In this document: positions 1 to 64,000 of the stretch, in pieces
How positions within the stretch are numbered: the stretch's first letter is position 1
Layout: every line of letters starts with the position of its first letter
Origin: Rubripirellula reticaptiva
Lineage (GTDB): Bacteria > Planctomycetota > Planctomycetia > Pirellulales > Pirellulaceae
Assembly: GCF_007860175.1 (NCBI RefSeq)
Contig: NZ_SJPX01000006.1
Location: forward strand, 250,074-314,073
Direction: 5' to 3'
DNA length: 64,000 nucleotides
Made by a program: the position numbers and the translations under genes
Notes under the pieces: generated by a model
Told to the model about the DNA's origin: nothing
Databases searched by the model: none
Seen by the model: the letters and a program-made list of their open reading frames with translations, nothing else

Positions 1-374
1 GCTGAATCCAATGCGACGGTGATGCCACGGTCGCTAAGCGTTCCAAGAGCCTGCTGCCACGGTTTTCCCATGCTCGCTTCAAACGCACGCAGCCCCATTT
101 GCAGTTTTTCTGAACCGCCCGATTGCATCAACGTGTCGTAAGCCGGCAACGCTTCGAGTTTTGAACGCAGTGGATGATCAACTATTGTTTCAAGGATGCT
201 ACCCAAGTCCGAAACTTCGGCAAAAGCTACTGTCGAACGAGGCAACAAATCGGTTGCCAAACAATTCGCACCCCGCGGTGGTTCGGCGTACGAACCACAT
301 GTCGAAGCGAAGGAACAGGCAAAGACCAGTAGGCACGCCGGGGCTCTTCGAGACAAACTGAAATGGTGAGTCAT
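1..374 (-). CDS. Secreted protein of unknown function, N-terminal part (runs off the left edge)
   Basis: An open frame of 124 visible residues enters from the left edge on the minus strand; the only sensible start is the ATG at 374-372. The first 30 or so residues form a signal peptide with hydrophobic core ACLLVFACSFAS. The mature part opens LLPRSTVAFAEVSDLGSILE and runs on with normal amino-acid composition, which argues for a real gene. The opening is similar in style to that of the secreted protein at 37555-39114 (WLPRSANAVLAIDAEAMF), so both may belong to one loose family of exported planctomycete proteins. No catalytic motif is visible in the part present and the function is unknown. 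Confidence 0.75.
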   Translation of the reverse strand, partial: MTHHFSLSRRAPACLLVFACSFASTCGSYAEPPRGANCLATDLLPRSTVAFAEVSDLGSILETIVDHPLRSKLEALPAYDTLMQSGGSEKLQMGLRAFEASMGKPWQQALGTLSDRGITVALDS

Positions 375-684
375 TTGTAAATTCTGTGATGGGGGCGGTA
401 CTCGGATTCGATAGTCTATTCGTTTGACCGGGAAACGTATTTGTATCGGTGCGTATCTTTTCTCGGGAGCGACCAATCGCATACCGGCGGCTATCGCAGC
501 CGTGAAAACTTTCATTCCGCATCCAACTTGCGCATCGTCAGAAGTGATCTCCAAACGCCTTCAACTTGAATGGACCATGTTCAGGTGCATGGTTTCCCCA
601 GTGTATGCCGGATTGTTCTGGTACATTGTCCAGCGCAAGCTTTGGCTATCACGGACAAGACGATTGTCTTAAAAGAAGGAATCA
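375..684. other. Divergent intergenic region, no gene seen
   Basis: About 310 bp lie between the secreted-protein gene on the minus strand and the DUF4864 gene on the plus strand. Short open frames are present but none has a ribosome site or protein-like composition. Both promoters should be here, but I cannot place them. Confidence 0.5.
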
Positions 685-1344
685 ATGGAACGACACATCA
701 AGAGGCGCCGGCGTATCATTGGGTTGGGGGGGCTTGCGATCGGTGCTCTGTTGGCGCTGATTTGGTTTTTTGCATCGCCACGTTTCTTGAAGCCATCAAC
801 ATTGAATTTTGACTCCGCGAGAAACCTAGAAGTGGCCGAACCGGTAACGATCACGCATGACTTTGATCCCACCGTCGCTAATCCATCCCTGAGTCCAGAG
901 GATGTTGTTCGGTTGCAGTTGGAGTCGCTGCAAGAAACCGCGGAGCGGCCCGAGCGGCTGATCGTTTGCTTCAGTTTGGCTTCGCCTGAGAATCGAATGA
1001 ATACTGGGCCGTTAAGTCGGTTTGCGGAACTGATTCGCGACGACGCTTATCGCCCCCTTTTAGGTCACCAGAACGCCATGATTGGACGCGCCAAAGTGAT
1101 CGATGGGCAAGCTGCCGTGATGGCCACGATTATCGCTGTGGATGATCAAGCCTATGCATTCGAATTCCTGCTCTCTCGCTATCGACCGAACGGCTCAACA
1201 TCTGGTCCGTTACTTGCCGAAGCAACTACCATGGACGGACGTCAACCAGACGATGATTCAAGCAAATGTTGGATGACTGATGGCGTGTATCCTGTTTTTG
1301 TTGCGGACGTTTCGGCCGTCAACAGTTCCGGCGTCGAAGAATAG
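685..1344 (+). CDS. Membrane-anchored DUF4864-like protein
   Basis: This 219-residue protein has a basic N-terminus (residues 1-10), one transmembrane helix (about 11-29, IIGLGGLAIGALLALIWFFA) and an extracytoplasmic domain. The domain pattern VVRLQLESLQ, then a Ser/Ala-rich segment with SPENR, a RFAELIRDDAYRPLL stretch and a beta-rich end resembles DUF4864, a family of unknown function. AAGGA five bases upstream supports the start. The ECF sigma gene begins 8 bp downstream, so the two are probably co-transcribed and this protein could act at the surface in the same pathway. The family call is from memory of the pattern. Confidence 0.7.
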   Translation: MERHIKRRRRIIGLGGLAIGALLALIWFFASPRFLKPSTLNFDSARNLEVAEPVTITHDFDPTVANPSLSPEDVVRLQLESLQETAERPERLIVCFSLASPENRMNTGPLSRFAELIRDDAYRPLLGHQNAMIGRAKVIDGQAAVMATIIAVDDQAYAFEFLLSRYRPNGSTSGPLLAEATTMDGRQPDDDSSKCWMTDGVYPVFVADVSAVNSSGVEE

Positions 1345-1351
1345 TGTTTGA

Positions 1352-1948
1352 ATGGGAATGGAAACGCCGCCACTAACTGACGAGCAATTGATCGCACAAG
1401 TCCGTGCCGGCGATAAGTCGAGCTTGCAGGCATTCCATGATCGATACAGAAATTTGGTGTTTACGGTCGCGCATCGAGTGTGTGGCCAAGAGTGTGACGC
1501 CGAGACTGTTTTGGTGACTGTTTTCTGGGAAATTTGGAGAAATCCATCTGCGTGGAATCCACAGCGAGGTTCTGCCCGTACTTATCTATTATTGCTGACT
1601 CGCAGCCGCGCCAGGGATTTGATGCGTTCGGAAAGAGGGCGTGCCACCGCGCAGCGAACAGCCGGTGAAGAACTATCATTGCAAAAAAACCGTAGTGAAA
1701 CGGAGCTTGACCCGTCCGAACAGCTTTTCGATAAGAACCGATCGATGCGTTTACGAGAAGCGACACAAACGCTGCCAGATGACGTGCGTGAAGCGTTAGA
1801 TTTAGCTTTCTTTGCTGGCTTGACTCATGTGGACATTTCGATCCGGTTAGGGATTCCTCTGGGAACAGTCAAGACACGGATTCGACGAGGTTTGGTTCAG
1901 TTGAGAGAACGCCTAACAGCCACAAAAGATGATTGGTTGATCCAGTGA
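1352..1948 (+). CDS. ECF-family RNA polymerase sigma factor (ECF19/SigK-like)
   Basis: The 198-residue protein has the two helical regions of an extracytoplasmic-function sigma factor. Region 2 (about 10-95) includes LIAQVRAGDKSSLQAFHDRY and the core-binding segment VTVFWEIWRNPSAWNP. Region 4 (about 130-190) includes ALDLAFFAGLTHVDISIRLG followed by GTVKTRIRRGLVQLRE, the -35-recognition helix-turn-helix. Such factors redirect RNA polymerase when released by a cognate anti-sigma factor, here encoded by the next gene, which overlaps by 4 bp. The pairing with an RskA-like anti-sigma factor suggests the SigK/ECF19 type. A second in-frame ATG 6 bp downstream is an alternative start. The target genes are not shown by the sequence; the adjacent giant surface-protein gene is a plausible one. 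Confidence 0.92.
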   Translation: MGMETPPLTDEQLIAQVRAGDKSSLQAFHDRYRNLVFTVAHRVCGQECDAETVLVTVFWEIWRNPSAWNPQRGSARTYLLLLTRSRARDLMRSERGRATAQRTAGEELSLQKNRSETELDPSEQLFDKNRSMRLREATQTLPDDVREALDLAFFAGLTHVDISIRLGIPLGTVKTRIRRGLVQLRERLTATKDDWLIQ

Positions 1949-2769
1949 ATTGTGATTTTTGCCAACAACGACTTGAGCTGTATGTCCTGGGGGAATTGGA
2001 TCCGTCAGTTGCACAGTCGATCGCTGAGCACTTGGAGGGCGGCTGCGTTGCCTGCGGTGAGGAATTTGCCGGACTGAACGAATCCATCGATTGCCTCATC
2101 GAGGACACCGAGCTTCGGTCGCCCGAAAGTTCAACATGGGAAAAAGTTGCCGCTGCGATCGAATCGGATCAGCCGCCAGGCGGTTTGTCGCATGAAGTCG
2201 CGAATCAAGTTGGCTTGGCGATGTCCTCTCGTTTCACTGCGAAACAGATTGCGGCTGGCGTACTTGCGGTTGCATGCGGATTTGGCTTGATGCTGCTGAC
2301 GCTGAGGGCCACGATCGATCCAGCGCTAGACGATCGTGCGGCGAGTGACCTTGCCTCGGCCGACCCATCGCCACCCTTGAAATCCGATCTAGCGGGCGAG
2401 GCTGCTTTTAAGAAGAGCCTGGATTCGACGCAACTAGTTTCTTTCCGCGAACCAAACCAACCAGGTCGAGCGACTGGCAGCATGGTGGTTGACTTCGATG
2501 CAAGACAACTTCACGTCCATGTGGAAATGCGGGATACACACGACTACACGCTTTGGTTTGTGACGACCAGCGGCGAGTGGATTTCGGGCGGGCGACTCGA
2601 CCATCTCAGCAATAACCATTATGGGAAAGTGATTGACATTCCCGTGACGAAGTCTCCGATCGCGCACACCGCGATCGCGATCGAATCGTCGGACGCGACG
2701 AGGTCATTTGAACGAAACGTTGCGCTGGTAAGCGACACGATCAGTGGTCTGAAAGGCAAGTCTCTCTAA
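1945..2769 (+). CDS. Anti-sigma factor, RskA-like, membrane-bound
   Basis: A GTG at 1945 overlaps the sigma-factor stop (GTGA), the usual coupling of a sigma gene to its anti-sigma gene; a TTG at 1933 is less likely. The 274-residue product has an N-terminal cytoplasmic domain (about 1-75) with Cys pairs and HLEGGCVAC, one membrane helix (about 95-115, IAAGVLAVACGFGLMLLTL) and an outer domain (about 150-274) whose end resembles the anti-sigma-K factor RskA C-terminal domain. The zinc motif reads His-x4-Cys-x2-Cys, one residue longer than the classical His-x3-Cys-x2-Cys. It should hold the upstream sigma factor inactive at the membrane until it is degraded. Confidence 0.85.
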   Translation: MNCDFCQQRLELYVLGELDPSVAQSIAEHLEGGCVACGEEFAGLNESIDCLIEDTELRSPESSTWEKVAAAIESDQPPGGLSHEVANQVGLAMSSRFTAKQIAAGVLAVACGFGLMLLTLRATIDPALDDRAASDLASADPSPPLKSDLAGEAAFKKSLDSTQLVSFREPNQPGRATGSMVVDFDARQLHVHVEMRDTHDYTLWFVTTSGEWISGGRLDHLSNNHYGKVIDIPVTKSPIAHTAIAIESSDATRSFERNVALVSDTISGLKGKSL

Positions 2770-2967
2770 CGCTGTTTCTCAGCCGATTTGCTTTGCTTTG
2801 AGTTGGATGGCAGTTCCGCCGCCGAACAGCTTGAACCATTTCTTTCGATTATTCTCGTTTTTTGGAATCTGCCGAACAGCGGCTGCTCGTACTTCTTGTG
2901 CTTTACCCAAAACCGATGGCTGATTGCCAGCGTCGGTGCGGCATTAACAAACAAGATTCGAGCAACC

Positions 2968-5900
2968 ATGACTTTCCTACGCCGAAGAAACAATCAATCC
3001 GCTCAGACAAGTGGCTCGCGATCGACCAAGGCTGGTCGCAAATCAACCAAGCGGTCAGCGCCAACGGCCCGTCGTCGATCGCTGCATTGCGAATCACTCG
3101 AAGCCCGCCGTCTACTAACGAGTTACTTGGTCGATACGGTCGCTGACACGATCGCCGACGATGGATTCGTTAGTCTGCGAGAAGCGATCCAAGCGGCGAA
3201 TACAAACTCGGCGGTCGGTGACGTCGCTGCGGGCGAACCGGGTGCAACAGCGACTGACACGATTCGATTTTCATCTTCGCTTGGGAACGCAACGATTCTG
3301 TTGGACGGTTCCGAATTAGTGATTTCTGATTCGCTGAGTATCTCGCGTGGTGATGCGTCGTCAATCACGATTGATGGTGCGGGATTGAGCCGCGTTCTGA
3401 ATGTTGGGATGGGAGCAAGCGACGTATCGCTTCGGGATTTGACGATCACTGGTGGATCGGCAGAAGTTGGCGGTGGATTGTTGTTGGCGAGTTCAGGCCG
3501 CGTGACATTGGACACCGTCAATGTTGTTGGCAACTTGGCAACCGGCGCGGCGGCCAGTCAAGGTGGTGGCGGCATTTTCAGCTCGGATACGACTTTGACA
3601 ATTCTGGGTGGCTCGATCGTTGGTAACGTGGCCAGCGGAGCGAGCGGCTCGGGCGGTGGAGTGTTCAGCGCGTCGGGCGACGTTGTCATTCGCAACACCA
3701 AGATCGAGAGCAACGTTGCGAACCGCGCTGGCGGCGGCATCGAGTTGGTGGTGGGGTCATTGCTGCTGAGTGATGTAACATTGGGCGGGCTTTCCCAGAA
3801 TCAAGGGAACATCGCCGGTCCAGCCGGTTCGGCGTCACCGGGGAATGGCGGCGGATTACACGTAACTGGCGACGGCGGAACAACCCCGACGCTTGTGACG
3901 GTTACGGGCGGCAGCGTACTTAGCAATATGGCTGCTACCGAAGGCGGCGGGCTTTGGAATCAGAGCGGCGTAACCATGACTGTCACCGGCGATGCGTTCG
4001 TTGCCGGGAATCGTGCTGGTGGTGCGCTCAACACTCAGGGTGGCGGTGGCATCTTCAATAACGGTGGTCTGCTGGTCTTAAGTGACGTGCGCATCCTAAA
4101 CAATGCAACAACAGGCGCAGCGGGCGGCGGCGGTGGCGTCGCAACGCGTGGCGGCACAGTTTCAATCGATCATTCATTGATCGCCGGCAATTTTTCGGCT
4201 GGCGAATCCGGATCGGGTGGCGGAATTCTGGCACTCGGTACCGCTCAAGTGAGCGCCGTTGATACGGAAATCAGCGGTAACGTGGCAAGTCGCGCCGGAG
4301 GAGGAATCGAACTGGCAACCTCCCCATCGTCTCGCAACGCTCTAACGCTGCTTGGTGTCGAACTGAGTGACAACAACGCGGGCGTAGTCGACGATGACGC
4401 CACAGCCGCAGCGCCCGGCAACGGTGGCGGCTTGCACATCACGGGCTCAGCGAACGCGTTGATTGCGGAAAGCCTGATAAGCGAAAACATCGCCGCGAAT
4501 GAAGGCGGCGGACTTTGGAACGGATCGGGAACTTTGATCGTCGAGAACACTCGCGTTGTTGGTAACGTCGCGTCGGGCGATGCTGCCGACAACGGCGGAG
4601 GTGGAGTCTACAACGAAGGCGGAATCGTGGTCGTCAGCGGTTCGTCGTTAGCTGACAATGTGGCAAACGGAATCGCAGGCAGCGGTGGCGGCGTGCTGAG
4701 CGTCGCAGGCCGGGTAATGTTGTTCGATACCGTCGTGTCATCGAACATTGCAAACCGAGCGGGCGGCGGCATCGAATCAGCAGGTGGTGCAAGGATCAGT
4801 CTGGATGGTACAAGCTTGATCGACAATGTGGCTGGTCCCACTGGCACCGCCGCGCCTGGGAATGGCGGCGGCTTGCACGTGACGGGAACCGGCGACACGA
4901 CCGTCGTCGGCGGTGTTGTCAGCGGCAACGTTGCAGCGCGTGAGGGTGGTGGACTGTGGAACGACAAAGGCACTCTGACAGTCGATGGCTCCACCATCAC
5001 AGGAAACATCGCGAGTGGACCTGCGGCAGATGACGGCGGTGGGGGCGTGTTCAACAACGGCGGCACGATAGTCATCGCCAACGCGACGATCGCGTCCAAC
5101 GGAGCTGGCGGAACAAGCGGCAGCGGAGGCGGCGTCTTCAACTTTGGCGGGACAGCAACGATCACGGACTCGATGATTACGGGCAACGTTGCCAATCGGG
5201 CTGGTGGCGGAATCGAGTCCTCGGCAGGGTCGGATACGACTCTCAACGATGTTGTCCTTGATGGTAACAATGCCGGCGTATCCAGCGATGGTGGTTCAGC
5301 GTTCCGACCTTTGCTGGCGTATTTGTTTGATGATCTTGGATCTTCGGCCGTGGCCTCAGGGTCGGCGTCGGTTGCTGGTGCCCCTGCGTTGTTGTTTACT
5401 GACAACAGTGGCAATCCGGCGGATCTTCGCGGGCCATCCGGAAGTGGCGTGTCTGGAAAGCCAGGCGACTTTGCATTCGACAACACCAACAGCACCGGAA
5501 TCACGACGGCCAGTCACGGTCGAAATGCTGCTGATTTCGACGCTATCGATGGATTGAACGCGTTCACGTTGTCGGGTTGGTTCATGTTGCCTGCAACGGC
5601 GACTGAAAGCATCGGGCGGCAAGATGCATTGATCGAGAATGGCACGATTTCGACTTTGGACGCACCAGGTGGTTTTCGGCTGCGAGGCGGTCCGGTTGCC
5701 AACGCAGGGACACTGGAACTGAGAGTCAATCGCGATTGGTCCATTGAGTCATCGGCCGCCTATACCGAGATTGGTCAGTACGTTTACTTTGCCGTTTCCT
5801 ACGACGGCACCAAGTCGACTGATAACGTCAAGTTCTATAAGGGCACGATTGCCGGTGGAGTGACGCTGGTTGATACGTTGACGCTCGATGCGGGTGTCGT

Positions 5901-8900
5901 CAATCAGGAGACTGTTCCATTATCAATCGGTGTGACTCGCACTAGTGGATTGACGCTGAATCCGTTCAACGGCCTGCTCGATGACATCCGCATTGACGGT
6001 TCGGCGGTTTCGGTAAGCGAGCTGGAATCACGACGCTTCGCTGCGACCGGGTTGGACATAACGATCGCCGCAAATCCGGGCAACGGTGGTGGACTTCACA
6101 TCTCCGGTAATGCAGTCGTACGTATTAACGACGGTTCGGTTAGCGGAAACTTAGCGGCAGGCGACGGTGGCGGTCTGTGGAACAGTGGCAGCGGGAACCT
6201 GATTGTTGATGGCACCCTGATTCAGGGGAACTCGGCAACTGATGGCGGTGGTGTCTACAGCGACGGTGGCAACACGGTCCTGACTGATGTGAATGTGACA
6301 GGCAACAACGCAGGACAAAGTGGCGGTGGTATTTACAGCGAAGCCAGTCCGTCGTCGTTTCAGAATTTGACAATTAGTGACAGCATCGTCGATTCGAACG
6401 CTGCGAACGCCTCGTTGGCAGGAACCGGCGGTGGCGGCATCTTCGCGGCTGGGTTCTCGGTGTTGACGAATACTAACATCACCGGCAATACAGCGATCGA
6501 AGGCACAGCAGACGGCGGCGGCGTGCTCGCGCCGGGATTCGCTGACTTCTCGACCGACGGCGGCATGATCAGCAATAACCGTGCGGCGCGTGCGGGCGGT
6601 GGTGTTGAAAATGGCGGTTTCTTTAGCAGCGTTGGTACCGACTTCGACAACAACTTTGCTGGCGTCAATGGCGGTGCCTTGTATCAATCGGGTTTTGGTT
6701 TCACTGTTGTCGCGGATGCCGAGGTCACCAAGAATTCCGCGGCGAACGAGGGCGGCGGATTCTGGAACAGCGATGGGGGATTCCTATCGGTACTTGATTC
6801 AACGTTCGATCGTAACGATGCCATGTTCGGCGGAGCCATCTTTGGTGATGGCGATTTCCCCGATACCAGTGTCGATCGAAGTGTCTTCAGCAACAACACA
6901 GCAACAGTCAATGGAGGCGCGATTGCAACCGAAGGCGGTTCATTGTTCTTGGCGGATAGCTCGTTTTCCGGCAACAGTGCGGGCGGAAACGCACCTGGAC
7001 TTGGCGGTGGAGCAATCTTTACAGCGTCGGACAACGAGATCAGTAACAACGATCTGATCAACAACTCGGCATCAGGTCCGATGGGCAACGGAGGCGGGAT
7101 TTTGGTTGCCTCTGGTGGTACCGGAACCTACTTTGGCGGATTGGTTCAAGGCAACAGGGCCGGCCGCGCTGGCGGAGGCTTTGAGGTGATCGGACAGATC
7201 ACGATCGATCAAGGTTTTGAATCGGGCAGCGAAGTTCCGTTGTCGATCGATTCAAACTCGGCCGGTGTCAACGGTGGCGGATTGCACATCACGGCAACGG
7301 GCGACGCGACCCTACGACGATCCTCTGTTGCGAACAACACCGCTGCGGGCGAAGGCGGTGGATTGTGGAACAGCGCGACCGGGACGTTGACCGTCGACAT
7401 GGTCATGATCACCGGTAACATCGCATCGGGTGACGCGGCCGATCAGGGTGGTGGCGGAATCTACAGCGATGGCGGGACGCTTGTCCTGACAGAAACGGTC
7501 ATCCAGGACAATTTGGCGGACGGTTTGTCAGGAAGTGGTGGTGGCATTCTAAACAACGCCGGAATGCTAACAGCGACCAACACGTCGATCACTGGTAATA
7601 TCGCGGTTCGCGCTGGTGGCGGAATTGAAACCGTCGGTGCTGCGGTCACGACGCTCACCGATGTCAACTTGGACGAAAACAGTGCGGGTCTCGATCTTAG
7701 TTTGGCAGGTGCGAACATCCCCGCACCGTTGTTGGCCTACAACTTCAACGAAACGGGAACTACCGCATTGGCGACGGGAATGGCCGCCGATGCCAACGGA
7801 AATCCGGTTCTTAACTTCAACGCCAACAACAGCACGATGCCCGCGGACCTGCATAGTGCTGCAGGGACCGGCGTGTCTGGATTGCCAACCGATCGCGCAT
7901 TTGACAATTCAAACGCCGGCAACCAATTCTCAAATGTGAGTCACGGCCAGCACGCAGCCGACTTTGACGCGATTGATACGCTCGACGCGTTCACGTTGTC
8001 AGGTTGGTACATGTTGCCATCGACCGCACAGAGCATCGGGTTGCAGGACAGTTTGTTCGAAAATGGATCGACCAACGCAGGTTTTCGATTGCGAGGTGGT
8101 AGCCGAACCGACGCCGGCACGTTGCAACTCACTGTCGATGGACAAACTCGCGAATCGTCACAGGTCTACACCGAAGTCGGCCAGTATGTGTACTTCGCCG
8201 TCAGTTATGACGGAAGCATCGCGACCGACAATGTCAAGTTCTACAAAGGCACTGTCGATGATGGATTGACCTTGGTAGATACGTTCACGATCAACGCGGG
8301 AGCGGTCAATGCAGAAACGCTTCCGTTGTTTATCGGGGCGAATCGGCAGTTCTTGGCACAAAACCCATTCAACGGGTTGTTGGATAATATCCGGATCGAC
8401 GGGGCGGCGTTACCATTTGATTCACTGGAGTTTCTAAGAGCGGACGCCGTTGGTCAGGCGACCGGATTTCGTGCAAATCCTGGTAACGGAGGCGGGTTGC
8501 ACGTCAGCGGTCCAGGCCTAGTCACGATTACCGGCGGAACCGCTAGCAACAACTTTGCCGCTAACGAGGGCGGCGGTCTTTGGAACTCGGTCGCGGGAAC
8601 CTTAACGGTCACTGGTGTTACGATTCAAGGCAATGTTGCCGGGGGCGCAGCATCCGATAGCGGTGGCGGCGGGATCTACAACGACGGTGGATCCGTTGAT
8701 GTTAACGCGACGAGCATTACTGATAATATTGCGAGCGGTACGTCTGGTAGCGGTGGTGGTTTGCTGAGTGTGGCCGGATCGGTCACGCTTACAAACAGCA
8801 CCTTCGAGTCAAACGGTGCGAACCGGGCTGGCGGAGGAATCGAGGTTATCGCGGGAACGGTGACGTTGATCGACACCGACCTCATTAGCAACGATGTCAA

Positions 8901-10458
8901 TGGAGACGCAAGTGGCGGGACTCCCTCGCCAGGCAATGGCGGTGGACTGCACGTCAGTGGAATCGCTGATGTCACGATTGACAACGGTATCGTGTCAGGC
9001 AACGTCGCCGCCAGTGAAGGTGGTGGGCTTTGGAATCAATCCGGCAGCAAATTGACCGTTCGTAACGGCACGTTGATCCAGCTCAACACTGCGCTCGGTG
9101 CGGCGGCGAACAAAGGTGGCGGCGGAATCTTCAACAACGGCGGCGTGGTCGATATCAGCGACTCGATCATCTTGTCCAACTTTGCCGATGGAGCGTCCGG
9201 TAGCGGAGGCGGGATTCTAAACGTCAGCGGCGGTGTCATCACGATCGCCGATACGGAAATTTCAACAAACGTTGCTAGCCGAGCAGGTGGCGGCATCGAA
9301 GACAACTCAGTTGCGTCGGGCACCGTCGCAAGCGGGAACAGCATCACGCTCAGCCGAGTCACGCTTGACCGCAACAACGCTGGCGTGATCACTGCCGGTC
9401 GTGGAGGCGCACTGTTCTCTTCACCCGGTAACGGCGGCGGTCTTCACGTCACCGGTGCTGGAAATATCGCGATTAGTCAATCAACGGTCTCAGGAAACAA
9501 CGCTGCGAATGAAGGAGGTGGACTTTGGAATTCAACGGGCGTGATGACCATTGATCGTTCAACGATATCTGGGAACAGTTCGGGTGATGGCGGTGGCATC
9601 TTCAATGACTCGGCGACTGGGGATGTCGTTCTTACCAACTCTACGATCAGTGGAAATCGTGCGAACGGTGGCGGAGCGACCACGGCATCCGGAGGAGGCC
9701 TGCGAACTGAAGGCGGCAATGTGACGATGACCAGCGTTACCGTCGGAATGAACACAGCAACCATCGGCGGCGGATTGAGCATCGCGGGTGGCGCGGTCAC
9801 CATCGGCTCGACGATTGTGTCTGGCAACATGGGGGCGACAGACGCGAACGTTAACGGAGCCTTTTCGGACGCTGGGAATAATGTGATTGGAGGGACTGCC
9901 CGTCTCGCTCCGCTCGCAAGCAACGGCGGACCGACGATGACACATGCGTTGCTGCCCGGAAGTCCTGCGATCAATAACGGGAACAATGCAGGGCTTGCCG
10001 TCGATCAACGTGGTGTCGCCCGACCTCAGGGATCGCGTGCCGACAGCGGCGCGTACGAATCAAGCTTGGCCGGATCGCTGGATGCGGTTGTCGTCCCGGT
10101 AGGTGATGTCGACGGCAACGGATCCGTCACCGCACTCGACGCCTTGCAAGTCATCAACTTCCTCGGCCGCAACAAATCATCCGCAGCAGGCGAATCGGCC
10201 GGTGCGGAAGTAGTCGCATCCACCAACTTGGATGTGAACGGCGATGGCCGAGTCACGGCTATCGATGCCCTGATGATTCTCAACTCGATCGGACGATCAA
10301 AAACAGCAACCGACATCGGTGAAGTAGCGGATCTTCAACAGGATACCGAGATGCTCAGCCCAATCGAATCGGTGCTCGAGCAACGTCGTCGGGTGATCGA
10401 TGACTTGCTTTTGCAACAGTTGGCGAACGACGCCTTCACTGCACGGGCAGCGAGATAA
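2968..10458 (+). CDS. Giant secreted beta-helix/LamG/dockerin surface protein
   Basis: The open frame begins upstream, but ATG 2968 is the likely start because it is followed by a basic leader and the planctomycete exported-protein signature ESLEARRLL (about residues 43-51). The 2,496-residue protein then has a VSLREAIQAAN segment typical of choice-of-anchor Q proteins. Long parallel beta-helix tracts follow, made of Gly-rich modules (GNGGGLHVTG, EGGGLWN, GGGGIFNNGG, NRAGGGIE). Two LamG-like jelly-roll inserts (about 780-1027 and 1586-1824) share YVYFAVSYDG and NVKFYKG. A dockerin type I pair (about 2378-2443) has Ca-binding loops DVDGNGSVTALDAL and DVNGDGRVTAIDAL. It is probably a cell-surface or extracellular adhesin or scaffold. 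Eight copies of the GLH module suggest growth by internal duplication. Confidence 0.88.
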   Translation: MTFLRRRNNQSAQTSGSRSTKAGRKSTKRSAPTARRRSLHCESLEARRLLTSYLVDTVADTIADDGFVSLREAIQAANTNSAVGDVAAGEPGATATDTIRFSSSLGNATILLDGSELVISDSLSISRGDASSITIDGAGLSRVLNVGMGASDVSLRDLTITGGSAEVGGGLLLASSGRVTLDTVNVVGNLATGAAASQGGGGIFSSDTTLTILGGSIVGNVASGASGSGGGVFSASGDVVIRNTKIESNVANRAGGGIELVVGSLLLSDVTLGGLSQNQGNIAGPAGSASPGNGGGLHVTGDGGTTPTLVTVTGGSVLSNMAATEGGGLWNQSGVTMTVTGDAFVAGNRAGGALNTQGGGGIFNNGGLLVLSDVRILNNATTGAAGGGGGVATRGGTVSIDHSLIAGNFSAGESGSGGGILALGTAQVSAVDTEISGNVASRAGGGIELATSPSSRNALTLLGVELSDNNAGVVDDDATAAAPGNGGGLHITGSANALIAESLISENIAANEGGGLWNGSGTLIVENTRVVGNVASGDAADNGGGGVYNEGGIVVVSGSSLADNVANGIAGSGGGVLSVAGRVMLFDTVVSSNIANRAGGGIESAGGARISLDGTSLIDNVAGPTGTAAPGNGGGLHVTGTGDTTVVGGVVSGNVAAREGGGLWNDKGTLTVDGSTITGNIASGPAADDGGGGVFNNGGTIVIANATIASNGAGGTSGSGGGVFNFGGTATITDSMITGNVANRAGGGIESSAGSDTTLNDVVLDGNNAGVSSDGGSAFRPLLAYLFDDLGSSAVASGSASVAGAPALLFTDNSGNPADLRGPSGSGVSGKPGDFAFDNTNSTGITTASHGRNAADFDAIDGLNAFTLSGWFMLPATATESIGRQDALIENGTISTLDAPGGFRLRGGPVANAGTLELRVNRDWSIESSAAYTEIGQYVYFAVSYDGTKSTDNVKFYKGTIAGGVTLVDTLTLDAGVVNQETVPLSIGVTRTSGLTLNPFNGLLDDIRIDGSAVSVSELESRRFAATGLDITIAANPGNGGGLHISGNAVVRINDGSVSGNLAAGDGGGLWNSGSGNLIVDGTLIQGNSATDGGGVYSDGGNTVLTDVNVTGNNAGQSGGGIYSEASPSSFQNLTISDSIVDSNAANASLAGTGGGGIFAAGFSVLTNTNITGNTAIEGTADGGGVLAPGFADFSTDGGMISNNRAARAGGGVENGGFFSSVGTDFDNNFAGVNGGALYQSGFGFTVVADAEVTKNSAANEGGGFWNSDGGFLSVLDSTFDRNDAMFGGAIFGDGDFPDTSVDRSVFSNNTATVNGGAIATEGGSLFLADSSFSGNSAGGNAPGLGGGAIFTASDNEISNNDLINNSASGPMGNGGGILVASGGTGTYFGGLVQGNRAGRAGGGFEVIGQITIDQGFESGSEVPLSIDSNSAGVNGGGLHITATGDATLRRSSVANNTAAGEGGGLWNSATGTLTVDMVMITGNIASGDAADQGGGGIYSDGGTLVLTETVIQDNLADGLSGSGGGILNNAGMLTATNTSITGNIAVRAGGGIETVGAAVTTLTDVNLDENSAGLDLSLAGANIPAPLLAYNFNETGTTALATGMAADANGNPVLNFNANNSTMPADLHSAAGTGVSGLPTDRAFDNSNAGNQFSNVSHGQHAADFDAIDTLDAFTLSGWYMLPSTAQSIGLQDSLFENGSTNAGFRLRGGSRTDAGTLQLTVDGQTRESSQVYTEVGQYVYFAVSYDGSIATDNVKFYKGTVDDGLTLVDTFTINAGAVNAETLPLFIGANRQFLAQNPFNGLLDNIRIDGAALPFDSLEFLRADAVGQATGFRANPGNGGGLHVSGPGLVTITGGTASNNFAANEGGGLWNSVAGTLTVTGVTIQGNVAGGAASDSGGGGIYNDGGSVDVNATSITDNIASGTSGSGGGLLSVAGSVTLTNSTFESNGANRAGGGIEVIAGTVTLIDTDLISNDVNGDASGGTPSPGNGGGLHVSGIADVTIDNGIVSGNVAASEGGGLWNQSGSKLTVRNGTLIQLNTALGAAANKGGGGIFNNGGVVDISDSIILSNFADGASGSGGGILNVSGGVITIADTEISTNVASRAGGGIEDNSVASGTVASGNSITLSRVTLDRNNAGVITAGRGGALFSSPGNGGGLHVTGAGNIAISQSTVSGNNAANEGGGLWNSTGVMTIDRSTISGNSSGDGGGIFNDSATGDVVLTNSTISGNRANGGGATTASGGGLRTEGGNVTMTSVTVGMNTATIGGGLSIAGGAVTIGSTIVSGNMGATDANVNGAFSDAGNNVIGGTARLAPLASNGGPTMTHALLPGSPAINNGNNAGLAVDQRGVARPQGSRADSGAYESSLAGSLDAVVVPVGDVDGNGSVTALDALQVINFLGRNKSSAAGESAGAEVVASTNLDVNGDGRVTAIDALMILNSIGRSKTATDIGEVADLQQDTEMLSPIESVLEQRRRVIDDLLLQQLANDAFTARAAR

Positions 10459-10523
10459 ATCGAGACGAGCGAGCGAGGTCCAGATTAAGTCACATTATTT
10501 ACAATCAACAGAAGAGTTTTTAA

Positions 10524-11276
10524 ATGCCACGATTATTGAGTGGATTGGCCTTGGGAGCCATCGTCCTATTTGCAACACCATCACAAGCCGCAATCATCAG
10601 CGAGTTTGCGCCTGACCAGCCCGGCATCGATGGTCTTCAGCAGAGAATTGAGTTGAGCGGACTGCCGGGAATGAGCTTCAGCGGTTTCGTATTGGGAATC
10701 GGTGGTGAGTCGAATAGGTTTGGGACAGTCGACACGGTTTCAAGAATATCGGGAACATTTGATCCCAACGGGTTGCTCGTTTCAACGATCGGTGATTTGC
10801 TCGATCCCTCCCATACGATTGTCCTTGTCGAAGATTACGACGAATCAGCGGGGCCTACTGACATTGATACCAACGACGACGGTATCGCCGACAACCTAAG
10901 TCGTTTGGTAGGAATCCAAGATGCAATTGGAATCGCCGATTCGATGACGGACCTCTCCCGATTGTACGGTTCACAGCTTGGCGGTCAGGACTTCGCTTTC
11001 ACGGGCGATCAACCTCAACTCGTCTTTCGTGATGCATCAGTGGGCAATTGGTACGCCATCAATAATCCTCCAAACGGTCAAGTCTTCGACATCAATGCGA
11101 GCGATGTTGCGTCAAGCAGCACGTTCAATGGGAATCCGTTCATTGACAGCTTTGGTGCGATCAACCCTTCGGTCATTTCCGCTGTGCCTGAACCGTCAAC
11201 GACTCTGGCGATCGGGACCTCATTTGCAATATGCTTTATCCGCCGAAATCGCCGTCGTAGAAGCAAGACGATTTGA
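10524..11276 (+). CDS. PEP-CTERM secreted protein
   Basis: The 250-residue protein has a signal peptide (about 1-22, ending PSQAA) and a C-terminal sorting signal: VPEPSTTLAIG, a short hydrophobic stretch and a basic tail RRNRRRRSK. This is the PEP-CTERM tripartite signal, recognised by exosortase for processing and surface or matrix delivery. The central part resembles lamin-tail-like or other beta-rich extracellular domains (IISEFAPDQPG near the start), but I cannot assign a function. It lies 65 bp after the giant dockerin protein on the same strand, so both may be surface components. No exosortase gene is in the window. Confidence 0.85.
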   Translation: MPRLLSGLALGAIVLFATPSQAAIISEFAPDQPGIDGLQQRIELSGLPGMSFSGFVLGIGGESNRFGTVDTVSRISGTFDPNGLLVSTIGDLLDPSHTIVLVEDYDESAGPTDIDTNDDGIADNLSRLVGIQDAIGIADSMTDLSRLYGSQLGGQDFAFTGDQPQLVFRDASVGNWYAINNPPNGQVFDINASDVASSSTFNGNPFIDSFGAINPSVISAVPEPSTTLAIGTSFAICFIRRNRRRRSKTI

Positions 11277-11283
11277 GCGTGCG

Positions 11284-12468
11284 TTATCGGTTGTCGGAAA
11301 TCCCATCGTCGTCTTTGTCGACGATTCCCGATAGTGGGTCGCCCACGGCGGCTTGCCAGGCGATCTTTCGAAACACCTTGTCGAGTGCGGGGCTTGGATA
11401 GGTGTCTGTGCTGTGGGCCGATTCGGCGGTCGTGTTCATCAACTCGGGCGATCGACCGTACAAGGTTGCGTAGAAGACATAACCTTCCAGTTTTTCCATG
11501 CCGCGACCAAGGTGACCAAGCCTATCTCGCCAAAGCGACCTTTCTTTGCCGCCCAACACCGAGTGTACTCCCTCGACACCCGGCAATTCGCCACGGTGGA
11601 ACGCTTCGACTGCCAACACCATCGCAAGCGACGTTGGCAGCACGAACACGCGGTCGTTGTATCGTTTATTTAATTGGTCGATGATGCTTCGGTAGTTGTC
11701 GCGTTTCTCTTGGTGCATCTTTGTAACCACTTCGGTGGTCAGTTCTTCTTCGCGCCGCGGGGTAGGAGAAAGCTGTTCGAGTTGTGGCCAGGCATCAGCC
11801 ATGTAGAACTTCATGTCGGGGTTGTACTTCAGACAGAAGTCGATCCAGCACGAGTAGTACTCTGGACGATCGTTGTAGTACGGCCCCCACATCATCGCAT
11901 CCCATTTTGCGCCGGCGATCGAGCTGAGCAATTTGGGCGTTGGCTTGCGATCGAATTGAAAGATGCCGTTTTCCTGTTCCCATTTGTAACGGGCACTTCC
12001 AGTCATCCCTCCCCCGACATGAGTTAGCAGCCCCTGTTGTTCGAATCCTGCCGCTTTGGCAATCGCAGGCAGCGTGCTGAAGCCCGGCGTCATGAAGCTA
12101 TGTCCTGTGGCAACGATGCGGAGGGAACCATCGGTCGGTTTGGTCAGCGATGTCACGGGTGGCATGTCAGTCTTGCCAGACCCAAGCAACGTTGCAGCGA
12201 TTTGATCGGGGGTTTGGTAACACATCGCGTGATCCGGAAAACGGTCGGCGTTCCAACCGGGATGTACTTCAAACGTCTTCGCGACACCGCTGCGAGGGTT
12301 TTTTCGATTTGCCGATCCTGGGCGTTTTGAGTTTGGCTCGGTCGCTAGCGAAGTGGGATCGGAACCCAGTGTCGCTGTAGCGGTTTGGGCGATCGCGTCG
12401 TCTGCTGCAAACCAAAGCAAGCCGATGACGCAATAGGCCAAAGGTAGAAAACATCGGTTGATTTTCAT
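11284..12468 (-). CDS. Secreted protein of unknown function, possibly SGNH-like
   Basis: ATG 12468 is chosen because GGAAAGG lies just upstream and a clean signal peptide follows (CFLPLAYCVIGLLWFAADD); an in-frame ATG nine codons earlier lacks these. The 394-residue product contains IVATGHSFMTPGF (about residue 110), which recalls the G-x-S block of SGNH/GDSL esterases, and WDAMMWGPYYNDRPEYYSCW. A complete catalytic triad cannot be confirmed. The C-terminus ends IVDKDDDGISDNR, an acidic Asp-rich motif of the thrombospondin-3/EF-hand kind that may bind calcium. It converges on the PEP-CTERM gene with 7 bp between stops. Function unknown. Confidence 0.7.
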   Translation of the reverse strand: MKINRCFLPLAYCVIGLLWFAADDAIAQTATATLGSDPTSLATEPNSKRPGSANRKNPRSGVAKTFEVHPGWNADRFPDHAMCYQTPDQIAATLLGSGKTDMPPVTSLTKPTDGSLRIVATGHSFMTPGFSTLPAIAKAAGFEQQGLLTHVGGGMTGSARYKWEQENGIFQFDRKPTPKLLSSIAGAKWDAMMWGPYYNDRPEYYSCWIDFCLKYNPDMKFYMADAWPQLEQLSPTPRREEELTTEVVTKMHQEKRDNYRSIIDQLNKRYNDRVFVLPTSLAMVLAVEAFHRGELPGVEGVHSVLGGKERSLWRDRLGHLGRGMEKLEGYVFYATLYGRSPELMNTTAESAHSTDTYPSPALDKVFRKIAWQAAVGDPLSGIVDKDDDGISDNR

Positions 12469-12897
12469 CGATACCTTTCCAGAGGGACTGTTCATTCAAG
12501 TCAAACAGCGATGAACATTTGGCGATTGTAAGCCACGATTGGCCCAATGCTGTTGTCCGAAGCAAGACTCGGAATTGTCCAATTTACCATCGCGTCGCTA
12601 ACTACGTGCGTCTGGTTGTTTCGAAGGTCCCCCAGTTTGTGTCAGTTCGGACCAAATGCTTAGTTGTGTGCATGCAGGCACGGCGACGCGCGCGTTTAAG
12701 CTCACTTGTAGACTCAATCAGCCGCACTTTGATCCGTTCTCGGTTTGGTATCTCTTTTGCGATGGGGATATTCCAGCAATCGAGTTGTTGAGAACAAAGC
12801 ATAGCAACGCTTCCGATCGGCGTTTTGCTGGCGAATGCGAGTTAGTACTCGGGAACACGGTTGCGATTTGCACGGGGATGATCCGAGGGGGGGCCTA
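12469..12897. other. Divergent intergenic region upstream of the cyclic-nucleotide-binding gene
   Basis: About 430 bp without a convincing gene separate the surface-protein block from the metabolic and stress block. At 12850-12864 there is a GG-N10-GC sequence ending TTGC, a poor match to a sigma-54 promoter, 34 bp before the next start. No clear operator or terminator is seen. Confidence 0.4.
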
Positions 12898-13380
12898 GTG
12901 GTCAATGAGCCAGTGACGCCAAGTCGATTGCGGGACGTTCAACTTGGATGCGACTTACCCGAGGTGGATCAGCAGACCATTGCCAACCACGGCCGGTTGA
13001 TAAGGCTAGCGGAGGGCGAAACGGTCTTTCGCGAAGGCGAGCGGCACTCATGGGTTTACTGGATTGTCGATGGCAGCGTGGCGCTTGAAATGACCACGGG
13101 CGGCACAGCCCCAATGTCACTATTAACACTCGGCCGAGCTGATTTGTTGGCGTGGTCCACGATGCTCGGCAATCGCCGCATGATTTCGACGGCAACCGCG
13201 ACGAGCCCTGTTGAGTTGCTGGCCTTTGACGCTAACGAACTACGCGAACTCTGCCAGTCGAATCACGAGATCGGTTATCAAATCATGACTCATGTCGCCA
13301 AACAATTGGCCAGTCGTTTGTTGGCAACCCGGTTGCAGTTACTCGACCTTTTTAGCCACCCGAGCGAGTGTGACCAATGA
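12898..13380 (+). CDS. Cyclic-nucleotide-binding (Crp-like) domain protein without a DNA-binding domain
   Basis: GTG 12898 is preceded by a G-rich ribosome site; the open frame extends further upstream but with poor composition. The 160-residue product is a single cNMP-binding beta-roll, with RLAEGETVFREGERHSWVYW (about 38-57) and a helical end VAKQLASRLLATRLQLLDLF. The Crp/Fnr winged helix is absent, so it is unlikely to bind DNA. Its stop overlaps the start of the iron-sulfur gene (ATGA), showing tight coupling. As I recall, such short proteins precede the iron-sulfur subunit in group 3b [NiFe]-hydrogenase operons and probably regulate or assemble with it. The ligand cannot be told from sequence. 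Confidence 0.8.
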   Translation: MVNEPVTPSRLRDVQLGCDLPEVDQQTIANHGRLIRLAEGETVFREGERHSWVYWIVDGSVALEMTTGGTAPMSLLTLGRADLLAWSTMLGNRRMISTATATSPVELLAFDANELRELCQSNHEIGYQIMTHVAKQLASRLLATRLQLLDLFSHPSECDQ

Positions 13381-14489
13381 ACGCGACGCAACCATTGGCT
13401 CATTTCTTGAAGCTCGGTGATCTGCAGAGTCTTGTCGATGCATTGTTACAGCAAGGTTTTGATGTTGTCGGGCCCACAATCGAGCAGAACGCGATTGTGT
13501 ACCGGAGTATCCGCGACGTGCAGTCGCTTCCGCAGGGATGGTCCGATCATCAGGAGCCCGCGGTCTACCGAATTCAAAAGACGCAGTCGCAACAGCGTTT
13601 CCGATTTAACAGCAGTCCCGACTCGTGGAAACGGTTCTTCTTTCCGGCAACGTCCGAAATCGGAACTGCAAAACTTGCCGGTGATGGATGGAAGTTCGAG
13701 ACACCCGAGGAGCCGACACCACGTATCGCACTGCTGGGTGTGCGAGCTTGTGATCTAGCTGCGATCGCGGTGCAGGACCGAGTCTTTCGCGACAACCAAT
13801 ATGTCGACGCGGCCTACAAGCGTCGTCGATCGGCCGCGTTGATTGTGGCCGTCAATTGCTCGACTGCGGCCAGCACTTGCTTTTGCACTTCGATGGGGAC
13901 GGGGCCGGAATGTGAGAGCGGTTTTGATCTGTTGCTAACCGAAACCCCGTCCGGCTATGTGATCCGACCCGGCTCGACCCGCGGCGAACAACTGGTTGGC
14001 GAATTGCCAACGACGGTTGCCACGGCGGCTCAAACCGACCACGCCAAGGAAGAATCTGAAAACGCGAGGCAGCAAATTTCTAAGCGTTTCGAGACCGACG
14101 ATGTTCACGACCTACTACTCGGCAATCTGGACCATCCACACTGGAACGCAGTCGCCACGCGATGTCTGTCGTGCACGAACTGCACGATGGTGTGCCCAAC
14201 TTGTTTTTGTAGCAGTGTGGAAGAAGTGTCGAATCTGGCGGAAACCGAAGTCTCACGCGTCCGGCAGTGGGATAGCTGCTTCAACATGGGGATCAGCTAC
14301 ACGGCTGGGGGAACCGTTCGTGCAGACGTACGAAGTCGATACCGCCAATGGCTAACGCACAAGCTTGCGACGTGGCAGGACCAATTCGACGTCTCGGGCT
14401 GCGTCGGTTGCGGTCGCTGCATCACTTGGTGCCCGGTGGGAATCGATCTGACCGAAGAAGTCGCGTCAATTCGGGACGAGCCCCAGTGA
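13377..14489 (+). CDS. 4Fe-4S dicluster protein, sulfhydrogenase/hydrogenase beta-subunit type
   Basis: The 370-residue protein has the layout of the beta subunit (HydB/HyhB) of soluble [NiFe]-hydrogenases. An N-terminal domain has [14 protein letters not shown] (about 121-134). A cysteine motif [13 protein letters not shown] follows (about 165-178). Two C-terminal ferredoxin clusters read [16 protein letters not shown] (about 262-277) and [16 protein letters not shown] (about 341-356). In the known complexes it passes electrons between NAD(P)H-FAD and the hydrogenase module. Here the FAD subunit and the hydrogenase small and large subunits do not follow; the next gene is an aldolase. It is therefore an orphan that either serves another oxidoreductase or remains from a lost operon. 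Confidence 0.82.
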
Positions 14490-14592
14490 TTGTCACTGAC
14501 GACGCGAACGGCTTGGACGGGCGGGACACAATATCAATCAAAAGCCAATCGACCTTTCATTGTAACTGAAATGAAGAAAACGCTGCAGCCAG

Positions 14593-14608
14593 CGGACCAG
14601 GATTTGCA
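14593..14608 (+). promoter_or_regulatory. Weak sigma-54-like promoter before the aldolase
   Basis: CGGACCAGGATTTGCA has the GG-N10-GC spacing and TTGCA at -12, but the -24 block is degraded. It lies about 105 bp before the aldolase start. A perfect 10-bp palindrome TGACGCGTCA at 14663-14672, between it and the gene, could be an operator. Confidence 0.25.
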
Positions 14609-14712
14609 GCTGAGATCTTCTGCGACGAGCCATCGAGTGATTGTCTTACGGGAGGCATCCGCTGACGCGTCACGCAGGCCAAAACGCCTATATTGCACTA
14701 GGGAGTTGTGAG

Positions 14713-15765
14713 ATGTCCGATTCGATTGTTGATCTGCTTGGCGAGAACGCCGCATCATTACTAGAGCACGATTGCAAGACGATCTTGCGGGAACAGCTGC
14801 ACGTTCCGGGACCCGACTTTTTAGAACGCATTGTTTGCAACACGGATCGTAATCAACGGGTGATCAACAACTTGGCACGCATATTCGGTCATGGTCGTTT
14901 GGCGGGAACCGGTTATGTTTCGATCTTGCCAGTCGACCAGGGAATCGAGCACTCGGCGGGTGCTTCGTTCGCGCCCAACCCGGACTACTTCGATCCCGAG
15001 AACATCGTGCGTTTAGCGATCGACGGCGGTTGCAATGCGGTTGCGTCTACCTTCGGAGTTCTTGGATCGGTATCGCGAAAGTACGCGCATCGAATTCCGT
15101 TCTTGGTCAAGATCAACCACAACGAATTGCTTTCCTATCCGAATATCTATGACCAAGTCATGTTCGGCAGTGTTGATCGAGCCTACGATCTGGGCGCGGC
15201 GGCCGTCGGTGCGACAATCTACTTTGGATCCGCCGAATCGCGACGTCAGATTGTCGAGGTTGCCGATGCCTTCGAGCATGCTCACGAACTTGGTATGGCA
15301 ACCGTGTTGTGGTGCTACCTTCGCAACAGCGAATTTAAGAAAGACAAGGACTACCATACTTCCGCAGACTTGACCGGGCAGGCCAATCACTTAGGCGTGA
15401 CGCTGCAGGCCGATATTATCAAGCAGAAACTGCCAACGAACAACGGCGGGTACAACGCGATCAAGTTTGGAAAAACATCACCGCTGGTTTACGAGAAGCT
15501 GACGACGGACCATCCCATTGACTTGTGCCGCTATCAAGTCGCGAACTGCTATATGGGGCGCGCCGGGCTTATTAACTCCGGTGGAGCCTCGTCTGGAGCG
15601 TCGGACCTTGCCGAGGCCGTCACGACAGCCGTCATCAACAAGCGAGCCGGCGGAACGGGCCTGATTTCGGGTCGCAAAGCATTTCAGCGTCCGATGGTCG
15701 AGGGCATCGAGTTGCTGAACCGAATTCAGGATGTGTATTTGGACAATAAGATTACGGTGGCCTAA
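14713..15765 (+). CDS. fbaB: Class I fructose-bisphosphate aldolase (DhnA/FbaB type)
   Basis: ATG 14713 follows a good ribosome site (GGGAG); an upstream in-frame start adds only 24 unlikely residues. The 350-residue protein matches the archaeal-type class I aldolase family: [19 protein letters not shown] (about 74-92), [42 protein letters not shown] and a C-terminal [12 protein letters not shown] phosphate-binding segment. It cleaves fructose 1,6-bisphosphate to dihydroxyacetone phosphate and glyceraldehyde 3-phosphate through a Schiff base. The next gene overlaps its stop by one base, and glycogen debranching enzyme follows. With phosphofructokinase at the right end, this supports a role in glycogen-fuelled glycolysis. 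Confidence 0.92.
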
Positions 15766-16052
15766 TGAAGAACGCATTTATCGAATCTCAGTGGCAAGAA
15801 CTTTGTGAACGTCTTGCAGTCGTCGCGAACCATCTTGGTGGATCGGAGGACGAAGTTTTTAATTTTCGTCATCAAGAACCGCCGGGACGATATACGGAAT
15901 ATCTCGACTGCGTTCGCGCGGCGGCACAGTTGGCAAACAAGTGGAGAGACAGTCAAACGCTGCGGCAACACAATGAAGAACTGATTGACGAAGCCGGTCG
16001 CGAGAGTTTCCCGGCTAGCGATCCGCCGACGTTCAGTCACTCGCATGCGTAG
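15765..16052 (+). CDS. Small conserved protein with a C-terminal GRESFPASDPP motif
   Basis: The 95-residue protein starts on the last base of the aldolase stop codon (TAATG) and ends inside the start of glgX, so all three are translationally coupled. It is helical for about 70 residues and ends DEAGRESFPASDPPTFSHSH. A tail of the form GRESFPASDPP occurs in many small bacterial proteins of unknown function. Nothing indicates a catalytic role; it may be a small regulator or partner of the flanking carbohydrate enzymes. That last point is a guess from context. Confidence 0.7.
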   Translation: MKNAFIESQWQELCERLAVVANHLGGSEDEVFNFRHQEPPGRYTEYLDCVRAAAQLANKWRDSQTLRQHNEELIDEAGRESFPASDPPTFSHSHA

Positions 16053-18114
16053 TCCCAATCGTCCGAGCTGGGCGTCGCAAGAAGGATCACCTTTTCCGCT
16101 CGGCGTTTCCTTTGTCGCCGAAGACGATGCGTTTAACTTTGCGATCTATTCCAAGCATTCCGATCGTGTGACGCTGCTGCTGTTCGCGGATGATGAAACA
16201 CAGCATCCGATTGTTCGCGTCGAATTTGACTATCTGCGTCATAAAACGGGCTCAATTTGGCATTGCCGTCTAAGCTCTGCCGAAGTCGACGGCGCGACGT
16301 TTTATGGGTATCAGATCGACGGACCGCCGCCAGGGGAAGCGTTCGAGTTTCATCGTTTCGACTACGAAAAGATCCTGCTTGACCCGTACGCTCACGCGGT
16401 TCATTTCCCCGTCGGATTCAGTCGTGAGGCTGCGCGCAGGCCGGGTTCGAACGCCGGAAGGGCGGCGCTCGGTTGGTTGCCACATGGCCAATGCCATTTT
16501 GATTGGGGCGATGATGTTCGGCCGCGTCACGATTCGGATCTTGTCATCTACGAACTCCATGTCCGCGGGTTCACTCAGCACGCGAGCTCCGATGTCGATT
16601 CGGCCAGGCGAGGAACGTTCTTGGGCGTCTGTGACAAGATTCCGTATTTGGTGGAACTCGGAGTCACCGCAGTAGAGTTAATGCCTGTGTTTCAATTCGA
16701 CCCCGATGATGGAAATTACTGGGGCTACATGCCACTTGCGCTCTTTGCGCCGCATCATCGATACACCAGCCATCCGCAAATGTGCCGGCAACGGGATGAG
16801 TTTCGCACGATGGTGAAAGAACTGCATGCGGCGGGAATCGAAGTGATCTTAGACGTTGTCTACAACCACACTTGTGAAGGTGACGACCATGGTCCGGTGT
16901 ACAGTTTCAAAGGCATCGATAACAGTACGTATTATGTTGCGTCGGGCGATCAACTTCATCCATTCGCTAATCACAGCGGAACGGGCAATACTCTGCATAC
17001 GGCCAATCGAACCGTTCGGCGGCTAGTGGTTGATAGCATGCGATATTGGGTCGAAGTCATGCATGTCGACGGATTCCGATTCGATCTGGCATCGATCTTC
17101 ACGCGTGATACCGAGGGCAACATCAACGCGGATGACCCACCGATCATCGGGCAAATAGGCGCCGAGGATGAACTAGCTTGTGTTCGTTTGATCGCCGAAC
17201 CGTGGGATGCGTCAGGCACGTTCCAGCTCGGCAAGAGCTTTCCCGGTATGCAGTGGATGCAGTGGAATGCAAACTTTCGGGAGTGCTTACAGCGATTCGT
17301 CCGCGGTGATCGCGGAATGGTTGGTGAGTTGATGACGCGGGTTTATGGAAGTTGCGACTTGTTCCCCGACGATCGCATGTTCGCCTACCGTCCCTACCAA
17401 AGCGTCAACTACATCGCCTCGCACGACGGTTTCACGATAGCTGATTTGGTTTCCTATGCGACAAAAAGCAATTGGGCCAATGGAGAGAACAACACGGACG
17501 GTGCAAGCGAATTCAGTTGCAATTGTGGTTGGGAAGGTTGCAAAGATGTTCCGGTTGATGTTTTGCGAAACAGAAAGCAACGCGTGAAGAACTTCTTTGC
17601 TTTGTTGATGTTGTCGGCTGGTACGCCAATGTTTCGGATGGGCGACGAATTCTTGAATACGCAGAATGGCAACAGCAATCCGTACAACCAAGACAACGAA
17701 ACCAATTGGCTGGATTGGCGCCAAGCCGAAACGAATCACGATATGCTGCGGTTTGTTCGAATGATGATCGCGTTCCGGAAGGCTCATCCATCGATTTGCC
17801 GGTCCCGGTTCTGGCGAGATGACATCAAATGGTATGGAACGGATCACTTAGTCGATCTGTCACCAGGCTCGACATGTTTAGCGTATAGCTTACACGGCGC
17901 AACGGAGCGAGATTCGGATCTCTACGTGATGATTAACGGCGGCGACGACGCGGCAACGTTTGGTATCCAAGAAGGTAGCCCCGGGACATGGCGACGCGTG
18001 ATCGAAACATCGTTGCCCAGCCCGAACGACATTGTCAATGAGTCGGACAGCACGATCATTGATGATACGACGTATTCAGTTGCTGGACACAGCGTTGTAG
18101 TATTGATGCGGTGA
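16045..18114 (+). CDS. glgX: Glycogen debranching enzyme (isoamylase type)
   Basis: ATG 16045 overlaps the end of the preceding small gene; the longer frame would extend well into it. The 689-residue protein has an N-terminal CBM48 domain (about 8-110, FPLGVSFVAEDDAFNFAIYS) and a GH13 barrel. The conserved regions are VILDVVYNHT, DGFRFDLAS (nucleophile Asp), LIAEPWD (acid Glu) and NYIASHDGFT, followed by NGENNTDGASEFSCNCGWEG, typical of GlgX/TreX. It hydrolyses alpha-1,6 branches of glycogen or limit dextrin, feeding glycolysis. It is the last gene of the fbaB-small protein-glgX run. Trehalose-forming partners (TreY/TreZ) are not present in the window. Confidence 0.93.
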   Translation: MRSPNRPSWASQEGSPFPLGVSFVAEDDAFNFAIYSKHSDRVTLLLFADDETQHPIVRVEFDYLRHKTGSIWHCRLSSAEVDGATFYGYQIDGPPPGEAFEFHRFDYEKILLDPYAHAVHFPVGFSREAARRPGSNAGRAALGWLPHGQCHFDWGDDVRPRHDSDLVIYELHVRGFTQHASSDVDSARRGTFLGVCDKIPYLVELGVTAVELMPVFQFDPDDGNYWGYMPLALFAPHHRYTSHPQMCRQRDEFRTMVKELHAAGIEVILDVVYNHTCEGDDHGPVYSFKGIDNSTYYVASGDQLHPFANHSGTGNTLHTANRTVRRLVVDSMRYWVEVMHVDGFRFDLASIFTRDTEGNINADDPPIIGQIGAEDELACVRLIAEPWDASGTFQLGKSFPGMQWMQWNANFRECLQRFVRGDRGMVGELMTRVYGSCDLFPDDRMFAYRPYQSVNYIASHDGFTIADLVSYATKSNWANGENNTDGASEFSCNCGWEGCKDVPVDVLRNRKQRVKNFFALLMLSAGTPMFRMGDEFLNTQNGNSNPYNQDNETNWLDWRQAETNHDMLRFVRMMIAFRKAHPSICRSRFWRDDIKWYGTDHLVDLSPGSTCLAYSLHGATERDSDLYVMINGGDDAATFGIQEGSPGTWRRVIETSLPSPNDIVNESDSTIIDDTTYSVAGHSVVVLMR

Positions 18115-18207
18115 TCGAACCTCGCTTGCCGCTGGTGGTCTTGGCTGAATGGTTCGTAATGGCGTTGCTAAGAGGGCATGGGATTGTTTGATCGGTCGAA
18201 ACGCTGC

Positions 18208-19137
18208 TTAGCCTCCTAGTTCTTCCAAATGAATAGCGATGCATTCCGCAACTGCCTCGGCGTTGTAGCCTCCTTCGAGGACGCTAACCAAACGACCGCA
18301 TGCATGCTTCGACGCAATATCCAGCAGCAACCGTGTGACGGTGCGAAAGTCTTCGCTCTCCCAGCCTAGTGAACCGATTGGGTCTTCTTTGTGCGCGTCG
18401 AAGCCGGCACTCACCATCACAAGCTGTGGCTGGACGTGATCGGCAAAGCTGTTCACTGTTTGGCGAAACCGATCGATCTGATCGGTACGGGATTCACCAA
18501 ACCTGATCGGCACGTTCATCGTCATACCGCGACCGTTACCCTCGCCGATGTCGCTAGCGAATCCAGTGTTTGGATAAAACGGCGAACGGTGGATAGAGAA
18601 ATACCCGACGTCACCCGAGTCATAGAACGTCGCCTGCGTGCCGTTTCCGTGATGAACATCAAAGTCAACGATCAAGACTCGATCAATGCCCAGTTCATTC
18701 GTGGCAACTCGCGCCGCGACTGCGATATGGTTGAAAAGGCAAAAGCCCGTCGCATGATCGGGCATGGCGTGATGACCGGGGGGACGGACCAAGCAAAACG
18801 CGTTGGTGTCTTCGGCTCGAATCACCCGCTCGGTCGCGTCGCAAACGGCGCCCGTCGCGTGGATAGCGGCTTCATAGGATCGCTTGCTGACTACCGTGTC
18901 GGAGTCAAGGTAACCGCCGCCCGCGTCGGCATACTGTTGAACGGATTTGATGTAGTCTTCGTCGTGAACGTACGCCAAACGATCAGTCGATACCGGCTGC
19001 CAAGCCGGACGTTGGTAAGCGGCACCAAGGCCAGTGCAGCTTAGTTGATCGATAGCCGGTAAGATTCGGTCGGGGCTTTCCGGATGGTCACCCGTGCGGT
19101 GTTCCAAGAAGATTGGATCGAAATAGAGCAGAGTCAT
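18208..19137 (-). CDS. Histone-deacetylase family protein (AcuC/acetylpolyamine amidohydrolase type)
   Basis: ATG 19137 lies one base after the stop of the response-regulator gene (TAGGATG), so the pair is translationally coupled. The 309-residue protein carries the zinc-dependent deacetylase motifs: RPPGHHAMPDHATGFCLFNH (tandem His), VDFDVHHGNGTQATFY (metal-binding Asp and His) and VSAGFDAHKEDPIGSL (second metal Asp). Bacterial members remove acetyl groups from proteins such as acetyl-CoA synthetase, or from polyamines. The coupling to a NarL-type regulator hints that deacetylation is part of the same response, perhaps control of acetate metabolism. The substrate cannot be told from sequence. 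Confidence 0.9.
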   Translation of the reverse strand: MTLLYFDPIFLEHRTGDHPESPDRILPAIDQLSCTGLGAAYQRPAWQPVSTDRLAYVHDEDYIKSVQQYADAGGGYLDSDTVVSKRSYEAAIHATGAVCDATERVIRAEDTNAFCLVRPPGHHAMPDHATGFCLFNHIAVAARVATNELGIDRVLIVDFDVHHGNGTQATFYDSGDVGYFSIHRSPFYPNTGFASDIGEGNGRGMTMNVPIRFGESRTDQIDRFRQTVNSFADHVQPQLVMVSAGFDAHKEDPIGSLGWESEDFRTVTRLLLDIASKHACGRLVSVLEGGYNAEAVAECIAIHLEELGG

Positions 19138-19138
19138 C

Positions 19139-19795
19139 CTAGCCGTTTTCCAAAACCCACTGAGTCGCTTCACGAGTCAGCAAGGTGGTGTCGTCGAGTC
19201 CCAGTTTCTCCTTAATTCGGGAGCGGTACGTCTCGATGGTTTTTGGGCTGAGATTCATTGCTGTGGCGATTTCTTTGGTAGTAATGCCTTGCCCGATCAA
19301 GCGAAACGTTTCGAGTTCGCGGTCGGATAGCGATTCGATCGGAGCTGCGGCGACTGATGCCCGACCAGCGATCACGCGGTTCAAAATTCTCGCCGAGACT
19401 TCTTTACTGAGAAACAACTCGCCACCGATAATCGTTCGGATCGCCTCGATGATTCTGTCCGTGACTTGTTGTTTATTGATATATCCCATCGCACCGGCGC
19501 GAACTGCCCGCTCGGCGTAAAGCGAGTCGTCATACATCGACCATACTAGCATTTTGACGCATGGATAGCGTTCCTTAATGACCTTCACCAGATCGATGCC
19601 GCTGCTAGATTTAAGGGAGACATCGATCACCGCGATGTTTGGTCGAGCCCTTCCGATCACCGTAATGGCTTCATCCACATCCGAAGCTTCGCCGACCACC
19701 TCTAAATCGGGTTCCAGCTCGACACGAGTGACGAGTCCATCGCGGGTCGAGGGATGATCGTCGACGATGACGATTCGTTTCGTGTTTAAACTCAT
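19139..19795 (-). CDS. NarL/LuxR-family response regulator
   Basis: ATG 19795 begins MSLNTKRIVIVDDHPSTRDG; the longer frame upstream has poor composition. The 218-residue protein has a receiver domain (acidic pair D12/D13, phospho-acceptor D58 in IAVIDVSLKSSSG, Lys near 108) and a LuxR helix-turn-helix (about 150-210, SDRELETFRLIGQGITTKEI then LSPKTIETYRSRIKEKLGL). It should be phosphorylated by a HisKA_3 kinase and control transcription. The PAS kinase at 41041-43038 is of the matching class and is the only such kinase in the window. Of regulators here it is the closest in architecture to DosR/DevR. It is coupled to the downstream deacetylase. Confidence 0.93.
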   Translation of the reverse strand: MSLNTKRIVIVDDHPSTRDGLVTRVELEPDLEVVGEASDVDEAITVIGRARPNIAVIDVSLKSSSGIDLVKVIKERYPCVKMLVWSMYDDSLYAERAVRAGAMGYINKQQVTDRIIEAIRTIIGGELFLSKEVSARILNRVIAGRASVAAAPIESLSDRELETFRLIGQGITTKEIATAMNLSPKTIETYRSRIKEKLGLDDTTLLTREATQWVLENG

Positions 19796-19858
19796 AGTGC
19801 AGCGGTGGGTCGCAGTGCGGTGGTAGGGCACGGGACAAATTTTCCCGATAAGTGCAAC

Positions 19859-19873
19859 GCACTCATTGTACCG
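19859..19873 (-). promoter_or_regulatory. Weak sigma-54-like sequence before the response regulator
   Basis: Read on the minus strand, CGGTACAATGAGTGC keeps GG-N10-GC with AC and TGC, but lacks TT at -12. It lies 64 bp before the ATG. It could be chance. No other promoter is evident in the roughly 400-bp gap to the divergent kinase gene. Confidence 0.2.
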
Positions 19874-20196
19874 TAGCAAGCTTCCAGGTTCAGCATCGAC
19901 GAATCGATGTTCGACCACAGTCGGCGATTCATCGTTTCAACCCTATTCGGCGACGAACGAGTTAAACGTTTAGAACTTCGCTGCCGTTGTCGATGGCACG
20001 CACCGCAACTCGTTGGGGGCTACGGCGAAATGTTCGCGATCGGCTTGGTCGACGTACTGTCGGACGGGTCAATTAAGCTTGTCAGGAATTTCCTTACGCG
20101 TGATCGCAGGAGTCCGTGACTGTGCCCGATCGCGCATACCGATAGCATTCGAGGTGTCGCAGGCGGATTCTAGTCAAAATATACAGAGGGCACGCA

Positions 20197-21297
20197 ATGG
20201 CTACGAGAGTTTTGATTGTCGAAGATGACTTCGACACCCGCAACAGCCTATGTGACATTCTGAGTTTGGAAGGGTATCAGATCAATACCGCCGAGACGGC
20301 TGAGGATGCGATCAGGCAAATCGACAAACAGGCATTTGATTTCATCATCATCGATTGGTATCTATCCAACATGACTGCCGGAGAATTTTTGCCGCAACTG
20401 TGCAGTCACGCTCCTGGCGCGTCGATTCTGATCGCAACCGGTTCGTCTGAAATCATGCATGCCGTCCATGCGATGCAGCATGGGGCGAGTGACTATGTCG
20501 TTAAACCGATCTGCACTGAACTTCTGCTGGGCAGCATGCGGCGGGCGATGAAACTTCAATTAGCCCAGAGACGGGCGATTCAATCCGAGCGTCTGGCTGC
20601 GGTTGGAACCGCAGTCACGGCGGTCGCTCACGAGAGTCGAAACGCATTGCATCGAATTCGTTCCCGTGTCAGTTTGATCCGGCTAACGTACGAAAACAAT
20701 GCAGAGTTACTGGAAGATTTATCAGCGATCGAGGAAGCTAGCTCGCTTTTGGAATCATACTTTGAGGAACTGCGAGAATTCAGTGCGCCGATCGTATTGA
20801 GCAAAACGCCATGCGGTTTAAAGAACTTGGTTCTACGTGTGTGGAATCACGTGCAATGTGTTGCGGCTAGTTCAGACTCGCTGCTCACACTTCCCGATCA
20901 TGACGTCCAGTGCATGCTTGACCCCGTTCGCATCGAGCAGGTGCTGCGAAATCTGTTCGAAAATGCGATCGCAGCAAGCGATGGTAACGCTCGAGTCGAC
21001 ATGGATTGGTCACCTAGCGAATTTGACGATCAAGGGACGCTTTGTATCACGGTCAGCGACAACGGAAACGGATTCACCGCTGAACAGCGAATGTCTGCGT
21101 TTGATCCATTCTTCACGACGAAAGTCCACGGTACAGGTCTAGGGTTGCCGATTTGTCGCCGGATCATCGAGGCCCATGGCGGTTCTATCGCCGTTGAAGA
21201 AAATGGGGGAAGTGGCGGAATCATCACGATTGCTCTACCCGGGCTGATTTGCAACTCAGAATGTCAGCCAGCAATCTGTTCAGCCTATACTGAGTAG
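20197..21297 (+). CDS. Receiver-histidine kinase hybrid (soluble)
   Basis: The 366-residue protein has an N-terminal receiver domain (about 1-120; acidic D10/D11, phospho-acceptor D53 in FIIIDWYLSNM, K at about 102 in VVKPI). A short linker and a dimerisation helix follow with the H-box AHESRNALHRIRS (about 147-160). The ATPase domain has N-box LRNLFENAIAASDGNA, G1 ISVDNGNGF-like VSDNGNGFTA and G2 GTGLGLPICRRI. No membrane segment or sensory domain is present, so it is a cytoplasmic relay whose kinase is probably gated by phosphorylation of its own receiver. The final output protein is not evident; a sigma-54 activator elsewhere would fit the promoters described here. It is divergent from the NarL regulator. 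Confidence 0.9.
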   Translation: MATRVLIVEDDFDTRNSLCDILSLEGYQINTAETAEDAIRQIDKQAFDFIIIDWYLSNMTAGEFLPQLCSHAPGASILIATGSSEIMHAVHAMQHGASDYVVKPICTELLLGSMRRAMKLQLAQRRAIQSERLAAVGTAVTAVAHESRNALHRIRSRVSLIRLTYENNAELLEDLSAIEEASSLLESYFEELREFSAPIVLSKTPCGLKNLVLRVWNHVQCVAASSDSLLTLPDHDVQCMLDPVRIEQVLRNLFENAIAASDGNARVDMDWSPSEFDDQGTLCITVSDNGNGFTAEQRMSAFDPFFTTKVHGTGLGLPICRRIIEAHGGSIAVEENGGSGGIITIALPGLICNSECQPAICSAYTE

Positions 21298-21327
21298 GGA
21301 CTGACGATCGCTTTTACTTCGGTTTAA

Positions 21328-21341
21328 CGATGCGCGCATCG
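21328..21341. repeat. Perfect 14-bp palindrome
   Basis: CGATGCGCGCATCG is fully self-complementary and sits in the gap between two convergent genes, 31 bp after the kinase stop. It could be a transcription-stop element or a binding site. Confidence 0.4.
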
Positions 21342-21400
21342 AAAACGCCCTCGGGTAGGTTGTCGCCGTTGGTTTGAGCGTTGGTTCGACAATCAGGCGG

Positions 21401-21419
21401 CTCGGTGGAGACCACCGAG
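21401..21419. terminator. Hairpin between convergent genes
   Basis: CTCGGTGG and CCACCGAG form a perfect 8-bp stem with a 3-base loop between the kinase and the Gly/Ser-rich gene. There is no T tract on either side, so intrinsic termination is uncertain. Confidence 0.45.
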
Positions 21420-21445
21420 ATGCCCATTGACAACATGTCTGCGAA

Positions 21446-21844
21446 TCACCAACTTCCGCCTGACGATCCGTAGCTGCGGACCCGGAAGTACCTGCCACCG
21501 CTGCTGCCACCGCTGCTGCCACTACTACTACCATAGCTTCGGTAGCCGCTAGTGTATCCGCCCGAACTGCCACCGCTACTGCCGCCATAACTTCCGTAGC
21601 TAGCGCGCTGCGCCGTGACGCGACTGCGAATTCGGGAAACGATGCCTCCCGAACTTCCACCGCTACTCCCGTATCCTCTCGATGCGTAGCCACCACTGCT
21701 TCCGCCCGAACTTCCATAGTAGGCGGCATAGCCGCCGCTACTACCGCCCGAACTTCCCCCACTGCTGCCCCAGCCAGCGTCAGCGGTATTGCTGAGAGAT
21801 GCCATTGTGATCGTGAGCGATATGGTCAGCGCAAGTCTTTTCAT
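21446..21844 (-). CDS. Secreted Gly/Ser-repeat protein
   Basis: ATG 21844 starts a signal peptide (MKRLALTISLTITMASLSNT, cleavage near TADAG). The remaining roughly 110 residues are built from GSSGGSSGG blocks separated by Tyr/Arg-containing spacers (YASRGYGSSGG, RSYGSSSGSSGG). The composition suggests a flexible, extended or self-assembling extracellular protein. The protein ends GSSGGSW. A long Ala/Val-rich open frame overlaps it in another phase and is a by-product of the repeats. The lipoprotein gene lies 55 bp upstream on the same strand, so one transcript is likely. The repeats are prone to length change. Confidence 0.75.
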   Translation of the reverse strand: MKRLALTISLTITMASLSNTADAGWGSSGGSSGGSSGGYAAYYGSSGGSSGGYASRGYGSSGGSSGGIVSRIRSRVTAQRASYGSYGGSSGGSSGGYTSGYRSYGSSSGSSGGSSGGRYFRVRSYGSSGGSW

Positions 21845-21899
21845 AAGATGTTTTCCTTTGTGCGATTGATCGAAACAGGTTTTCAGAATCGGTTCAGCG

Positions 21900-22130
21900 T
21901 TAGGGCTTGGCCTCTTCTGATTCGCCATCCACTGCCGAGGTTTCGTCAGGTGTCACCGATTCGTTGTTTGACTGGTTGGTTGATTCTTCCATCACTGGTT
22001 TCATCACCTGCTGGCGATCCGCCGAGTTCTTGGTTGGCGATCGTGCTGCTGGATTGTTTGGCGGTTGGTTGCATCCCGCCAGGCCAAGCAGGCCGGTGCA
22101 TAACACACAAAATGCTAATAAGCGTTTCAT
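21900..22130 (-). CDS. Small lipoprotein of unknown function
   Basis: ATG 22130 is preceded by a strong AAGGAGA site. The 76-residue precursor has a lipoprotein signal peptide (LLAFCVLCTGLLGLAGC, lipobox LAGC with Cys at about 19). A short polar, Asn/Ser/Glu-rich tail follows without a fold that I recognise. It should be attached to the outer side of a membrane. A sigma-54-like promoter lies upstream, divergent from that of the alcohol dehydrogenase operon. Confidence 0.75.
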   Translation of the reverse strand: MKRLLAFCVLCTGLLGLAGCNQPPNNPAARSPTKNSADRQQVMKPVMEESTNQSNNESVTPDETSAVDGESEEAKP

Positions 22131-22246
22131 GTCAATCTCCTTTCGTTCTTTGCCAAGTGGATCGTGTTCACAGGTCCACAAATTGATCGTCGAAACCATT
22201 TCGACGACAGGCTTTGCTGTAAAGCGAAGCTTCAGTACCGTCTGTT

Positions 22247-22262
22247 AGCACGTGTCGTGCCG
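22247..22262 (-). promoter_or_regulatory. Sigma-54-like promoter for the lipoprotein and Gly/Ser-rich genes
   Basis: On the minus strand the sequence is CGGCACGACACGTGCT: an intact -24 block (GGCACG), correct GG-N10-GC spacing and TGCT at -12 with one T changed. The predicted start near 22236 gives a leader of about 105 bases. Confidence 0.4.
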
Positions 22263-22281
22263 AATCAGGCAATTCATACAT

Positions 22282-22297
22282 TGGCATCGCGATTGCA
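22282..22297 (+). promoter_or_regulatory. Sigma-54 promoter for the membrane protein-alcohol dehydrogenase operon
   Basis: TGGCATCGCGATTGCA fits the -24/-12 consensus TGGCAC-N5-TTGCW except for one base. It lies in a gap, 72 bp before the ATG at 22369, back to back with a second site on the other strand. Confidence 0.6.
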
Positions 22298-22368
22298 CCT
22301 TCAGTGCTAGATTTCTAACTGCGGAACTGGAAACAGTTTCGGCCGTAACACACGCAAGGGAGATTGCC

Positions 22369-22872
22369 ATGAGTACGCATTTCAACACACATTCAAAGGT
22401 CCAATCGGACGAACCCGACGCGCATGTCGTGGCACGCCATTTTCGCACTGGTGTGCGTTTGCTACTCGGTTTGTCGTTGATCGCGACGGTCTTGTGTTTG
22501 GCGTTCTTTCAAAAGGCCGCCTACCTCGCTGCGATTCCGATACCTCTGCTGTACGCGGTGTTGGCACTTACCAACTATCTGGAGTTCAGGTCGCGTGGAT
22601 CGAACTTGCGCTCGGCCGAAGGCGCCGATGTCAGTCGCGAAGAGATGCAAGTGGACATCGAGACGGTCGGTGTGGTGACGCTACTAAAAGTGCTCGGGGT
22701 GTTGGCGATAGGAACCTTCATCATTGCCGCTTCATTCTTTGACTGGCGAACGGTTGGCATCGCTGCGGCCGCCCTTTTCTTCATCGTGATTCTGATTCAG
22801 TTGCCATACCTTCCGCTGTATTTCAGCGAAGCGGAACGCGATGAGCGTGAAAAATTAGAAAATCGCACATGA
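22369..22872 (+). CDS. Integral membrane protein with about four helices
   Basis: ATG 22369 is preceded by AAGGGAG; upstream in-frame starts lack a ribosome site. The 167-residue protein has hydrophobic helices at about 30-50 (LLLGLSLIATVLCLAFF), 52-70, 105-125 (VVTLLKVLGVLAIGTFIIAA) and 130-152, with short charged loops. I do not recognise a family. Its stop overlaps the alcohol dehydrogenase start (ATGA), so the two are coupled and under the same promoter. A role in the membrane side of the same stress response is possible but unproven. Confidence 0.75.
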   Translation: MSTHFNTHSKVQSDEPDAHVVARHFRTGVRLLLGLSLIATVLCLAFFQKAAYLAAIPIPLLYAVLALTNYLEFRSRGSNLRSAEGADVSREEMQVDIETVGVVTLLKVLGVLAIGTFIIAASFFDWRTVGIAAAALFFIVILIQLPYLPLYFSEAERDEREKLENRT

Positions 22873-23891
22873 AGGCAATGATCCTCAGCGGGTGCGGCCT
22901 GCTAAGCGTGCAACCACGCCCACTGTCCCTGGTCGATATAGACACGCCCAAGCCAACTGACAACGAACTGCTGATTCGAGTTTCTGCTTGTGGCGTCTGT
23001 CATACTGAACTGGACGAAATCGAAGGTCGGCTGACACCGCCGCATTTGCCCGTCATTCTCGGTCATCAAGTCGTCGGACGGGTTGCCGAGTGCGGCAAAA
23101 ACGTCCAGCGGTTTAGAACGGACGAGCGTGTGGGTGTCGGCTGGATATATCACTCCAATGGCTTGCCCGATGAAAACCTTTCACCGCAGTTTGCTGGCAC
23201 TGGTTACGACGTCAACGGCGGCTACGCGGAATTCATGACAGTGCCGGAAACCTACGCGGCCCAGATTCCAGACAACTTGACCGACACTCAGGCTGCACCA
23301 CTAATGTGCGCTGGAGCGATCGGCTACCGCGCGATACGGCTCACCGGAATGCGTGATGGCGATCCGCTTGGTTTGATGGGATTCGGTGGGTCAGGCCACT
23401 TGGTTTTGCCCACAGCAAAACATCTTTTTCCCAATTCCTCTGTCTACGTGTTCACTCGCGGGCGGTCCGGGCAACAGTTTGCTCGAGACCTGGGGGCGGA
23501 TTGGGCAGGAGACATTGATTCCACACCACCGGAAACTGTGCAAGCGATCATCGACACCACGCCTGCATGGAAGCCTGTTGTTGAATCTTTGAAAAAGCTG
23601 AGACACGGCGGGCGTCTCGTTATCAACGCGATTCGAAAAGAAGAAGAAGAAGACAAGCACGAACTATTGAATTTGAGCTATCACGAACACTTGTGGATGG
23701 AGCGTGAGATCAAGTCAGTTGCTAACCTTACGCACGCTGACATTGTCGAATTCTTGCCACTCGCGGCGTTGATCCCGCTGCGTCCCGAGGTAACCACCTA
23801 CCGATTGGACCAGGCCAACGAAGCGCTGTGTGACCTTCGGTTTGGGCGGATCAAGGGAGCCAAGGTGTTGGTGATGGAGACGATCACTTGA
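22869..23891 (+). CDS. Zinc-dependent alcohol dehydrogenase family protein lacking structural-zinc cysteines
   Basis: The 340-residue MDR-family protein has catalytic-zinc ligands in ACGVCHTELDEIEG (about 40-53), the GHQVVG segment (His near 66) and PLMCAG (Cys near 146). The cofactor-binding fold has GFGGSGH where most relatives have a GxGxxG loop, recalling the adh_fam_2 group (TIGR02822) in my memory. The lobe that usually holds four structural-zinc cysteines reads WIYHSNGLPDENLSPQFAGT and contains no cysteine. It presumably oxidises alcohols or reduces aldehydes with NAD(P)H, possibly as a fermentative sink. It is coupled to the membrane protein upstream; its 3' end overlaps the opposing gene by 8 bp. 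Confidence 0.87.
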   Translation: MKAMILSGCGLLSVQPRPLSLVDIDTPKPTDNELLIRVSACGVCHTELDEIEGRLTPPHLPVILGHQVVGRVAECGKNVQRFRTDERVGVGWIYHSNGLPDENLSPQFAGTGYDVNGGYAEFMTVPETYAAQIPDNLTDTQAAPLMCAGAIGYRAIRLTGMRDGDPLGLMGFGGSGHLVLPTAKHLFPNSSVYVFTRGRSGQQFARDLGADWAGDIDSTPPETVQAIIDTTPAWKPVVESLKKLRHGGRLVINAIRKEEEEDKHELLNLSYHEHLWMEREIKSVANLTHADIVEFLPLAALIPLRPEVTTYRLDQANEALCDLRFGRIKGAKVLVMETIT

Positions 23892-26800
23892 AGGTCGGTT
23901 TTAGGACTCGGCGCATCGGTTGTTGCGGTACAATTCGCGTTTCGGATTTGATCGGCAGCTTTCTCGTCTGCAGCGCCTGCTTGGCTTGATCACGCGAGGA
24001 GTACGTGCCCAACGTGATCCACTGCTTCGTGCCAGGTGGCAGGTATTGGGCGGCATATTGTAAATTGCTGGGATAGATGGTTCGGGATTGCGACGTCGAT
24101 TGGGCGCCAACAACACGAACCGTCGCGTTGGTGTTCGCGTTTCGGACGGTCACCGTTGTACCGCCAGGATGAATGTTTGGTCCGGAGGCTTTGATCGCGT
24201 AGCCCCCGGGTGAAAGTTGCGTCCGGAAATATCCACCGGCATCCGTTTGACCTGTGCTAACCGCCCGACCTCCCTGCATCGCAGTCACCGTCGCCCCGCT
24301 AATACCCTTTCGTGTTTCGTCAACGACTTGGATCTGAACTTGATAGCGACTCAGCAAAGTGGGACGGTCTTCTGGACGAATCAGGCCCGGAATTTCACTT
24401 CCTGGTGGGATTGGGCTGATCGTTTGACGTTTAACTTGGATGGTTCGAGTGAGGCTTCTGTTCGTCATCACGAGGTTGGTGACGACTGAGTCAAATCCGG
24501 TTCCTTGAACACGAATCTGATACGAACCCGGATCGAGTTGGACGTCAAAGTTTCCTCGTGCGTCGGTTTGGCCACGTCGCACGCTTGGCGAGACCATGGC
24601 AGTTCCTGGAATCGTTTGCGACGAAACTGTCACGATCGCATTGGCCACGGGCCGGCGTTGTTGGTCGATCACGGCGACGCTAACTGTGTGTTTCTTTCCC
24701 AGCGGATCAGTTGGCCGAATCGTGTCGGATGGCGGGAACGTTTCGGACGCTGTGTTACGATCGAGGATCAGTTGCAGGTCGGGCATTCCCTGATGGACGC
24801 GGACCTTCTGTTGCAGTGGTCCGAATCCGATGGCATTGACGCGTACCGCGTAGTTCTGTTCGGAAAGACCCTCGATTGTGAAATGGCCGCGACTGTCGGT
24901 ACGGGCGACTCGCATCGCGCCAGGCAATCCGCCTTCGCTTGGAAATTGCCACAAGACACTGGCGCCGGCTACGCCTTCATATCGACTTCGATCAAGGGAA
25001 TGTCGCCCCGGTATCAGTTGGGGAATCACCTTCGTGCCTCGCCCACGCTCGGTCAGCACCCAACCACTGACGTTAACGAAGTTGGGGCCGGTGTCGGATC
25101 CGCGTGTCAGCCCGACGTTAACAATACTGATTCGTCCGGATGTGACTTCGCTTTCGATTCGGCGTGATGAGTAGCCGGCGGCACTGGTGGTTACCAAATA
25201 CTGACCACCTTCGCTGATAAACAAGTCGGCGCGGCCGTTGGTGTCTGTGGTTCCTTCGTCGGCGGTAACGCCACCGCTGCCACGAAGTTGCATCGAAACT
25301 TGCGCGTCGGCGATGGGGCGCCGCGATCGGGCATCATAGACGTTGACTTGGACCTGTGGCCGAGTCAGCGAGGGAGTATCTGTCGAACTCCGTCCCAAAA
25401 CGAAGTTTCGAGTCGTGTCGCCGCTAACCTCGATCCCGGTAAAGACACGACTGGCGAAGTTGGTCTCAGCGGGCGGATCGACGGCGACGGTGTAGGTGCC
25501 GCCAGGAAGGGTGACGGAGTAAAGTCCGCGAGGTCCCGAGTTGATCCGCACTCGCGCCGGACCAGACCAACTGATTTGAGCGTCTTCGATCAATGCCGTG
25601 CCGAGTCCCGTTTCCCCTTGATACATCACTGCACCGGAAACCATGTGACGATCGGTCGAGTAAGCGGGATGTCGGTTGAGGAAAATCCGATGCCGGGGCT
25701 GAGCTGGAAGATACGCGATGCGGCGTGTGACGGTGAAGTAGTTCGGGTGGCTAATCTTAACGCTGTAGTCACCTTCGGATGCCCCCGATACGGACGTGAC
25801 TCCGTTGGCATCAGTTTTCAAAACGCGAGGGCTCAAGAACTCACGTGTCACCGACACGTTGGCGTCGGCGATCGGCGTGCCGAGTTTTTCGTCGTAGGCT
25901 TCGATGACGAGTGTACCCGCTGTCGCCGCTGGTTCACGATGATGGTCTAGGAAGAATGTCGCCTTCGTCGGCTTGTCGTTCTCAACGTTCAAGACCAAAC
26001 GCCCTCGCATGAAGCTAGCGGCGGGCTGTGCTTCGATGACCTCGAAACCACTCAGTCGAGCGACGACGAAGTATCGACCCGCCGGCAAATTGAACCGAGC
26101 GATCCCGTCATTGCCTGTGCGCCCCTGGATCACGCTGGCGCGGCGGTCGGTAACTTCGCGTAGCAGAATTTCGGTTTCAATCAGCGGTTCGTTGGTGTCA
26201 TGACGCAGCGTAAGGATCTCCACATCCAAAAGCTCCTGCTGAGGTCCCAACTCCGCGATGCCTTGATCGGTCAATGCCGGTAATTCCTCCATCGGTGTTT
26301 CGATAGGATCCTGTTCTGGTTGTGCAATCGCGGTAGGGGGTGGTTCCAACGGTTTCGCGTGCATCACCAAGTTCACATGGGATCGGCGCCCCGGAAACAC
26401 ATGCACCGGAGCGCTAATGGCTTTTGCAAACTCGCTATCGGGTGCCGACGCAACGACGTGATACGATCCCGGCGCAGTATCAAACGAAAAGTCGTTTTCG
26501 CGAATGGTGGTGGTCGTCGTCGCAGCGATTGCTCGATCAATCGCTCGAACTAGGTTTACAGTAACTTCAAATGGTGCGGGATAAACTCGATCGCCTTTGG
26601 AGATTTTCACGGTGCCGCGAATGCCTTGCTTGGCCAGAAGCTCGGCGGGTAACTCTGTTTGTTGCAGCACAAAATCGCGACCGGTCTTTCCGCCAACGCT
26701 GATTTCAATCGGTTTCAGATCGATGTAGGTTTGAAACCCAGTAGCACGAACTGACGCTCGCCAAATTCCGGCTTTGAGCAGAACCTGGTAGGAACCGCTC

Positions 26801-27348
26801 TCGCCGGACGGACTGCGTTCGGGACTGACCAAGACGTTTTTAACTTGTCGGGTTGATTCATGAACCAACGTGATCCGTGCGTGAGCGATACCCTTTTCGC
26901 CTTCATGCGTCCGTTGCAAAACACGACCGATCAACTCGCCGTTGATTGGTGGCGGGATAACTGGCCTGACTCGATCTGGATCATTTTCGCCTTTGGTCAG
27001 CGCCAGATGAAAAAGCTCCATTTGACCATTACGTTTGACTTCAAAACCTCGACCTTCGTCTTCGTCTTTAAAGCCGTCGGCATGAACGCGGTAGTAGTAC
27101 TGTCCGACTGGCAGTTCAATCTTGAACATGCCTTGCGGATTCGAGGTGGTCGTTGTGACGACTTCGCCACCGGGCTTGAGGACTTCGATTTTTGCGCCCG
27201 CCACCATGCCAGCATACTTGCCGTCTTCGGTTTGCGCAGCGACTCGGCCCGTGATTCCGGTTTCAGCGTGGATCGATTGAGTATGAATCACAATGAACCA
27301 TGCCATCGCGATTGCCATCGTCAACGACGTTCGGAATTGAATTTTCAT
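23884..27348 (-). CDS. Large secreted protein with repeated carboxypeptidase-regulatory-like domains
   Basis: The 1,154-residue protein has a signal peptide (about 1-28, ending IHA) and then a chain of roughly ten beta-sandwich repeats of the carboxypeptidase regulatory/CNA-B type. Each contains a core like DARGNFDVQLDPGSYQIRV or DAGGYFRTQLSPGGYAIKAS, starting with variants of GRV, GxV, or SVAVIDQQRRPVANAIVTV. The C-terminal segment (about 1095-1140, WITLGTYSSRDQAKQALQ) resembles a SPOR domain, which binds peptidoglycan. I infer an extracytoplasmic structural or adhesive protein tied to the cell wall. It follows the 857-residue secreted protein gene by 18 bp and shares its promoter. Confidence 0.82.
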   Translation of the reverse strand: MKIQFRTSLTMAIAMAWFIVIHTQSIHAETGITGRVAAQTEDGKYAGMVAGAKIEVLKPGGEVVTTTTSNPQGMFKIELPVGQYYYRVHADGFKDEDEGRGFEVKRNGQMELFHLALTKGENDPDRVRPVIPPPINGELIGRVLQRTHEGEKGIAHARITLVHESTRQVKNVLVSPERSPSGESGSYQVLLKAGIWRASVRATGFQTYIDLKPIEISVGGKTGRDFVLQQTELPAELLAKQGIRGTVKISKGDRVYPAPFEVTVNLVRAIDRAIAATTTTTIRENDFSFDTAPGSYHVVASAPDSEFAKAISAPVHVFPGRRSHVNLVMHAKPLEPPPTAIAQPEQDPIETPMEELPALTDQGIAELGPQQELLDVEILTLRHDTNEPLIETEILLREVTDRRASVIQGRTGNDGIARFNLPAGRYFVVARLSGFEVIEAQPAASFMRGRLVLNVENDKPTKATFFLDHHREPAATAGTLVIEAYDEKLGTPIADANVSVTREFLSPRVLKTDANGVTSVSGASEGDYSVKISHPNYFTVTRRIAYLPAQPRHRIFLNRHPAYSTDRHMVSGAVMYQGETGLGTALIEDAQISWSGPARVRINSGPRGLYSVTLPGGTYTVAVDPPAETNFASRVFTGIEVSGDTTRNFVLGRSSTDTPSLTRPQVQVNVYDARSRRPIADAQVSMQLRGSGGVTADEGTTDTNGRADLFISEGGQYLVTTSAAGYSSRRIESEVTSGRISIVNVGLTRGSDTGPNFVNVSGWVLTERGRGTKVIPQLIPGRHSLDRSRYEGVAGASVLWQFPSEGGLPGAMRVARTDSRGHFTIEGLSEQNYAVRVNAIGFGPLQQKVRVHQGMPDLQLILDRNTASETFPPSDTIRPTDPLGKKHTVSVAVIDQQRRPVANAIVTVSSQTIPGTAMVSPSVRRGQTDARGNFDVQLDPGSYQIRVQGTGFDSVVTNLVMTNRSLTRTIQVKRQTISPIPPGSEIPGLIRPEDRPTLLSRYQVQIQVVDETRKGISGATVTAMQGGRAVSTGQTDAGGYFRTQLSPGGYAIKASGPNIHPGGTTVTVRNANTNATVRVVGAQSTSQSRTIYPSNLQYAAQYLPPGTKQWITLGTYSSRDQAKQALQTRKLPIKSETRIVPQQPMRRVLKPTFK

Positions 27349-27366
27349 TTCGAATCAACTCGGTTG

Positions 27367-29940
27367 TTAGAAATCAGGTGTAGTTCGAATACCGACCAAA
27401 ACGGGTGGGTGATCGGCATCGGCTGCGCCGCCAGTAACGCGAATAAGAATATTTGTTTCGGCGGGCTCAACGATCCCGGCGAAAATCAACGGTTCGACTA
27501 TTTCCTCGATAAGCAGCATTGGCTGAGGATCGTCGATCGTACTTGGTCCCAGCGTGAAAGGGCCAAGAGAATCAGTTCGATGGAGGCCGCTGACAAGTGA
27601 TTGCAGATTGACTTCCACCGTAACGGTCGCTGTGTTATTGACTTCGATCGCGTCGTCCAAAAATGCTAAATGCATTGCAAGGTGCATGTCCGTCTCGATC
27701 GGATTCATCAGGTTCAATTCATACGACAGTTCCTCATCTGACGGCATTGGACGGAACACCATGTGTCGTCCGCCTATCCCCTCCGTGAACGCAAAACCGA
27801 GATGACTCACCAAAAACGCTGGCGTCCACACACCACGCTGCGTGTGCAGCGGTGGCGCCAACGTCAACAAGTTGGTGTCGTGGATGCCGCCCGGCAGCGT
27901 GACGCTATACATCGCGTTGGACGTTAAAACGGGATTGTGAGAGATGACAGCAGGAATCGCCGGACCAAATTGGCCCGGCCCTGCTGTGGCACTCGTCTGC
28001 ATCAGCGGACAGACGCGTGCAATCAAGTAGACCGACATCGGGTCGCTGCCGATCTCGGCCATCATTGTCGCATGATCGGCGTCGATCGAAACTTCTCGCT
28101 GACCGTGAGCCACGATCGCACTGCCGACCACACCGCCCACGGGATCGTTGCTGTGCGGTCGAAATGCCAGCACTTCGACGAGGTAACTTTGGACGGCGCT
28201 TTCGTCGCCGATGACATCCCAACGCACAATCCAGTCGTCCGCCCAAGTCGACGTAGTTTCCCAGCCAACACTGACGATCTGCACCGGTTCACCGATCGGG
28301 TCGGCGGTAATCTCGTCTAGCTCAAAATCAGCTGACCATGGATCGTAGCCGAAGTGATCAGAAAAAAATCCAGCCAACACGTCCAACCAACTCGGTGGCG
28401 GGTGCCATCCCCAGGGATCGGCTCCCCAAGGATCAGCCCATGGATCAGCCCATGGGTCACCGGCCCATGGGTCACCGGCAGGCCAACCGCCGTCACTCAG
28501 AGGAAGATCACTCCCCATATCGAAGCCCTCGTCGTAAACGTCGCTCCAGCCTGGCATCTCGTACGCTTCGCCTGGAAAAGGATCGAACGCATCGCCATAG
28601 CCTCCACCGCCGGGTACCGCTCCGGAAGAATCTTCGTAGACGAGTCCCGATTCTGGCTCAGGCCATGCTTCATCGGTTGGCGAAGGTAAAGCTTCTGCGC
28701 CACCAGCGACCAAGTCCAGTCCCAACGCGCTGCCCGAGTGCCAGACGAACGCCTCCCGAGCGATCGGTGAATCTCGCACCACATTGCCCGTTTCATCCAG
28801 ATGCGCCGGAGGAATCAAACGCACAGCATCCAGCGACAGACGATCAATCTCGCTTTCTTCGCTGTCATAGACGACGCGGCCATCCACCTCGACGATCATT
28901 CGTGATACGTGGGCTCGGTCTGGGACGTTGCTTGCGGGCTCGCCATCGGCCAACATTCCGATCGCATGGCCTCGTAGATCCCCCGCGGTTGCCGAACCAC
29001 CTATCAAGTCGATCGGGAAGACCTGCGGACCAAAAACAGAACTCAGTGGATTGACCGGCGAAGTCAATAAATACTTGCGACCGCCAGTTTGATAGTAAAG
29101 ATAGTTGTGCGTATCGGCACCGGTGTGTGACGCAGCGACCAACGTTACGGACATCGACTCGACGTAATGACCGTTACGCCAAGGCGACTGGAAATCTCGA
29201 ACCAGGAACCATGGATAACTTCCCGCAAGCTGTCGCTCGATTCGGTTTTGCTCTTGTAGCTTCGGAACCAGAACCTCGTCGACATCTCGCAGTCGTTGCT
29301 CTTCTTCTTCGGTCGCCAACCCACTGCGTACGAGTTCCTCAAGCGATTGGGCCTCGTCCATGATCGGAATGGTTTCACTGCGCAACTCGCGCAGACGAAC
29401 TTGAGCGAGTGCCTGTTCGTCCTGAATATGCGATCGCAGTTCAGTCCGAGTAACAAACGGCTTTCCATTGATCTTGATGTCAAGCGAATCCAATACCCAA
29501 TCGTTACGGCCGTTGGAGCACAGCCCAACGCGTGAAATGTCCGAAAGACGCACGTCCGCCAGCATCGCAGCTGAACTTTGCAACATGTCGGATCCCGAAT
29601 CGCCCGTCGATGAAAATGTGAAAGTCGCTGGCTCACCGGGAGCGAGAATTTCACCTACCGACGCGTGTGTTGGTGACGCACCAAAGGGAGCTAGTTGTCC
29701 TGGTTCGCGGCCCAGCGGATACAACCACAAAGGAAAACCGAGGCCTAAGTCCAAAGCGAGCGGTTCGGAAATTGTTTGACCATCGACTTGGGTTTCAATC
29801 GAAACCTCAATCGTCTCAACCGCCTCGTTCGCATGGAAAAGCTCATCGATCGGAGACGCTGCTCTGGTTGTCACTGCGTTGGCCAACATGATCGCAACGA
29901 CTGAACTTGCGATCCGCATGGAAGGTGAGAGTACGTTCAT
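27367..29940 (-). CDS. Large secreted protein with a Trp-Asp-Pro repeat and possible PLAT-like domain
   Basis: The 857-residue protein has a signal peptide (about 1-28). Residues about 40-160 (TIEVSIETQVDG, then VRLSDISRVGLCSNGRNDWV and LDSLDIKINGKPF) recall a PLAT/LH2 lipid-binding domain. A second block around 250-400 repeats some of this. Residues about 485-520 are a low-complexity tract of DPWAGDPWADPWG units, encoded by near-identical short DNA repeats. The C-terminal 300 residues are beta-rich with no family I recognise. It is the first gene of a two-gene operon with the next secreted protein and has one of the best sigma-54 promoters in the window. Confidence 0.72.
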   Translation of the reverse strand: MNVLSPSMRIASSVVAIMLANAVTTRAASPIDELFHANEAVETIEVSIETQVDGQTISEPLALDLGLGFPLWLYPLGREPGQLAPFGASPTHASVGEILAPGEPATFTFSSTGDSGSDMLQSSAAMLADVRLSDISRVGLCSNGRNDWVLDSLDIKINGKPFVTRTELRSHIQDEQALAQVRLRELRSETIPIMDEAQSLEELVRSGLATEEEEQRLRDVDEVLVPKLQEQNRIERQLAGSYPWFLVRDFQSPWRNGHYVESMSVTLVAASHTGADTHNYLYYQTGGRKYLLTSPVNPLSSVFGPQVFPIDLIGGSATAGDLRGHAIGMLADGEPASNVPDRAHVSRMIVEVDGRVVYDSEESEIDRLSLDAVRLIPPAHLDETGNVVRDSPIAREAFVWHSGSALGLDLVAGGAEALPSPTDEAWPEPESGLVYEDSSGAVPGGGGYGDAFDPFPGEAYEMPGWSDVYDEGFDMGSDLPLSDGGWPAGDPWAGDPWADPWADPWGADPWGWHPPPSWLDVLAGFFSDHFGYDPWSADFELDEITADPIGEPVQIVSVGWETTSTWADDWIVRWDVIGDESAVQSYLVEVLAFRPHSNDPVGGVVGSAIVAHGQREVSIDADHATMMAEIGSDPMSVYLIARVCPLMQTSATAGPGQFGPAIPAVISHNPVLTSNAMYSVTLPGGIHDTNLLTLAPPLHTQRGVWTPAFLVSHLGFAFTEGIGGRHMVFRPMPSDEELSYELNLMNPIETDMHLAMHLAFLDDAIEVNNTATVTVEVNLQSLVSGLHRTDSLGPFTLGPSTIDDPQPMLLIEEIVEPLIFAGIVEPAETNILIRVTGGAADADHPPVLVGIRTTPDF

Positions 29941-29989
29941 GCCGAGTCCTCGTTAGTGACGTGAGTTCCAAATGAACTCTTGACACGTT

Positions 29990-30005
29990 CGCAACTTGCG
30001 TGCCG
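29990..30005 (-). promoter_or_regulatory. Sigma-54 promoter for the two large secreted proteins
   Basis: On the minus strand CGGCACGCAAGTTGCG matches TGGCACG-N4-TTGCW except at the first and last bases. It lies 50 bp before the ATG at 29940, within the 90-bp gap after the GH130 gene. Confidence 0.6.
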
Positions 30006-30030
30006 CTAGCACAAACCATCGCGAACATTC

Positions 30031-30999
30031 CTACAACAAGTGACGTTCCCAGTCACTGCGTCCGTGTGCGTCGAGCCAAGTGAGCAATTCGTTGACGCTC
30101 GCAGTGGCGACGGCGACGCAAGTGTCGGCCGCACCGTAGGACATGCGCAACGTGTCACCGTCGTCGGCAATCGTGACACCGGTGGGGAAAACCACGTTCT
30201 CGACATCACCGCCGCGTTCATAATCCGTTTCCGGCGCAAATAGCCAACGGTCGCTTCGCAGCAAGATCTTTTCGGGTTGCTGCAAATCAAGTAGTGCTAA
30301 CCCAATGCGGTACACCTTTCCGCCCGCAGTGGACCGGACACCGTGATAGATCATTAGCCAACCGCGATCCGTTTGAATCAACGGCGGTGACAACCCGATG
30401 CGATTCGCATCCCACCATCCACCCTGTCTCGCTGGAAGCAACATCTTGTGGCTGCCCCAGTGACGCAGGTCTGGTGAGTACGAAATCCAAATGTGCGCTC
30501 CCGATGCGCCAATGCTGCCCACCGGTCGATGAATCAGTGCCCAGTACTGTCCGATTCGATGGGGAAACAAACAGGCGTCTTTGTCTTCTGGCGCCATGAT
30601 CGCACCGTAACGCTCAAAGCAATGGAAGTCCTCGGTAAGTGCCAGCGAAACACTTGGTCCGCCTTTGGAAAAGGAGGTGTAAACAACGGCGTAACGATCA
30701 AGCTCGGGAACATGCGTGATTCGTGGATCCTCGAGCCCCCAGATTTCTTCTGGATGACTGTCCGGAGCATGATCCAGCGTTGGCGTTGGATCGATCACCC
30801 AACCCTTCAGACCATCGACAGAACGCGCCGCACACAAATGCGAAAATCCACGATGATCTTCGACTCGGCATAACAGTAACGTCGTTCCATCTTTCAAACG
30901 CACCGCTGCCGGGTTGAACACAGTGTTACAGGGGTAAGGCCAATCATCCGCCGTCAAGATCGGATTCGACTCGTAGCGAGTAAAGATTGCGTTATCCAT
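30031..30999 (-). CDS. GH130 family glycoside phosphorylase/hydrolase
   Basis: The 322-residue five-bladed beta-propeller protein fits the GH130 family (beta-mannoside phosphorylases and relatives): ESNPILTADDWPYPCNTVFN (N-terminal signature), LLCRVEDHRGFSHL, IWGLEDPRIT (catalytic Asp region), YTSFSKGGPSVSLALTEDF and LIYHGVR-like MIYHGVRSTAGGKVYRIGLA. It probably cleaves beta-linked mannose or similar with phosphate in the cytoplasm. Its start overlaps the stop of the GT4 gene by 8 bp, so the two form one sugar module under the promoter at 33339-33354. Whether it makes or breaks a glycan is undecided. Confidence 0.88.
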   Translation of the reverse strand: MDNAIFTRYESNPILTADDWPYPCNTVFNPAAVRLKDGTTLLLCRVEDHRGFSHLCAARSVDGLKGWVIDPTPTLDHAPDSHPEEIWGLEDPRITHVPELDRYAVVYTSFSKGGPSVSLALTEDFHCFERYGAIMAPEDKDACLFPHRIGQYWALIHRPVGSIGASGAHIWISYSPDLRHWGSHKMLLPARQGGWWDANRIGLSPPLIQTDRGWLMIYHGVRSTAGGKVYRIGLALLDLQQPEKILLRSDRWLFAPETDYERGGDVENVVFPTGVTIADDGDTLRMSYGAADTCVAVATASVNELLTWLDAHGRSDWERHLL

Positions 31000-33298
31000 T
31001 GGTGGTCACCCTCTCCCTCGCTGTTTCAACCGGGCTATCGATCAGCTTTGCCCCCCGAATCGCTCGCAAAGACAACAGCCAGGCCAGCGTCGATTCGGCT
31101 CCTTCATTCTCGTTGACGCCTTCTCGGTGCAGACCATCGCGACAACCGCCGGTTTCGTAGTTATAGATCGGCCGTCCTAAGTCATTACGCCCCAAGTACC
31201 AATCGAAACAACGACGCGCCTCGACAAACCACTGGTTGTCTTGCGTTAGACGATTTGCTTCCAAACAGGCTTCTAGCAATGCGTGGGCCTCAATCGGCTG
31301 CTGGTCATAGGTTGCCTTTTCACCGCCCCGGGGAAACCAGCCTTGGTTACCGATCAACGACAGGTGACCGTCTTCACTTGTTTGTATTTTCAACAACCAA
31401 TCCAACGAACGCAGTCCGATTTCGATCATTCCGTCGTGACCCATCCACTGTCCGGCAAGCAACATCGCATGAGGAAGTTTGCCACACGAATATGTCAACG
31501 TGTCTTCGGGCCATGGCCAGTCATCTTTCGCATTGCTAACAAATTGTTCGTACAAGCGAGTCGCCAGGTTTTCTCGGATTCGCTTTGCTTCGCTGTCGCC
31601 GCCATAGCGACTCAGGTAGGCATGCACTCCGACGAGCGTAAACGCCCATGCGCGCGGCGATGTGAACGATTCGGTCGCATGCAGTCCACGATCGAACAGA
31701 TCGAGCGAGACCGCTCGCATTCCGGCATTGCGAGCCAACGCAACTGCCGATCCAAGTCCCCACAACGCACGTGCGTGCGAATCTTCCGATCCGAACTCTT
31801 CTAACCAACGTCGATCAAACGCCATGAAATTTCGAAATCGATTTTCCACGGGATTGAACGCATGATGCACAAAACTTAAGTACGTCCGCGCTAGATTCAA
31901 CATGCCGCGTTCTTGTGTCAGTTCATACGACTGTAACGCAACAACGAGCGCCCGAGCGTTATCGTCGGTACAGTAGCCGTGGTTTCGATCCGAAATTGTA
32001 AATCGTGCGTGTTGCAAGATTCCCACGTGATCGGTCATCGACTGCAGAGCCGAAAAGTTAACCTCGGGAACCGCGTGCAGCGGAGAAATTGCGTCGTTTT
32101 GATGCGATCGCAGAAGCAGGGTTGCGATCGACGGCTCGTGCGACACTTCGTCGAACAAATCCAAGTACGACCGTGCCACTTTGGACCAGATTGACTTGCG
32201 ACTGTACAAATACGCTCGCTTGCGGATCGCTTGCGTTTCCTGTTCGTTATCTAATAACCACGCCACTTCGCGTGTGATTGCGTCGGCATCTCGAAACGGC
32301 ACCAAACGCCCGCGGCCATCCGCCAACAGTTCCTTGGCGTAGACGTACGGAGTCGCCACGATCGGTTTACCGGTGCCCAGAGCGTATGCGAGCGTCCCCG
32401 AAGCAATCTGTTGTTCGGCTAGCGATGGCGTGACGTAAATGTCCGCTGCCATCAGGAACTTGCACAGTTCGTCCAGATCGACGTACCGGTTGATAAACAT
32501 CACATGATCAAGCACGCCCAGGTCTTCGGCCAAATGCTGCAACTGATGCCGGTATTCTTCGCCTCGATCACGCAATACGTGCGGATGCGTCGCGCCAAGC
32601 ACGACGTAAACGATCTCGGGATTCTGCTTTACCAATTCCGGCAAGGCTTGGATCACATATTCAACTCCTTTGCCTGGGGATAGCAATCCAAAGGTTAACA
32701 AGACAGTTCGACCTTCGACGCCAAAGTGATCCTTGTAAAAACTCGGGTCAACGAACGGCAAATCCGGAATCCCGTGCGGAATGTGACGGACTTTTTCTTC
32801 GGTCAATGCGTAGAGGTCGCAAAGAATTTCCACCGCCCGCTCACTCATCACCACAATGCGGTCGGAGTGCTCGATAATGGATTCGGTCACCTGACGCATT
32901 TGCTCGGATGGTTCAGCCAGCACCGTATGCATCGTTGTCACCACAGGCATGCGCACATTACGCAGCATCCCTAGCAATTGGTCTCCGCAGTCGCCGCCAA
33001 AGATGCCGTATTCGTGCTCTACCAACATCACTTCGCAATTTCGAATGTTGGCAAAATCAGCCGCCAACCGATAGTCGGCCGGTTGTTGTTGGCGTACTTC
33101 GAAACGCACATTGGCAGGATAGTCGTACCCATCCGCACGGTCATTGATGGCCAGGACGTGACACTGCAGACCGCTTTCGCTTTCAATTTCGATCGCCCGG
33201 CAGAGGTCTTGAGTAAAGGTGGCGATCCCGCATTGTCGGGGCGGGTAAGTTCCCACGCAAGCAATGCGGCGTTCTTCGGTGGGTTCGATTCTTTGCAT
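30992..33298 (-). CDS. GT4 glycosyltransferase fused to an alpha-helical barrel domain
   Basis: The 768-residue protein begins with a GT-B glycosyltransferase family 4 domain (about 10-390). It has ACVGTYPPRQCGIATFTQDL at the start, LTFGLLSPGKGVEYVIQALP (about 210-230) and a C-terminal nucleotide-sugar site near TPSLAEQQIASGTLAYALGT and PIVATPYVYAKEL. The second half (about 400-750) is Trp-rich, helical and resembles an (alpha/alpha)6 toroid (FNPVENRFRNFMAFDRRWLE, GSEDSHARALWGLG). As I recall this fusion is common in bacteria and sits beside GH130 genes. It likely makes a mannose-containing glycan or compatible solute. Two-gene operon with the GH130 gene. Confidence 0.88.
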   Translation of the reverse strand: MQRIEPTEERRIACVGTYPPRQCGIATFTQDLCRAIEIESESGLQCHVLAINDRADGYDYPANVRFEVRQQQPADYRLAADFANIRNCEVMLVEHEYGIFGGDCGDQLLGMLRNVRMPVVTTMHTVLAEPSEQMRQVTESIIEHSDRIVVMSERAVEILCDLYALTEEKVRHIPHGIPDLPFVDPSFYKDHFGVEGRTVLLTFGLLSPGKGVEYVIQALPELVKQNPEIVYVVLGATHPHVLRDRGEEYRHQLQHLAEDLGVLDHVMFINRYVDLDELCKFLMAADIYVTPSLAEQQIASGTLAYALGTGKPIVATPYVYAKELLADGRGRLVPFRDADAITREVAWLLDNEQETQAIRKRAYLYSRKSIWSKVARSYLDLFDEVSHEPSIATLLLRSHQNDAISPLHAVPEVNFSALQSMTDHVGILQHARFTISDRNHGYCTDDNARALVVALQSYELTQERGMLNLARTYLSFVHHAFNPVENRFRNFMAFDRRWLEEFGSEDSHARALWGLGSAVALARNAGMRAVSLDLFDRGLHATESFTSPRAWAFTLVGVHAYLSRYGGDSEAKRIRENLATRLYEQFVSNAKDDWPWPEDTLTYSCGKLPHAMLLAGQWMGHDGMIEIGLRSLDWLLKIQTSEDGHLSLIGNQGWFPRGGEKATYDQQPIEAHALLEACLEANRLTQDNQWFVEARRCFDWYLGRNDLGRPIYNYETGGCRDGLHREGVNENEGAESTLAWLLSLRAIRGAKLIDSPVETARERVTTNG

Positions 33299-33338
33299 GT
33301 TGGCACCTGATCGAGGGACGGACGATCGACATGACTAC

Positions 33339-33354
33339 GCAAACCGAATGCCAT
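33339..33354 (-). promoter_or_regulatory. Sigma-54 promoter for the GT4-GH130 operon
   Basis: On the minus strand TGGCATTCGGTTTGCG matches TGGCAY-N5-TTGC exactly. It lies 41 bp before the GT4 ATG, in the gap shared with the divergent oxidoreductase gene. Confidence 0.62.
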
Positions 33355-33399
33355 TCCACCGCTTACTGCGGCAGTATGTGAACCGGAGGTCAAAGTTAC

Positions 33400-33415
33400 G
33401 GGTACATGATTTGCA
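33400..33415 (+). promoter_or_regulatory. Sigma-54-like promoter for the Gfo/Idh/MocA gene
   Basis: GGGTACATGATTTGCA has GG-N10-GC, AC in the -24 block and TTGCA at -12, 72 bp before the start. It is a weaker match than the site on the opposite strand of the same gap. Confidence 0.4.
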
Positions 33416-33486
33416 CCGGTTTTGCACCAGAGCGTCTCCGCTGGTGACCGCCTTCTTTGCAGCGACAGCCTAAGGACTATCAAGTG

Positions 33487-34680
33487 ATGCAATGCAGAAT
33501 CGGTGTGATCGGATGTGGTGAATTGGGTTTTGCTGCAATGCATCAGTGCGCTGCGATTCCAGACGTGCAACTGGTTGCAGCAACCGACGTGAACGAGGAC
33601 AACGTCGAAAAAGCTGTCCAGCAATTTGGTTTGATTCACGCGCCCAGTGTTAACGCACTATGCCAGCGACCCGATATCGACCTTGTCTACGTCGCCTCAC
33701 CAGCCTTCCTGCACCACGATCATGCGATGGCAGCGCTCAATGCTGACAAGCATGTTGTGGTCGAGGTACCGCTGGCGCTATCGCTTGGCGAGGCGAACGA
33801 CATGTTTGAGTTAGCACACGCTGAAGATCGAATTCTTGTTGCCAATTTGATGCAGCGATACAATCAATTGACTGATCAGGTGGGCGAACTGATTGAACTC
33901 GAAATTCTTGGCAAACCGCTGCACGGATACTTTGAAAACTACGCTTCCGTCGAACGCCTTGGCCGCGATGACCTGAACTGGGGTAGGTCCCAAGGTGGCG
34001 GAATATTCATCGAACACGGCGAGCACTCTTTTGACTTGTTTGCGAACTGGCTGGGGGCTGGCGAAGTCGTTTCGGCCCAGCGGTTGCTGCGTGACCCGTT
34101 GAATTCGGAAGACCAAGTTCAATGCTGTGTTCGCTACCGAGATGACATCCTGGTCAACTACTATCATGGATTTCACCAGCCTGGATGTTTGGATCGGCAA
34201 GAATTGCGAATCGTTTTCGAAAGAGGCCACGTTACACTACATGGCTGGGTTCCCACGCGACTTTGTCTTGACGCGGTATTAGGCTCGAGTGACAAAGAGC
34301 GACTGGTCGAGCTGTTTGCGACCTCAGAATATCAAATGCTCGAGACGAGTACGGGAAAGCAACGTGATTGCGAGCGAGATCACGACTTTCAATTCAACAA
34401 CGAAATTCGGCTGACGGTTGGGCGACGGCAAGACAAGACGAAGCGTTGCGGCGAACTAGTGAAGTTGCTGATCGAGGATCAAATCAATGGCTGCGCTGAC
34501 AAATTCCACCGACGCCGCATCAACGAGAAAACTAGTCGAGAATCGCTAAGAATGGCAGTGCAGGCGAATGAAATGGCCCGCGCGGGCAGTACAACTTCCC
34601 ATCTTCTGACGCCACAAATTACAGAAATGAGCCGCGTGGATTCGTTGCTTGGCACTTCAGTTGCTCACAAGTTGAAGTAG
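33487..34680 (+). CDS. Gfo/Idh/MocA family oxidoreductase
   Basis: The open frame extends upstream, but the Rossmann fold starts immediately at MQCRIGVIGCGELGFAAMHQ, so ATG 33487 (or GTG 33484) is likely. The 397-residue protein has a nucleotide-binding GxGxxG-type loop, the DIDLVYVASPAFLHHDHA and DKHVVVEVPLALSLGEA strands, and the C-terminal sheet domain; EKP in relatives is EVP here. Such enzymes oxidise or epimerise sugars or inositols with NAD(P). The last 80 residues are charged and unlike the family. It is divergent from the GT4-GH130 operon, with a promoter for each in the gap, so a shared sugar pathway is plausible. Confidence 0.85.
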   Translation: MQCRIGVIGCGELGFAAMHQCAAIPDVQLVAATDVNEDNVEKAVQQFGLIHAPSVNALCQRPDIDLVYVASPAFLHHDHAMAALNADKHVVVEVPLALSLGEANDMFELAHAEDRILVANLMQRYNQLTDQVGELIELEILGKPLHGYFENYASVERLGRDDLNWGRSQGGGIFIEHGEHSFDLFANWLGAGEVVSAQRLLRDPLNSEDQVQCCVRYRDDILVNYYHGFHQPGCLDRQELRIVFERGHVTLHGWVPTRLCLDAVLGSSDKERLVELFATSEYQMLETSTGKQRDCERDHDFQFNNEIRLTVGRRQDKTKRCGELVKLLIEDQINGCADKFHRRRINEKTSRESLRMAVQANEMARAGSTTSHLLTPQITEMSRVDSLLGTSVAHKLK

Positions 34681-34745
34681 GTGACGTAGCGTTCATCAGG
34701 TGGTGGTGCTTGTCTGGTTTTTCCGAAACTGATTGAGGTGATGAC

Positions 34746-34931
34746 ATGCCTTTCTTTGCAATCATTGAACTGGATGATGGATTCGAAGTGATGGAGGTGC
34801 TGCCGGGGCAATCGCCGGAAGATGCTGCTGTCATCGCTGGCGGTGTACTTGTTGACCCTGGTCCCTATAGCAGTTACGACGAGGCCACCGAAGCACTCGA
34901 CCAGCTAGAAGTTTTTGACGAGCGTGACTAG
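34746..34931 (+). CDS. Small acidic protein
   Basis: The 61-residue product is preceded by GAGGTGAT and has good protein-like composition: MPFFAIIELDDGFEVMEVLP, then PEDAAVIAGGVLVDPGPYSS and YDEATEALDQLEVF. The pattern suggests a beta strand pair and two helices. About 17 of 61 residues are Asp or Glu. It lies 65 bp after the oxidoreductase and may be co-transcribed. No family recognised. Confidence 0.65.
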   Translation: MPFFAIIELDDGFEVMEVLPGQSPEDAAVIAGGVLVDPGPYSSYDEATEALDQLEVFDERD

Positions 34932-35177
34932 CGTCTAAGATGCAGATGCGGCTTTGGCGACCAGACGCTCGTTTAACGTCGTCGACTAACGCAATGGCTT
35001 CGTCTAAATAATTGTCTTCTTCTAGTTTGAAATGCGTCGGAGCTCGCAAGACGACGCCGAACGCGTTGGTTCATCGATAGCTTAAAGGGTTGTCCAAACT
35101 CTCTGGATTTGCATCCAATCAAGTTTGTCCAGCGCGAAGTCGACGTCGGGGCAAGCTTTCGTGCTGGCTTGCACTGG
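34932..35177 (-). other. Gap with possible decayed coding fragments
   Basis: No intact gene is seen. On the minus strand one phase reads AFGVVLRAPTHFKLEEDNYL and DEAIALVDD before about 34980. After a one-base shift a second phase reads LNERLVAKAASAS and stops at 34936, which looks like a frameshifted gene end. Directly after the esterase-fusion stop another short phase reads CPDVDFALDKLDWMQIQRVW. These could be remnants of a helical protein or chance. Confidence 0.3.
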
Positions 35178-37196
35178 CTAAATACCAAATGGGTATGTGT
35201 CCGGCATGCCTGCGAGCTCGGAGGTTTTGATGGGCGTAACCGCGGACGTTTCATCGAACCAAATCAGTTCATCAAATTGGTCTGGCAACCTTGCTCGGAA
35301 GTAGTGGCTCTCTCGCTCCGATTCAGGTTTGTAGATCACGCCAATCGCTCGTTCCAAACGCGATTGCGACAGTTGGTCACGCAGGTCAAGCGATTCGCAG
35401 TCTCGCAGGGGCAACAAGAACTTCGGGCATTCGGAATCATGACACAATCGTTCATAGCTGCCCTGCAGAGATGGCATCACTGCCATCGTTTCTCGCGGAC
35501 CATTCCACTCCGCAGCCGCAGCGACTGTTCCCGTGTGGGTGGCCATTCCGATCGAATAACATTGGTCACCGAACTGGTCTCGGCAGAGCTGGCCGATGTT
35601 GATTTCGCCTCGGTATGACATGTCTGTCGCGCTGGCGTTGCCGAGGTGCGAGTTGTGTGCCCAGACAATCGCCTTGCTGTTGGGGCCATGGAAGTCTAGC
35701 ATCGTATTGAGTGTTGAGAACATGTGTGTATCACGCAAGTTCCATGACGCTCGTGACCCGTAGTACATGATCCGGTAGTACTTTTCTGCATCCACGACCA
35801 GCTTCGCATTCTGAACCGCGTCCATGAATCGCTCACCATCTTTCAGTGTGTACTCTGGCTCGTTGCTGCGCAGTTCTAGCAACATCTTGACCACTTCTTG
35901 TTCGCAAGATTTGTAAGTTCCGGTGATCGCCGCTTGGCCATAAGTAGCCGGATCTGCCTGCCACGGTGTCAAGCAACTGTAGCGAAGCGCTGCGACCTTC
36001 GCAGTGTCGGGGTCTACCTCACTTAAGTATTCCAGTACTCGTCCGATTGAACGATGCAGGCTATACAAGTCCAGGCCATAGAATGCGACACGACCTTCTG
36101 GATCACGATTGAGATTGTGATGGCGGAGCCAATCAACGAAGTCATGGACTTCGCGGTTGCGCCACATCCAAGTTGGGAATCTCGCGAACGCATTCCAATG
36201 TGACGGTGGAAACTCAGAGTGGCGCACATATTGATCGATCCGCGCCGCGTCCGGCCAATCCCCTTCGATGCTGACGAAGCTAAAGTTCTTCGTTTCAATC
36301 AGCGCTCGCGTGATAAGTTCTCGCATTTGATAGAACTGCGATGTCCCATGCGATGCTTCACCTACCAAAACGACCCGCGAATCGCCAATCCGCTCGAGTA
36401 ACGGTTCCAAATCCGCCGTTTCGATATACTCAAAAGGTTCACAGAAGTCGGCGATCATGTTGGACCGAACTGCCAGCAACAGTCCGAGCCCAAGACTGAA
36501 AGCGAGTAAGTGAATGAGGTTGCGTTTTACCTGATTCTCTTTCTTGATTTCGGGAATCAGATCGGCAGCAGCGATGTAGATGAAATTTCCGGCGGCAAAC
36601 GGAACTAGAAATACAACCTCCATGCTGGCCGAGGCTACGTACGCGACCAAACCACCTAGCAAGAAAGTCAGTGCTGACAAAAAGTTGAATAGCAACGCTT
36701 GTCGCTTGCCCCAACCTCCGTGGATCAAAACACCGAAGTCACCGAGTTCCTGCGGAACTTCGTGTGCGGCAGCGGCTATCCATGCGGTGATCCCCAATGG
36801 CACGCTAACCAGAAAGCTGGCGGCAACCGACATGCCGCCAATGAAGTTATGCAATGCGTCAGCGATCAAAATTAGGTAGGTCAGCGGTTGTTTTTCTGCC
36901 GCGTCAGGGTCACTGGAGTGGCTGTGGTGCCAATTGAGAAACTGCTCTAGGGCAAAGAAGCACATAAATCCGGCAAGCAACCAAATGTACAACGAGAAAT
37001 CATTGTCCATTGCCGTGACCGCGTCGGGGATCATATGCAATACCGCACCACCGATCAGCGACCCGGCGGCAAATGCCACCAGTGGCAGCAGGATTTTGTC
37101 GAGAGTCATTTGACTCATTAACAGAGTCAACGCACCGACGAAAGCAATGCAGCTCATCAAAACGCCAGAAACAATGATCCAAACAAGAACGGTCAC
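35178..37196 (-). CDS. ZIP-type metal transporter fused to an erythromycin-esterase-like domain
   Basis: GTG 37196 is chosen because AAGGA lies six bases upstream and a membrane helix begins at once; the ATG 42 codons earlier gives a polar, unlikely leader. Residues about 1-260 have eight or so membrane helices with ZIP motifs HNFIGGMSVAASF and AHEVPQELGDFG (relatives usually have HEVPHE). Residues about 265-672 form an erythromycin-esterase/succinoglycan-biosynthesis type domain: VVLVGEASHGTSQFY, VSIEGDWPDAARID and AIVWAHNSHLGNA. One uninterrupted frame joins them. DosR-regulated Rv2030c of Mycobacterium also carries an erythromycin-esterase domain. Export or uptake of Zn/Fe combined with a hydrolase or stress enzyme is inferred. 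Translation from an internal start at MIADFCEPFEYIET is an alternative. Confidence 0.82.
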   Translation of the reverse strand: MTVLVWIIVSGVLMSCIAFVGALTLLMSQMTLDKILLPLVAFAAGSLIGGAVLHMIPDAVTAMDNDFSLYIWLLAGFMCFFALEQFLNWHHSHSSDPDAAEKQPLTYLILIADALHNFIGGMSVAASFLVSVPLGITAWIAAAAHEVPQELGDFGVLIHGGWGKRQALLFNFLSALTFLLGGLVAYVASASMEVVFLVPFAAGNFIYIAAADLIPEIKKENQVKRNLIHLLAFSLGLGLLLAVRSNMIADFCEPFEYIETADLEPLLERIGDSRVVLVGEASHGTSQFYQMRELITRALIETKNFSFVSIEGDWPDAARIDQYVRHSEFPPSHWNAFARFPTWMWRNREVHDFVDWLRHHNLNRDPEGRVAFYGLDLYSLHRSIGRVLEYLSEVDPDTAKVAALRYSCLTPWQADPATYGQAAITGTYKSCEQEVVKMLLELRSNEPEYTLKDGERFMDAVQNAKLVVDAEKYYRIMYYGSRASWNLRDTHMFSTLNTMLDFHGPNSKAIVWAHNSHLGNASATDMSYRGEINIGQLCRDQFGDQCYSIGMATHTGTVAAAAEWNGPRETMAVMPSLQGSYERLCHDSECPKFLLPLRDCESLDLRDQLSQSRLERAIGVIYKPESERESHYFRARLPDQFDELIWFDETSAVTPIKTSELAGMPDTYPFGI

Positions 37197-37554
37197 GATA
37201 GTCCTTGTGTGGCTTGAGTCAGCGAGTTGGTCATCTCGGCCCCAAGGGCAACGCGATCCGAAATGATTTTCATCTGTTCTCGCATCGGATTCCAGTTCTC
37301 GATCAATTGTCAGTCCAACCAAGTTTCGTTAACGCCACGGTTGCCGCTTGTTGATCGGTTGCGAGCGTGAGTATGTGCCGGCTCATTTCGTGAAATGTGC
37401 TCAATATTTCGCCCGATATGATCCCTGTATCGAGCTTGGCGGCTTGCCGGAGACCACCGATTGCCTAGCTAATTTGGCCTATCCGATGCGCCGCGATCGC
37501 TCGGCCTAACCACACGGGCGCCTAGGATCACGGCTGCGAACGATGAACTTGTCG
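37197..37554. other. Intergenic region before the ZIP-esterase gene
   Basis: About 360 bp with no convincing gene. On the minus strand CCGGCACATACTCACGC resembles a -24 block, but its GC is one base too far for sigma-54, so it is not called. No terminator is seen for the gene that ends at 37555. Confidence 0.4.
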
Positions 37555-39114
37555 CTACTGCGTCCGATTCAATTGCAGGACGCCGCTTTCGATCCTTGCA
37601 CTGATTTCCTTTGCCTTTTCGTTAGCCTTGGCAAGTTCTTCCGAGATGATCTGTCGGCTATGAATCGCATTCTCTTCGGCGAACACTTGTGCGTAACTGA
37701 ACGGCCGATATCGGTAGAACCTTCCCTGAGGCGTGACAAACGTTCGATAAGGAGTCATTTCTGTGTGCCACTGAACCGGTGGTGGATTCTCGGATGCAAT
37801 TCTCGATCGGGCATTCTGATCCGCTTCTTGGTAAACCGAAACAATTCGTAACATTTCGTAGGCGATTCGACGCCCAAGTTTGGCGACATCGTAGGCGACG
37901 TTCCTTGTTGACATCCGCGAGATTGCTTTGGCACTGCGATCGGTCCATAGCACTTGCTCTCGTAAGCTATTGGCATTCCCGGACGCGACTACCGATTCGG
38001 CTAATCGCATCACTCGCTTCACGTAGTTCGTCGTCGCTCGTTTCTCAATCTGTTCGGGGCTAAATCCGGTTCTCGAGGTTGCTGCAGTCTCGACCGTTGA
38101 CGTCTCCGGTTCAAAACCAGTGGATTCGACGACCAGTAAGCTCAAGACACGTCGCAAACTCGCAACGGACAATTCGCCTTGCAGTGCCATTCGCCTGGGG
38201 CGAGACACGGCACGCCATTGTTTGAACTCGGGCAGAATCGCTCCGGCACTAGCGAGCAGTTCTAGCATGATTGGTTTGGTAACGGTGGCGAGTTGCGTGG
38301 GTTCCGCGGCGAATACCATTTCAAGTTTTCCGTTCATCTTTTCAGCGAGGTCAATCGAAAAAACGAAACCTTGCAGTGTCGTCATCTCGTCAACAAGCGA
38401 ATTCGAGTGCAAAGCAGTATTGCTCAGCACTCCGCTGCGTCCGATGGCAACCGTCATCGCCGAACGCGGAATTGCATCGGCTAAGTCAACAGCGACCACG
38501 ATCTGCGAGACTCCGCTAGCAACTTGTTCGACCGCGTCCGCCAATATTTGTGACAGTTGCGGTTCGGTCCGGTCGCGTCCGTCTTTCAATTGCTGCGCGG
38601 CCCACTGACGTGAACCCTGACGGATCAACGCCACCAAATGTTGGTTGATCGGGACCACATAGCTGTCACGAACGGTGTGAATGCTTTGCATCCCAGCAAT
38701 CGTGTCGACTTCGCCCTGAACCTGTTTCTGAATCTCGATAAAATCGACCGGAGTCGATGTCGAGATCACTGCCAACTCGCGAGTCGGCTCGAAATGTTCA
38801 GTATCGAGTTCGGTTGACAACACGAACCTTTCCGTGGGCGGCGGCAACATCGTTGGATTGCGATCAAAATTTTCGGCGTGGAGCTCACGCCAGTCGTTCT
38901 GAACTGCAATTTCACTTTGAAACATCGCCTCGGCGTCAATCGCCAGGACCGCGTTTGCAGAACGCGGAAGCCATGTCGTCATGTCTCGCCAAGCAGAATC
39001 GCTCATTTGAAGGGGTGGGGGCGTCGACTGCGCGTCGACAACTGAACAGCATGAAACGCTGAACAGAATGCTGCAAAGGACTCCGGCGCACACGTGTTGT
39101 TTGGACAGGGACAT
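37555..39114 (-). CDS. Secreted protein of unknown function
   Basis: ATG 39114 lies 19 bp after the cytochrome c stop and begins a signal peptide (VCAGVLCSILFSVSCCSVVD, cleavage near VDAQS); the ATG twelve codons upstream would overlap the cytochrome gene. The 519-residue product has an opening WLPRSANAVLAIDAEAMFQS and beta-alpha segments such as LAVISTSTPVDFIEIQ and QIVVAVDLADAIPRSAMTVA. This layout is close to DUF3352-like exported proteins in planctomycetes, and the first gene of this window opens in the same way. The last 100 residues are helical and charged. It is likely co-transcribed with the cytochrome. Function unknown. Confidence 0.75.
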   Translation of the reverse strand: MSLSKQHVCAGVLCSILFSVSCCSVVDAQSTPPPLQMSDSAWRDMTTWLPRSANAVLAIDAEAMFQSEIAVQNDWRELHAENFDRNPTMLPPPTERFVLSTELDTEHFEPTRELAVISTSTPVDFIEIQKQVQGEVDTIAGMQSIHTVRDSYVVPINQHLVALIRQGSRQWAAQQLKDGRDRTEPQLSQILADAVEQVASGVSQIVVAVDLADAIPRSAMTVAIGRSGVLSNTALHSNSLVDEMTTLQGFVFSIDLAEKMNGKLEMVFAAEPTQLATVTKPIMLELLASAGAILPEFKQWRAVSRPRRMALQGELSVASLRRVLSLLVVESTGFEPETSTVETAATSRTGFSPEQIEKRATTNYVKRVMRLAESVVASGNANSLREQVLWTDRSAKAISRMSTRNVAYDVAKLGRRIAYEMLRIVSVYQEADQNARSRIASENPPPVQWHTEMTPYRTFVTPQGRFYRYRPFSYAQVFAEENAIHSRQIISEELAKANEKAKEISARIESGVLQLNRTQ

Positions 39115-39133
39115 GGTAAGGCAGTTCCCAGAA

Positions 39134-39586
39134 TTAGTAGTAGGGAGCATAGGGAGTCCGATCGTACTGAATGACTGAGTAGCGTGATTCCAAGAAAGTC
39201 ACCAAGTCGATCAGTTGCTGAATCGTGAGTTCATCGTTGTACGATCGCATTTTGGACTGGCCGTCGGTCGCTACGTCATCTTCGGCATATCCTTCGGCGA
39301 AACGATGGGATGGATTGATGATCGAAGTAACTAGGTCGCCGTAAGTTTGAACTTTTATTTTTGGACCGCCGAGGGCGATAATCTTTTGATCTGGTGACGT
39401 TTCGGCATCGTCGAATGTCACACCTGCGACTGTGTGGCACGCTTGGCAATTGAGCGTTGCAAATGTGCGTCGACCCTGCTCGGTATCACCTTCCGGTAAG
39501 GAGAACCCTTTTCCTGACTTTGGGTCGGGCGCGCATCCAACAAACGTAAGAAACGCAATGCCTATGACCATACGGATATGCTTCAT
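39134..39586 (-). CDS. Monohaem cytochrome c lipoprotein
   Basis: The 150-residue precursor has a lipoprotein signal peptide ending FVGC (Cys 18) and one haem-binding motif CQACH at 47-51. The likely distal Met is in KMRSYNDELT (about 114), followed by the C-terminal helix IQQLIDLVTFLESRYS, so it is a class I cytochrome c. It would carry electrons on the outer face of a membrane. AAGGAG nine bases upstream supports the start. It is followed after 19 bp by the secreted 519-residue protein, and a sigma-54-like promoter lies 48 bp before the start. Confidence 0.9.
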   Translation of the reverse strand: MKHIRMVIGIAFLTFVGCAPDPKSGKGFSLPEGDTEQGRRTFATLNCQACHTVAGVTFDDAETSPDQKIIALGGPKIKVQTYGDLVTSIINPSHRFAEGYAEDDVATDGQSKMRSYNDELTIQQLIDLVTFLESRYSVIQYDRTPYAPYY

Positions 39587-39633
39587 GGTACGACTCCTTG
39601 TGCAAAACGGACTTCACTGAAGAACGTTTGCCA

Positions 39634-39649
39634 TGCAAGCCGTGTACCG
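39634..39649 (-). promoter_or_regulatory. Sigma-54-like promoter for cytochrome c
   Basis: On the minus strand CGGTACACGGCTTGCA has GG-N10-GC, AC in the -24 block and TTGCA at -12. The predicted transcript start near 39622 gives a leader of about 36 bases. Confidence 0.45.
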
Positions 39650-39679
39650 CTTTGCGTTGGTCTGATAAGGAGCGAAGAA

Positions 39680-39736
39680 ACTCGCCCGCATGAGTGGGTC
39701 CACGGGGCACGGTGGCATGTCACTCATGGGGCGAGT
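39680..39736. repeat. Long inverted repeat (possible terminator or regulatory hairpin)
   Basis: ACTCGCCCGCATGAGTG (39680-39696) pairs with CACTCATGGGGCGAGT (39721-39736): 16 base pairs with one bulged base and a 24-base loop, which itself can form a short CCAC/GTGG stem. On the minus strand it is followed by TTTCTTCG. It lies downstream of the epimerase gene and upstream of the cytochrome promoter, so it may end one transcript and insulate the next. Confidence 0.6.
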
Positions 39737-39914
39737 GTTAGAATCATTGCGTTTTCAATTCAAGTGGCCAAGTGGAAAATTGCTATTTTCTATGTAGGGA
39801 ATTTCCGTACGCTGTGAAAGGCGTTGCTATTGGTCTTGCGCAAAAGCGTGGCTGCGGCTTTATTCCTAACTATGTAATGCGAGTAAGCGGGAATGAGGAT
39901 TCACGCTGACGATT

Positions 39915-40949
39915 TCAACACTGCAGTGCTGGCTCACCCATTCGTTTAAGCCAACCTTGATCGCGGTACCATTTCGCCGTTTGTGCCAATCGTTGTCGTA
40001 GCGAATGTGGTGGTGCGAATCCGGTGTCGCGTCTCAGAGCGCTTGCATCACAGGCCCAAGATCCGGCGGTTGCTTCGCGCGCTTTATCGACACCCAGGAT
40101 ATGAGGACGCCGGCGAACTTGACTGGCTATTTCATTAATCGTGGCAATCGCCCAGACGGCGGGTTTCGGATTGTGAATGATGCGGACATGGTCGCGACCG
40201 ACCGCCTGGCCGATCATTTGACCGAGTTCTGCGTAGGTGGGCGTTTCCTTCGAAGATACAAAATAGATACCTGTGGCCGACCCATCCGCTTGAACTCGGC
40301 TTCCCTTTTTTGCGGCAAGGATCAGAGCTTCGGCCAAGTCATCGCCATGAATCACAGAGAACAGCTCGTCGGACATACCAGGCACGAAGTGCACATTCCA
40401 GCGCGCGATGCTGTCAAACAGAGGCAGGCCGTCGCGGTCCGCTTCACCCAGTACGATTGGCGGACGAATGATTGTGATCGGAACTTTGGCGGCTAGCCGA
40501 ATTGCCTCGTACTCGCCGGCCAACTTGCTGTGCCCGTAGTTGGAAACCGGCGTCGGTAGATCGGACTCGATTCGATTTCGATTTGCATCGGTGGGTCCCG
40601 CGGCAGCGAGTGAAGAGACCTGAATCAATGTGGGCGGATTGGAGCATTGGGCACACACGCGAACCATATTTCGCACTCCACCCACATTGATTCGTTCGAG
40701 ATCGCCAATACGCAGTCCTTTAGTCGCGCCCGCTAGATGAAAAACAACATCAACCGACTTCACGGCTCGCCAAAGCGACTCAGGATCACTCACGTCGCCA
40801 ATTTTGAACTCGGGATCGAACGGAATAAGTCGGCTGCGGTCTGACGTCGGACGTACCAGACAAGTGATTCGAATACCATCTTGGTGCAGCCGCTGCACCA
40901 GATGGCTGCCGATGAATCCGCTAGCGCCAGTGACCAGAGCGTGTGGCAT
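39915..40949 (-). CDS. NAD-dependent epimerase/dehydratase family protein
   Basis: The frame is open upstream, but ATG 40949 directly precedes the Rossmann motif ALVTGASGFIGSHLVQRLHQ, so it is preferred. The 344-residue protein is an extended short-chain dehydrogenase: GxxGxxG loop at 8-14, DVVFHLAGAT (about 70), SSLAAAGP (catalytic Ser region) and YGHSKLAGE (Tyr-x3-Lys at about 148-152). It acts on a nucleotide sugar or a related carbonyl substrate; specificity cannot be told. It follows the PAS kinase gene by 91 bp, and a good sigma-54 promoter sits in that gap. Confidence 0.87.
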   Translation of the reverse strand: MPHALVTGASGFIGSHLVQRLHQDGIRITCLVRPTSDRSRLIPFDPEFKIGDVSDPESLWRAVKSVDVVFHLAGATKGLRIGDLERINVGGVRNMVRVCAQCSNPPTLIQVSSLAAAGPTDANRNRIESDLPTPVSNYGHSKLAGEYEAIRLAAKVPITIIRPPIVLGEADRDGLPLFDSIARWNVHFVPGMSDELFSVIHGDDLAEALILAAKKGSRVQADGSATGIYFVSSKETPTYAELGQMIGQAVGRDHVRIIHNPKPAVWAIATINEIASQVRRRPHILGVDKAREATAGSWACDASALRRDTGFAPPHSLRQRLAQTAKWYRDQGWLKRMGEPALQC

Positions 40950-40998
40950 GATGAACATTTCCGCAAGTGACAAGACGAACATCAAAGCGGGCAATTTA

Positions 40999-41014
40999 AG
41001 CAAACTGTGTGCCG
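40999..41014 (-). promoter_or_regulatory. Sigma-54 promoter for the epimerase
   Basis: On the minus strand CGGCACACAGTTTGCT has GGCAC at -24 and TTGCT at -12 with correct spacing; only the leading T is changed. It lies 50 bp before the ATG at 40949. Confidence 0.55.
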
Positions 41015-41040
41015 TCGCCGGGCACGTCTTCCAAGTATAC

Positions 41041-43038
41041 TTACACCGAACACACCACTTCCGTTCCGCCGACATCGACCGGATGAACGTCTAGCTCGCC
41101 CTGAATCATCCTTGCTCGGTAGGCCATCGTTCGTAAGCCCATTCCCGTTGCTGGCGGATCGCTCGTCTCGATACCGCGTCCGTCATCAATGATTCGCAAG
41201 ACGACACGTTGATCCGTGCGTTCTAGAAGAATCCGGACATGCGCGGCATGCGCATGACGGATCGCATTGGTTGTCGCCTCTTGCGCGATCCGGAACAGTT
41301 GAGTTGCGGTTTCGTTGTCCCTTAACAAAACCGGCTTGTCACACTGAAATGAACAGTCGATGCCATCGACTTCGCTGAGCTGAATGCACATTTCGGACAG
41401 GGCTGACATCAATCCTTCAGCATCGATATCGACAGGATTCATGCCTCGCGACAAAGCACGCACTTGAGCAAGGGTTCGCTGTAACCCGACTTTAATCTTG
41501 TTCGCAATCGCCAGTTCCGGTCGCGAGTCGCGTGAAAGCGCGATGACCAACGAGTCGGCGAGCATCGAAAGTCCCGTCAATTCCTGACCCACTCCGTCGT
41601 GCAAATCATTTCCAACACGCCGCCGTTCCTCATTGGCAATTTCCAAGACGTGGCGTTCTAGTTTGCGCCGCCCCGTGACATCCTGGCCGGTACACAGCAA
41701 ACCAATCAGCTGACCGTTTGAGTCAGTTAGCTGTGAGTTATACCACTCGATGTATCGCATTTCTCCGTCTTTGGTGAGGATAGGATTCACGTTTCCATTT
41801 GGCAGTTTGCCCGCCAAAGCATTTTCAAACAAGTCTTTAATTACTCGGCAATCAACATCAGGCAAGAATGTTTCGAACCAATCAAGACCCTTGACCTCAT
41901 CGAAACTATAGCCAGTGATTTTTTGCAAGTACGGATTGAACTCCACGATCCGGCCTTTGCAATCCAGCACTAAAGTCACATATGGACTCGTATTGACGAT
42001 GTTGTGATTGAATTCGTGTTGGCGTCGTAGTTCTTCGGCAACTTGCTTTCGGTGAGTGATGTCACGCTGGATTGAAACGAAATTTGTTCGTTTGCCGTTT
42101 GCGTCAAAAAGCGCTGTGATGAACAGTTCAACATCGTAGGGCGTTCCATCTTTGCGGTAATTCACGAGTTCGACATGGCTGGCCCCATGCGTTTTCAACT
42201 CGTAACGAAGTCGTTGCAATGCATCGGATTGGGTTGCTTCACCTTGTAGGATGCGGGGCGATTTGCCAATCAATTCGTTTGGTCCGTAACCGGACATCCG
42301 GCAGACTGCTTCATTGACAAAAATGATTACAGGGCCGGGCCATTCCAGGTTGTTGCTTGTAATCATCACGCCTTCACCCAAGTGGGCCATCGCTTCGGAC
42401 AAAAGTCGCAATCGGTCGATGCTCTGATCCAATTGGCTCGACGTTTCCGAAAGTGAATCGTCCAAGTTGATGTTTAGCTTTCTCAGTGCGTCAAAAGCGA
42501 TTCTTCGTTCCGATTCGTCCGAAATTGTCGTACGACATTGCTCCAGCTTTCCTTGGTTATTGAAAAAGGCCAAACTTTGCACAAGGAATGAAGTCGGCAC
42601 GCCTTCTACGGCTTTCATCCGTAGTTCGCACGCCGCTGAGAGAGGCTCTGCGAAAACTGTTCGCCGATGCAGATGCCACGTGTCCTGAGAATCGTTGCTG
42701 ACAAATTCGCTGAATTTACGTCCTTTCAAGTGTTTTCGCTCGACATCCAACATCGTTGCGGCTGTCAGGTTGGCTTGCTGGATGACACCTTGTCGATCGA
42801 GCGTCAGGTAGCCGACCGGCGCAAACTCGTACAGATCGGAATATCGGTCACGGGACTCGGCAAGTTGGAGCTGTGTCTGCCGCAACTGCTCGTTTTGAAT
42901 CTCCAGTTCCATCTGATGAACTTGAAGTTCATGAAGTAGTTTCGGCATTTCCGCAATCGGCACTTCTGCCGCATCCTTAATGGAGCGTTTAAGTAGCGCC
43001 AGGGCACGACGACGGAGGGATTCAGATGGTTCGTTCAT
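41041..43038 (-). CDS. PAS-domain sensor histidine kinase, NarL-type (HisKA_3)
   Basis: ATG 43038 follows AAGAAGAG; a TTG seven codons earlier is possible. The 665-residue protein has no membrane segment. It has an N-terminal coiled coil (about 25-70, LHELQVHQMELEIQNEQLRQ) and three PAS domains: about 75-185; about 200-320, with YRKDGTPYDVELFITALFDA; and about 325-445. The HisKA_3 helix follows (ERRRVGNDLHDGVGQELTGL, phospho-acceptor His near 464). The ATPase domain has LRIIDDGRGIETSDP and GMGLRTMAYRARMIQGELDV. PAS domains could sense redox or ligands; no haem ligand can be assigned. The NarL-type regulator at 19139-19795 is its likely partner class. Its start follows the CheB-CheR-PAS gene by about 108 bp. 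Confidence 0.9.
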   Translation of the reverse strand: MNEPSESLRRRALALLKRSIKDAAEVPIAEMPKLLHELQVHQMELEIQNEQLRQTQLQLAESRDRYSDLYEFAPVGYLTLDRQGVIQQANLTAATMLDVERKHLKGRKFSEFVSNDSQDTWHLHRRTVFAEPLSAACELRMKAVEGVPTSFLVQSLAFFNNQGKLEQCRTTISDESERRIAFDALRKLNINLDDSLSETSSQLDQSIDRLRLLSEAMAHLGEGVMITSNNLEWPGPVIIFVNEAVCRMSGYGPNELIGKSPRILQGEATQSDALQRLRYELKTHGASHVELVNYRKDGTPYDVELFITALFDANGKRTNFVSIQRDITHRKQVAEELRRQHEFNHNIVNTSPYVTLVLDCKGRIVEFNPYLQKITGYSFDEVKGLDWFETFLPDVDCRVIKDLFENALAGKLPNGNVNPILTKDGEMRYIEWYNSQLTDSNGQLIGLLCTGQDVTGRRKLERHVLEIANEERRRVGNDLHDGVGQELTGLSMLADSLVIALSRDSRPELAIANKIKVGLQRTLAQVRALSRGMNPVDIDAEGLMSALSEMCIQLSEVDGIDCSFQCDKPVLLRDNETATQLFRIAQEATTNAIRHAHAAHVRILLERTDQRVVLRIIDDGRGIETSDPPATGMGLRTMAYRARMIQGELDVHPVDVGGTEVVCSV

Positions 43039-43146
43039 GCTCTTCTTCGCCTTGGCCAAAAGTCATGTTTGCTGTTTGCAGTGCCGGTCAATTGACAAGT
43101 TGACGATGTTGGTTGGCGGTGGGTTGATCGTTCCGCTTTTCGGCAG

Positions 43147-46100
43147 TCATTTAGGACCTTCTTGCATTACCAACAACAATCGTCCAGGGAAGGTAACAAG
43201 GCTGCTTAGTCGTCTAGCGTTAAGCACAAACTTCCTTTCACCCAGGTCTGCGAAATCTTGTTCGATTTCCAAATCCTTTATGGTCGTATCCTTTGATATG
43301 ATTTCGTCGAATGATTGCTTCAGCTTAGGCAGGTTCCACGCACCACCTTTGATCTCGTACAGCGACTGGCCAACGACTTCGTTCGATTGCAGTTTGAATG
43401 TGTCGTAAAAGAATTGGTTCGCAGAGATTACAGCATATTCTTCGTCCAGCACGACCAGTGGTTCTCTGACTGTGTTGAAGATCGATTCGAAGTACGTCCG
43501 CATTTCGCCGGCCGTCTCGGCTGCCTTCAATTCTTGGATATTGACGAACGTCAGCACCAAGCCGTCAATCACATTGTCTGTCGTGCGGTAAGGCATGATT
43601 CGCATCAAGTACCAAGTACCGTCGACCGTTTCAACACGCAGTTTCTTGGGCACCAGCGTGTCGAGAACTGCCTTGCAATCGCCGATCAAATCGACGTCTT
43701 TCAAATTAGAGTTCAGATCACTAAGCGGTCGCCCCACGTCCGTCGGACGCAAGGAAATGATTTGCGGAGCTTGGACGGTGTAACGACTGATCTGCAAGTC
43801 GTCGTTAAGAAAGACCGTGGCGATGTCGGTGCTGTTGAGCAGATTTTGCATGTCATCATTTGCTTGTGACAAATCGTTGACCTTGGACTGCAACTCAACA
43901 TTGACCGTCGTTAGTTCTTCGTTGAGCGATTGCATCTCTTCCTTCGATGTCTCTAGCTCTTCGTTGGTGCTTTGCATTTCCTCGTTGGTCGACTGCAATT
44001 CCTCGTTGGCAGATTTCAGTTCTTCGTTCGACGTTTCCAACTCTTGCAACGTCGCTTGATGCGTCTCACGCAGAAACTGCAGCTCGCGAGTCAGTGCTTC
44101 GCTGTCGCCTATTTGACCGAGGACGGATCCATCTATCGTCTCGTCCGCGAATGCGGGCGGGTGAGCGGTTTCAACAGGTTGGAAGGTGATGAAAATCAAA
44201 CCGCCAATCGACTCGGGACATGTGATTCTTTTGGCAACAAGCCGAACCAAGGTAAAGTCACCATTGGTTTTTACACGCACATTGCTGCGGATGACTTCGT
44301 CTTCGGTGGTCGAAGCGAGTCGCATGATCGTTGCCAATTCATGCGGCAATCCTTCGCGTGCCATGTCCAGAACATTTGTCCGTGCGTGGCCTTGCGCCAA
44401 CTCGAAATAGTCACCCGTGCGGCCATGCACATGCACCAGGTCGCCTTGCTTATTGACGACAACGAACGTCGGGCAAAAGCGATCCAATGCCACGCGCTCC
44501 AACAACGCCGCAACCTGAGGCTCTCGAACTTGCGAGACCGCGTTCGAAGCGGTGGGTCCGAGTAAATCCTCAGAGTTCTTTGCGGCGGGCATTGCAGGAA
44601 TGCGATGAATTGCAGGAGCAGTTTCCTTGCGCCGGTAGACCTTCCACTTCTTATCGACCGTCTCGAACAATTCCAAATAATTTCCGGTCGTCTCGGACGA
44701 ACCCAGTACCAACAGTCCGCCGGGTTTGAGCGCATAGTGGAAGATTGGCATCAGTTGCTTTTGCAAATCGGCGTCCAAATAGATCAGCAAGTTCCGACAT
44801 GTGATGATGTCAAGCTTCGTGAACGGTGGGTCCTTGATTAGATTCTGTGGTGCAAAAATCGCCATTTCGCGAACTTCCTTACGAACGGTGTAGTGTCCGT
44901 TATCGTCAGTAAAGAAGCGGTCTAAACGTTCAGGCGAAACATCCTCGGTGATACCAGCGGCGAAGCGGCCCATTCTTGCTGTTTCGATCGCGGCACTGTC
45001 CAAGTCGGTGCCGAAGATCTGATAGTTCAAACGCAGTTTGAGTTTCTCTGAACACTCGCGCATCACCATCGCTAGCGTGTAGACCTCTTCGCCTGTTGCA
45101 CAGCCAGGAACCCAGGCACGAATGGTTGTGTCAGAACCAGCGGTTTTCAGTAGCTGAGGCAGCGGTCCGCTGGCCAACGCATCCCATAATTCTGGATCGC
45201 GAAAAAAGCTAGTAACGCTGATCAACAGTTCCTTAAACAGCGATTCGATTTCGTGCGTGTTTTGATCCAGAAATTGAACGTAGTCTTCCGGGTTCTCGAT
45301 CTGATGGACGTTCATCCGTCGCTCGATTCGACGCCTGATCGTATTTGCCTTATATCCGGAAAAATCATGTCCCGTATGCTTGCACAGCAGTTGGAAAATC
45401 TTCTCCATCGGCTTTGCTTCGATTTGCACCGGCTGGTCGGTGGACGATGCATCACCGGACAGCCGAGCATCCCTGAGATAAGGTCCCTGTGCATAGGCAA
45501 CAAGTTGCGGGGGCATGTCGGCCGGCGCCAAAACGTAGTCCGCCAATCCGGTCGATTCGGCGCTGGATGGCATCCCAGCGTACTTGGCTGAATCTACCAG
45601 TTGAACCATCGCCATCCCGGACTCAGCTTTGATTGCTTTCAAACCCAGCGTGCCGTCGGTGCCGGTGCCTGAAAGCACAATGCAAATTGCATGTTCTTTT
45701 TGATCGGCGGCCAAGGATCGGAAAAAGGAATCAATTGGCAAGCGGACTGATTGCGTGTTGTCTTCAACTCGACGCAGCATCGAGTTGCGGATCGTCAATC
45801 GTCCACCAGGTGTTCCGACATAGACATGATTGGGCTGTAGTTCGATTCCATCTGTCGCGGGGACAACCGGCATCTTGGTTTCACGAGCAAGCAACTCTGG
45901 CAGCAGACTGGTGTGCGAGGGATGTTGGTGCGTGACCACGACAAAAGCCATGCCGGTATCCGGTGGCAAGTGGTCAAGCAATTCGTCGAGTGCTTCAAGG
46001 CCACCGGCGGAAGCGCCGATGCCGACAATCGGAAATCGCCTGGTCGTTGGTTTGTCCTTCGTCAAAGTTGTCGTCCCAAGAAATGTTGCCACACAGATTT

Positions 46101-46182
46101 GCTGGCAGAAGTTTAACCTTTCCCAAACGTTGCTCCCACCGGGCGCGCGACTTCGCACTGCGCTGTTCTTTTTGGCACTCAT
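43147..46182 (-). CDS. CheB-CheR-PAS fusion signalling protein
   Basis: The 1,011-residue protein joins a CheB methylesterase domain (about 48-235; catalytic Ser in GIGASAGGLEAL, His in VTHQHPSHTSLL, Asp in GTGTDGTLGLKA) to a CheR methyltransferase (about 255-520; YKANTIRRRIERRMNV, then VPGCATGEEVYTLAM for S-adenosylmethionine). A coiled coil of repeated NEELQSTNEEMQ units follows (about 715-780), then two PAS domains (about 780-1005). No CheA, CheW or receptor gene is nearby, so it is probably not chemotaxis. It lies just upstream of a PAS kinase on the same strand, suggesting a shared pathway. The first 40 residues look atypical, and a TTG at about residue 41 is an alternative start. Confidence 0.9.
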   Translation of the reverse strand: MSAKKNSAVRSRAPGGSNVWERLNFCQQICVATFLGTTTLTKDKPTTRRFPIVGIGASAGGLEALDELLDHLPPDTGMAFVVVTHQHPSHTSLLPELLARETKMPVVPATDGIELQPNHVYVGTPGGRLTIRNSMLRRVEDNTQSVRLPIDSFFRSLAADQKEHAICIVLSGTGTDGTLGLKAIKAESGMAMVQLVDSAKYAGMPSSAESTGLADYVLAPADMPPQLVAYAQGPYLRDARLSGDASSTDQPVQIEAKPMEKIFQLLCKHTGHDFSGYKANTIRRRIERRMNVHQIENPEDYVQFLDQNTHEIESLFKELLISVTSFFRDPELWDALASGPLPQLLKTAGSDTTIRAWVPGCATGEEVYTLAMVMRECSEKLKLRLNYQIFGTDLDSAAIETARMGRFAAGITEDVSPERLDRFFTDDNGHYTVRKEVREMAIFAPQNLIKDPPFTKLDIITCRNLLIYLDADLQKQLMPIFHYALKPGGLLVLGSSETTGNYLELFETVDKKWKVYRRKETAPAIHRIPAMPAAKNSEDLLGPTASNAVSQVREPQVAALLERVALDRFCPTFVVVNKQGDLVHVHGRTGDYFELAQGHARTNVLDMAREGLPHELATIMRLASTTEDEVIRSNVRVKTNGDFTLVRLVAKRITCPESIGGLIFITFQPVETAHPPAFADETIDGSVLGQIGDSEALTRELQFLRETHQATLQELETSNEELKSANEELQSTNEEMQSTNEELETSKEEMQSLNEELTTVNVELQSKVNDLSQANDDMQNLLNSTDIATVFLNDDLQISRYTVQAPQIISLRPTDVGRPLSDLNSNLKDVDLIGDCKAVLDTLVPKKLRVETVDGTWYLMRIMPYRTTDNVIDGLVLTFVNIQELKAAETAGEMRTYFESIFNTVREPLVVLDEEYAVISANQFFYDTFKLQSNEVVGQSLYEIKGGAWNLPKLKQSFDEIISKDTTIKDLEIEQDFADLGERKFVLNARRLSSLVTFPGRLLLVMQEGPK

Positions 46183-46518
46183 CAGGACCGAACGATTCTA
46201 CGAGTGTAGAGTGAAAAAGCTTTTCCGAAACAAGCAAATCTTCGTGACATGCATTCGCAAAATTGCTGCTTTTTGCGATCGAACGTCATTCGGCGATGCG
46301 CTAAAGAACAGATGCTCGATCCGCGAGCACTGGACCGCACTGTTCGGCGAAGAGCCGTCAAGGCAATTTCAGTGCATGTACATGCATCAGGATAAACCTG
46401 ACATCGAGATTGGGTCGTTCGCGACTGGGCGGCGTCCATCGGCCACGTACATTTCCTAAACACACCTCTGATGAACGCCACTTCGCATCACCTCTTCCTA
46501 TCGCACCGGAGGCTCCCG
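46183..46518. other. Divergent intergenic region
   Basis: About 335 bp separate the CheB-CheR-PAS gene from the zinc-ribbon gene. No protein-like frame and no good promoter motif of the sigma-54 type were found on either strand. Confidence 0.4.
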
Positions 46519-46776
46519 ATGAATCAAGGCCTAGTTTACTTCAACCAAGACTGTTCCGTTTGCGGTCGTGGCATGCGAGTGCGGATCGAACTGCTTGGTA
46601 AAGAAATCGCCTGTGCTCATTGCAGCGCCATCACCGTGGCCTCTGACAATGTGGACCACCCTTGGGCTGGCTCGGACCGGTTCCAAAAGATCGACCGGAA
46701 AGAACTACGAGAACTCGCATTTTCGGAGCACAGCCACGACATTCGGCACGTGTCTTGCTCATCAATCGAAACATGA
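46519..46776 (+). CDS. Small zinc-ribbon protein
   Basis: ATG 46519 is preceded by GGAGG; the longer frame adds 16 unlikely residues. The 85-residue product has two Cys pairs, CSVCGRG (about 11-17) and CAHC (about 31-34), the typical four-Cys zinc ribbon, then a charged helical tail. It could bind nucleic acid or protein; no partner is evident. Its 3' end contains the sigma-54 promoter that serves the Hsp20 genes, so the two are separate transcription units. Confidence 0.7.
   Translation: MNQGLVYFNQDCSVCGRGMRVRIELLGKEIACAHCSAITVASDNVDHPWAGSDRFQKIDRKELRELAFSEHSHDIRHVSCSSIET
46744..46759 (+). promoter_or_regulatory. Sigma-54 promoter for the Hsp20 cluster
   Basis: CGGCACGTGTCTTGCT matches TGGCACG-N4-TTGCW at all but the first base. 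It overlaps the last codons of the zinc-ribbon gene and lies 66 bp before the first hsp20 ATG. The predicted leader is about 54 bases. Confidence 0.6.
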
Positions 46777-46824
46777 AAGTCGTCATGACTTTGGCAACTC
46801 ACTATCAATTTTTGGAGACTCACA

Positions 46825-47250
46825 ATGGCGTTTCAATTCACTTGGCCGCGTGAACTCAACCGCTTGCAAAGCGAGATGGACCAATTGTTTGGTCGGGACG
46901 GCGGTTCGATTTCTCGTTCGCAAGCGTATCCAGCAATCAACCTGCTGGAAGACGACGACAACTTGTATGTCGAATCTGAAATTCCCGGGATGGAACTGGA
47001 TCATTTTGAACTGTTTGTCAATGACGAGAATCAATTGACGATTCAAGGAGAACGGAAACAGCCCAACGGGGGAACAACGACGCGGCACCGCGAGGAACGA
47101 TCGTTCGGCCGATTTTCGCGAATGATCTCGCTGCCGGCACTTGTTGATGGCGATGCAACGACGGCCGAGTATGTCGCTGGGGTGTTGACGATCACGCTGC
47201 CGAAGAGACCCGAAGCGAAACCGCGGCGGATTCAAGTTGCGGCTGGCTGA
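46825..47250 (+). CDS. Hsp20/alpha-crystallin small heat-shock protein (1 of 3)
   Basis: The 141-residue protein has a short N-terminal arm (MAFQFTWPRELNRLQSEMDQ), an alpha-crystallin domain (about 35-135, YPAINLLEDDDNLYVESEIP, LTIQGERKQP) and the A-x-x-x-G-V-L motif in YVAGVLTITLPKRPEAKP. Small heat-shock proteins bind unfolding proteins without ATP and keep them refoldable. GGAG upstream supports the start. It is the first of three tandem, diverged copies, each with its own ribosome site. Confidence 0.92.
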   Translation: MAFQFTWPRELNRLQSEMDQLFGRDGGSISRSQAYPAINLLEDDDNLYVESEIPGMELDHFELFVNDENQLTIQGERKQPNGGTTTRHREERSFGRFSRMISLPALVDGDATTAEYVAGVLTITLPKRPEAKPRRIQVAAG

Positions 47251-47317
47251 ACAAATGAGAGGCTTTCAGTCTTTCAATTCCATTGAACGAACCTTCACTT
47301 GATCAAGGATATTTATC

Positions 47318-47710
47318 ATGGCAGAAACCACACTCACCCAAACGGCTCCCGCACAATCCTCGGCCGAGCCGACTCGTCAGGCTCCGTTGTTTCAACCTCG
47401 TTTCGATATCACGGAAACCGAAAATGAACTGACGCTCTTCGGCGATTTGCCCGGTGTCGACCAAGGCGACTTGGACATCCGTTACGAGAATGAGCAACTT
47501 ATCGTTCAGGGTCGGGTAGCGGCTCGCAATGAAGGCTTGCAGGTGTTGCGTCAGGAATACGGCGTTGGTGATTTTCAACGTACCTTCACGATCGGAGAGG
47601 CGATCGATGCAGAAGCGATCAACGCTGAAGTACACAATGGCGTCTTGGTGGTGCACTTGCCCAAGGCCGAAGCGGCCAAGCCGAAAAGGATCGCCGTGAA
47701 GGCGGTCTAG
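47318..47710 (+). CDS. Hsp20/alpha-crystallin small heat-shock protein (2 of 3)
   Basis: The 130-residue protein has an Ala/Thr/Gln-rich N-terminal arm (about 1-25), then the crystallin domain (PRFDITETENELTLFGDLPG, about 28-47; LIVQGRVAARNEG) and VHNGVLVVHLPKAEAAKPKR at the end. It is well diverged from both neighbours, so the three are not recent duplicates. It follows the first copy by 67 bp with no promoter motif in between, so co-transcription is likely. A hairpin lies after its stop. Confidence 0.92.
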   Translation: MAETTLTQTAPAQSSAEPTRQAPLFQPRFDITETENELTLFGDLPGVDQGDLDIRYENEQLIVQGRVAARNEGLQVLRQEYGVGDFQRTFTIGEAIDAEAINAEVHNGVLVVHLPKAEAAKPKRIAVKAV

Positions 47711-47725
47711 TCCAATCACGCAGGT

Positions 47726-47742
47726 CCGTCTCGCAAAGACGG
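47726..47742 (+). terminator. Possible terminator after the second hsp20
   Basis: CCGTCT and AGACGG form a 6-bp stem with a CGCAA loop, followed by GCAGTTTTGAG. The T run is short, so partial read-through into the third hsp20 is likely. Confidence 0.4.
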
Positions 47743-47858
47743 GCAGTTTTGAGCCGACAGCACAGTTGCGGGGGCGCCATGATACCGCACTAAGGAAGTA
47801 CCCAAAGCTAGCGCCATCACCCTTCGAATCAACCCTTCAAACTTAAGGAATTTTAGTC

Positions 47859-48329
47859 ATGTTTAAAAATCTAATCCCCCGGAAACGTCAAAGCGACTCT
47901 GGATTGATGGAAGTCGACCCCAAGAACGAAATGGCACAGTTCCGAGCCAACTTTGATCGCATGCTAAATGATGTGTGGCGTGGCAATTGGGACGACGCCT
48001 GGAACAATGGCTGGGGCTGTGACGTGAAAGACGCCGAAGATGAAATCGTCGTCCGTGCAGAAGCCCCTGGGTTTGAGCCCGACGAAATCGACGTCCGTCT
48101 CTCAGCCGGTCGCTTGGTCATGCAAGCCGAACACAGGGCAGAGCAACACACGACCGAGAATGGCGATGGCCAATTCAGCAGCTACGGAAAGTTCTATCGT
48201 GCGATGAGTGTGCCGGCGGGCATCGAAGCCGACAAGATCGAAGCCCGATATAAGAACGGAGTTCTGGAAGTCCATTTGCCGAAAGGCGAAGAGGCGAAAT
48301 CAAAACGCATTGCCGTACAGGCGAAGTAG
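47859..48329 (+). CDS. Hsp20/alpha-crystallin small heat-shock protein (3 of 3)
   Basis: The 156-residue protein has a longer N-terminal region rich in Asp, Asn and Trp (VWRGNWDDAWNNGWGCDV, about 39-56), a crystallin domain (VRAEAPGFEPDEIDVRLSAG, LVMQAEHRAEQHT) and the C-terminal YKNGVLEVHLPKGEEAKSKR. The ribosome site is TAAGGAA. The Trp-rich arm differs from the other two and may set oligomer size or client choice. A strong terminator follows. Confidence 0.92.
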   Translation: MFKNLIPRKRQSDSGLMEVDPKNEMAQFRANFDRMLNDVWRGNWDDAWNNGWGCDVKDAEDEIVVRAEAPGFEPDEIDVRLSAGRLVMQAEHRAEQHTTENGDGQFSSYGKFYRAMSVPAGIEADKIEARYKNGVLEVHLPKGEEAKSKRIAVQAK

Positions 48330-48343
48330 CAGGCCCCGAAAAC

Positions 48344-48377
48344 AGCTCGGTCTGTTGCCCACAAATCAGACCGAGCT
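48344..48377. terminator. Strong bidirectional hairpin terminator
   Basis: AGCTCGGTCTG and CAGACCGAGCT form a perfect 11-bp stem with a 12-base loop. It lies between the last hsp20 stop and the stop codon of the convergent PAC2 gene, whose first base it includes. It can serve both strands, although T runs are short. Confidence 0.75.
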
Positions 48378-49321
48378 CATTCGGGTTTCTTGAACAAATC
48401 CAAGAACCGGTCTTCATAGCTCTCGAACAACCCCAGCCTGTCGAGTTCACTCTTGAGCTCAAATGCGAGGCTGCGATCCTGGCCTGCGATCTCAAACAGC
48501 GAGTTGATTCGCTGCTCGTCTTCCGGCGAGATCTTCGAAGCCAGTTTCCATTCTTCGCCTGTTGTCTCTTCGCTTGTCGTCTCTTCGCTAGGATCTGGCT
48601 CAGGTTCTAAACGCCGGTGCATTTCGGCAACAATCTGTCCCAGCCGATGTTCGGTTTGTTCAGAATGTTGAGCCAGTTCGGCTAGATCCAAATCGATCTT
48701 TGCCATACTTAAAAAGACGCGTAGCACCGCTAGCGAAGCTTTCGGATACAGCAATTGCATGAAAATGTGCGGCATTTCGCCCAATAAGCAAAATCCTGGC
48801 ATCCCCTTTTCCGCTGCCGCTGCTAATAGCACGCCATTGAGTCCGCCGACGTGACCATCGTCGAGGATATGAACATTCAGTGGCACCGCCGCATCGAGTA
48901 ACGACTGTTGCGTCGCGGCAGCGAATACGCGCGCCTCGCTGCCAGGTTGCATTTCAGTTGCCATCGCTGCGAAGGTGAACAATCGCTCGACACCCTGGTC
49001 ACGAGCAAAGTCGATCAACCGTTCGCAAAATGCCAGCTTACCAAGTTGAGGCTGCGATTCCCCGATGAAAACGATTACATCGCGACCACCCGGCGGCGCT
49101 TTCCAAGCGAACAAGCGGCTACGAGGTCGATGCGGCTTTTGCACCAAGCCGTCTTTGACAACGACGGCGTCAACGTCAAACAGTTCGCCTGCTGTCAGCT
49201 CGGCAAATTGGACCATCCCCAGCTTGGACATTAAGTAGTAACCCGCACTTAAGGCAACATGCCCCATACCGGGCCACACGGCGATTAACCAAGGATGATC
49301 AAGTTGTGGTGTATCTGTCAT
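48377..49321 (-). CDS. PAC2 (proteasome assembly chaperone-like) family protein
   Basis: ATG 49321 is preceded by GGAGG; an in-frame ATG ten codons earlier is less likely. The 314-residue protein matches the PAC2/COG1938 family: WLIAVWPGMGHVALSAGYYL (about 11-30), FIGESQPQ, a LFTFAAMATEM segment, GGLNGVLLAAAAEKGMPGFC and LLGEMPHIFMQLLYPKASLA. The C-terminal 70 residues are acidic and helical. Archaeal and eukaryotic relatives aid proteasome assembly; the bacterial role is unknown. It lies between the Hsp20 and DUF2267 stress genes, so a proteostasis function is reasonable. A sigma-54-like promoter lies immediately upstream. Confidence 0.85.
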   Translation of the reverse strand: MTDTPQLDHPWLIAVWPGMGHVALSAGYYLMSKLGMVQFAELTAGELFDVDAVVVKDGLVQKPHRPRSRLFAWKAPPGGRDVIVFIGESQPQLGKLAFCERLIDFARDQGVERLFTFAAMATEMQPGSEARVFAAATQQSLLDAAVPLNVHILDDGHVGGLNGVLLAAAAEKGMPGFCLLGEMPHIFMQLLYPKASLAVLRVFLSMAKIDLDLAELAQHSEQTEHRLGQIVAEMHRRLEPEPDPSEETTSEETTGEEWKLASKISPEDEQRINSLFEIAGQDRSLAFELKSELDRLGLFESYEDRFLDLFKKPE

Positions 49322-49346
49322 TTCGAATCCTCCATGCAGCGAGTGG

Positions 49347-49362
49347 TGCAAAATCCGCGCCC
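49347..49362 (-). promoter_or_regulatory. Sigma-54-like promoter for PAC2
   Basis: On the minus strand GGGCGCGGATTTTGCA matches TGGCACG-N4-TTGCA except for two bases in the -24 block. The transcript would begin near 49336, just before the ribosome site, so the leader would be very short. Confidence 0.4.
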
Positions 49363-49401
49363 TTGCGTGTCATCAGCATCGGGCTTGTTTGCGGCAGAAT
49401 T

Positions 49402-49416
49402 GCAGTTTGGAACTGC
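49402..49416. repeat. Inverted repeat between divergent promoters
   Basis: GCAGTT and AACTGC form a perfect 6-bp inverted repeat with a 3-bp centre, between the PAC2 and DUF2267 promoters. It is operator-like and could bind a dimeric regulator. Confidence 0.4.
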
Positions 49417-49427
49417 TTACGCCACTT

Positions 49428-49443
49428 TGGTCCGTAACTTGCA
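49428..49443 (+). promoter_or_regulatory. Sigma-54-like promoter for DUF2267
   Basis: TGGTCCGTAACTTGCA keeps TGG, CG and TTGCA with correct GG-N10-GC spacing. It lies 48 bp before the next gene (ATG 49491), divergent from the PAC2 site. Confidence 0.45.
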
Positions 49444-49490
49444 TTCGCCTGAGACCCAGTTTTCCATTCGAACACTCGGAGAATTCAATC

Positions 49491-50009
49491 ATGGCTGAAA
49501 CAATGGTCTATCGAAACGTTCATGGCGTCGAACAGTTTCTCATCATCACCGATGATGAACGCGACAATTCCAAAGCATCAGGGCGCGAGCACAGGGGCGT
49601 TGCCGCGTTCGCATCAACGGTCCAGAAAACAAAACAGTGGGTCAACGAACTGATGCAAGAATTGCAATGGGATGACGCGCAAAAGACTTACCACGGTTTG
49701 CGCGCGGTGCTGCACGCCCTGCGCGACCGCTTGACCATCCACGAGACCGCCGACTTTGCTGCGCAATTGCCGATGTTGATTCGCGGCATGTTCTACGAAG
49801 GATGGCAACCTGATTTTGTGCCCGTCAAAGATCGCACAAAAGAAGCATTCTTGGCGCACGTGTCAAAAGCGTTCTCCGCCGATCAAAACGTGAATGTTGA
49901 AGAACTGACCATCGCCGTGTTGAAAATTGTTGCCTCTCATGTCAGCGAGGGAGAGATGAACGATATCGAAGCCATCATTCCTAAGCCGCTTGGTGAGTTG
50001 TTTTCGTAG
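49491..50009 (+). CDS. DUF2267 family protein
   Basis: The longer frame upstream is rejected in favour of ATG 49491, which follows GGAG and begins MAETMVYRNVHGVEQFLIIT. The 172-residue protein fits DUF2267: HGLRAVLHALRDRLTIHETA, DFAAQLPMLIRGMFYEGWQP and a C-terminal EGEMNDIEAIIPKPLGELF. The family is of unknown function and often occurs beside stress genes. The PDZ protein follows 49 bp downstream, perhaps on the same transcript. It is divergent from PAC2. Confidence 0.88.
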   Translation: MAETMVYRNVHGVEQFLIITDDERDNSKASGREHRGVAAFASTVQKTKQWVNELMQELQWDDAQKTYHGLRAVLHALRDRLTIHETADFAAQLPMLIRGMFYEGWQPDFVPVKDRTKEAFLAHVSKAFSADQNVNVEELTIAVLKIVASHVSEGEMNDIEAIIPKPLGELFS

Positions 50010-50058
50010 TCGTTTGCCGTTTACCGTCTATCTGCGAATCATGCAAGGAACCCAAACC

Positions 50059-51210
50059 ATGTGGACCAAACCTGCGATCCTATTGATCTGCCTATTGCCC
50101 AGCGTCTCGATGAATCTGGTTATCGCCCAGTCCATCCCAGCCGTGCCAACCGAGGACCAAGAATTTGCTCAGCTTGGCGTCGAGGTCACCGACAGTCCGG
50201 GTGTTGGCGTCCAAGTGGAGGTTGTTGCCGTCGACGGTCCGGCCGACCAAAGTGGTATTCGGCCCGGTGACTACCTGATGGCGATTAATGGCGAGCCCAT
50301 CGATCAACCAGACGACCTCATTGCGACCATCCATGCCCAAAATCCTGGGACAGCAGTCAGCGTCAGAGTCTGGCACGACGGCGAAGAGACGGAAATGAAG
50401 ATTGTTTTGGCAACGTCAGGTAGCACGGTTCAGCGAACCGATCGAGCTTGGTTGGGCGTTACCCTCGAGGTCAACGGGAACGTCGGTGCCAAGATCGGCC
50501 AAGTCATTCCCGGCAGCCCTGCGTCCGACGCAAAATTGAAGGAGGGCGATGTGATCGTAGCGATCAACGACACGGAAATTGAATCAGCGAAGGACTTGGT
50601 CACTGCGATCGAGTCGCACAAGTCAGGCGATCGCATCACGCTGACGCTGGCGGGTGAAACTGAAAATCCGCGTCAAGTGAAGCTTGGTGCGTTGGCTGTC
50701 GCACCACCGATTTTCAGCCATCGCATGCCAATCCCAGAACTGGATGAAATATTCCCCGATTCGTTTGCGCCTCCATCATGGCATCAGGAAATGTCGGACC
50801 TGCGTCGTAAGGTGCAAGAGCTGCAAGATGCGATTCGTAAGCAAGGCAAAGGCGATCTGGACTTGGACGAAGAGGACGCTGAGAGTCAGGATCCAACCGA
50901 GCATCAGCCCGGCGACGTTTCTGAACTGAACGGCACATCGGCACTCTTTCAATTTGTCGACTACGATCTGCGGCGAGGCGATGCACAGAGTCGTTCCAGT
51001 CACGATGGATACCGATATCGCCCCACGTATCGGTATTCGTATCAGTATCGACCGAACTACGGATATCGGTACGGCTACGTACCTCGTGCGATACCGTATT
51101 CCAGTTACTACGGACGCTATCCGAATTATCGATCATACTACCGTCCCTACTATCGAGCAGGCGCGCAACTCTACATCGGACCTTTTGGTGTTCAATACTA
51201 CTATCGGTAA
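50059..51210 (+). CDS. Secreted protein with two PDZ domains and a Tyr/Arg-rich tail
   Basis: ATG 50059 follows AAGGAAC; two earlier in-frame starts are less likely. The 383-residue protein has a signal peptide (about 1-24, IAQS), a PDZ domain at about 40-120 (GPADQSGIRPGDYLMAINGE) and a second at about 130-215 (GSPASDAKLKEGDVIVAIND). An acidic linker follows, then a C-terminal tail of about 70 residues rich in Tyr, Arg and Pro (RYRPTYRYSYQYRPNYG, YRSYYRPYY). There is no Ser-protease domain, so it is not a complete DegP-type enzyme; it may bind protein ends or anchor in the envelope. The tail might bind DNA, RNA or surface polymers. Confidence 0.85.
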   Translation: MWTKPAILLICLLPSVSMNLVIAQSIPAVPTEDQEFAQLGVEVTDSPGVGVQVEVVAVDGPADQSGIRPGDYLMAINGEPIDQPDDLIATIHAQNPGTAVSVRVWHDGEETEMKIVLATSGSTVQRTDRAWLGVTLEVNGNVGAKIGQVIPGSPASDAKLKEGDVIVAINDTEIESAKDLVTAIESHKSGDRITLTLAGETENPRQVKLGALAVAPPIFSHRMPIPELDEIFPDSFAPPSWHQEMSDLRRKVQELQDAIRKQGKGDLDLDEEDAESQDPTEHQPGDVSELNGTSALFQFVDYDLRRGDAQSRSSHDGYRYRPTYRYSYQYRPNYGYRYGYVPRAIPYSSYYGRYPNYRSYYRPYYRAGAQLYIGPFGVQYYYR

Positions 51211-51287
51211 TGCGGGATGAAGTTGCATGCTATGCTGCGGGGTGATCCGTTCACCACGGATGCGCAGATTAATTTTGGTGTGTATGA

Positions 51288-52027
51288 TTGAAGGCAAAAG
51301 ACGATTCGGTTTGCAATAGTTACCGTTTCGCGGCCTCGGGGTATCGATATCATCTGTTTTGGCGATGTCAAGAAAGCGCAAATAAGCGCCAATCGTTGGC
51401 AATCTTTTTCCTAGCAGTGACGACTGTCATCTTCTTCTTGTCCGGTTTAATGGCGGCGGTCGACGCCGCCGTTTTGCGTGTGACACGCCGAGAATTCGAA
51501 AATTGATGTATCACGGGCGTTGCGGTGCCGAATCTTTACGCGATGTTAAGCTTAGCATTCGTGATGCGGTCGTGGTGAGTGTCATCGCTACGAACACGAT
51601 CAACGTGCTTGGACCAGTGCTGGTCAGCTATCAAGCGTTCGTGATGTTCTCGTCTGGCGGCGTCGTGATCGCGACGATCGTCTTGGCGTTGGGAACGATT
51701 GGATTCTCGGAAATATTTCCCAAAGCGATCGGCAATCACTTCGCCCCTCTCATCGCTCGACTCTTTGCGCCGGCAATTCTTTTCGGCGAGCGCATTTTGT
51801 TTCCGTTGGTGAAGCCATTGGTTTGGTTGACCGGTCGATTGACACCCGGTACTCGGCGAATCGGTACCGAACCGCAGATTCAATCACTCGTGCGCATCGG
51901 TCACGAAGCAGGGCACATTGAAACTGACGAACATCAAATGATTCACCGTGTGTTCGTGCTCAATGACCGCAGCGCACGCGACATCATGACGCCGATGAAA
52001 GACGTTCGAGCAATTGCGGCCCAATGA
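51288..52027 (+). pseudogene. Broken CNNM/DUF21-type transporter gene (HlyC/CorC family)
   Basis: Two adjacent frames together carry the first membrane half of a CNNM (DUF21) protein. The first ends LFLSGLMAAVDAAVLRVTRR-like (FFLSGLMAAVDAAVLRVTRR) and stops at 51504-51506. The second starts there in another phase and continues with SIRDAVVVSVIATNTINVLG and LALGTIGFSEIFPKAIGNHF, then DIMTPMKDV. The CBS pair and CorC-C domain that normally follow are missing; the frame stops a few codons later, at the point where an opposing broken gene begins. A frameshift plus 3' loss makes it a pseudogene. Confidence 0.8.
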
Positions 52028-52553
52028 CGCCAGTGCGAAAGACGATCGATGACACATGACCTTCGCCGGTCGACCGCAAGCTCATGATGAATCGCAGCGA
52101 GTTTTCACCAATTCCCTTCTGGTCTGGATGCAAAGTGATCGAAGGGTTGAACAACGCCGCCGACGCGAATGCGTACTCCATTGTGAAATACGATCCGATA
52201 AGTAGCTTCCGCGAATCATCAACGTTACTTAAACCGGGAACAAGCTCTGCCGCTTCGTTAAAGTGGTCACGCCACACCAAGTTCATATGCCGATGCCGCG
52301 ATTCGAAGTCGGCCTGCACGCTGGCGAGCATTTCGGCGACCTGAGTATCAGAAAGTTTATTAACGCGGTCGCAAACGCTTCGTACGCGAGTTTCGCCGCC
52401 AGGAAAGAATGGGCGAGACACGACCCAAGAGTCGTCTGCGGAAAAGCGTATCGGCAGCCGAGTAACGAGGTCGCAGTCACAGTTCGAATGGCAAGGTTTA
52501 GGTTCCATGGTTCGTGGACGTGCAAAACTGGGACCAAATTCAGTTGCGAACAC
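51984..52553 (-). pseudogene. Truncated GH130-type glycosidase gene, N-terminal part only
   Basis: About 175 residues read on the minus strand match the N-terminus of a longer GH130 subfamily: RLPIRFSADDSWVVSRPFFP, then LIGSYFTMEYAFASAALFNP, HPDQ and LRSTGEGHVSSIVFRTGVI. After this the sequence leaves the family and stops within the CNNM remnant. Family members run several hundred residues further and contain the active site, so this is not functional. It is distinct from the intact GH130 gene at 30031-30999. The start is GTG 52553 or ATG 52508. The tail-to-tail join with the CNNM fragment marks a deletion or rearrangement. Confidence 0.8.
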
Positions 52554-52739
52554 GCAAAATGAACCGCGTTCATAGTTGCGAATTGCAATCCTCGTCCAGG
52601 ATCACCGACGCATCTCGCCGCACACCTGTGCCGATCAGCGCAGTGGACATTTCGCTTAGTGGCCGCTTTGGCACAAGTCGAAACAACACCTTTGATCACA
52701 TTTCCGCTGGCTGGCCGTCTTTCGCCATTTCATGGCCGA

Positions 52740-52755
52740 CGGAACGGCACTTGCA
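52740..52755 (+). promoter_or_regulatory. Sigma-54-like promoter for the DsbD-like gene
   Basis: CGGAACGGCACTTGCA has GG-N10-GC, ACG in the -24 block and TTGCA at -12. It lies 124 bp before the GTG start at 52879, in a gap of about 325 bp that otherwise holds no gene. Confidence 0.42.
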
Positions 52756-52878
52756 TTCAATTTGGGGTGATGGAAGTGAGCCATGAAGACTCATTGTGTG
52801 CTGAGTTGTAGACCGTATGTCCAACCAAAACGGCACCTTTCGACAAGGTGTTCCGATTGAATAGCCAAGGCCAAGGCC

Positions 52879-54459
52879 GTGAAAAATCTCTTTGCGTTTA
52901 TCATCTTCCAAGCTCTGCTGGTGATCTCTATTCCAGGGGCAACCGCGGACGAAGTGTCGTCTTCCAGGGTGGACGTTCGCGTTGTGTGCATGGAGGTATT
53001 TGTTCGTGGAGACCGGCCATCCGCAAAGGCGGTACGGCAGTACACGGATGGATTGATGCGGCGTGCACCCGGATTGAATGTGATAGTGCATGACGTCGTC
53101 AAACAACGTGACCACCTCGCCCGACTGTACGAACTGAGCAAGAAGGCGGGGCGGGAAAAGCCGAGCGTTCCGGCGTTTCATTGTTGCGATCGGATGTACT
53201 TTGGTTTTGAAAGTGCAGCAGCGAGTGGGCCGAGCATTGAGTCGTTATTGACGATGGATGTTTACACTCGATCGACTTGTCCACGATGTGCCGACGCGAA
53301 AAAGTATCTGTCAAAGCTCAACCAGGTTTGGCCGGCAATTCGGTTGCAAATTCATGAAGTCGACGCGGATTCAGTGGCGAGACTGCGGTGGGAAGCGTTG
53401 TGCCGTGGCGGCGGCAGTGTTCCTGGATTGCCTACATTTGACTTTTCTGGACACGTCATCATTGGATATCAGGGCGACGCGGTCACGGGAGTGCAGATTG
53501 AGCGTCTGATCGAGCGCTGTGAATGTCGTTCGGCGACCGATAATTCGCCGAAAAGTACGATGCTGCGATTCGCCGACCTTTCGCTGCAAGCTGAAGCAAA
53601 CAATCGAGATGGCGACGATTTTGAATTCGAGCTGCCCGAAGAGGCTGGCGACGACGATATCGGGACTGCCACGATCGCATCGGAGTCATTGCAAGAAACC
53701 GATCCGCTAGAGAGCATCGACGTCCCTGTCTTTGGCAAGCTAAAAGTCGACGATCTTGGACTGCCGCTATTTACATTTGCGGTGGGGATCGTCGATGGAT
53801 TCAATCCCTGTGCGATGTGGATCTTGGTCTTTTTGTTGTCAGTGCTCGTTAACATCAAAGACCGTCGCAAAATCATCTTGATCGCGGGTACCTTTGTCGT
53901 GGTTAGCGGGTTGGCTTATTACGCATTCATGGCAGCGTGGTTGAATCTATTTCTGCTGATTGGCATCGCTCGACCGGTACAGATCGTCTTAGGCTTAGTG
54001 GCGTTGTTTATCGGAGTCGTGAACGTCAAAGACTTCTTTGCATTCAAGCAAGGCATCTCACTGTCGATCCCAGATAGCCAAAAACCCGGTCTTTATCGAC
54101 GGGTAAGACAAATTGTCGAGGCGAAGTATATCGGTGCCGCCATTGGCGGAGCGATTGTCTTGGCAGTCGTCGTCAATACGGTCGAACTGCTTTGCACAGC
54201 GGGATTGCCCGCGCTGTATACACAGGTGCTGACGTTGCAGGAGTTGCCGGCTTGGCAAAACTATGCCTACCTCGCGTTGTACATCGCTGCCTACATGCTC
54301 GACGATACCATTTTGTTGACAATCGTTGTCGCGACGCTATCGCATCGTAAACTGCAAGAACGAGAAGGACGATGGCTCAAATTGATCAGCGGGATTGTAA
54401 TACTGTTGCTTGGCATCGCCATGATTTTCTTCCCATCCTGGCTGACATGGGGACACTGA
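52879..54459 (+). CDS. Thioredoxin/glutaredoxin-like domain fused to a DsbD/CcdA-like membrane domain
   Basis: GTG 52879 follows AAGG and begins a signal peptide (LFAFIIFQALLVISIPGATA). Residues about 30-120 form a first small domain; residues about 125-215 are a thioredoxin-like domain with active site C134-P-R-C137 (YTRSTCPRCADAKKYL) and a cis-Pro in VPGLPTFDFSG. The C-terminal half (about 295-526) has six to seven membrane helices with DGFNPCAMWILVFLLSVLV and VNTVELLCTAGLPALY, whose paired Cys residues recall DsbD/CcdA transporters of reducing power. It probably moves electrons from cytoplasmic thioredoxin to envelope disulfides or to cytochrome c maturation. Family members are usually encoded with cytochrome genes; here one is 13 kb away. 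Confidence 0.85.
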   Translation: MKNLFAFIIFQALLVISIPGATADEVSSSRVDVRVVCMEVFVRGDRPSAKAVRQYTDGLMRRAPGLNVIVHDVVKQRDHLARLYELSKKAGREKPSVPAFHCCDRMYFGFESAAASGPSIESLLTMDVYTRSTCPRCADAKKYLSKLNQVWPAIRLQIHEVDADSVARLRWEALCRGGGSVPGLPTFDFSGHVIIGYQGDAVTGVQIERLIERCECRSATDNSPKSTMLRFADLSLQAEANNRDGDDFEFELPEEAGDDDIGTATIASESLQETDPLESIDVPVFGKLKVDDLGLPLFTFAVGIVDGFNPCAMWILVFLLSVLVNIKDRRKIILIAGTFVVVSGLAYYAFMAAWLNLFLLIGIARPVQIVLGLVALFIGVVNVKDFFAFKQGISLSIPDSQKPGLYRRVRQIVEAKYIGAAIGGAIVLAVVVNTVELLCTAGLPALYTQVLTLQELPAWQNYAYLALYIAAYMLDDTILLTIVVATLSHRKLQEREGRWLKLISGIVILLLGIAMIFFPSWLTWGH

Positions 54460-54466
54460 CGCGAAA

Positions 54467-54496
54467 GCCGCCGCCGAGTGTTGGTTTCGGCGCGGC
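54467..54496. terminator. Hairpin between convergent genes
   Basis: GCCGCCGCCGA (54467-54477) pairs with TCGGCGCGGC (54487-54496) with one bulged base: 10 base pairs. It lies between the DsbD-like gene and the convergent nitroreductase gene. T runs are short (ATTTTTG at about 54512). Confidence 0.5.
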
Positions 54497-54522
54497 ATGA
54501 TCAGCGGACTAAATTTTTGCGT

Positions 54523-55527
54523 CTACGGAGCCATGATCACCTCATCGACACTTCGCCGGGGCGTGGGTTTGACTTCACTACCGTAGCCCAAACGAAGCAG
54601 GAGTTGAGGATACCCGTTGACTCCGATCGACTTGGCAAGCTTGGTACGCAGGCTGGGAACTTCGATCGGTTGGTTCAGGTACGACGCATCGATCGAACAG
54701 GAAGCGGCACGCAAAGTGATCTTTGCGAGTGCTTGCCCGCAATCGACCCAGTCGGCAGGAGTGTCTGCCTCGGATCCGATCACGGCAAGCAAGGGTGATC
54801 CTTCGGCAAGTTGCCGATCCTTGGCGGCCTGTCCATTGCCCCAATCGAACGTGCGAACGGCGAGCCAACCAAAGTGCGACGCCAGGTCACTAATTCCTTG
54901 CGAGTAACCCGGTATCCCATCACGCCGCGAACTGCTGTTGGAATGAACCCATTTCGCCAGTTCACGACAGAATTGTTTGTCGCTCGCTTGTATTTTATCG
55001 CCTTGGGAAACCAAGTCGGCAACTGCGTGCTTTTCACGATCCGAATGAATCAAATGAATCCAAACTCGTTCCGACTTGGCATCATCAATCCATTCCGCTT
55101 GCCGATCGGAATCGATCGCTTGCTTGCTGAACGGAAACCGATTGGTTCGGCGCTTGGGAATCGCATCAAACAGGACTCGTTCGTCATCGCTTGGGTTGTG
55201 CGGACCTGCTACCAACACACGAGCGATCAGGTCCTCGTCATCATTCGCTGGAAGCACCCGAACCAAGGTGGCGAGCGAATCATTGTTCATCGCAAGCCTG
55301 AGATGATACAGTGCCGCACCGCAACTGATCGTCAGTTCACGATTGTGCGGATCAACAACAGGGCACGCGCGCGTAAGATCGGCGAACAACTCGACTTGGC
55401 CGGGCTTCAAACGGAACGCCCATGGCTGTGTGTTGTGGCTCGACGGAGCCATAACGGCGTACCGTATAGCGTCGTGAAGTCGGTGATTGAGCGAATCAGT
55501 CAATTTTGGATCGGTCGCAGTGTCCAT
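54523..55527 (-). CDS. Acg-type (DosR-regulon type) nitroreductase-like flavoprotein
   Basis: ATG 55527 is chosen because the family signature starts soon after; the longer frame has an atypical leader. The 334-residue protein fits the Acg family of FMN-binding nitroreductase-like proteins: AIRYAVMAPSSHNTQPWAFR (about 21-40), ELTISCGAALYHLRLAM, RRTNRFPFSK and a C-terminal PQLLLRLGYG. In Mycobacterium, Acg and its paralogues (Rv2032, Rv3127, Rv3131) are DosR-controlled and bind FMN without clear nitroreductase activity. The best sigma-54 promoter of the window lies upstream. Confidence 0.88.
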   Translation of the reverse strand: MDTATDPKLTDSLNHRLHDAIRYAVMAPSSHNTQPWAFRLKPGQVELFADLTRACPVVDPHNRELTISCGAALYHLRLAMNNDSLATLVRVLPANDDEDLIARVLVAGPHNPSDDERVLFDAIPKRRTNRFPFSKQAIDSDRQAEWIDDAKSERVWIHLIHSDREKHAVADLVSQGDKIQASDKQFCRELAKWVHSNSSSRRDGIPGYSQGISDLASHFGWLAVRTFDWGNGQAAKDRQLAEGSPLLAVIGSEADTPADWVDCGQALAKITLRAASCSIDASYLNQPIEVPSLRTKLAKSIGVNGYPQLLLRLGYGSEVKPTPRRSVDEVIMAP

Positions 55528-55597
55528 GGAATCGTCGCCTAAAAAGTAGAGTCGATCTGCTGCGAGATGACACGTCACAGCACTTGCAATGAACAAT

Positions 55598-55613
55598 TGC
55601 AAGGTTTGTGCCA
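55598..55613 (-). promoter_or_regulatory. Sigma-54 promoter for the Acg-type gene
   Basis: On the minus strand TGGCACAAACCTTGCA matches the consensus TGGCAC-N5-TTGCW in full. It lies 71 bp before the ATG, in the gap after the Cys-rich protein gene. Predicted transcript start near 55586. Confidence 0.68.
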
Positions 55614-55704
55614 ACGATTGCCTGCGAACAGGATTGCGATCAACACTTCGGCTCGACGTTGCATTTTCTTATCATGCATCGACGCCACACGTTTCAAGCG
55701 TGAC

Positions 55705-56301
55705 TTACAATCGAGCTTGAAGATCGTGAAACTCGTTTCGCAGCTTCTGCAGATTTTCGGCGTAGTCTTCCGCGTCACCAAATTCGCAGAACAGGCAGGT
55801 CCGACTGTGGCACCCCTTGGCTCGGCGAGCGTGCTTGATCGGGCACCAATACTGTTCGGTTCGGGCAGCGATCTCGCGGGAAAACGCTAGTACGCCGTTA
55901 CAGTAACCACAGTAGACGCAGTTTAGTTTCTCGATCACATTCAAGTAGGCCAATGCATGACGGTCGACAACGACGTAATCCTGTCGCTTCACTTTTTGAA
56001 TTTTGTAGATCGGAAAACAGACAGTCTGGTACACCGTGACAAATAGATCCAGCACTGAAATGGGAAGGATCAATGCATAGATAAACGGCGCAGTAGCGAT
56101 CGTCAAAAATGACGACTCAAAAATCGTGCGCCAGGCACGCTTCATCAATGCTCTGTGCCGCGATCGCACATCGATATCAAACACCGCGCGCCCATGCTCG
56201 ATCTCGTATGTCAGCGTTTTCTTTGTTTGCTGAACTTTCTCGGCGACGATTCTCTCGAGCTCCTGGATTTCGTCGAGCAATGGACCGAGGCGATTGGACA
56301 T
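55705..56301 (-). CDS. Membrane-associated Cys-rich protein of unknown function
   Basis: The 198-residue protein starts with a helical cytoplasmic part (about 1-50, LLDEIQELERIVAEKVQQTK), has two hydrophobic stretches (about 60-95, FLTIATAPFIYALILPISVL), and then a Cys-rich domain with CVYCGYCNG (about 128-136) and further Cys at about 153, 163, 168 and 171 (HSRTCLFC). Six or more Cys suggest metal binding, possibly an iron-sulfur site or zinc. I recall similar uncharacterised proteins in proteobacteria. No promoter of the sigma-54 type was found in the roughly 220-bp gap upstream. Confidence 0.7.
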   Translation of the reverse strand: MSNRLGPLLDEIQELERIVAEKVQQTKKTLTYEIEHGRAVFDIDVRSRHRALMKRAWRTIFESSFLTIATAPFIYALILPISVLDLFVTVYQTVCFPIYKIQKVKRQDYVVVDRHALAYLNVIEKLNCVYCGYCNGVLAFSREIAARTEQYWCPIKHARRAKGCHSRTCLFCEFGDAEDYAENLQKLRNEFHDLQARL

Positions 56302-56524
56302 GTCGGGTGCTCTTTGCTGACGGAACTCGGTTTGAGTTTGGTTAACCTAGCAAATGGAGTCGCAGAACCTATACGAGTACCGTCAATAACCGCGGCAAGA
56401 CTAGAAATTCTGCCAATTCAGCCGGAAATAGCAATCCAAGGACGTCGACGGTAGCGTATGAAAAGTTTTCGAATCCGAACGGCACACTCGCAGGGGATCG
56501 TCACGGCTGAATAGACGGCTTGCA

Positions 56525-58084
56525 TCATAGATGCGCAGCGACCTGTACCAGATCGGGGACATCCACGACGTGGCTGAGTTCGGATTGCGTCAGCGGTTGA
56601 TGCGTTGCGAGTTGATGTTCAAGTACTCGCAAGTCGGCGTCCGAAGCATCTTGGTTCTGAGACATTCGGTCGGCAACGCGCTGTCGCAACGTTTGTTCAT
56701 CGCTGTGACAATCAAGAATCGCAAAGGGGACACCTTCGCTTGTGGCCAATTCGTGAAACCGCTCACGGTCACGTTGTCTTAAAAAGGTCGCATCGATGAT
56801 TACGCTGTAGCCCGCTCGTAGGATTTGGCTTGCTCGATCTTCTAGATAAGCATAAGTCTTTTCACTGGACGCTTCGCTGTACAGCTCCGTCTTTTGTTCA
56901 CTTGATGGTCGGTCGGTCGCAAGCAAACCGAAGATTCGTTTGCGTTCTGTATCACTACGTAGTCGGACGGCATCATGTCGTTGAACGACCAGCTCGCTGA
57001 GAGTCGTCTTTCCGCTGCCGCTAACGCCGTGAGTGATCCACAACTGTGCTCTTTCTTCCGCAGTGAATTGATGCGCCAATTGGACGTGCTTGCGAGCGTC
57101 TCGCATCGCGGATTCACGGTCACTAGGTTTTAAATGGCTCTGGTCGGTGCGGATCGTTGCCACTAACGCACGTACTAACGAACGGTAAATCAGAAACGGG
57201 CGAATCAGGTCGAGTGAATCATAGTCGCCCGTACCTTCTAGGTAATGATTCATGAATGTTCGCGACAAATCCAAATGCCCGCAAAAAGCTAGATCCATCT
57301 GCAGAAACGCAGCGTCAGCTAGGATGTCGATCCAGCGAAGCTCTTCGTTAAACTCGACACCGTCAAACGGAACCAAACGATCGCCCCAATGGACAACGTT
57401 CCCAAGATGTAAGTCACCATGGCATTCACGGACGAATCCGTCGTCCAAACGTTTTGCAAGCGTTGCGAAGTTCTGTTTCAACCAGTCATCTGTCCAACGA
57501 TGGATAGCTTTCAACGTAGCGACGGTCTCGCGATCAAGTTTGGATTGCAGCGAGAGAACGATCTGATGAAGGTTCTTGACAAAAAAGTCGGGCCAAGTGT
57601 TCCGATCCGTGGTGTCAGAAATCGCAGCGACTTTATGAAAGCTGGCGATGTTGTCGGCGAGTTGATGGACTTCTGCAGTGGTCAGTTTTCCGTTCTTGAT
57701 TTGTTCGCTAAGCAACGAACCTTGCTTGAATCGTCGCATCTTGACCGCGTACTCGACGCGTTCTCCAGAACCATCGACCTGAATGTGACCTTCGTGCAAA
57801 CAGATTGGTACGACACCCAAATACAAATCGTTTTCATATCTGCCATCCAACCGGACTTCTTCATGACAGAAGTGACGTCGGAGTTCTAGCGTGCTGTAGT
57901 CGAGGAAGTTCGTCTTGATTGACTTCTTAATCTTGTAGGCGAATTCGCCAGCCAAGAACACGATTGAAATATGAGTTTCTTGAACTTCAATGATCCCTTC
58001 GACCGGGTGCGGGTAAGCGCCGGGTTTTGACAAGCCTTCGACAAGCGTTTCCGTCCTGATCGCCTTTTCAGTTGGGGCAGACAT
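56525..58084 (-). CDS. Aminoglycoside-phosphotransferase-like/AAA kinase two-domain protein (Rv2004c type)
   Basis: ATG 58084 follows GGAG; the ATG fourteen codons upstream lacks a ribosome site. The 519-residue protein has an N-terminal kinase-like domain (about 25-320) with FAYKIKKSIKTNFLDYSTLE and the catalytic loop HGDLHLGNVVHWGDRLVPFD. The C-terminal P-loop domain (about 345-500) has Walker A GVSGSGKTTLSELVVQRHD, YSVIIDATFLRQRDRERFHE and LDCHSDEQTLRQRV. Rv2004c of Mycobacterium has this layout and belongs to the DosR regulon, which fits the neighbours here. The substrate is unknown. It is probably co-transcribed with the upstream USP gene, 90 bp away. Confidence 0.88.
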   Translation of the reverse strand: MSAPTEKAIRTETLVEGLSKPGAYPHPVEGIIEVQETHISIVFLAGEFAYKIKKSIKTNFLDYSTLELRRHFCHEEVRLDGRYENDLYLGVVPICLHEGHIQVDGSGERVEYAVKMRRFKQGSLLSEQIKNGKLTTAEVHQLADNIASFHKVAAISDTTDRNTWPDFFVKNLHQIVLSLQSKLDRETVATLKAIHRWTDDWLKQNFATLAKRLDDGFVRECHGDLHLGNVVHWGDRLVPFDGVEFNEELRWIDILADAAFLQMDLAFCGHLDLSRTFMNHYLEGTGDYDSLDLIRPFLIYRSLVRALVATIRTDQSHLKPSDRESAMRDARKHVQLAHQFTAEERAQLWITHGVSGSGKTTLSELVVQRHDAVRLRSDTERKRIFGLLATDRPSSEQKTELYSEASSEKTYAYLEDRASQILRAGYSVIIDATFLRQRDRERFHELATSEGVPFAILDCHSDEQTLRQRVADRMSQNQDASDADLRVLEHQLATHQPLTQSELSHVVDVPDLVQVAAHL

Positions 58085-58174
58085 GGAAGGCTCCGATGAA
58101 ATGGGATGAAAGAATGACAAACGCAAAGCAAATTTAGCAGGTGACTGCTAACCAATCGCGACAAACTCGATCGC

Positions 58175-59149
58175 TCACAGCAAAGGCAACGGCTCGTCAT
58201 CTTCGACTAAAACGACACTCGCCATTTGCACCGGAGAAACGAACCCGTCGGGCTTGAGTGCCAATAGCGAACACGTCACGTCCGGAATGACGGTCTCTGC
58301 AGTGTTGCCGATCAGGAACCCTGCAACGCCCGTTCGGCAGACGGTACCCATCACTAACAAGTCGGCCTCAATTTCATCGGCAACGCTGCGGATCACCGAC
58401 GCCGCTGATCCGTGACGCAAATGCAGTTGAATGTCGTCGGCTTGTGAAAAGGGTGCCTGCAGCAACTCGTCGAGCGCTTTACGAACCTTCGCTTCGTGGT
58501 CTTTGCGAATAGAATCGACCTCGGCGTTTCCCGCATGTCGCCGCATCGATTCTTCCATCCACAATTGCCACGCGGCGACGATATGCAGTTTCGCGTTGTC
58601 TCGTTGGGCGATCGAGTAAGCGAGTTCCAAAATTTTCCGGTTCAGATCACCATGATTCTTATCGTCTGATTCAACGTCGATGGCTGCCAAGACTCGGTCA
58701 AACTGACCGTGAATTTGCGGCTTCAACAACCAAACGGGACAGGGACAAAGCCGTAGCAGTGACTTCGCCACACTGCCAAACAGTCGGCCCGCCGGTGAGA
58801 ATCCATCAGCCGTTTTGACTAGAAGGTCGTGCCCGTCGCGGATCACTTGCCGAGCGATTTCCGTCGCCGGATCACCGATGGCGACCGCCACGTCGAGCTG
58901 TAATCCTGTGTCGGAAACGTCACTGGCTAAGTCTAGCAGACGCCTCCGTCGGTCAGCCGCGACAAGCTTTTCGAGTTCTTCTGGCTTAGCGACATCCGTC
59001 ATCATGCCGAGCGATTTGGGGATGGGCTTGACGACGTCCATCAACGTTAGCGAAGCCTTGTTTTCAAGAGCCAACTGAGCGGCACGCGTGACCGCGACTT
59101 CCGGTTGGTCGGTTCCGGCGTACACCAGAATGTGTCTAAATCGTTGCAT
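58175..59149 (-). CDS. Universal stress protein, tandem USP domains
   Basis: ATG 59149 follows GAGGATAAAA; the ORF extends 23 codons upstream into sequence overlapping the previous gene's end. The 324-residue protein holds two UspA domains (about 1-145 and 150-300). The first has VYAGTDQPEVAVTRAAQLAL and a degraded nucleotide loop, GFSPAGRLFGSVAKSLLRLC. The second has VLAAIDVESDDKNHGDL and VMGTVCRTGVAGFLIGNTAE with the G-x-G-x9-G loop partly kept. Tandem USPs are typical of dormancy regulons. Second gene of an operon after the 300-residue USP. Confidence 0.9.
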   Translation of the reverse strand: MQRFRHILVYAGTDQPEVAVTRAAQLALENKASLTLMDVVKPIPKSLGMMTDVAKPEELEKLVAADRRRRLLDLASDVSDTGLQLDVAVAIGDPATEIARQVIRDGHDLLVKTADGFSPAGRLFGSVAKSLLRLCPCPVWLLKPQIHGQFDRVLAAIDVESDDKNHGDLNRKILELAYSIAQRDNAKLHIVAAWQLWMEESMRRHAGNAEVDSIRKDHEAKVRKALDELLQAPFSQADDIQLHLRHGSAASVIRSVADEIEADLLVMGTVCRTGVAGFLIGNTAETVIPDVTCSLLALKPDGFVSPVQMASVVLVEDDEPLPLL

Positions 59150-59192
59150 TTTTATCCTCGCTTTGACTGGTTGATTGACTCGCGTTGTGCGA

Positions 59193-60095
59193 TTACGAGT
59201 CGGAACTTGCCGATTCACTCGCTGTTATTTCGTGCTTGTCGTGAAAGCCGTGGATCATCCGGTTGCGGGTAATCCAGACGCTGCAGGGCGCGTGCCGGAG
59301 GACAAACCGAGTCATGCTGCCCATCAGTATTCGGCTTAACCGGGTACGCGGAGTTTCGCCGACTACCATCAAGTCAATGTCGTTGACCTCAGCGAACTTC
59401 ACCAATCCTTCGCCGACATGATCATTCTTGATGACACGTCCGGTGGATCTTTCCGCACACTGTAAAAGTTGTTCGGCTGCTAGGTCTGCGGCTTCAGCCC
59501 GACGCTGTTCCTCGCGTTCGTTGTACAAAGGATTCACGGTAACCACTTGGACGTCCGTTTGGGCGCCCCACTGAAATTCTGCAAACTCTTCCACCGCTGC
59601 TTGAGCCGGTCCGCTTGGTTCGTAGCCGATGGCGACACGCAATGGATGCTTTCCGCGAAGCCCGCCGGTTGAACGGACCACCAATACACTGCAGGGGGCG
59701 TGAGTTGCCACGTAGTCACTAGTGCTGCCCAACAACATGCGAGTCACCGCGGAATGCCCGGTTGCCCCAATGACCACCATCTCGGCATGAATCTCTTTTG
59801 AAATCGAGACGATCGTCTCGGCCGGACGACCTTTACGAATAATGGACTTCAGACGAACGTCAGCGCCGGTGAAGATCGCTTCTATCGCTGCGTATGTCTC
59901 CTTCGCTGTTGTTCGCTCTTGTTCAAGACAAGTCGCGATCCAATCGCCAACCAGATTGGATTTATCTTGGCCGGGCACAAACAGAACTGAGACTACCGTC
60001 AATTCGATCGTTTCATCGTGCGGCAGGTGCGCGAGGAACTTAGCACCGTTCAAGGATGAATCGGAACCGTCGGTGGCAAGTAAGATTCTTCTCAT
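59193..60095 (-). CDS. Universal stress protein, tandem USP domains
   Basis: The 300-residue protein has two UspA domains: about 1-140 (MRRILLATDGSDSSLNGAKF, ATP loop VIGATGHSAVTRMLLGSTSD) and about 150-285 (VAIGYEPSGPAQAAVEEFAE, loop VVGETPRTRLSRILMGSMTR). The first loop matches the ATP-binding G-x2-G-x9-G-(S/T) pattern; in the second the Gly at the middle position is replaced by Arg, so it may not bind ATP. Mycobacterial Rv2623-type tandem USPs are close in layout. First gene of an operon with the second USP and the APH-AAA protein. Confidence 0.92.
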   Translation of the reverse strand: MRRILLATDGSDSSLNGAKFLAHLPHDETIELTVVSVLFVPGQDKSNLVGDWIATCLEQERTTAKETYAAIEAIFTGADVRLKSIIRKGRPAETIVSISKEIHAEMVVIGATGHSAVTRMLLGSTSDYVATHAPCSVLVVRSTGGLRGKHPLRVAIGYEPSGPAQAAVEEFAEFQWGAQTDVQVVTVNPLYNEREEQRRAEAADLAAEQLLQCAERSTGRVIKNDHVGEGLVKFAEVNDIDLMVVGETPRTRLSRILMGSMTRFVLRHAPCSVWITRNRMIHGFHDKHEITASESASSDS

Positions 60096-60151
60096 GATCG
60101 TTTCCTTTTGGTGAACTCAACTGCATAATTGACGACGAACTTCACGGTGAA

Positions 60152-60167
60152 CGCAAAACGGGTGCAA
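60152..60167 (-). promoter_or_regulatory. Possible sigma-54-like promoter for the USP operon
   Basis: On the minus strand TTGCACCCGTTTTGCG has intact GCAC-N5-TTGC but one of the -24 GG bases is T, which should weaken it. It lies 57 bp before the ATG at 60095. Confidence 0.32.
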
Positions 60168-60236
60168 CCTCAGGGCTAACAAAGATTGAGTGAGTCTTGA
60201 ACGTTTTGGCAAACAAACTGGGGTTCTGCGGACTTG

Positions 60237-61226
60237 TTACCCGTGGATTCCACGCCTCCCTTCGTCCTCTTCCCACTTGGTTGGCAATTCAGCGTGTGGT
60301 GGATGATCTGCATCTGGTTGATGAAAGTCGCTGGTGTTGCGGTAGTATTCTTTACATTCGTCTTCGCGACCCCGGACGATTCTGCGGCCTTGCAGTTCGC
60401 CAAACTGGGACGTGATGACGGTCCAGCGACCGTGCGAGTCCGTATCATCGCGATAGATGATGACCCAGTCACGAGTGGTGTGTCGCTGATGAGCCTGTTC
60501 GGTGTTGGAATAGAGTGCTGTGTAGTTGCGATTGTCGCGATGAGTGTGCAGGATCGAAAGCCAGGCGACTTTGCCTGGGTTGAAGTTCTTTGGCGCTACT
60601 TTGGGTAGACTGTCGTCCTCGGCCTTTTGTCGGTATTCCCGGTCGATCGAGAGCAATTCTGCGATTGGAATCGATTTATCCGAATCGGCATAATTTGCTG
60701 CGGCGTCTGAGCTGGTTCGCGATTGGAGGCTTTCCATGATTGCCTGGATCCGTTTGCGGCCAAGTCCGGATACTTCCTTGAGTCGCCCCTGTTTTGCTGC
60801 CGCAAATAGTTCCGGAAGGGTCTCGACGTGCAAGGTATCGTAGATTCGGTGAGATAGTTCTGGTCCGATTCCGGGCAACGTTGTGAAGTACGCTTCGGCG
60901 TTTGCTACTCCGCGAAGCCGATCCAGCAACGGCATGTGGCCAATTCGCAAATACGTCTCTACGAGTGCCGCGGTCGAGTGGCCAATTGTCGGCAGTGAAA
61001 CCAGTCCTGTGATACCGTCGTGGTCTAACAATGCGCGAATCGGTGAAGGTAATCCGGCGATCGTGTCGGCCGCCGCGCGGTAAGCACGCAAGCGAAACTC
61101 GCTTGCGTGCTGTTCCTCTAACAGCACTGCGATCTCGCGAAGCAAATCAGCGATTTCATGATTTTCATGAAGACCGTCGATGTCTTCGGCAGCATGAATC
61201 GGGTCCGACGAGTTGATGGCTACCAT
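60237..61226 (-). CDS. Helix-hairpin-helix protein related to the N-terminus of PolX, with an extra C-terminal domain
   Basis: The 329-residue protein starts like family X DNA polymerases: ADLLREIAVLLEEQHASEFR (8-kDa-type helix, about 26-45) and helix-hairpin-helix repeats at LPTIGHSTAALVETYLRIG (about 78-96), LPGIGPELSHRIYD (about 117-130) and VSGLGRKRIQAIMESL (about 152-167). The polymerase palm and PHP domain are absent. The C-terminal 110 residues (ILHTHRDNRNYTALYSNTEQ, DWVIIYRDDTDSHGRWTVIT) form a separate domain that I do not recognise, rich in His and Arg. It probably binds DNA and may act in repair. It follows the dihydroorotate-dehydrogenase-like gene by 14 bp, so they share a transcript. 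Confidence 0.82.
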   Translation of the reverse strand: MVAINSSDPIHAAEDIDGLHENHEIADLLREIAVLLEEQHASEFRLRAYRAAADTIAGLPSPIRALLDHDGITGLVSLPTIGHSTAALVETYLRIGHMPLLDRLRGVANAEAYFTTLPGIGPELSHRIYDTLHVETLPELFAAAKQGRLKEVSGLGRKRIQAIMESLQSRTSSDAAANYADSDKSIPIAELLSIDREYRQKAEDDSLPKVAPKNFNPGKVAWLSILHTHRDNRNYTALYSNTEQAHQRHTTRDWVIIYRDDTDSHGRWTVITSQFGELQGRRIVRGREDECKEYYRNTSDFHQPDADHPPHAELPTKWEEDEGRRGIHG

Positions 61227-61240
61227 CGCATTGGCTCCTG

Positions 61241-62284
61241 CTAGGTCTTGTGACCGAAAGCGTCGCCCGTTTCGGGCGAAACAACCGGCGTGGGATCGAA
61301 ATACGTTGTCGAGCGTGTCAGAGGATCGGTCACTTGCAGACGCATGATTCGTTCGGGACCGATCTCGGCGGCCGGCCTGGAATGCTGGAAGTCACTGATC
61401 GTCGGATAGTGATTGATTTCAAGGTGACGTCTGATGCCGTCGACGATACTGCGAATTGCGTTGGGCCCCTCGCGGTAAACGGCAGACGTCACCATCACAA
61501 CATCCGCACCAGCAATCATTGCTTTAATGGCCTCATCGCTATTTGATACACCGCCGCTAGCTGCGATCGAAAGGTTCAGATTCGCATTGTAGACCCGCAC
61601 GATTCCTTCCAAAATTCCGCCAAGTGAATCGATCGGTGAGAGTTCCCAGGCGATCGTCCAGTGCTTTCGATCCAGCGAAACGTCCCAGTGCGGTAGGTGC
61701 GTGAACAAAACGATGCCTTTGGCACCAACGTCACGGATCTGCCGAGTGATGGACGCAAGATTGGTGTACCGCTGACTGACTTTGACCGTTACTGGAATGG
61801 AAATTCGACTTACCAAGTCGGCAACCATTTCGCACAGGTCGGACTCGATTGTAGCGGCGGTCGTGTGCGGATCGTAGATCGCCGACTGCACGTTTAACTC
61901 CAATGCGTCGGCACCGGCAGACTCGATCTCTTCAGCATAGGCAAGCCAATCACCTTTGCTCGCGCAATTCATGCTGGCGATGATAGGAATGCAGGTGACC
62001 CGTTTCAGGTTCGCAATGATACCGGGATAGTTATCCGCACCACCGTTGTATTTGTCTTGCTGTGATTGATAGCCGCTGTCGGAAATCGCTCGCAGGGGGT
62101 CGGTTGACTTCAGTTGCCGATGCACGATTTGTTCTTGCAACATCGACGGCAGCACGACTGCCCCGACACCAGCGTCGACGAGCTGACGCACTGTCTCGGG
62201 CTGAATCGTCAACGGACACGCTCCCATAACGACGGGCGATGTCAGTTGGAGTCCCAAATAGTTGACAGCAAGTTCGTTTGACAT
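61241..62284 (-). CDS. Dihydroorotate-dehydrogenase-like flavoprotein
   Basis: The 347-residue TIM-barrel protein resembles the FMN-binding DHOD superfamily: LTSPVVMGACPLTIQPETVR (about 15-34), CIPIIASMNCASKGDW, DALELNVQSA, TVKVSQRYTNLASI and C-terminal SIAASGGVSNSDEAIKAMIA with VMVTSAVYREG, the phosphate-binding end. It differs from PyrD and belongs, as I recall, to the DHOD-like group found beside pyruvate:ferredoxin oxidoreductase in anaerobes, so orotate is not a safe substrate call. First gene of a two-gene operon with the helix-hairpin-helix protein, under a sigma-54-like promoter. Confidence 0.85.
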   Translation of the reverse strand: MSNELAVNYLGLQLTSPVVMGACPLTIQPETVRQLVDAGVGAVVLPSMLQEQIVHRQLKSTDPLRAISDSGYQSQQDKYNGGADNYPGIIANLKRVTCIPIIASMNCASKGDWLAYAEEIESAGADALELNVQSAIYDPHTTAATIESDLCEMVADLVSRISIPVTVKVSQRYTNLASITRQIRDVGAKGIVLFTHLPHWDVSLDRKHWTIAWELSPIDSLGGILEGIVRVYNANLNLSIAASGGVSNSDEAIKAMIAGADVVMVTSAVYREGPNAIRSIVDGIRRHLEINHYPTISDFQHSRPAAEIGPERIMRLQVTDPLTRSTTYFDPTPVVSPETGDAFGHKT

Positions 62285-62334
62285 GGCTTGTAGCGAACGA
62301 AGTAGGAGAATGACCTGTGAGCGAGTCCGTTAAC

Positions 62335-62350
62335 CGCAAACCGCGTACCT
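62335..62350 (-). promoter_or_regulatory. Sigma-54-like promoter for the DHOD-like operon
   Basis: On the minus strand AGGTACGCGGTTTGCG has GG-N10-GC, ACG in the -24 block and TTGC at -12. It lies 52 bp before the ATG at 62284. Confidence 0.48.
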
Positions 62351-62393
62351 AGACGTTCTGCGAACAAGAGTGGTCCCTGGGGCGCGCCAGTGT

Positions 62394-62426
62394 GCCGATT
62401 TGGTGCGTTGAACGTGGCCGATTTGG
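62394..62426. repeat. Direct repeat, possible activator-binding sites
   Basis: GCCGATTTGG occurs at 62394-62403 and 62417-62426, 23 bp apart, with similar flanks (GTGCCGATTTGGTGCG and GTGGCCGATTTGGCGCGG). They lie about 80-110 bp upstream of the strong sigma-54 promoter of dsrE-pfkA and 45-75 bp from the divergent one, the usual place for enhancer-binding-protein sites. Confidence 0.45.
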
Positions 62427-62505
62427 CGCGGTTGGAAACGCCATGATCATAAGATCGCCACAATGAATTGCGGTTTCGACTCGTTTGAGAAGCAACAGAG
62501 CTGTC

Positions 62506-62521
62506 TGGCACATTTCTTGCC
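62506..62521 (+). promoter_or_regulatory. Sigma-54 promoter for the DsrE-phosphofructokinase operon
   Basis: TGGCACATTTCTTGCC matches TGGCAC-N5-TTGC exactly. It lies about 170 bp before the DsrE start; the predicted transcript start is near 62533, giving a long leader. Confidence 0.62.
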
Positions 62522-62693
62522 TTACTGCCTAGACAGATGTCTTCGTCGACGAGAACAGGTTCGTCGAAGACAGGGGCGCTATGGAGAATTTGCACCTAGC
62601 GATCCGGTGAGCATCGCCCCAGCGTGACAGCTCGGCTGCCCGCGATTGCTAACCATCGAATGCCCTTTTACTACCTTTCCGCAAGATACAAAG

Positions 62694-63158
62694 ATGCACC
62701 GCATGACTCGTAATTCACTGATGCTTTCCGTCACGATGCTCTTGCTCGTCCCGCAATTGGCACGCTCCGAAAGCGACGATGGCGTGGACGGCACGGGGCA
62801 GAAGGTGGTCGTCCACCTTTCTCACTTTACCGATGATCTGCATCGCTGCTTCATGGCGTTGAAGGTTGCCAACCTGATGCAAGACTATGGGGCGGAAGTT
62901 ACCGTTTTTGTGGATCTTGAAGGTGTGCGAATCGCCGAACGACGAGAGCGTCTCGACTTCACATGGCGAGAAGGTTCAACGACGCTAGCAGAACTTTACG
63001 AGAAGTTTGATGATGGCGGCGGCAAGGTGGTCGTGTGTCCCCATTGTGCACATTCGGCTCACTTGACAGATCCGAGCCTGAAACGCAACGCATCGATCGC
63101 GACAACACCAATGCTCGGTAAACTTCTAATCGAAGCCGACAAGGTGATGGATTACTGA
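62694..63158 (+). CDS. Exported DsrE-family protein
   Basis: ATG 62694 (or 62703) begins a signal peptide (LMLSVTMLLLVPQLARSES). The 154-residue product has the DsrE/F fold signature: KVVVHLSHFTDDLHRCFMAL, LMQDYGAEVTVFVDLEGVRI, and a Cys pair in VVVCPHCAHSAHL. DsrE-like proteins carry sulfur or act in redox; the export signal places it outside the cytoplasm. The gene overlaps the pfkA start (TGATG), so the two are coupled. The leader between the promoter and start is about 160 bases and contains no other gene. Confidence 0.82.
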   Translation: MHRMTRNSLMLSVTMLLLVPQLARSESDDGVDGTGQKVVVHLSHFTDDLHRCFMALKVANLMQDYGAEVTVFVDLEGVRIAERRERLDFTWREGSTTLAELYEKFDDGGGKVVVCPHCAHSAHLTDPSLKRNASIATTPMLGKLLIEADKVMDY

Positions 63159-64000
63159 TGAAAATTGGCGTCTTATGCAGCGGTGGTGATGCGCCGGGGA
63201 TGAACGCATGCTTGCGTTCCGTCGTTCGGGCCGCCGTATCAGACGGCCATAGCGTGGTGGGAATTCGCCATGGTTACCAAGGCTTGCTCGACGAGCATTT
63301 CTATGGTGATGAATCGACTGGGAAGGCAGCCCCAGTGATGTCAGCTCGCAGCGTATCGCACATCTCGGAGCGTGGCGGAACGATTCTAAGTTCGTCCCGG
63401 TGTCAGCAGTTCCGATCTGACAACGGAGTCAGAATGGCGGTGTCAATGCTGGATCGACACCATTTCGACGCCTTGATTCCGATCGGTGGCGATGGCACGT
63501 TTCGTGGTGCAGCCGCCTTGTCGAAGGCGTGGAGTGGTCAAGTGATTGGTTGCCCAGGAACGATCGACAATGACCTTATTGGAACCGATTTTACGATTGG
63601 ATTTGCCACCGCTGTGCAAACTGCAGTCGACTGTATCGATAAACTACGAGACACGGCGGAGAGCCACTCGCGTTTGTTCTTGGTTGAAGTGATGGGGCGT
63701 CACAGCGGACACTTGGCGCTCTACACCGCGCTAGCGGCCAGTGCCGAAATTGCCTGTGTGCCAGAGGTCGCCGTCATTGCCGCCAAAGTTTCGGTGCGTG
63801 TGCAACTACTGAAATCGCTTGGAAAGCACTCGATCATCGTCGTGGTGGCCGAAGGCAACAGAGAAGGTGGGGCACTAGCATTGCAAGAGAAGTTGAAAGA
63901 ATCCGACTGTCCCTACGATACTCGTGCGGTCATCCTCGGCCACGTACAACGTGGCGGGTCACCGACGCCGGCGGATCGGATTCTGGCGACTCGCTTGGGT
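63158..64000 (+). CDS. pfkA: 6-phosphofructokinase, N-terminal 281 residues (runs off the right edge)
   Basis: ATG 63158 overlaps the DsrE stop. The visible part has the PfkA motifs: MKIGVLCSGGDAPGMNACLR (nucleotide loop), IGGDGTFRGAAAL (GGDGT, as in ATP-type enzymes; PPi-type have GGDDT), PGTIDNDLIGTDFTIGFATA (catalytic Asp region), VEVMGRHSGHLAL and ILGHVQRGGSPTPADRILAT (substrate-binding). This is the committed step of glycolysis. Together with class I aldolase and glycogen debranching enzyme in the same region it supports glycogen-driven glycolysis. In Mycobacterium the DosR regulon has PfkB instead. Confidence 0.93.
   Translation, partial: MKIGVLCSGGDAPGMNACLRSVVRAAVSDGHSVVGIRHGYQGLLDEHFYGDESTGKAAPVMSARSVSHISERGGTILSSSRCQQFRSDNGVRMAVSMLDRHHFDALIPIGGDGTFRGAAALSKAWSGQVIGCPGTIDNDLIGTDFTIGFATAVQTAVDCIDKLRDTAESHSRLFLVEVMGRHSGHLALYTALAASAEIACVPEVAVIAAKVSVRVQLLKSLGKHSIIVVVAEGNREGGALALQEKLKESDCPYDTRAVILGHVQRGGSPTPADRILATRLG

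Follow-up and report, generated by a model that had tools for sequence, protein, structure and literature searches.

Genes and predicted promoters

The window, by which we mean the whole 64,000-nucleotide stretch of Rubripirellula reticaptiva DNA analysed, encodes universal stress (Usp)-like, Hsp20-like and Acg-type proteins together with kinases and a LuxR-type response regulator (Table 1). PAC2, DUF2267, DsrE, Usp and NiFe hydrogenase genes were the further content counted for what we call the survival island. Usp, Hsp20 and Acg-type genes occur together here, as they do in low-oxygen sets of the DosR and lxa kind. Judged by its sequence, the gene set (Usp, Hsp20, Acg-type nitroreductase, phosphofructokinase, then NiFe hydrogenase) resembles those that serve low-oxygen survival.

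The genome has a single RpoN. Strong sigma-54 activator domains number 22, of which one reading covered 14, the loci of the other 8 lying in the opposite orientation. One activator gene sits just beyond the end of the window. Its product is NtrC-like, with receiver, sigma-54 AAA+ and Fis domains, and a kinase gene lies alongside.

Table 1. Genes, predicted sigma-54 sites and candidate enhancers (window coordinates)
Feature	Position	Strand	Details
Palindrome GTGC-N6-GCAC, proposed enhancer	12668..12681	+	78 bp before 12746
Weaker site	12746..12761	+	score 11.7; 73 bp before ATG; cNMP-binding protein and hydrogenase-beta-like gene
cNMP-binding protein and hydrogenase beta-subunit-like protein	12835..14489	+	NCBIfam matches below cut-off
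LuxR-type response regulator	19139		
Receiver and histidine-kinase ATPase protein	20197..21297	+	
Strict -24/-12 site	22282..22296	+	71 bp before ATG; precedes 22369 gene and alcohol dehydrogenase
Strict -24/-12 site	29991..30005	-	49 bp before ATG; 857-aa protein and carboxypeptidase-regulatory-repeat protein
Strict -24/-12 site	33339..33353	-	39 bp before ATG; glycosyltransferase and GH130 genes
Weaker site	33411..33426	+	score 11.3; 60 bp before Gfo/Idh-like gene
Strict -24/-12 site	34650..34664	+	80 bp before 61-codon ORF; within last codons of another ORF
Strict match	36823	-	inside ZIP/erythromycin-esterase-like ORF
Weaker site	39634..39649	-	score 12.9; 47 bp before cytochrome c-like gene
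Strict -24/-12 site	41000..41014	-	epimerase-like gene; 49 bp before hand-chosen ATG at 40949
Multi-PAS histidine kinase (HisKA_3)	41041..43038	-	
Strict -24/-12 site	46744..46758	+	65 bp before three Hsp20-type genes
Three Hsp20-like genes	46825..48329	+	first by Pfam HSP20; other two by reading
Weaker site	49428..49443	+	score 10.9; 47 bp before DUF2267 and PDZ genes
Palindrome GTGC-N6-GCGC, proposed enhancer	52628..52641	+	112 bp before 52740
Weaker site	52740..52755	+	score 13.2; 123 bp before hand-chosen GTG; glutaredoxin-like membrane protein
Acg-family (Rv3131-like) FMN oxidoreductase	54523..55527	-	339.9 bits, cut-off 199
Strict -24/-12 site	55599..55613	-	70 bp before hand-chosen ATG at 55527; Acg-family nitroreductase
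Usp-like pair and AAA kinase gene	56525..60095	-	AAA_33; Usp assigned by reading and by blastp against Usp3 family members
DHOD-like and helix-hairpin-helix genes	60237..62284	-	
Strict -24/-12 site	62506..62520	+	172 bp before DsrE-like and phosphofructokinase genes
DsrE-like gene and phosphofructokinase-like start	62694..64000	+	phosphofructokinase by reading; extends beyond window

Enrichment and placement of the sites

The strict motif YGGCAY-N5-TTGC occurs nine times in the window. Dinucleotide-shuffled windows held a mean of 1.06 and a maximum of 5, and none of 100 reached nine; the expectation of about 0.5 in the initial annotation was therefore too low. That annotation had listed seven strict matches, all of which are present on the strands given, with minus-strand sites denoted by their 5' end (33354 is corrected to 33353). 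It had overlooked 34650(+) and 36823(-), the former raising the number of exact TGGCAY sites from four to five. Genome-wide there are 185 strict matches as against 83 for the reversed pattern, a rate at which 1.5 would be expected per 64 kb (Poisson P 2.9e-5 for nine); the density in the window is about six times the genome average.

Some 85% of the window is coding, and seven of the nine strict sites are intergenic, each facing a start. A same-strand start lies at most 172 bp downstream of eight of the nine. Distances for seven of the eight gene-preceding sites are 39-80 bp, and 172 bp for 62506 (the initial annotation gave 40-75 bp for most and about 190 bp for 62506); starts came from a simple gene caller and hand choices (12835, 29940, 40949, 52879, 55527, 62694), so these distances are possibly flattered. 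Intergenic enrichment is also seen, more weakly, elsewhere in the genome (29 intergenic and 37 coding sites among 66 of the 68 TGGCAY sites outside this island and a second one on C3).

A matrix hand-written from the general consensus was used to score weaker sites. With it, the N5 spacer outscored six alternative spacers and the reversed matrix in the window. The claim that such promoters stand before most transcription units fails for strict sites, which precede 8 of the 20 units at 22-63 kb, and holds once weaker sites are counted, since 12 of the 20 have a score of at least 10.5 (the other 8 score below this value, and none of the 20 reaches it with the reversed matrix). The eight weaker sites proposed earlier fared unevenly: those at 39649, 52740, 33400 and 49428 score 10.9-13.2, whereas 49362, 60167 and 62350 score 9.0-9.2, within the range of reversed-matrix controls (up to 9.4). 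The remaining one, 22262, scores 12.1 but has no same-strand start within 300 bp.

That the matches are products of chance or codon usage is highly improbable. The intragenic position of 36823, which is probably a chance occurrence, and the coding sites elsewhere in the genome would fit such an origin, but the shuffles, the reversed pattern, the other spacers and the intergenic placement contradict it; we rejected chance on the excess over shuffled and reversed patterns and on the preference for N5.

Conservation in relatives

In the corresponding clusters of relatives, 19 of 24 strict sites are intergenic, four of them 34-54 bp before Usp1. The earlier reading of the motif as a sigma-54 promoter thus held up in the sequence tests proposed with it, on intergenic enrichment in the window and in relatives and on density relative to the genome; the presence of RpoN and of an adjacent activator fits it as well. 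Sigma-54-like sites also occur in relatives before some orthologues. The glutaredoxin-like membrane protein has an upstream site scoring at least 11 in five of seven relatives, a strict site precedes a run of Hsp20-like, DsrE and phosphofructokinase genes in one genome (G003), and at locus L032 an ORF homologous to the 61-codon ORF has a strict site 229 bp upstream.

By sequence comparison, the two strict sites examined in this way, those of the glycosyltransferase and the nitroreductase, are not conserved. The former was found before none of 12 other gene copies (one start, at L241, is doubtful). The latter is absent before the closest homologue, at L032, where there is no synteny. Such sites are rare before Acg genes of other phyla: among 78 loci (80 less L104 and L105), 3 have one that scores at least 12.

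A candidate enhancer and its activator family

The palindrome GTGC-N6-GCRC was found upstream of 13 of 18 sigma-54 sites in relatives (Markov mean 0.95, maximum 5, over all 32 sequences), having first been spotted by eye in the same upstream sequences on which it was then counted. This count omits 6 of the 24 strict sites (five within genes, one intergenic but facing no gene), and among the 18 kept, one (G001 C8 31374) has no modelled gene ahead of it over 300 bp. Two tests are more independent. Across 60 genomes, palindrome-promoter pairs number 35, as against 6 in the reversed arrangement; the own genome has no pair of palindrome and strict site. In the adjacent activator's family, 11 of 18 genes are also preceded by the palindrome (1.5 kb searched), as against 1 of 20 other activators (1.2 kb searched), and it is therefore probably that family's enhancer. 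The score for the activator of the island itself was just 7.0 in this comparison because its palindrome sits further upstream, before the kinase gene. Before the activator's paralogue, the palindrome is the sole match scoring at least 12 in 35 kb.

Within the island, the exact palindrome accompanies 3 of 14 sigma-54-like sites (six of these weak, one beyond the window) and none of the eight strict sites; more than one activator may therefore act there. With this distribution of the proposed enhancer, the term regulon, as first applied to the region, is only half borne out.

Discussion

In the reading we propose, a survival island is transcribed by sigma-54 (RpoN) from these sites; on the sequence evidence this is likely, with an NmpR-like two-component activator driving the island at least in part. 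Against it stand the scarcity of exact palindromes at the island's sites, the two unconserved strict sites, the units that score below 10.5, the excess of Fnr-like boxes and the behaviour of rpoN in R. baltica described below. The condition to which the island responds is probably low oxygen or low energy. What the sequence shows is the sites with their enrichment and placement, RpoN, the domains of the activator and the link between palindrome and activator family; we infer promoter activity, signal, acting kinase and how the strict sites are wired, along the following lines. On failure of respiration, PAS-type sensor kinases would phosphorylate the NtrC-family receiver-AAA+-Fis activator, which would bind GYGCR-N4-YGCRC enhancers, contact sigma-54 RNA polymerase waiting at the -24/-12 elements and so activate the Usp and hydrogenase genes along with its own. 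Sigma-54 would also serve the strict promoters, those of the Hsp20, Acg nitroreductase, alcohol dehydrogenase, phosphofructokinase and glycan genes, where either the enhancers would be degenerate or a different activator would act.

A quite possible alternative, to which we nevertheless give less than even weight, is that the promoters are real but the strict ones serve one or more other sigma-54 activators, the island being a patchwork of stress genes and not one regulon. The lack of an exact palindrome at the eight strict sites would fit this, as would the number of activators in the genome and the outcome of dyad searches, which stayed within the null for both island and second-island sites. 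So would the second island itself, whose stretch contains strict sites, lacks any activator domain and shows the palindrome at none of 11 sites. Against a patchwork, relatives keep the activator and kinase genes next to Usp, DHOD-like and hydrogenase genes, and a degenerate palindrome is present at 62506 (p 0.037, uncorrected).

Other regulators would place sigma-54 in a minor role or none. The palindrome might belong to a Crp/Fnr-type regulator with low-oxygen control, sigma-54 being secondary. Its form is similar to a Crp box, the gene at 12835 encodes a cNMP-binding protein, and Fnr-like boxes number 10 in the window where 3.06 are expected (none of 100 shuffles reaches 10). This reading is improbable, as all ten Fnr-like boxes are intragenic, Crp boxes with at most one mismatch are absent, Pfam finds no DNA-binding domain in the protein at 12835, and the palindrome associates with a sigma-54 activator. 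It is just as doubtful that a DosR-like pair, the LuxR-type regulator at 19139 and the HisKA_3 kinase at 41041, governs the island through sigma-70 promoters. Both proteins are indeed encoded in the window, whose gene content is like that of the DosR regulon. However, sequences like the DosR box, the one box type sought for such a pair (general consensus, at most three mismatches), number 3 where 3.5 are expected. A simple sigma-70 scan of 44000-63900 gave 6 sites where shuffles predict 10.9, a count that decides little. Control by Fnr, Crp or DosR is thus not favoured.

The preferred reading, of sigma-54 promoters under an NmpR-like activator, could be widened. General-stress genes like those of the second island are under RpoS, SigB or EcfG in other bacteria. 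More tentatively, sigma-54 might have become a main stress sigma factor of this lineage, in charge both of a dormancy island like that of DosR and of the second, general-stress island. The activator family would then have an enhancer of its own, GYGCR-N4-YGCRC, and respond to oxygen or to the energy state; we find this conceivable but lean slightly against it. A planctomycete low-oxygen set under sigma-54, with an enhancer and an activator family that can be named, would tie RpoN to dormancy in planctomycetes, about whose stress control little is known, and the enhancer would permit regulons to be listed genome by genome and tested.

Comparison with known systems

Both DosR and Fnr-type regulators are known to control gene sets for low-oxygen survival. 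The DosR regulon of Mycobacterium tuberculosis is a low-oxygen set with Usp, Hsp20-type and Acg-type proteins, and the lxa locus of Burkholderia cenocepacia is reportedly another with Usp. The island is like these in grouping Usp, Hsp20 and Acg-type genes; it is unlike the DosR regulon, which is governed by a NarL/LuxR-type regulator without sigma-54, in having no excess of DosR boxes.

Sigma-54 regulons of planctomycetes are said to have been predicted by Studholme and Dixon in 2004. That sigma-54 promoters precede planctomycete stress genes is an earlier prediction: the accessible part of PMC12316311 describes them as enriched in Planctomycetia before Usp, chaperone/small heat shock, CsrA and NtrC-family genes, and that part makes no mention of the island, its activator or the palindrome. 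For R. baltica, the available text of PMC2754498 reports no regulation of rpoN in heat shock and a decrease in high salt.

A close parallel is NmpR of Myxococcus xanthus, which also controls a low-oxygen survival set. As far as the excerpts of PMC11841059 and PMC6211767 at hand go, NmpR, of the NmpRSTU system, is a response regulator of NtrC type whose palindromic enhancers lie upstream of sigma-54 sites; it acts on Usp and CBS genes, among others, and on its own system, and one target promoter is up in hypoxia. Homologues of nmpSTU in Planctomyces sp. SH-PL14 are noted in PMC6211767. There are differences: the M. xanthus sensor NmpU is described as sensing through a protoglobin domain, whereas the own genome has no match to protoglobin (PF11563), and the enhancer GCGCA-N5-TGCGC given for NmpR is GYGCR-N4-YGCRC here, one base tighter. 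The likeness, drawn by setting our system beside the description of NmpR, lies in domains, enhancer form and targets: in both, a receiver-AAA+-Fis activator of NtrC type adjoins a kinase, and palindromes stand upstream of sigma-54 sites.

Sigma-54 promoter sequences in the window

The initial annotation reported seven matches to the sigma-54 -24/-12 pattern YGGCAY-N5-TTGC (strict sites); all seven exist, and two more, at 34650 and 36823, had been overlooked, which makes nine in all. None of 100 dinucleotide shuffles reached nine (mean 1.06, maximum 5) and the genome-wide rate would give 1.5 (P 2.9e-5). Seven of the nine are intergenic (binomial P 6e-5), although our gene models span 84.5% of the window. 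The observation is confirmed, and is stronger than originally stated. Across the genome (7.85 Mb, 13 contigs) the strict pattern occurs 185 times versus 83 for the backward pattern, and the narrower TGGCAY-N5-TTGC 81 times versus 40. The match at 36823 is probably due to chance. The 61-codon open reading frame (ORF) behind 34650 has a homologue in Rhodopirellula sp. JC639 (L032; 61% over 61 residues), with a strict site 229 bp upstream.

Placement and spacing point the same way. Scored at a threshold of 12 with a matrix hand-written from the general consensus, spacer N5 gave 18 window matches, 11 of them intergenic and seven of these within 300 bp 5' of a same-strand start; the other spacers tried (N2, N3, N4, N6, N7 and N8) and the reversed matrix gave 2-8 matches, 0-2 intergenic and 0-1 upstream. 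Between 22 and 63 kb, the top-scoring upstream site reaches 10.5 or more in 12 of 20 transcription units (in none of the 20 with the reversed matrix), and eight units have a strict site. The distance from site end to start, for which some starts were hand-picked, is 39-80 bp in ten of those 12 units; 52740 and 62506 lie farther off, at 123 bp and 172 bp respectively. Among the weaker sites first proposed, 39649, 52740, 33400 and 49428 stand, 22262 is unlikely, and 49362, 60167 and 62350 are borderline at scores of 9.0-9.2. The reading of these elements as putative sigma-54 promoters is well supported by the sequence.

Coordinates of strict sites, genes and a second island discussed in the text
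Feature	Location	Strand	Remarks
Strict site	34650	+	in the final codons of one ORF; a 61-codon ORF starts 80 bp downstream
Strict site	36823	-	inside ORF
Genes for cNMP-binding and hydrogenase-beta-like proteins	12835-14489		
Adjacent activator	64188-65555 (window numbering)		just beyond window end; receiver, sigma-54 AAA+ and Fis-type HTH
Paralogue of adjacent activator	G000 (own genome) contig C2:236747-238084 (L271, L288)		70% identical; own palindrome upstream
Second dense strict-site island	G000 contig C3:188113-225511 (L029-L031)		11 strict sites in 38 kb

Gene content and conservation

The window encodes an Acg-family nitroreductase (339.9 bits against a cut-off of 199), Hsp20, PAC2, DUF2267, DHOD-like and DsrE-like proteins, a Usp-like pair and a phosphofructokinase-like protein, a content that we take to resemble the DosR low-oxygen set. 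A LuxR-type response regulator (19139-19918) and a HisKA_3 multi-PAS kinase (41041-43038) also lie in the window; they are possibly a DosR/DosS-like pair, separate from the sigma-54 activator. DosR-box-like sequences in the window are at chance level. Fnr-like TTGAT-N4-ATCAA boxes (at most one mismatch, both strands) number ten against 3.06 in shuffles, and all ten are inside genes. The cNMP-binding protein (12835-13380) has no detected DNA-binding domain, and its gene overlaps the start of the hydrogenase-beta-like gene by four bases. The CNNM-domain protein (51503-52027) has 174 aa versus 325 aa in its homologue in the relative G012 and has possibly been cut short. Overlapping minus-strand ORFs at 51984-53181, uncalled by our gene models, are possibly a gene remnant; the one searched had no Pfam match.

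The AAA-kinase gene occurs in 16 of 40 genomes, our own included, and the 17 stretches around it in nine relatives formed the comparison set. Several stretches again carry orthologues of the activator, kinase, Usp, DHOD-like, HHH, hydrogenase and phosphofructokinase genes, in shifting order, and 19 of the 24 strict sites in the stretches are intergenic (P 4e-11). A strict site precedes the Usp1 start by 34-54 bp in G012, G013, G014 and G016, while before the window's own Usp1 there is no more than a weak match without the GG. In G003 a strict site lies 5' of an Hsp20-like, DsrE and phosphofructokinase run, as at 62506, and in five of seven relatives a site scoring at least 11 precedes the glutaredoxin-like gene. 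Against conservation count the glycosyltransferase, with a site at none of 12 other copies (one start doubtful), and Acg loci across phyla, with a site scoring at least 12 in 3 of 78. At E 1e-40 none of the 39 relatives sampled had the nitroreductase, and its nearest homologue has no site upstream.

The promoter pattern extends beyond the window. The initial annotation had proposed comparing intergenic with coding DNA genome-wide. With the window and the C3 island set aside, the genome holds 68 TGGCAY sites, and 29 of the 66 whose surroundings were examined are intergenic, against 22% non-coding in that DNA (P 6e-5); in the window the figure is four of five. Eighteen of these 66 combine an intergenic position with a same-strand start no more than 300 bp away, for instance before genes whose proteins read as DnaK, GroES and Hsp20. 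All 11 strict sites of the C3 island are intergenic, with 36% of the stretch non-coding, and nine lie within 300 bp of a start. Its genes include those for CsrA, BON, DUF892, DUF1206, DUF2383, BrkB and PAP2 proteins, presumably a general-stress set. That stretch has no sigma-54 activator domain, and the GTGC-N6-GCRC palindrome described below accompanies none of its 11 sites.

A candidate enhancer and its probable activator family

The genome encodes one RpoN and has 25 sigma-54 activator matches, 22 of them strong. The activator adjacent to the window is among the strong ones and carries a GSFTGA loop that is also seen in other activators of this genome. A PAS kinase gene lies upstream on the same strand; divergent from the pair are a Usp gene and NiFe hydrogenase and maturation genes, the hydrogenase subunits being closest in NCBIfam to sulfhydrogenases, at scores under the curated cut-offs.

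The palindrome GTGC-N6-GCRC, a candidate enhancer, lies upstream of 13 of 18 relatives' sites and 3 of 14 sigma-54-like sites of the window's own island, starting 47-145 bp 5' of the -24 element; the total over 32 sequences is 16, against a Markov mean of 0.95 (maximum 5). Since it was first spotted in the very sequences counted, tests on palindrome-site pairs across genomes and on the DNA upstream of activator genes weigh more. Pairs of palindrome and strict site number 35 in 60 genomes versus six with the reversed pattern, and none in our own genome; 23 of 30 examined are intergenic, seven of these before Usp-type genes. Within the genus, our own genome aside, pairs occur in seven of eight genomes with the activator versus 2 of 13 without (P 0.002; P 0.007 with our genome included), and in the two activator-free genomes that have pairs these are in coding DNA. 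Over all 60 genomes the figures are 7 of 12 and 10 of 48 (P 0.03). An intergenic palindrome scoring at least 12 lies upstream of 11 of 18 activator-family genes versus 1 of 20 other activators of our genome (rank test P 2e-5; 1.5 kb searched per family member, 1.2 kb per comparison activator). For the C2 paralogue, the sole palindrome scoring at least 12 in 35 kb sits 136 bp before the gene; that of the island's own kinase-activator pair (about 67070) is in the DNA that separates the kinase gene from its divergent Usp-hydrogenase neighbours. On these sequence grounds we assign the palindrome to the adjacent activator's family. On G012 contig C286 (about 25.77-25.90 kb) a single palindrome is flanked by two divergent strict sites, as if one enhancer served both promoters.

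The proposal of a single regulon is half supported: the palindrome is assigned to the adjacent activator's family, but none of the eight gene-preceding strict sites of the window has an exact copy. A degenerate one accompanies 62506 (p 0.037, uncorrected). Yet the activator's DNA-binding helix region is identical in G003 and on G001 contig C5, and near-identical on G001 contig C8. At the island promoters that bear the palindrome (12746, 52740 and, past the window, 66926) the -24/-12 elements are weaker. It may be that poor enhancers suffice for strong promoters, or that these are served by another activator.

Comparison with known systems

Studholme and Dixon reportedly published a study on Pirellula in 2004. 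In later work, predicted sigma-54 promoters of Planctomycetia are enriched before Usp, chaperone/small heat shock, CsrA and NtrC-family genes (PMC12316311), and in R. baltica a sigma-54 promoter was proposed for one stress gene, with rpoN unregulated in heat shock and down in high salt (PMC2754498). Searches of an open-licence library yielded no paper joining DosR, planctomycetes and Usp and no prior description of the island or the palindrome. Sigma-54 promoters of planctomycete stress genes have been predicted already; by these searches, this island and its candidate enhancer appear to be new.

The window's gene content is similar to the reported lxa low-oxygen set. NmpR of Myxococcus xanthus is an NtrC-like activator with sigma-54 targets that include CBS and Usp genes, a target promoter up in hypoxia and the enhancer GCGCA-N5-TGCGC (PMC11841059, PMC6211767). 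The palindrome here is tighter by one base than that enhancer and our genome has no protoglobin match, so the activator family is not classed as NmpR; it probably works like NmpR.
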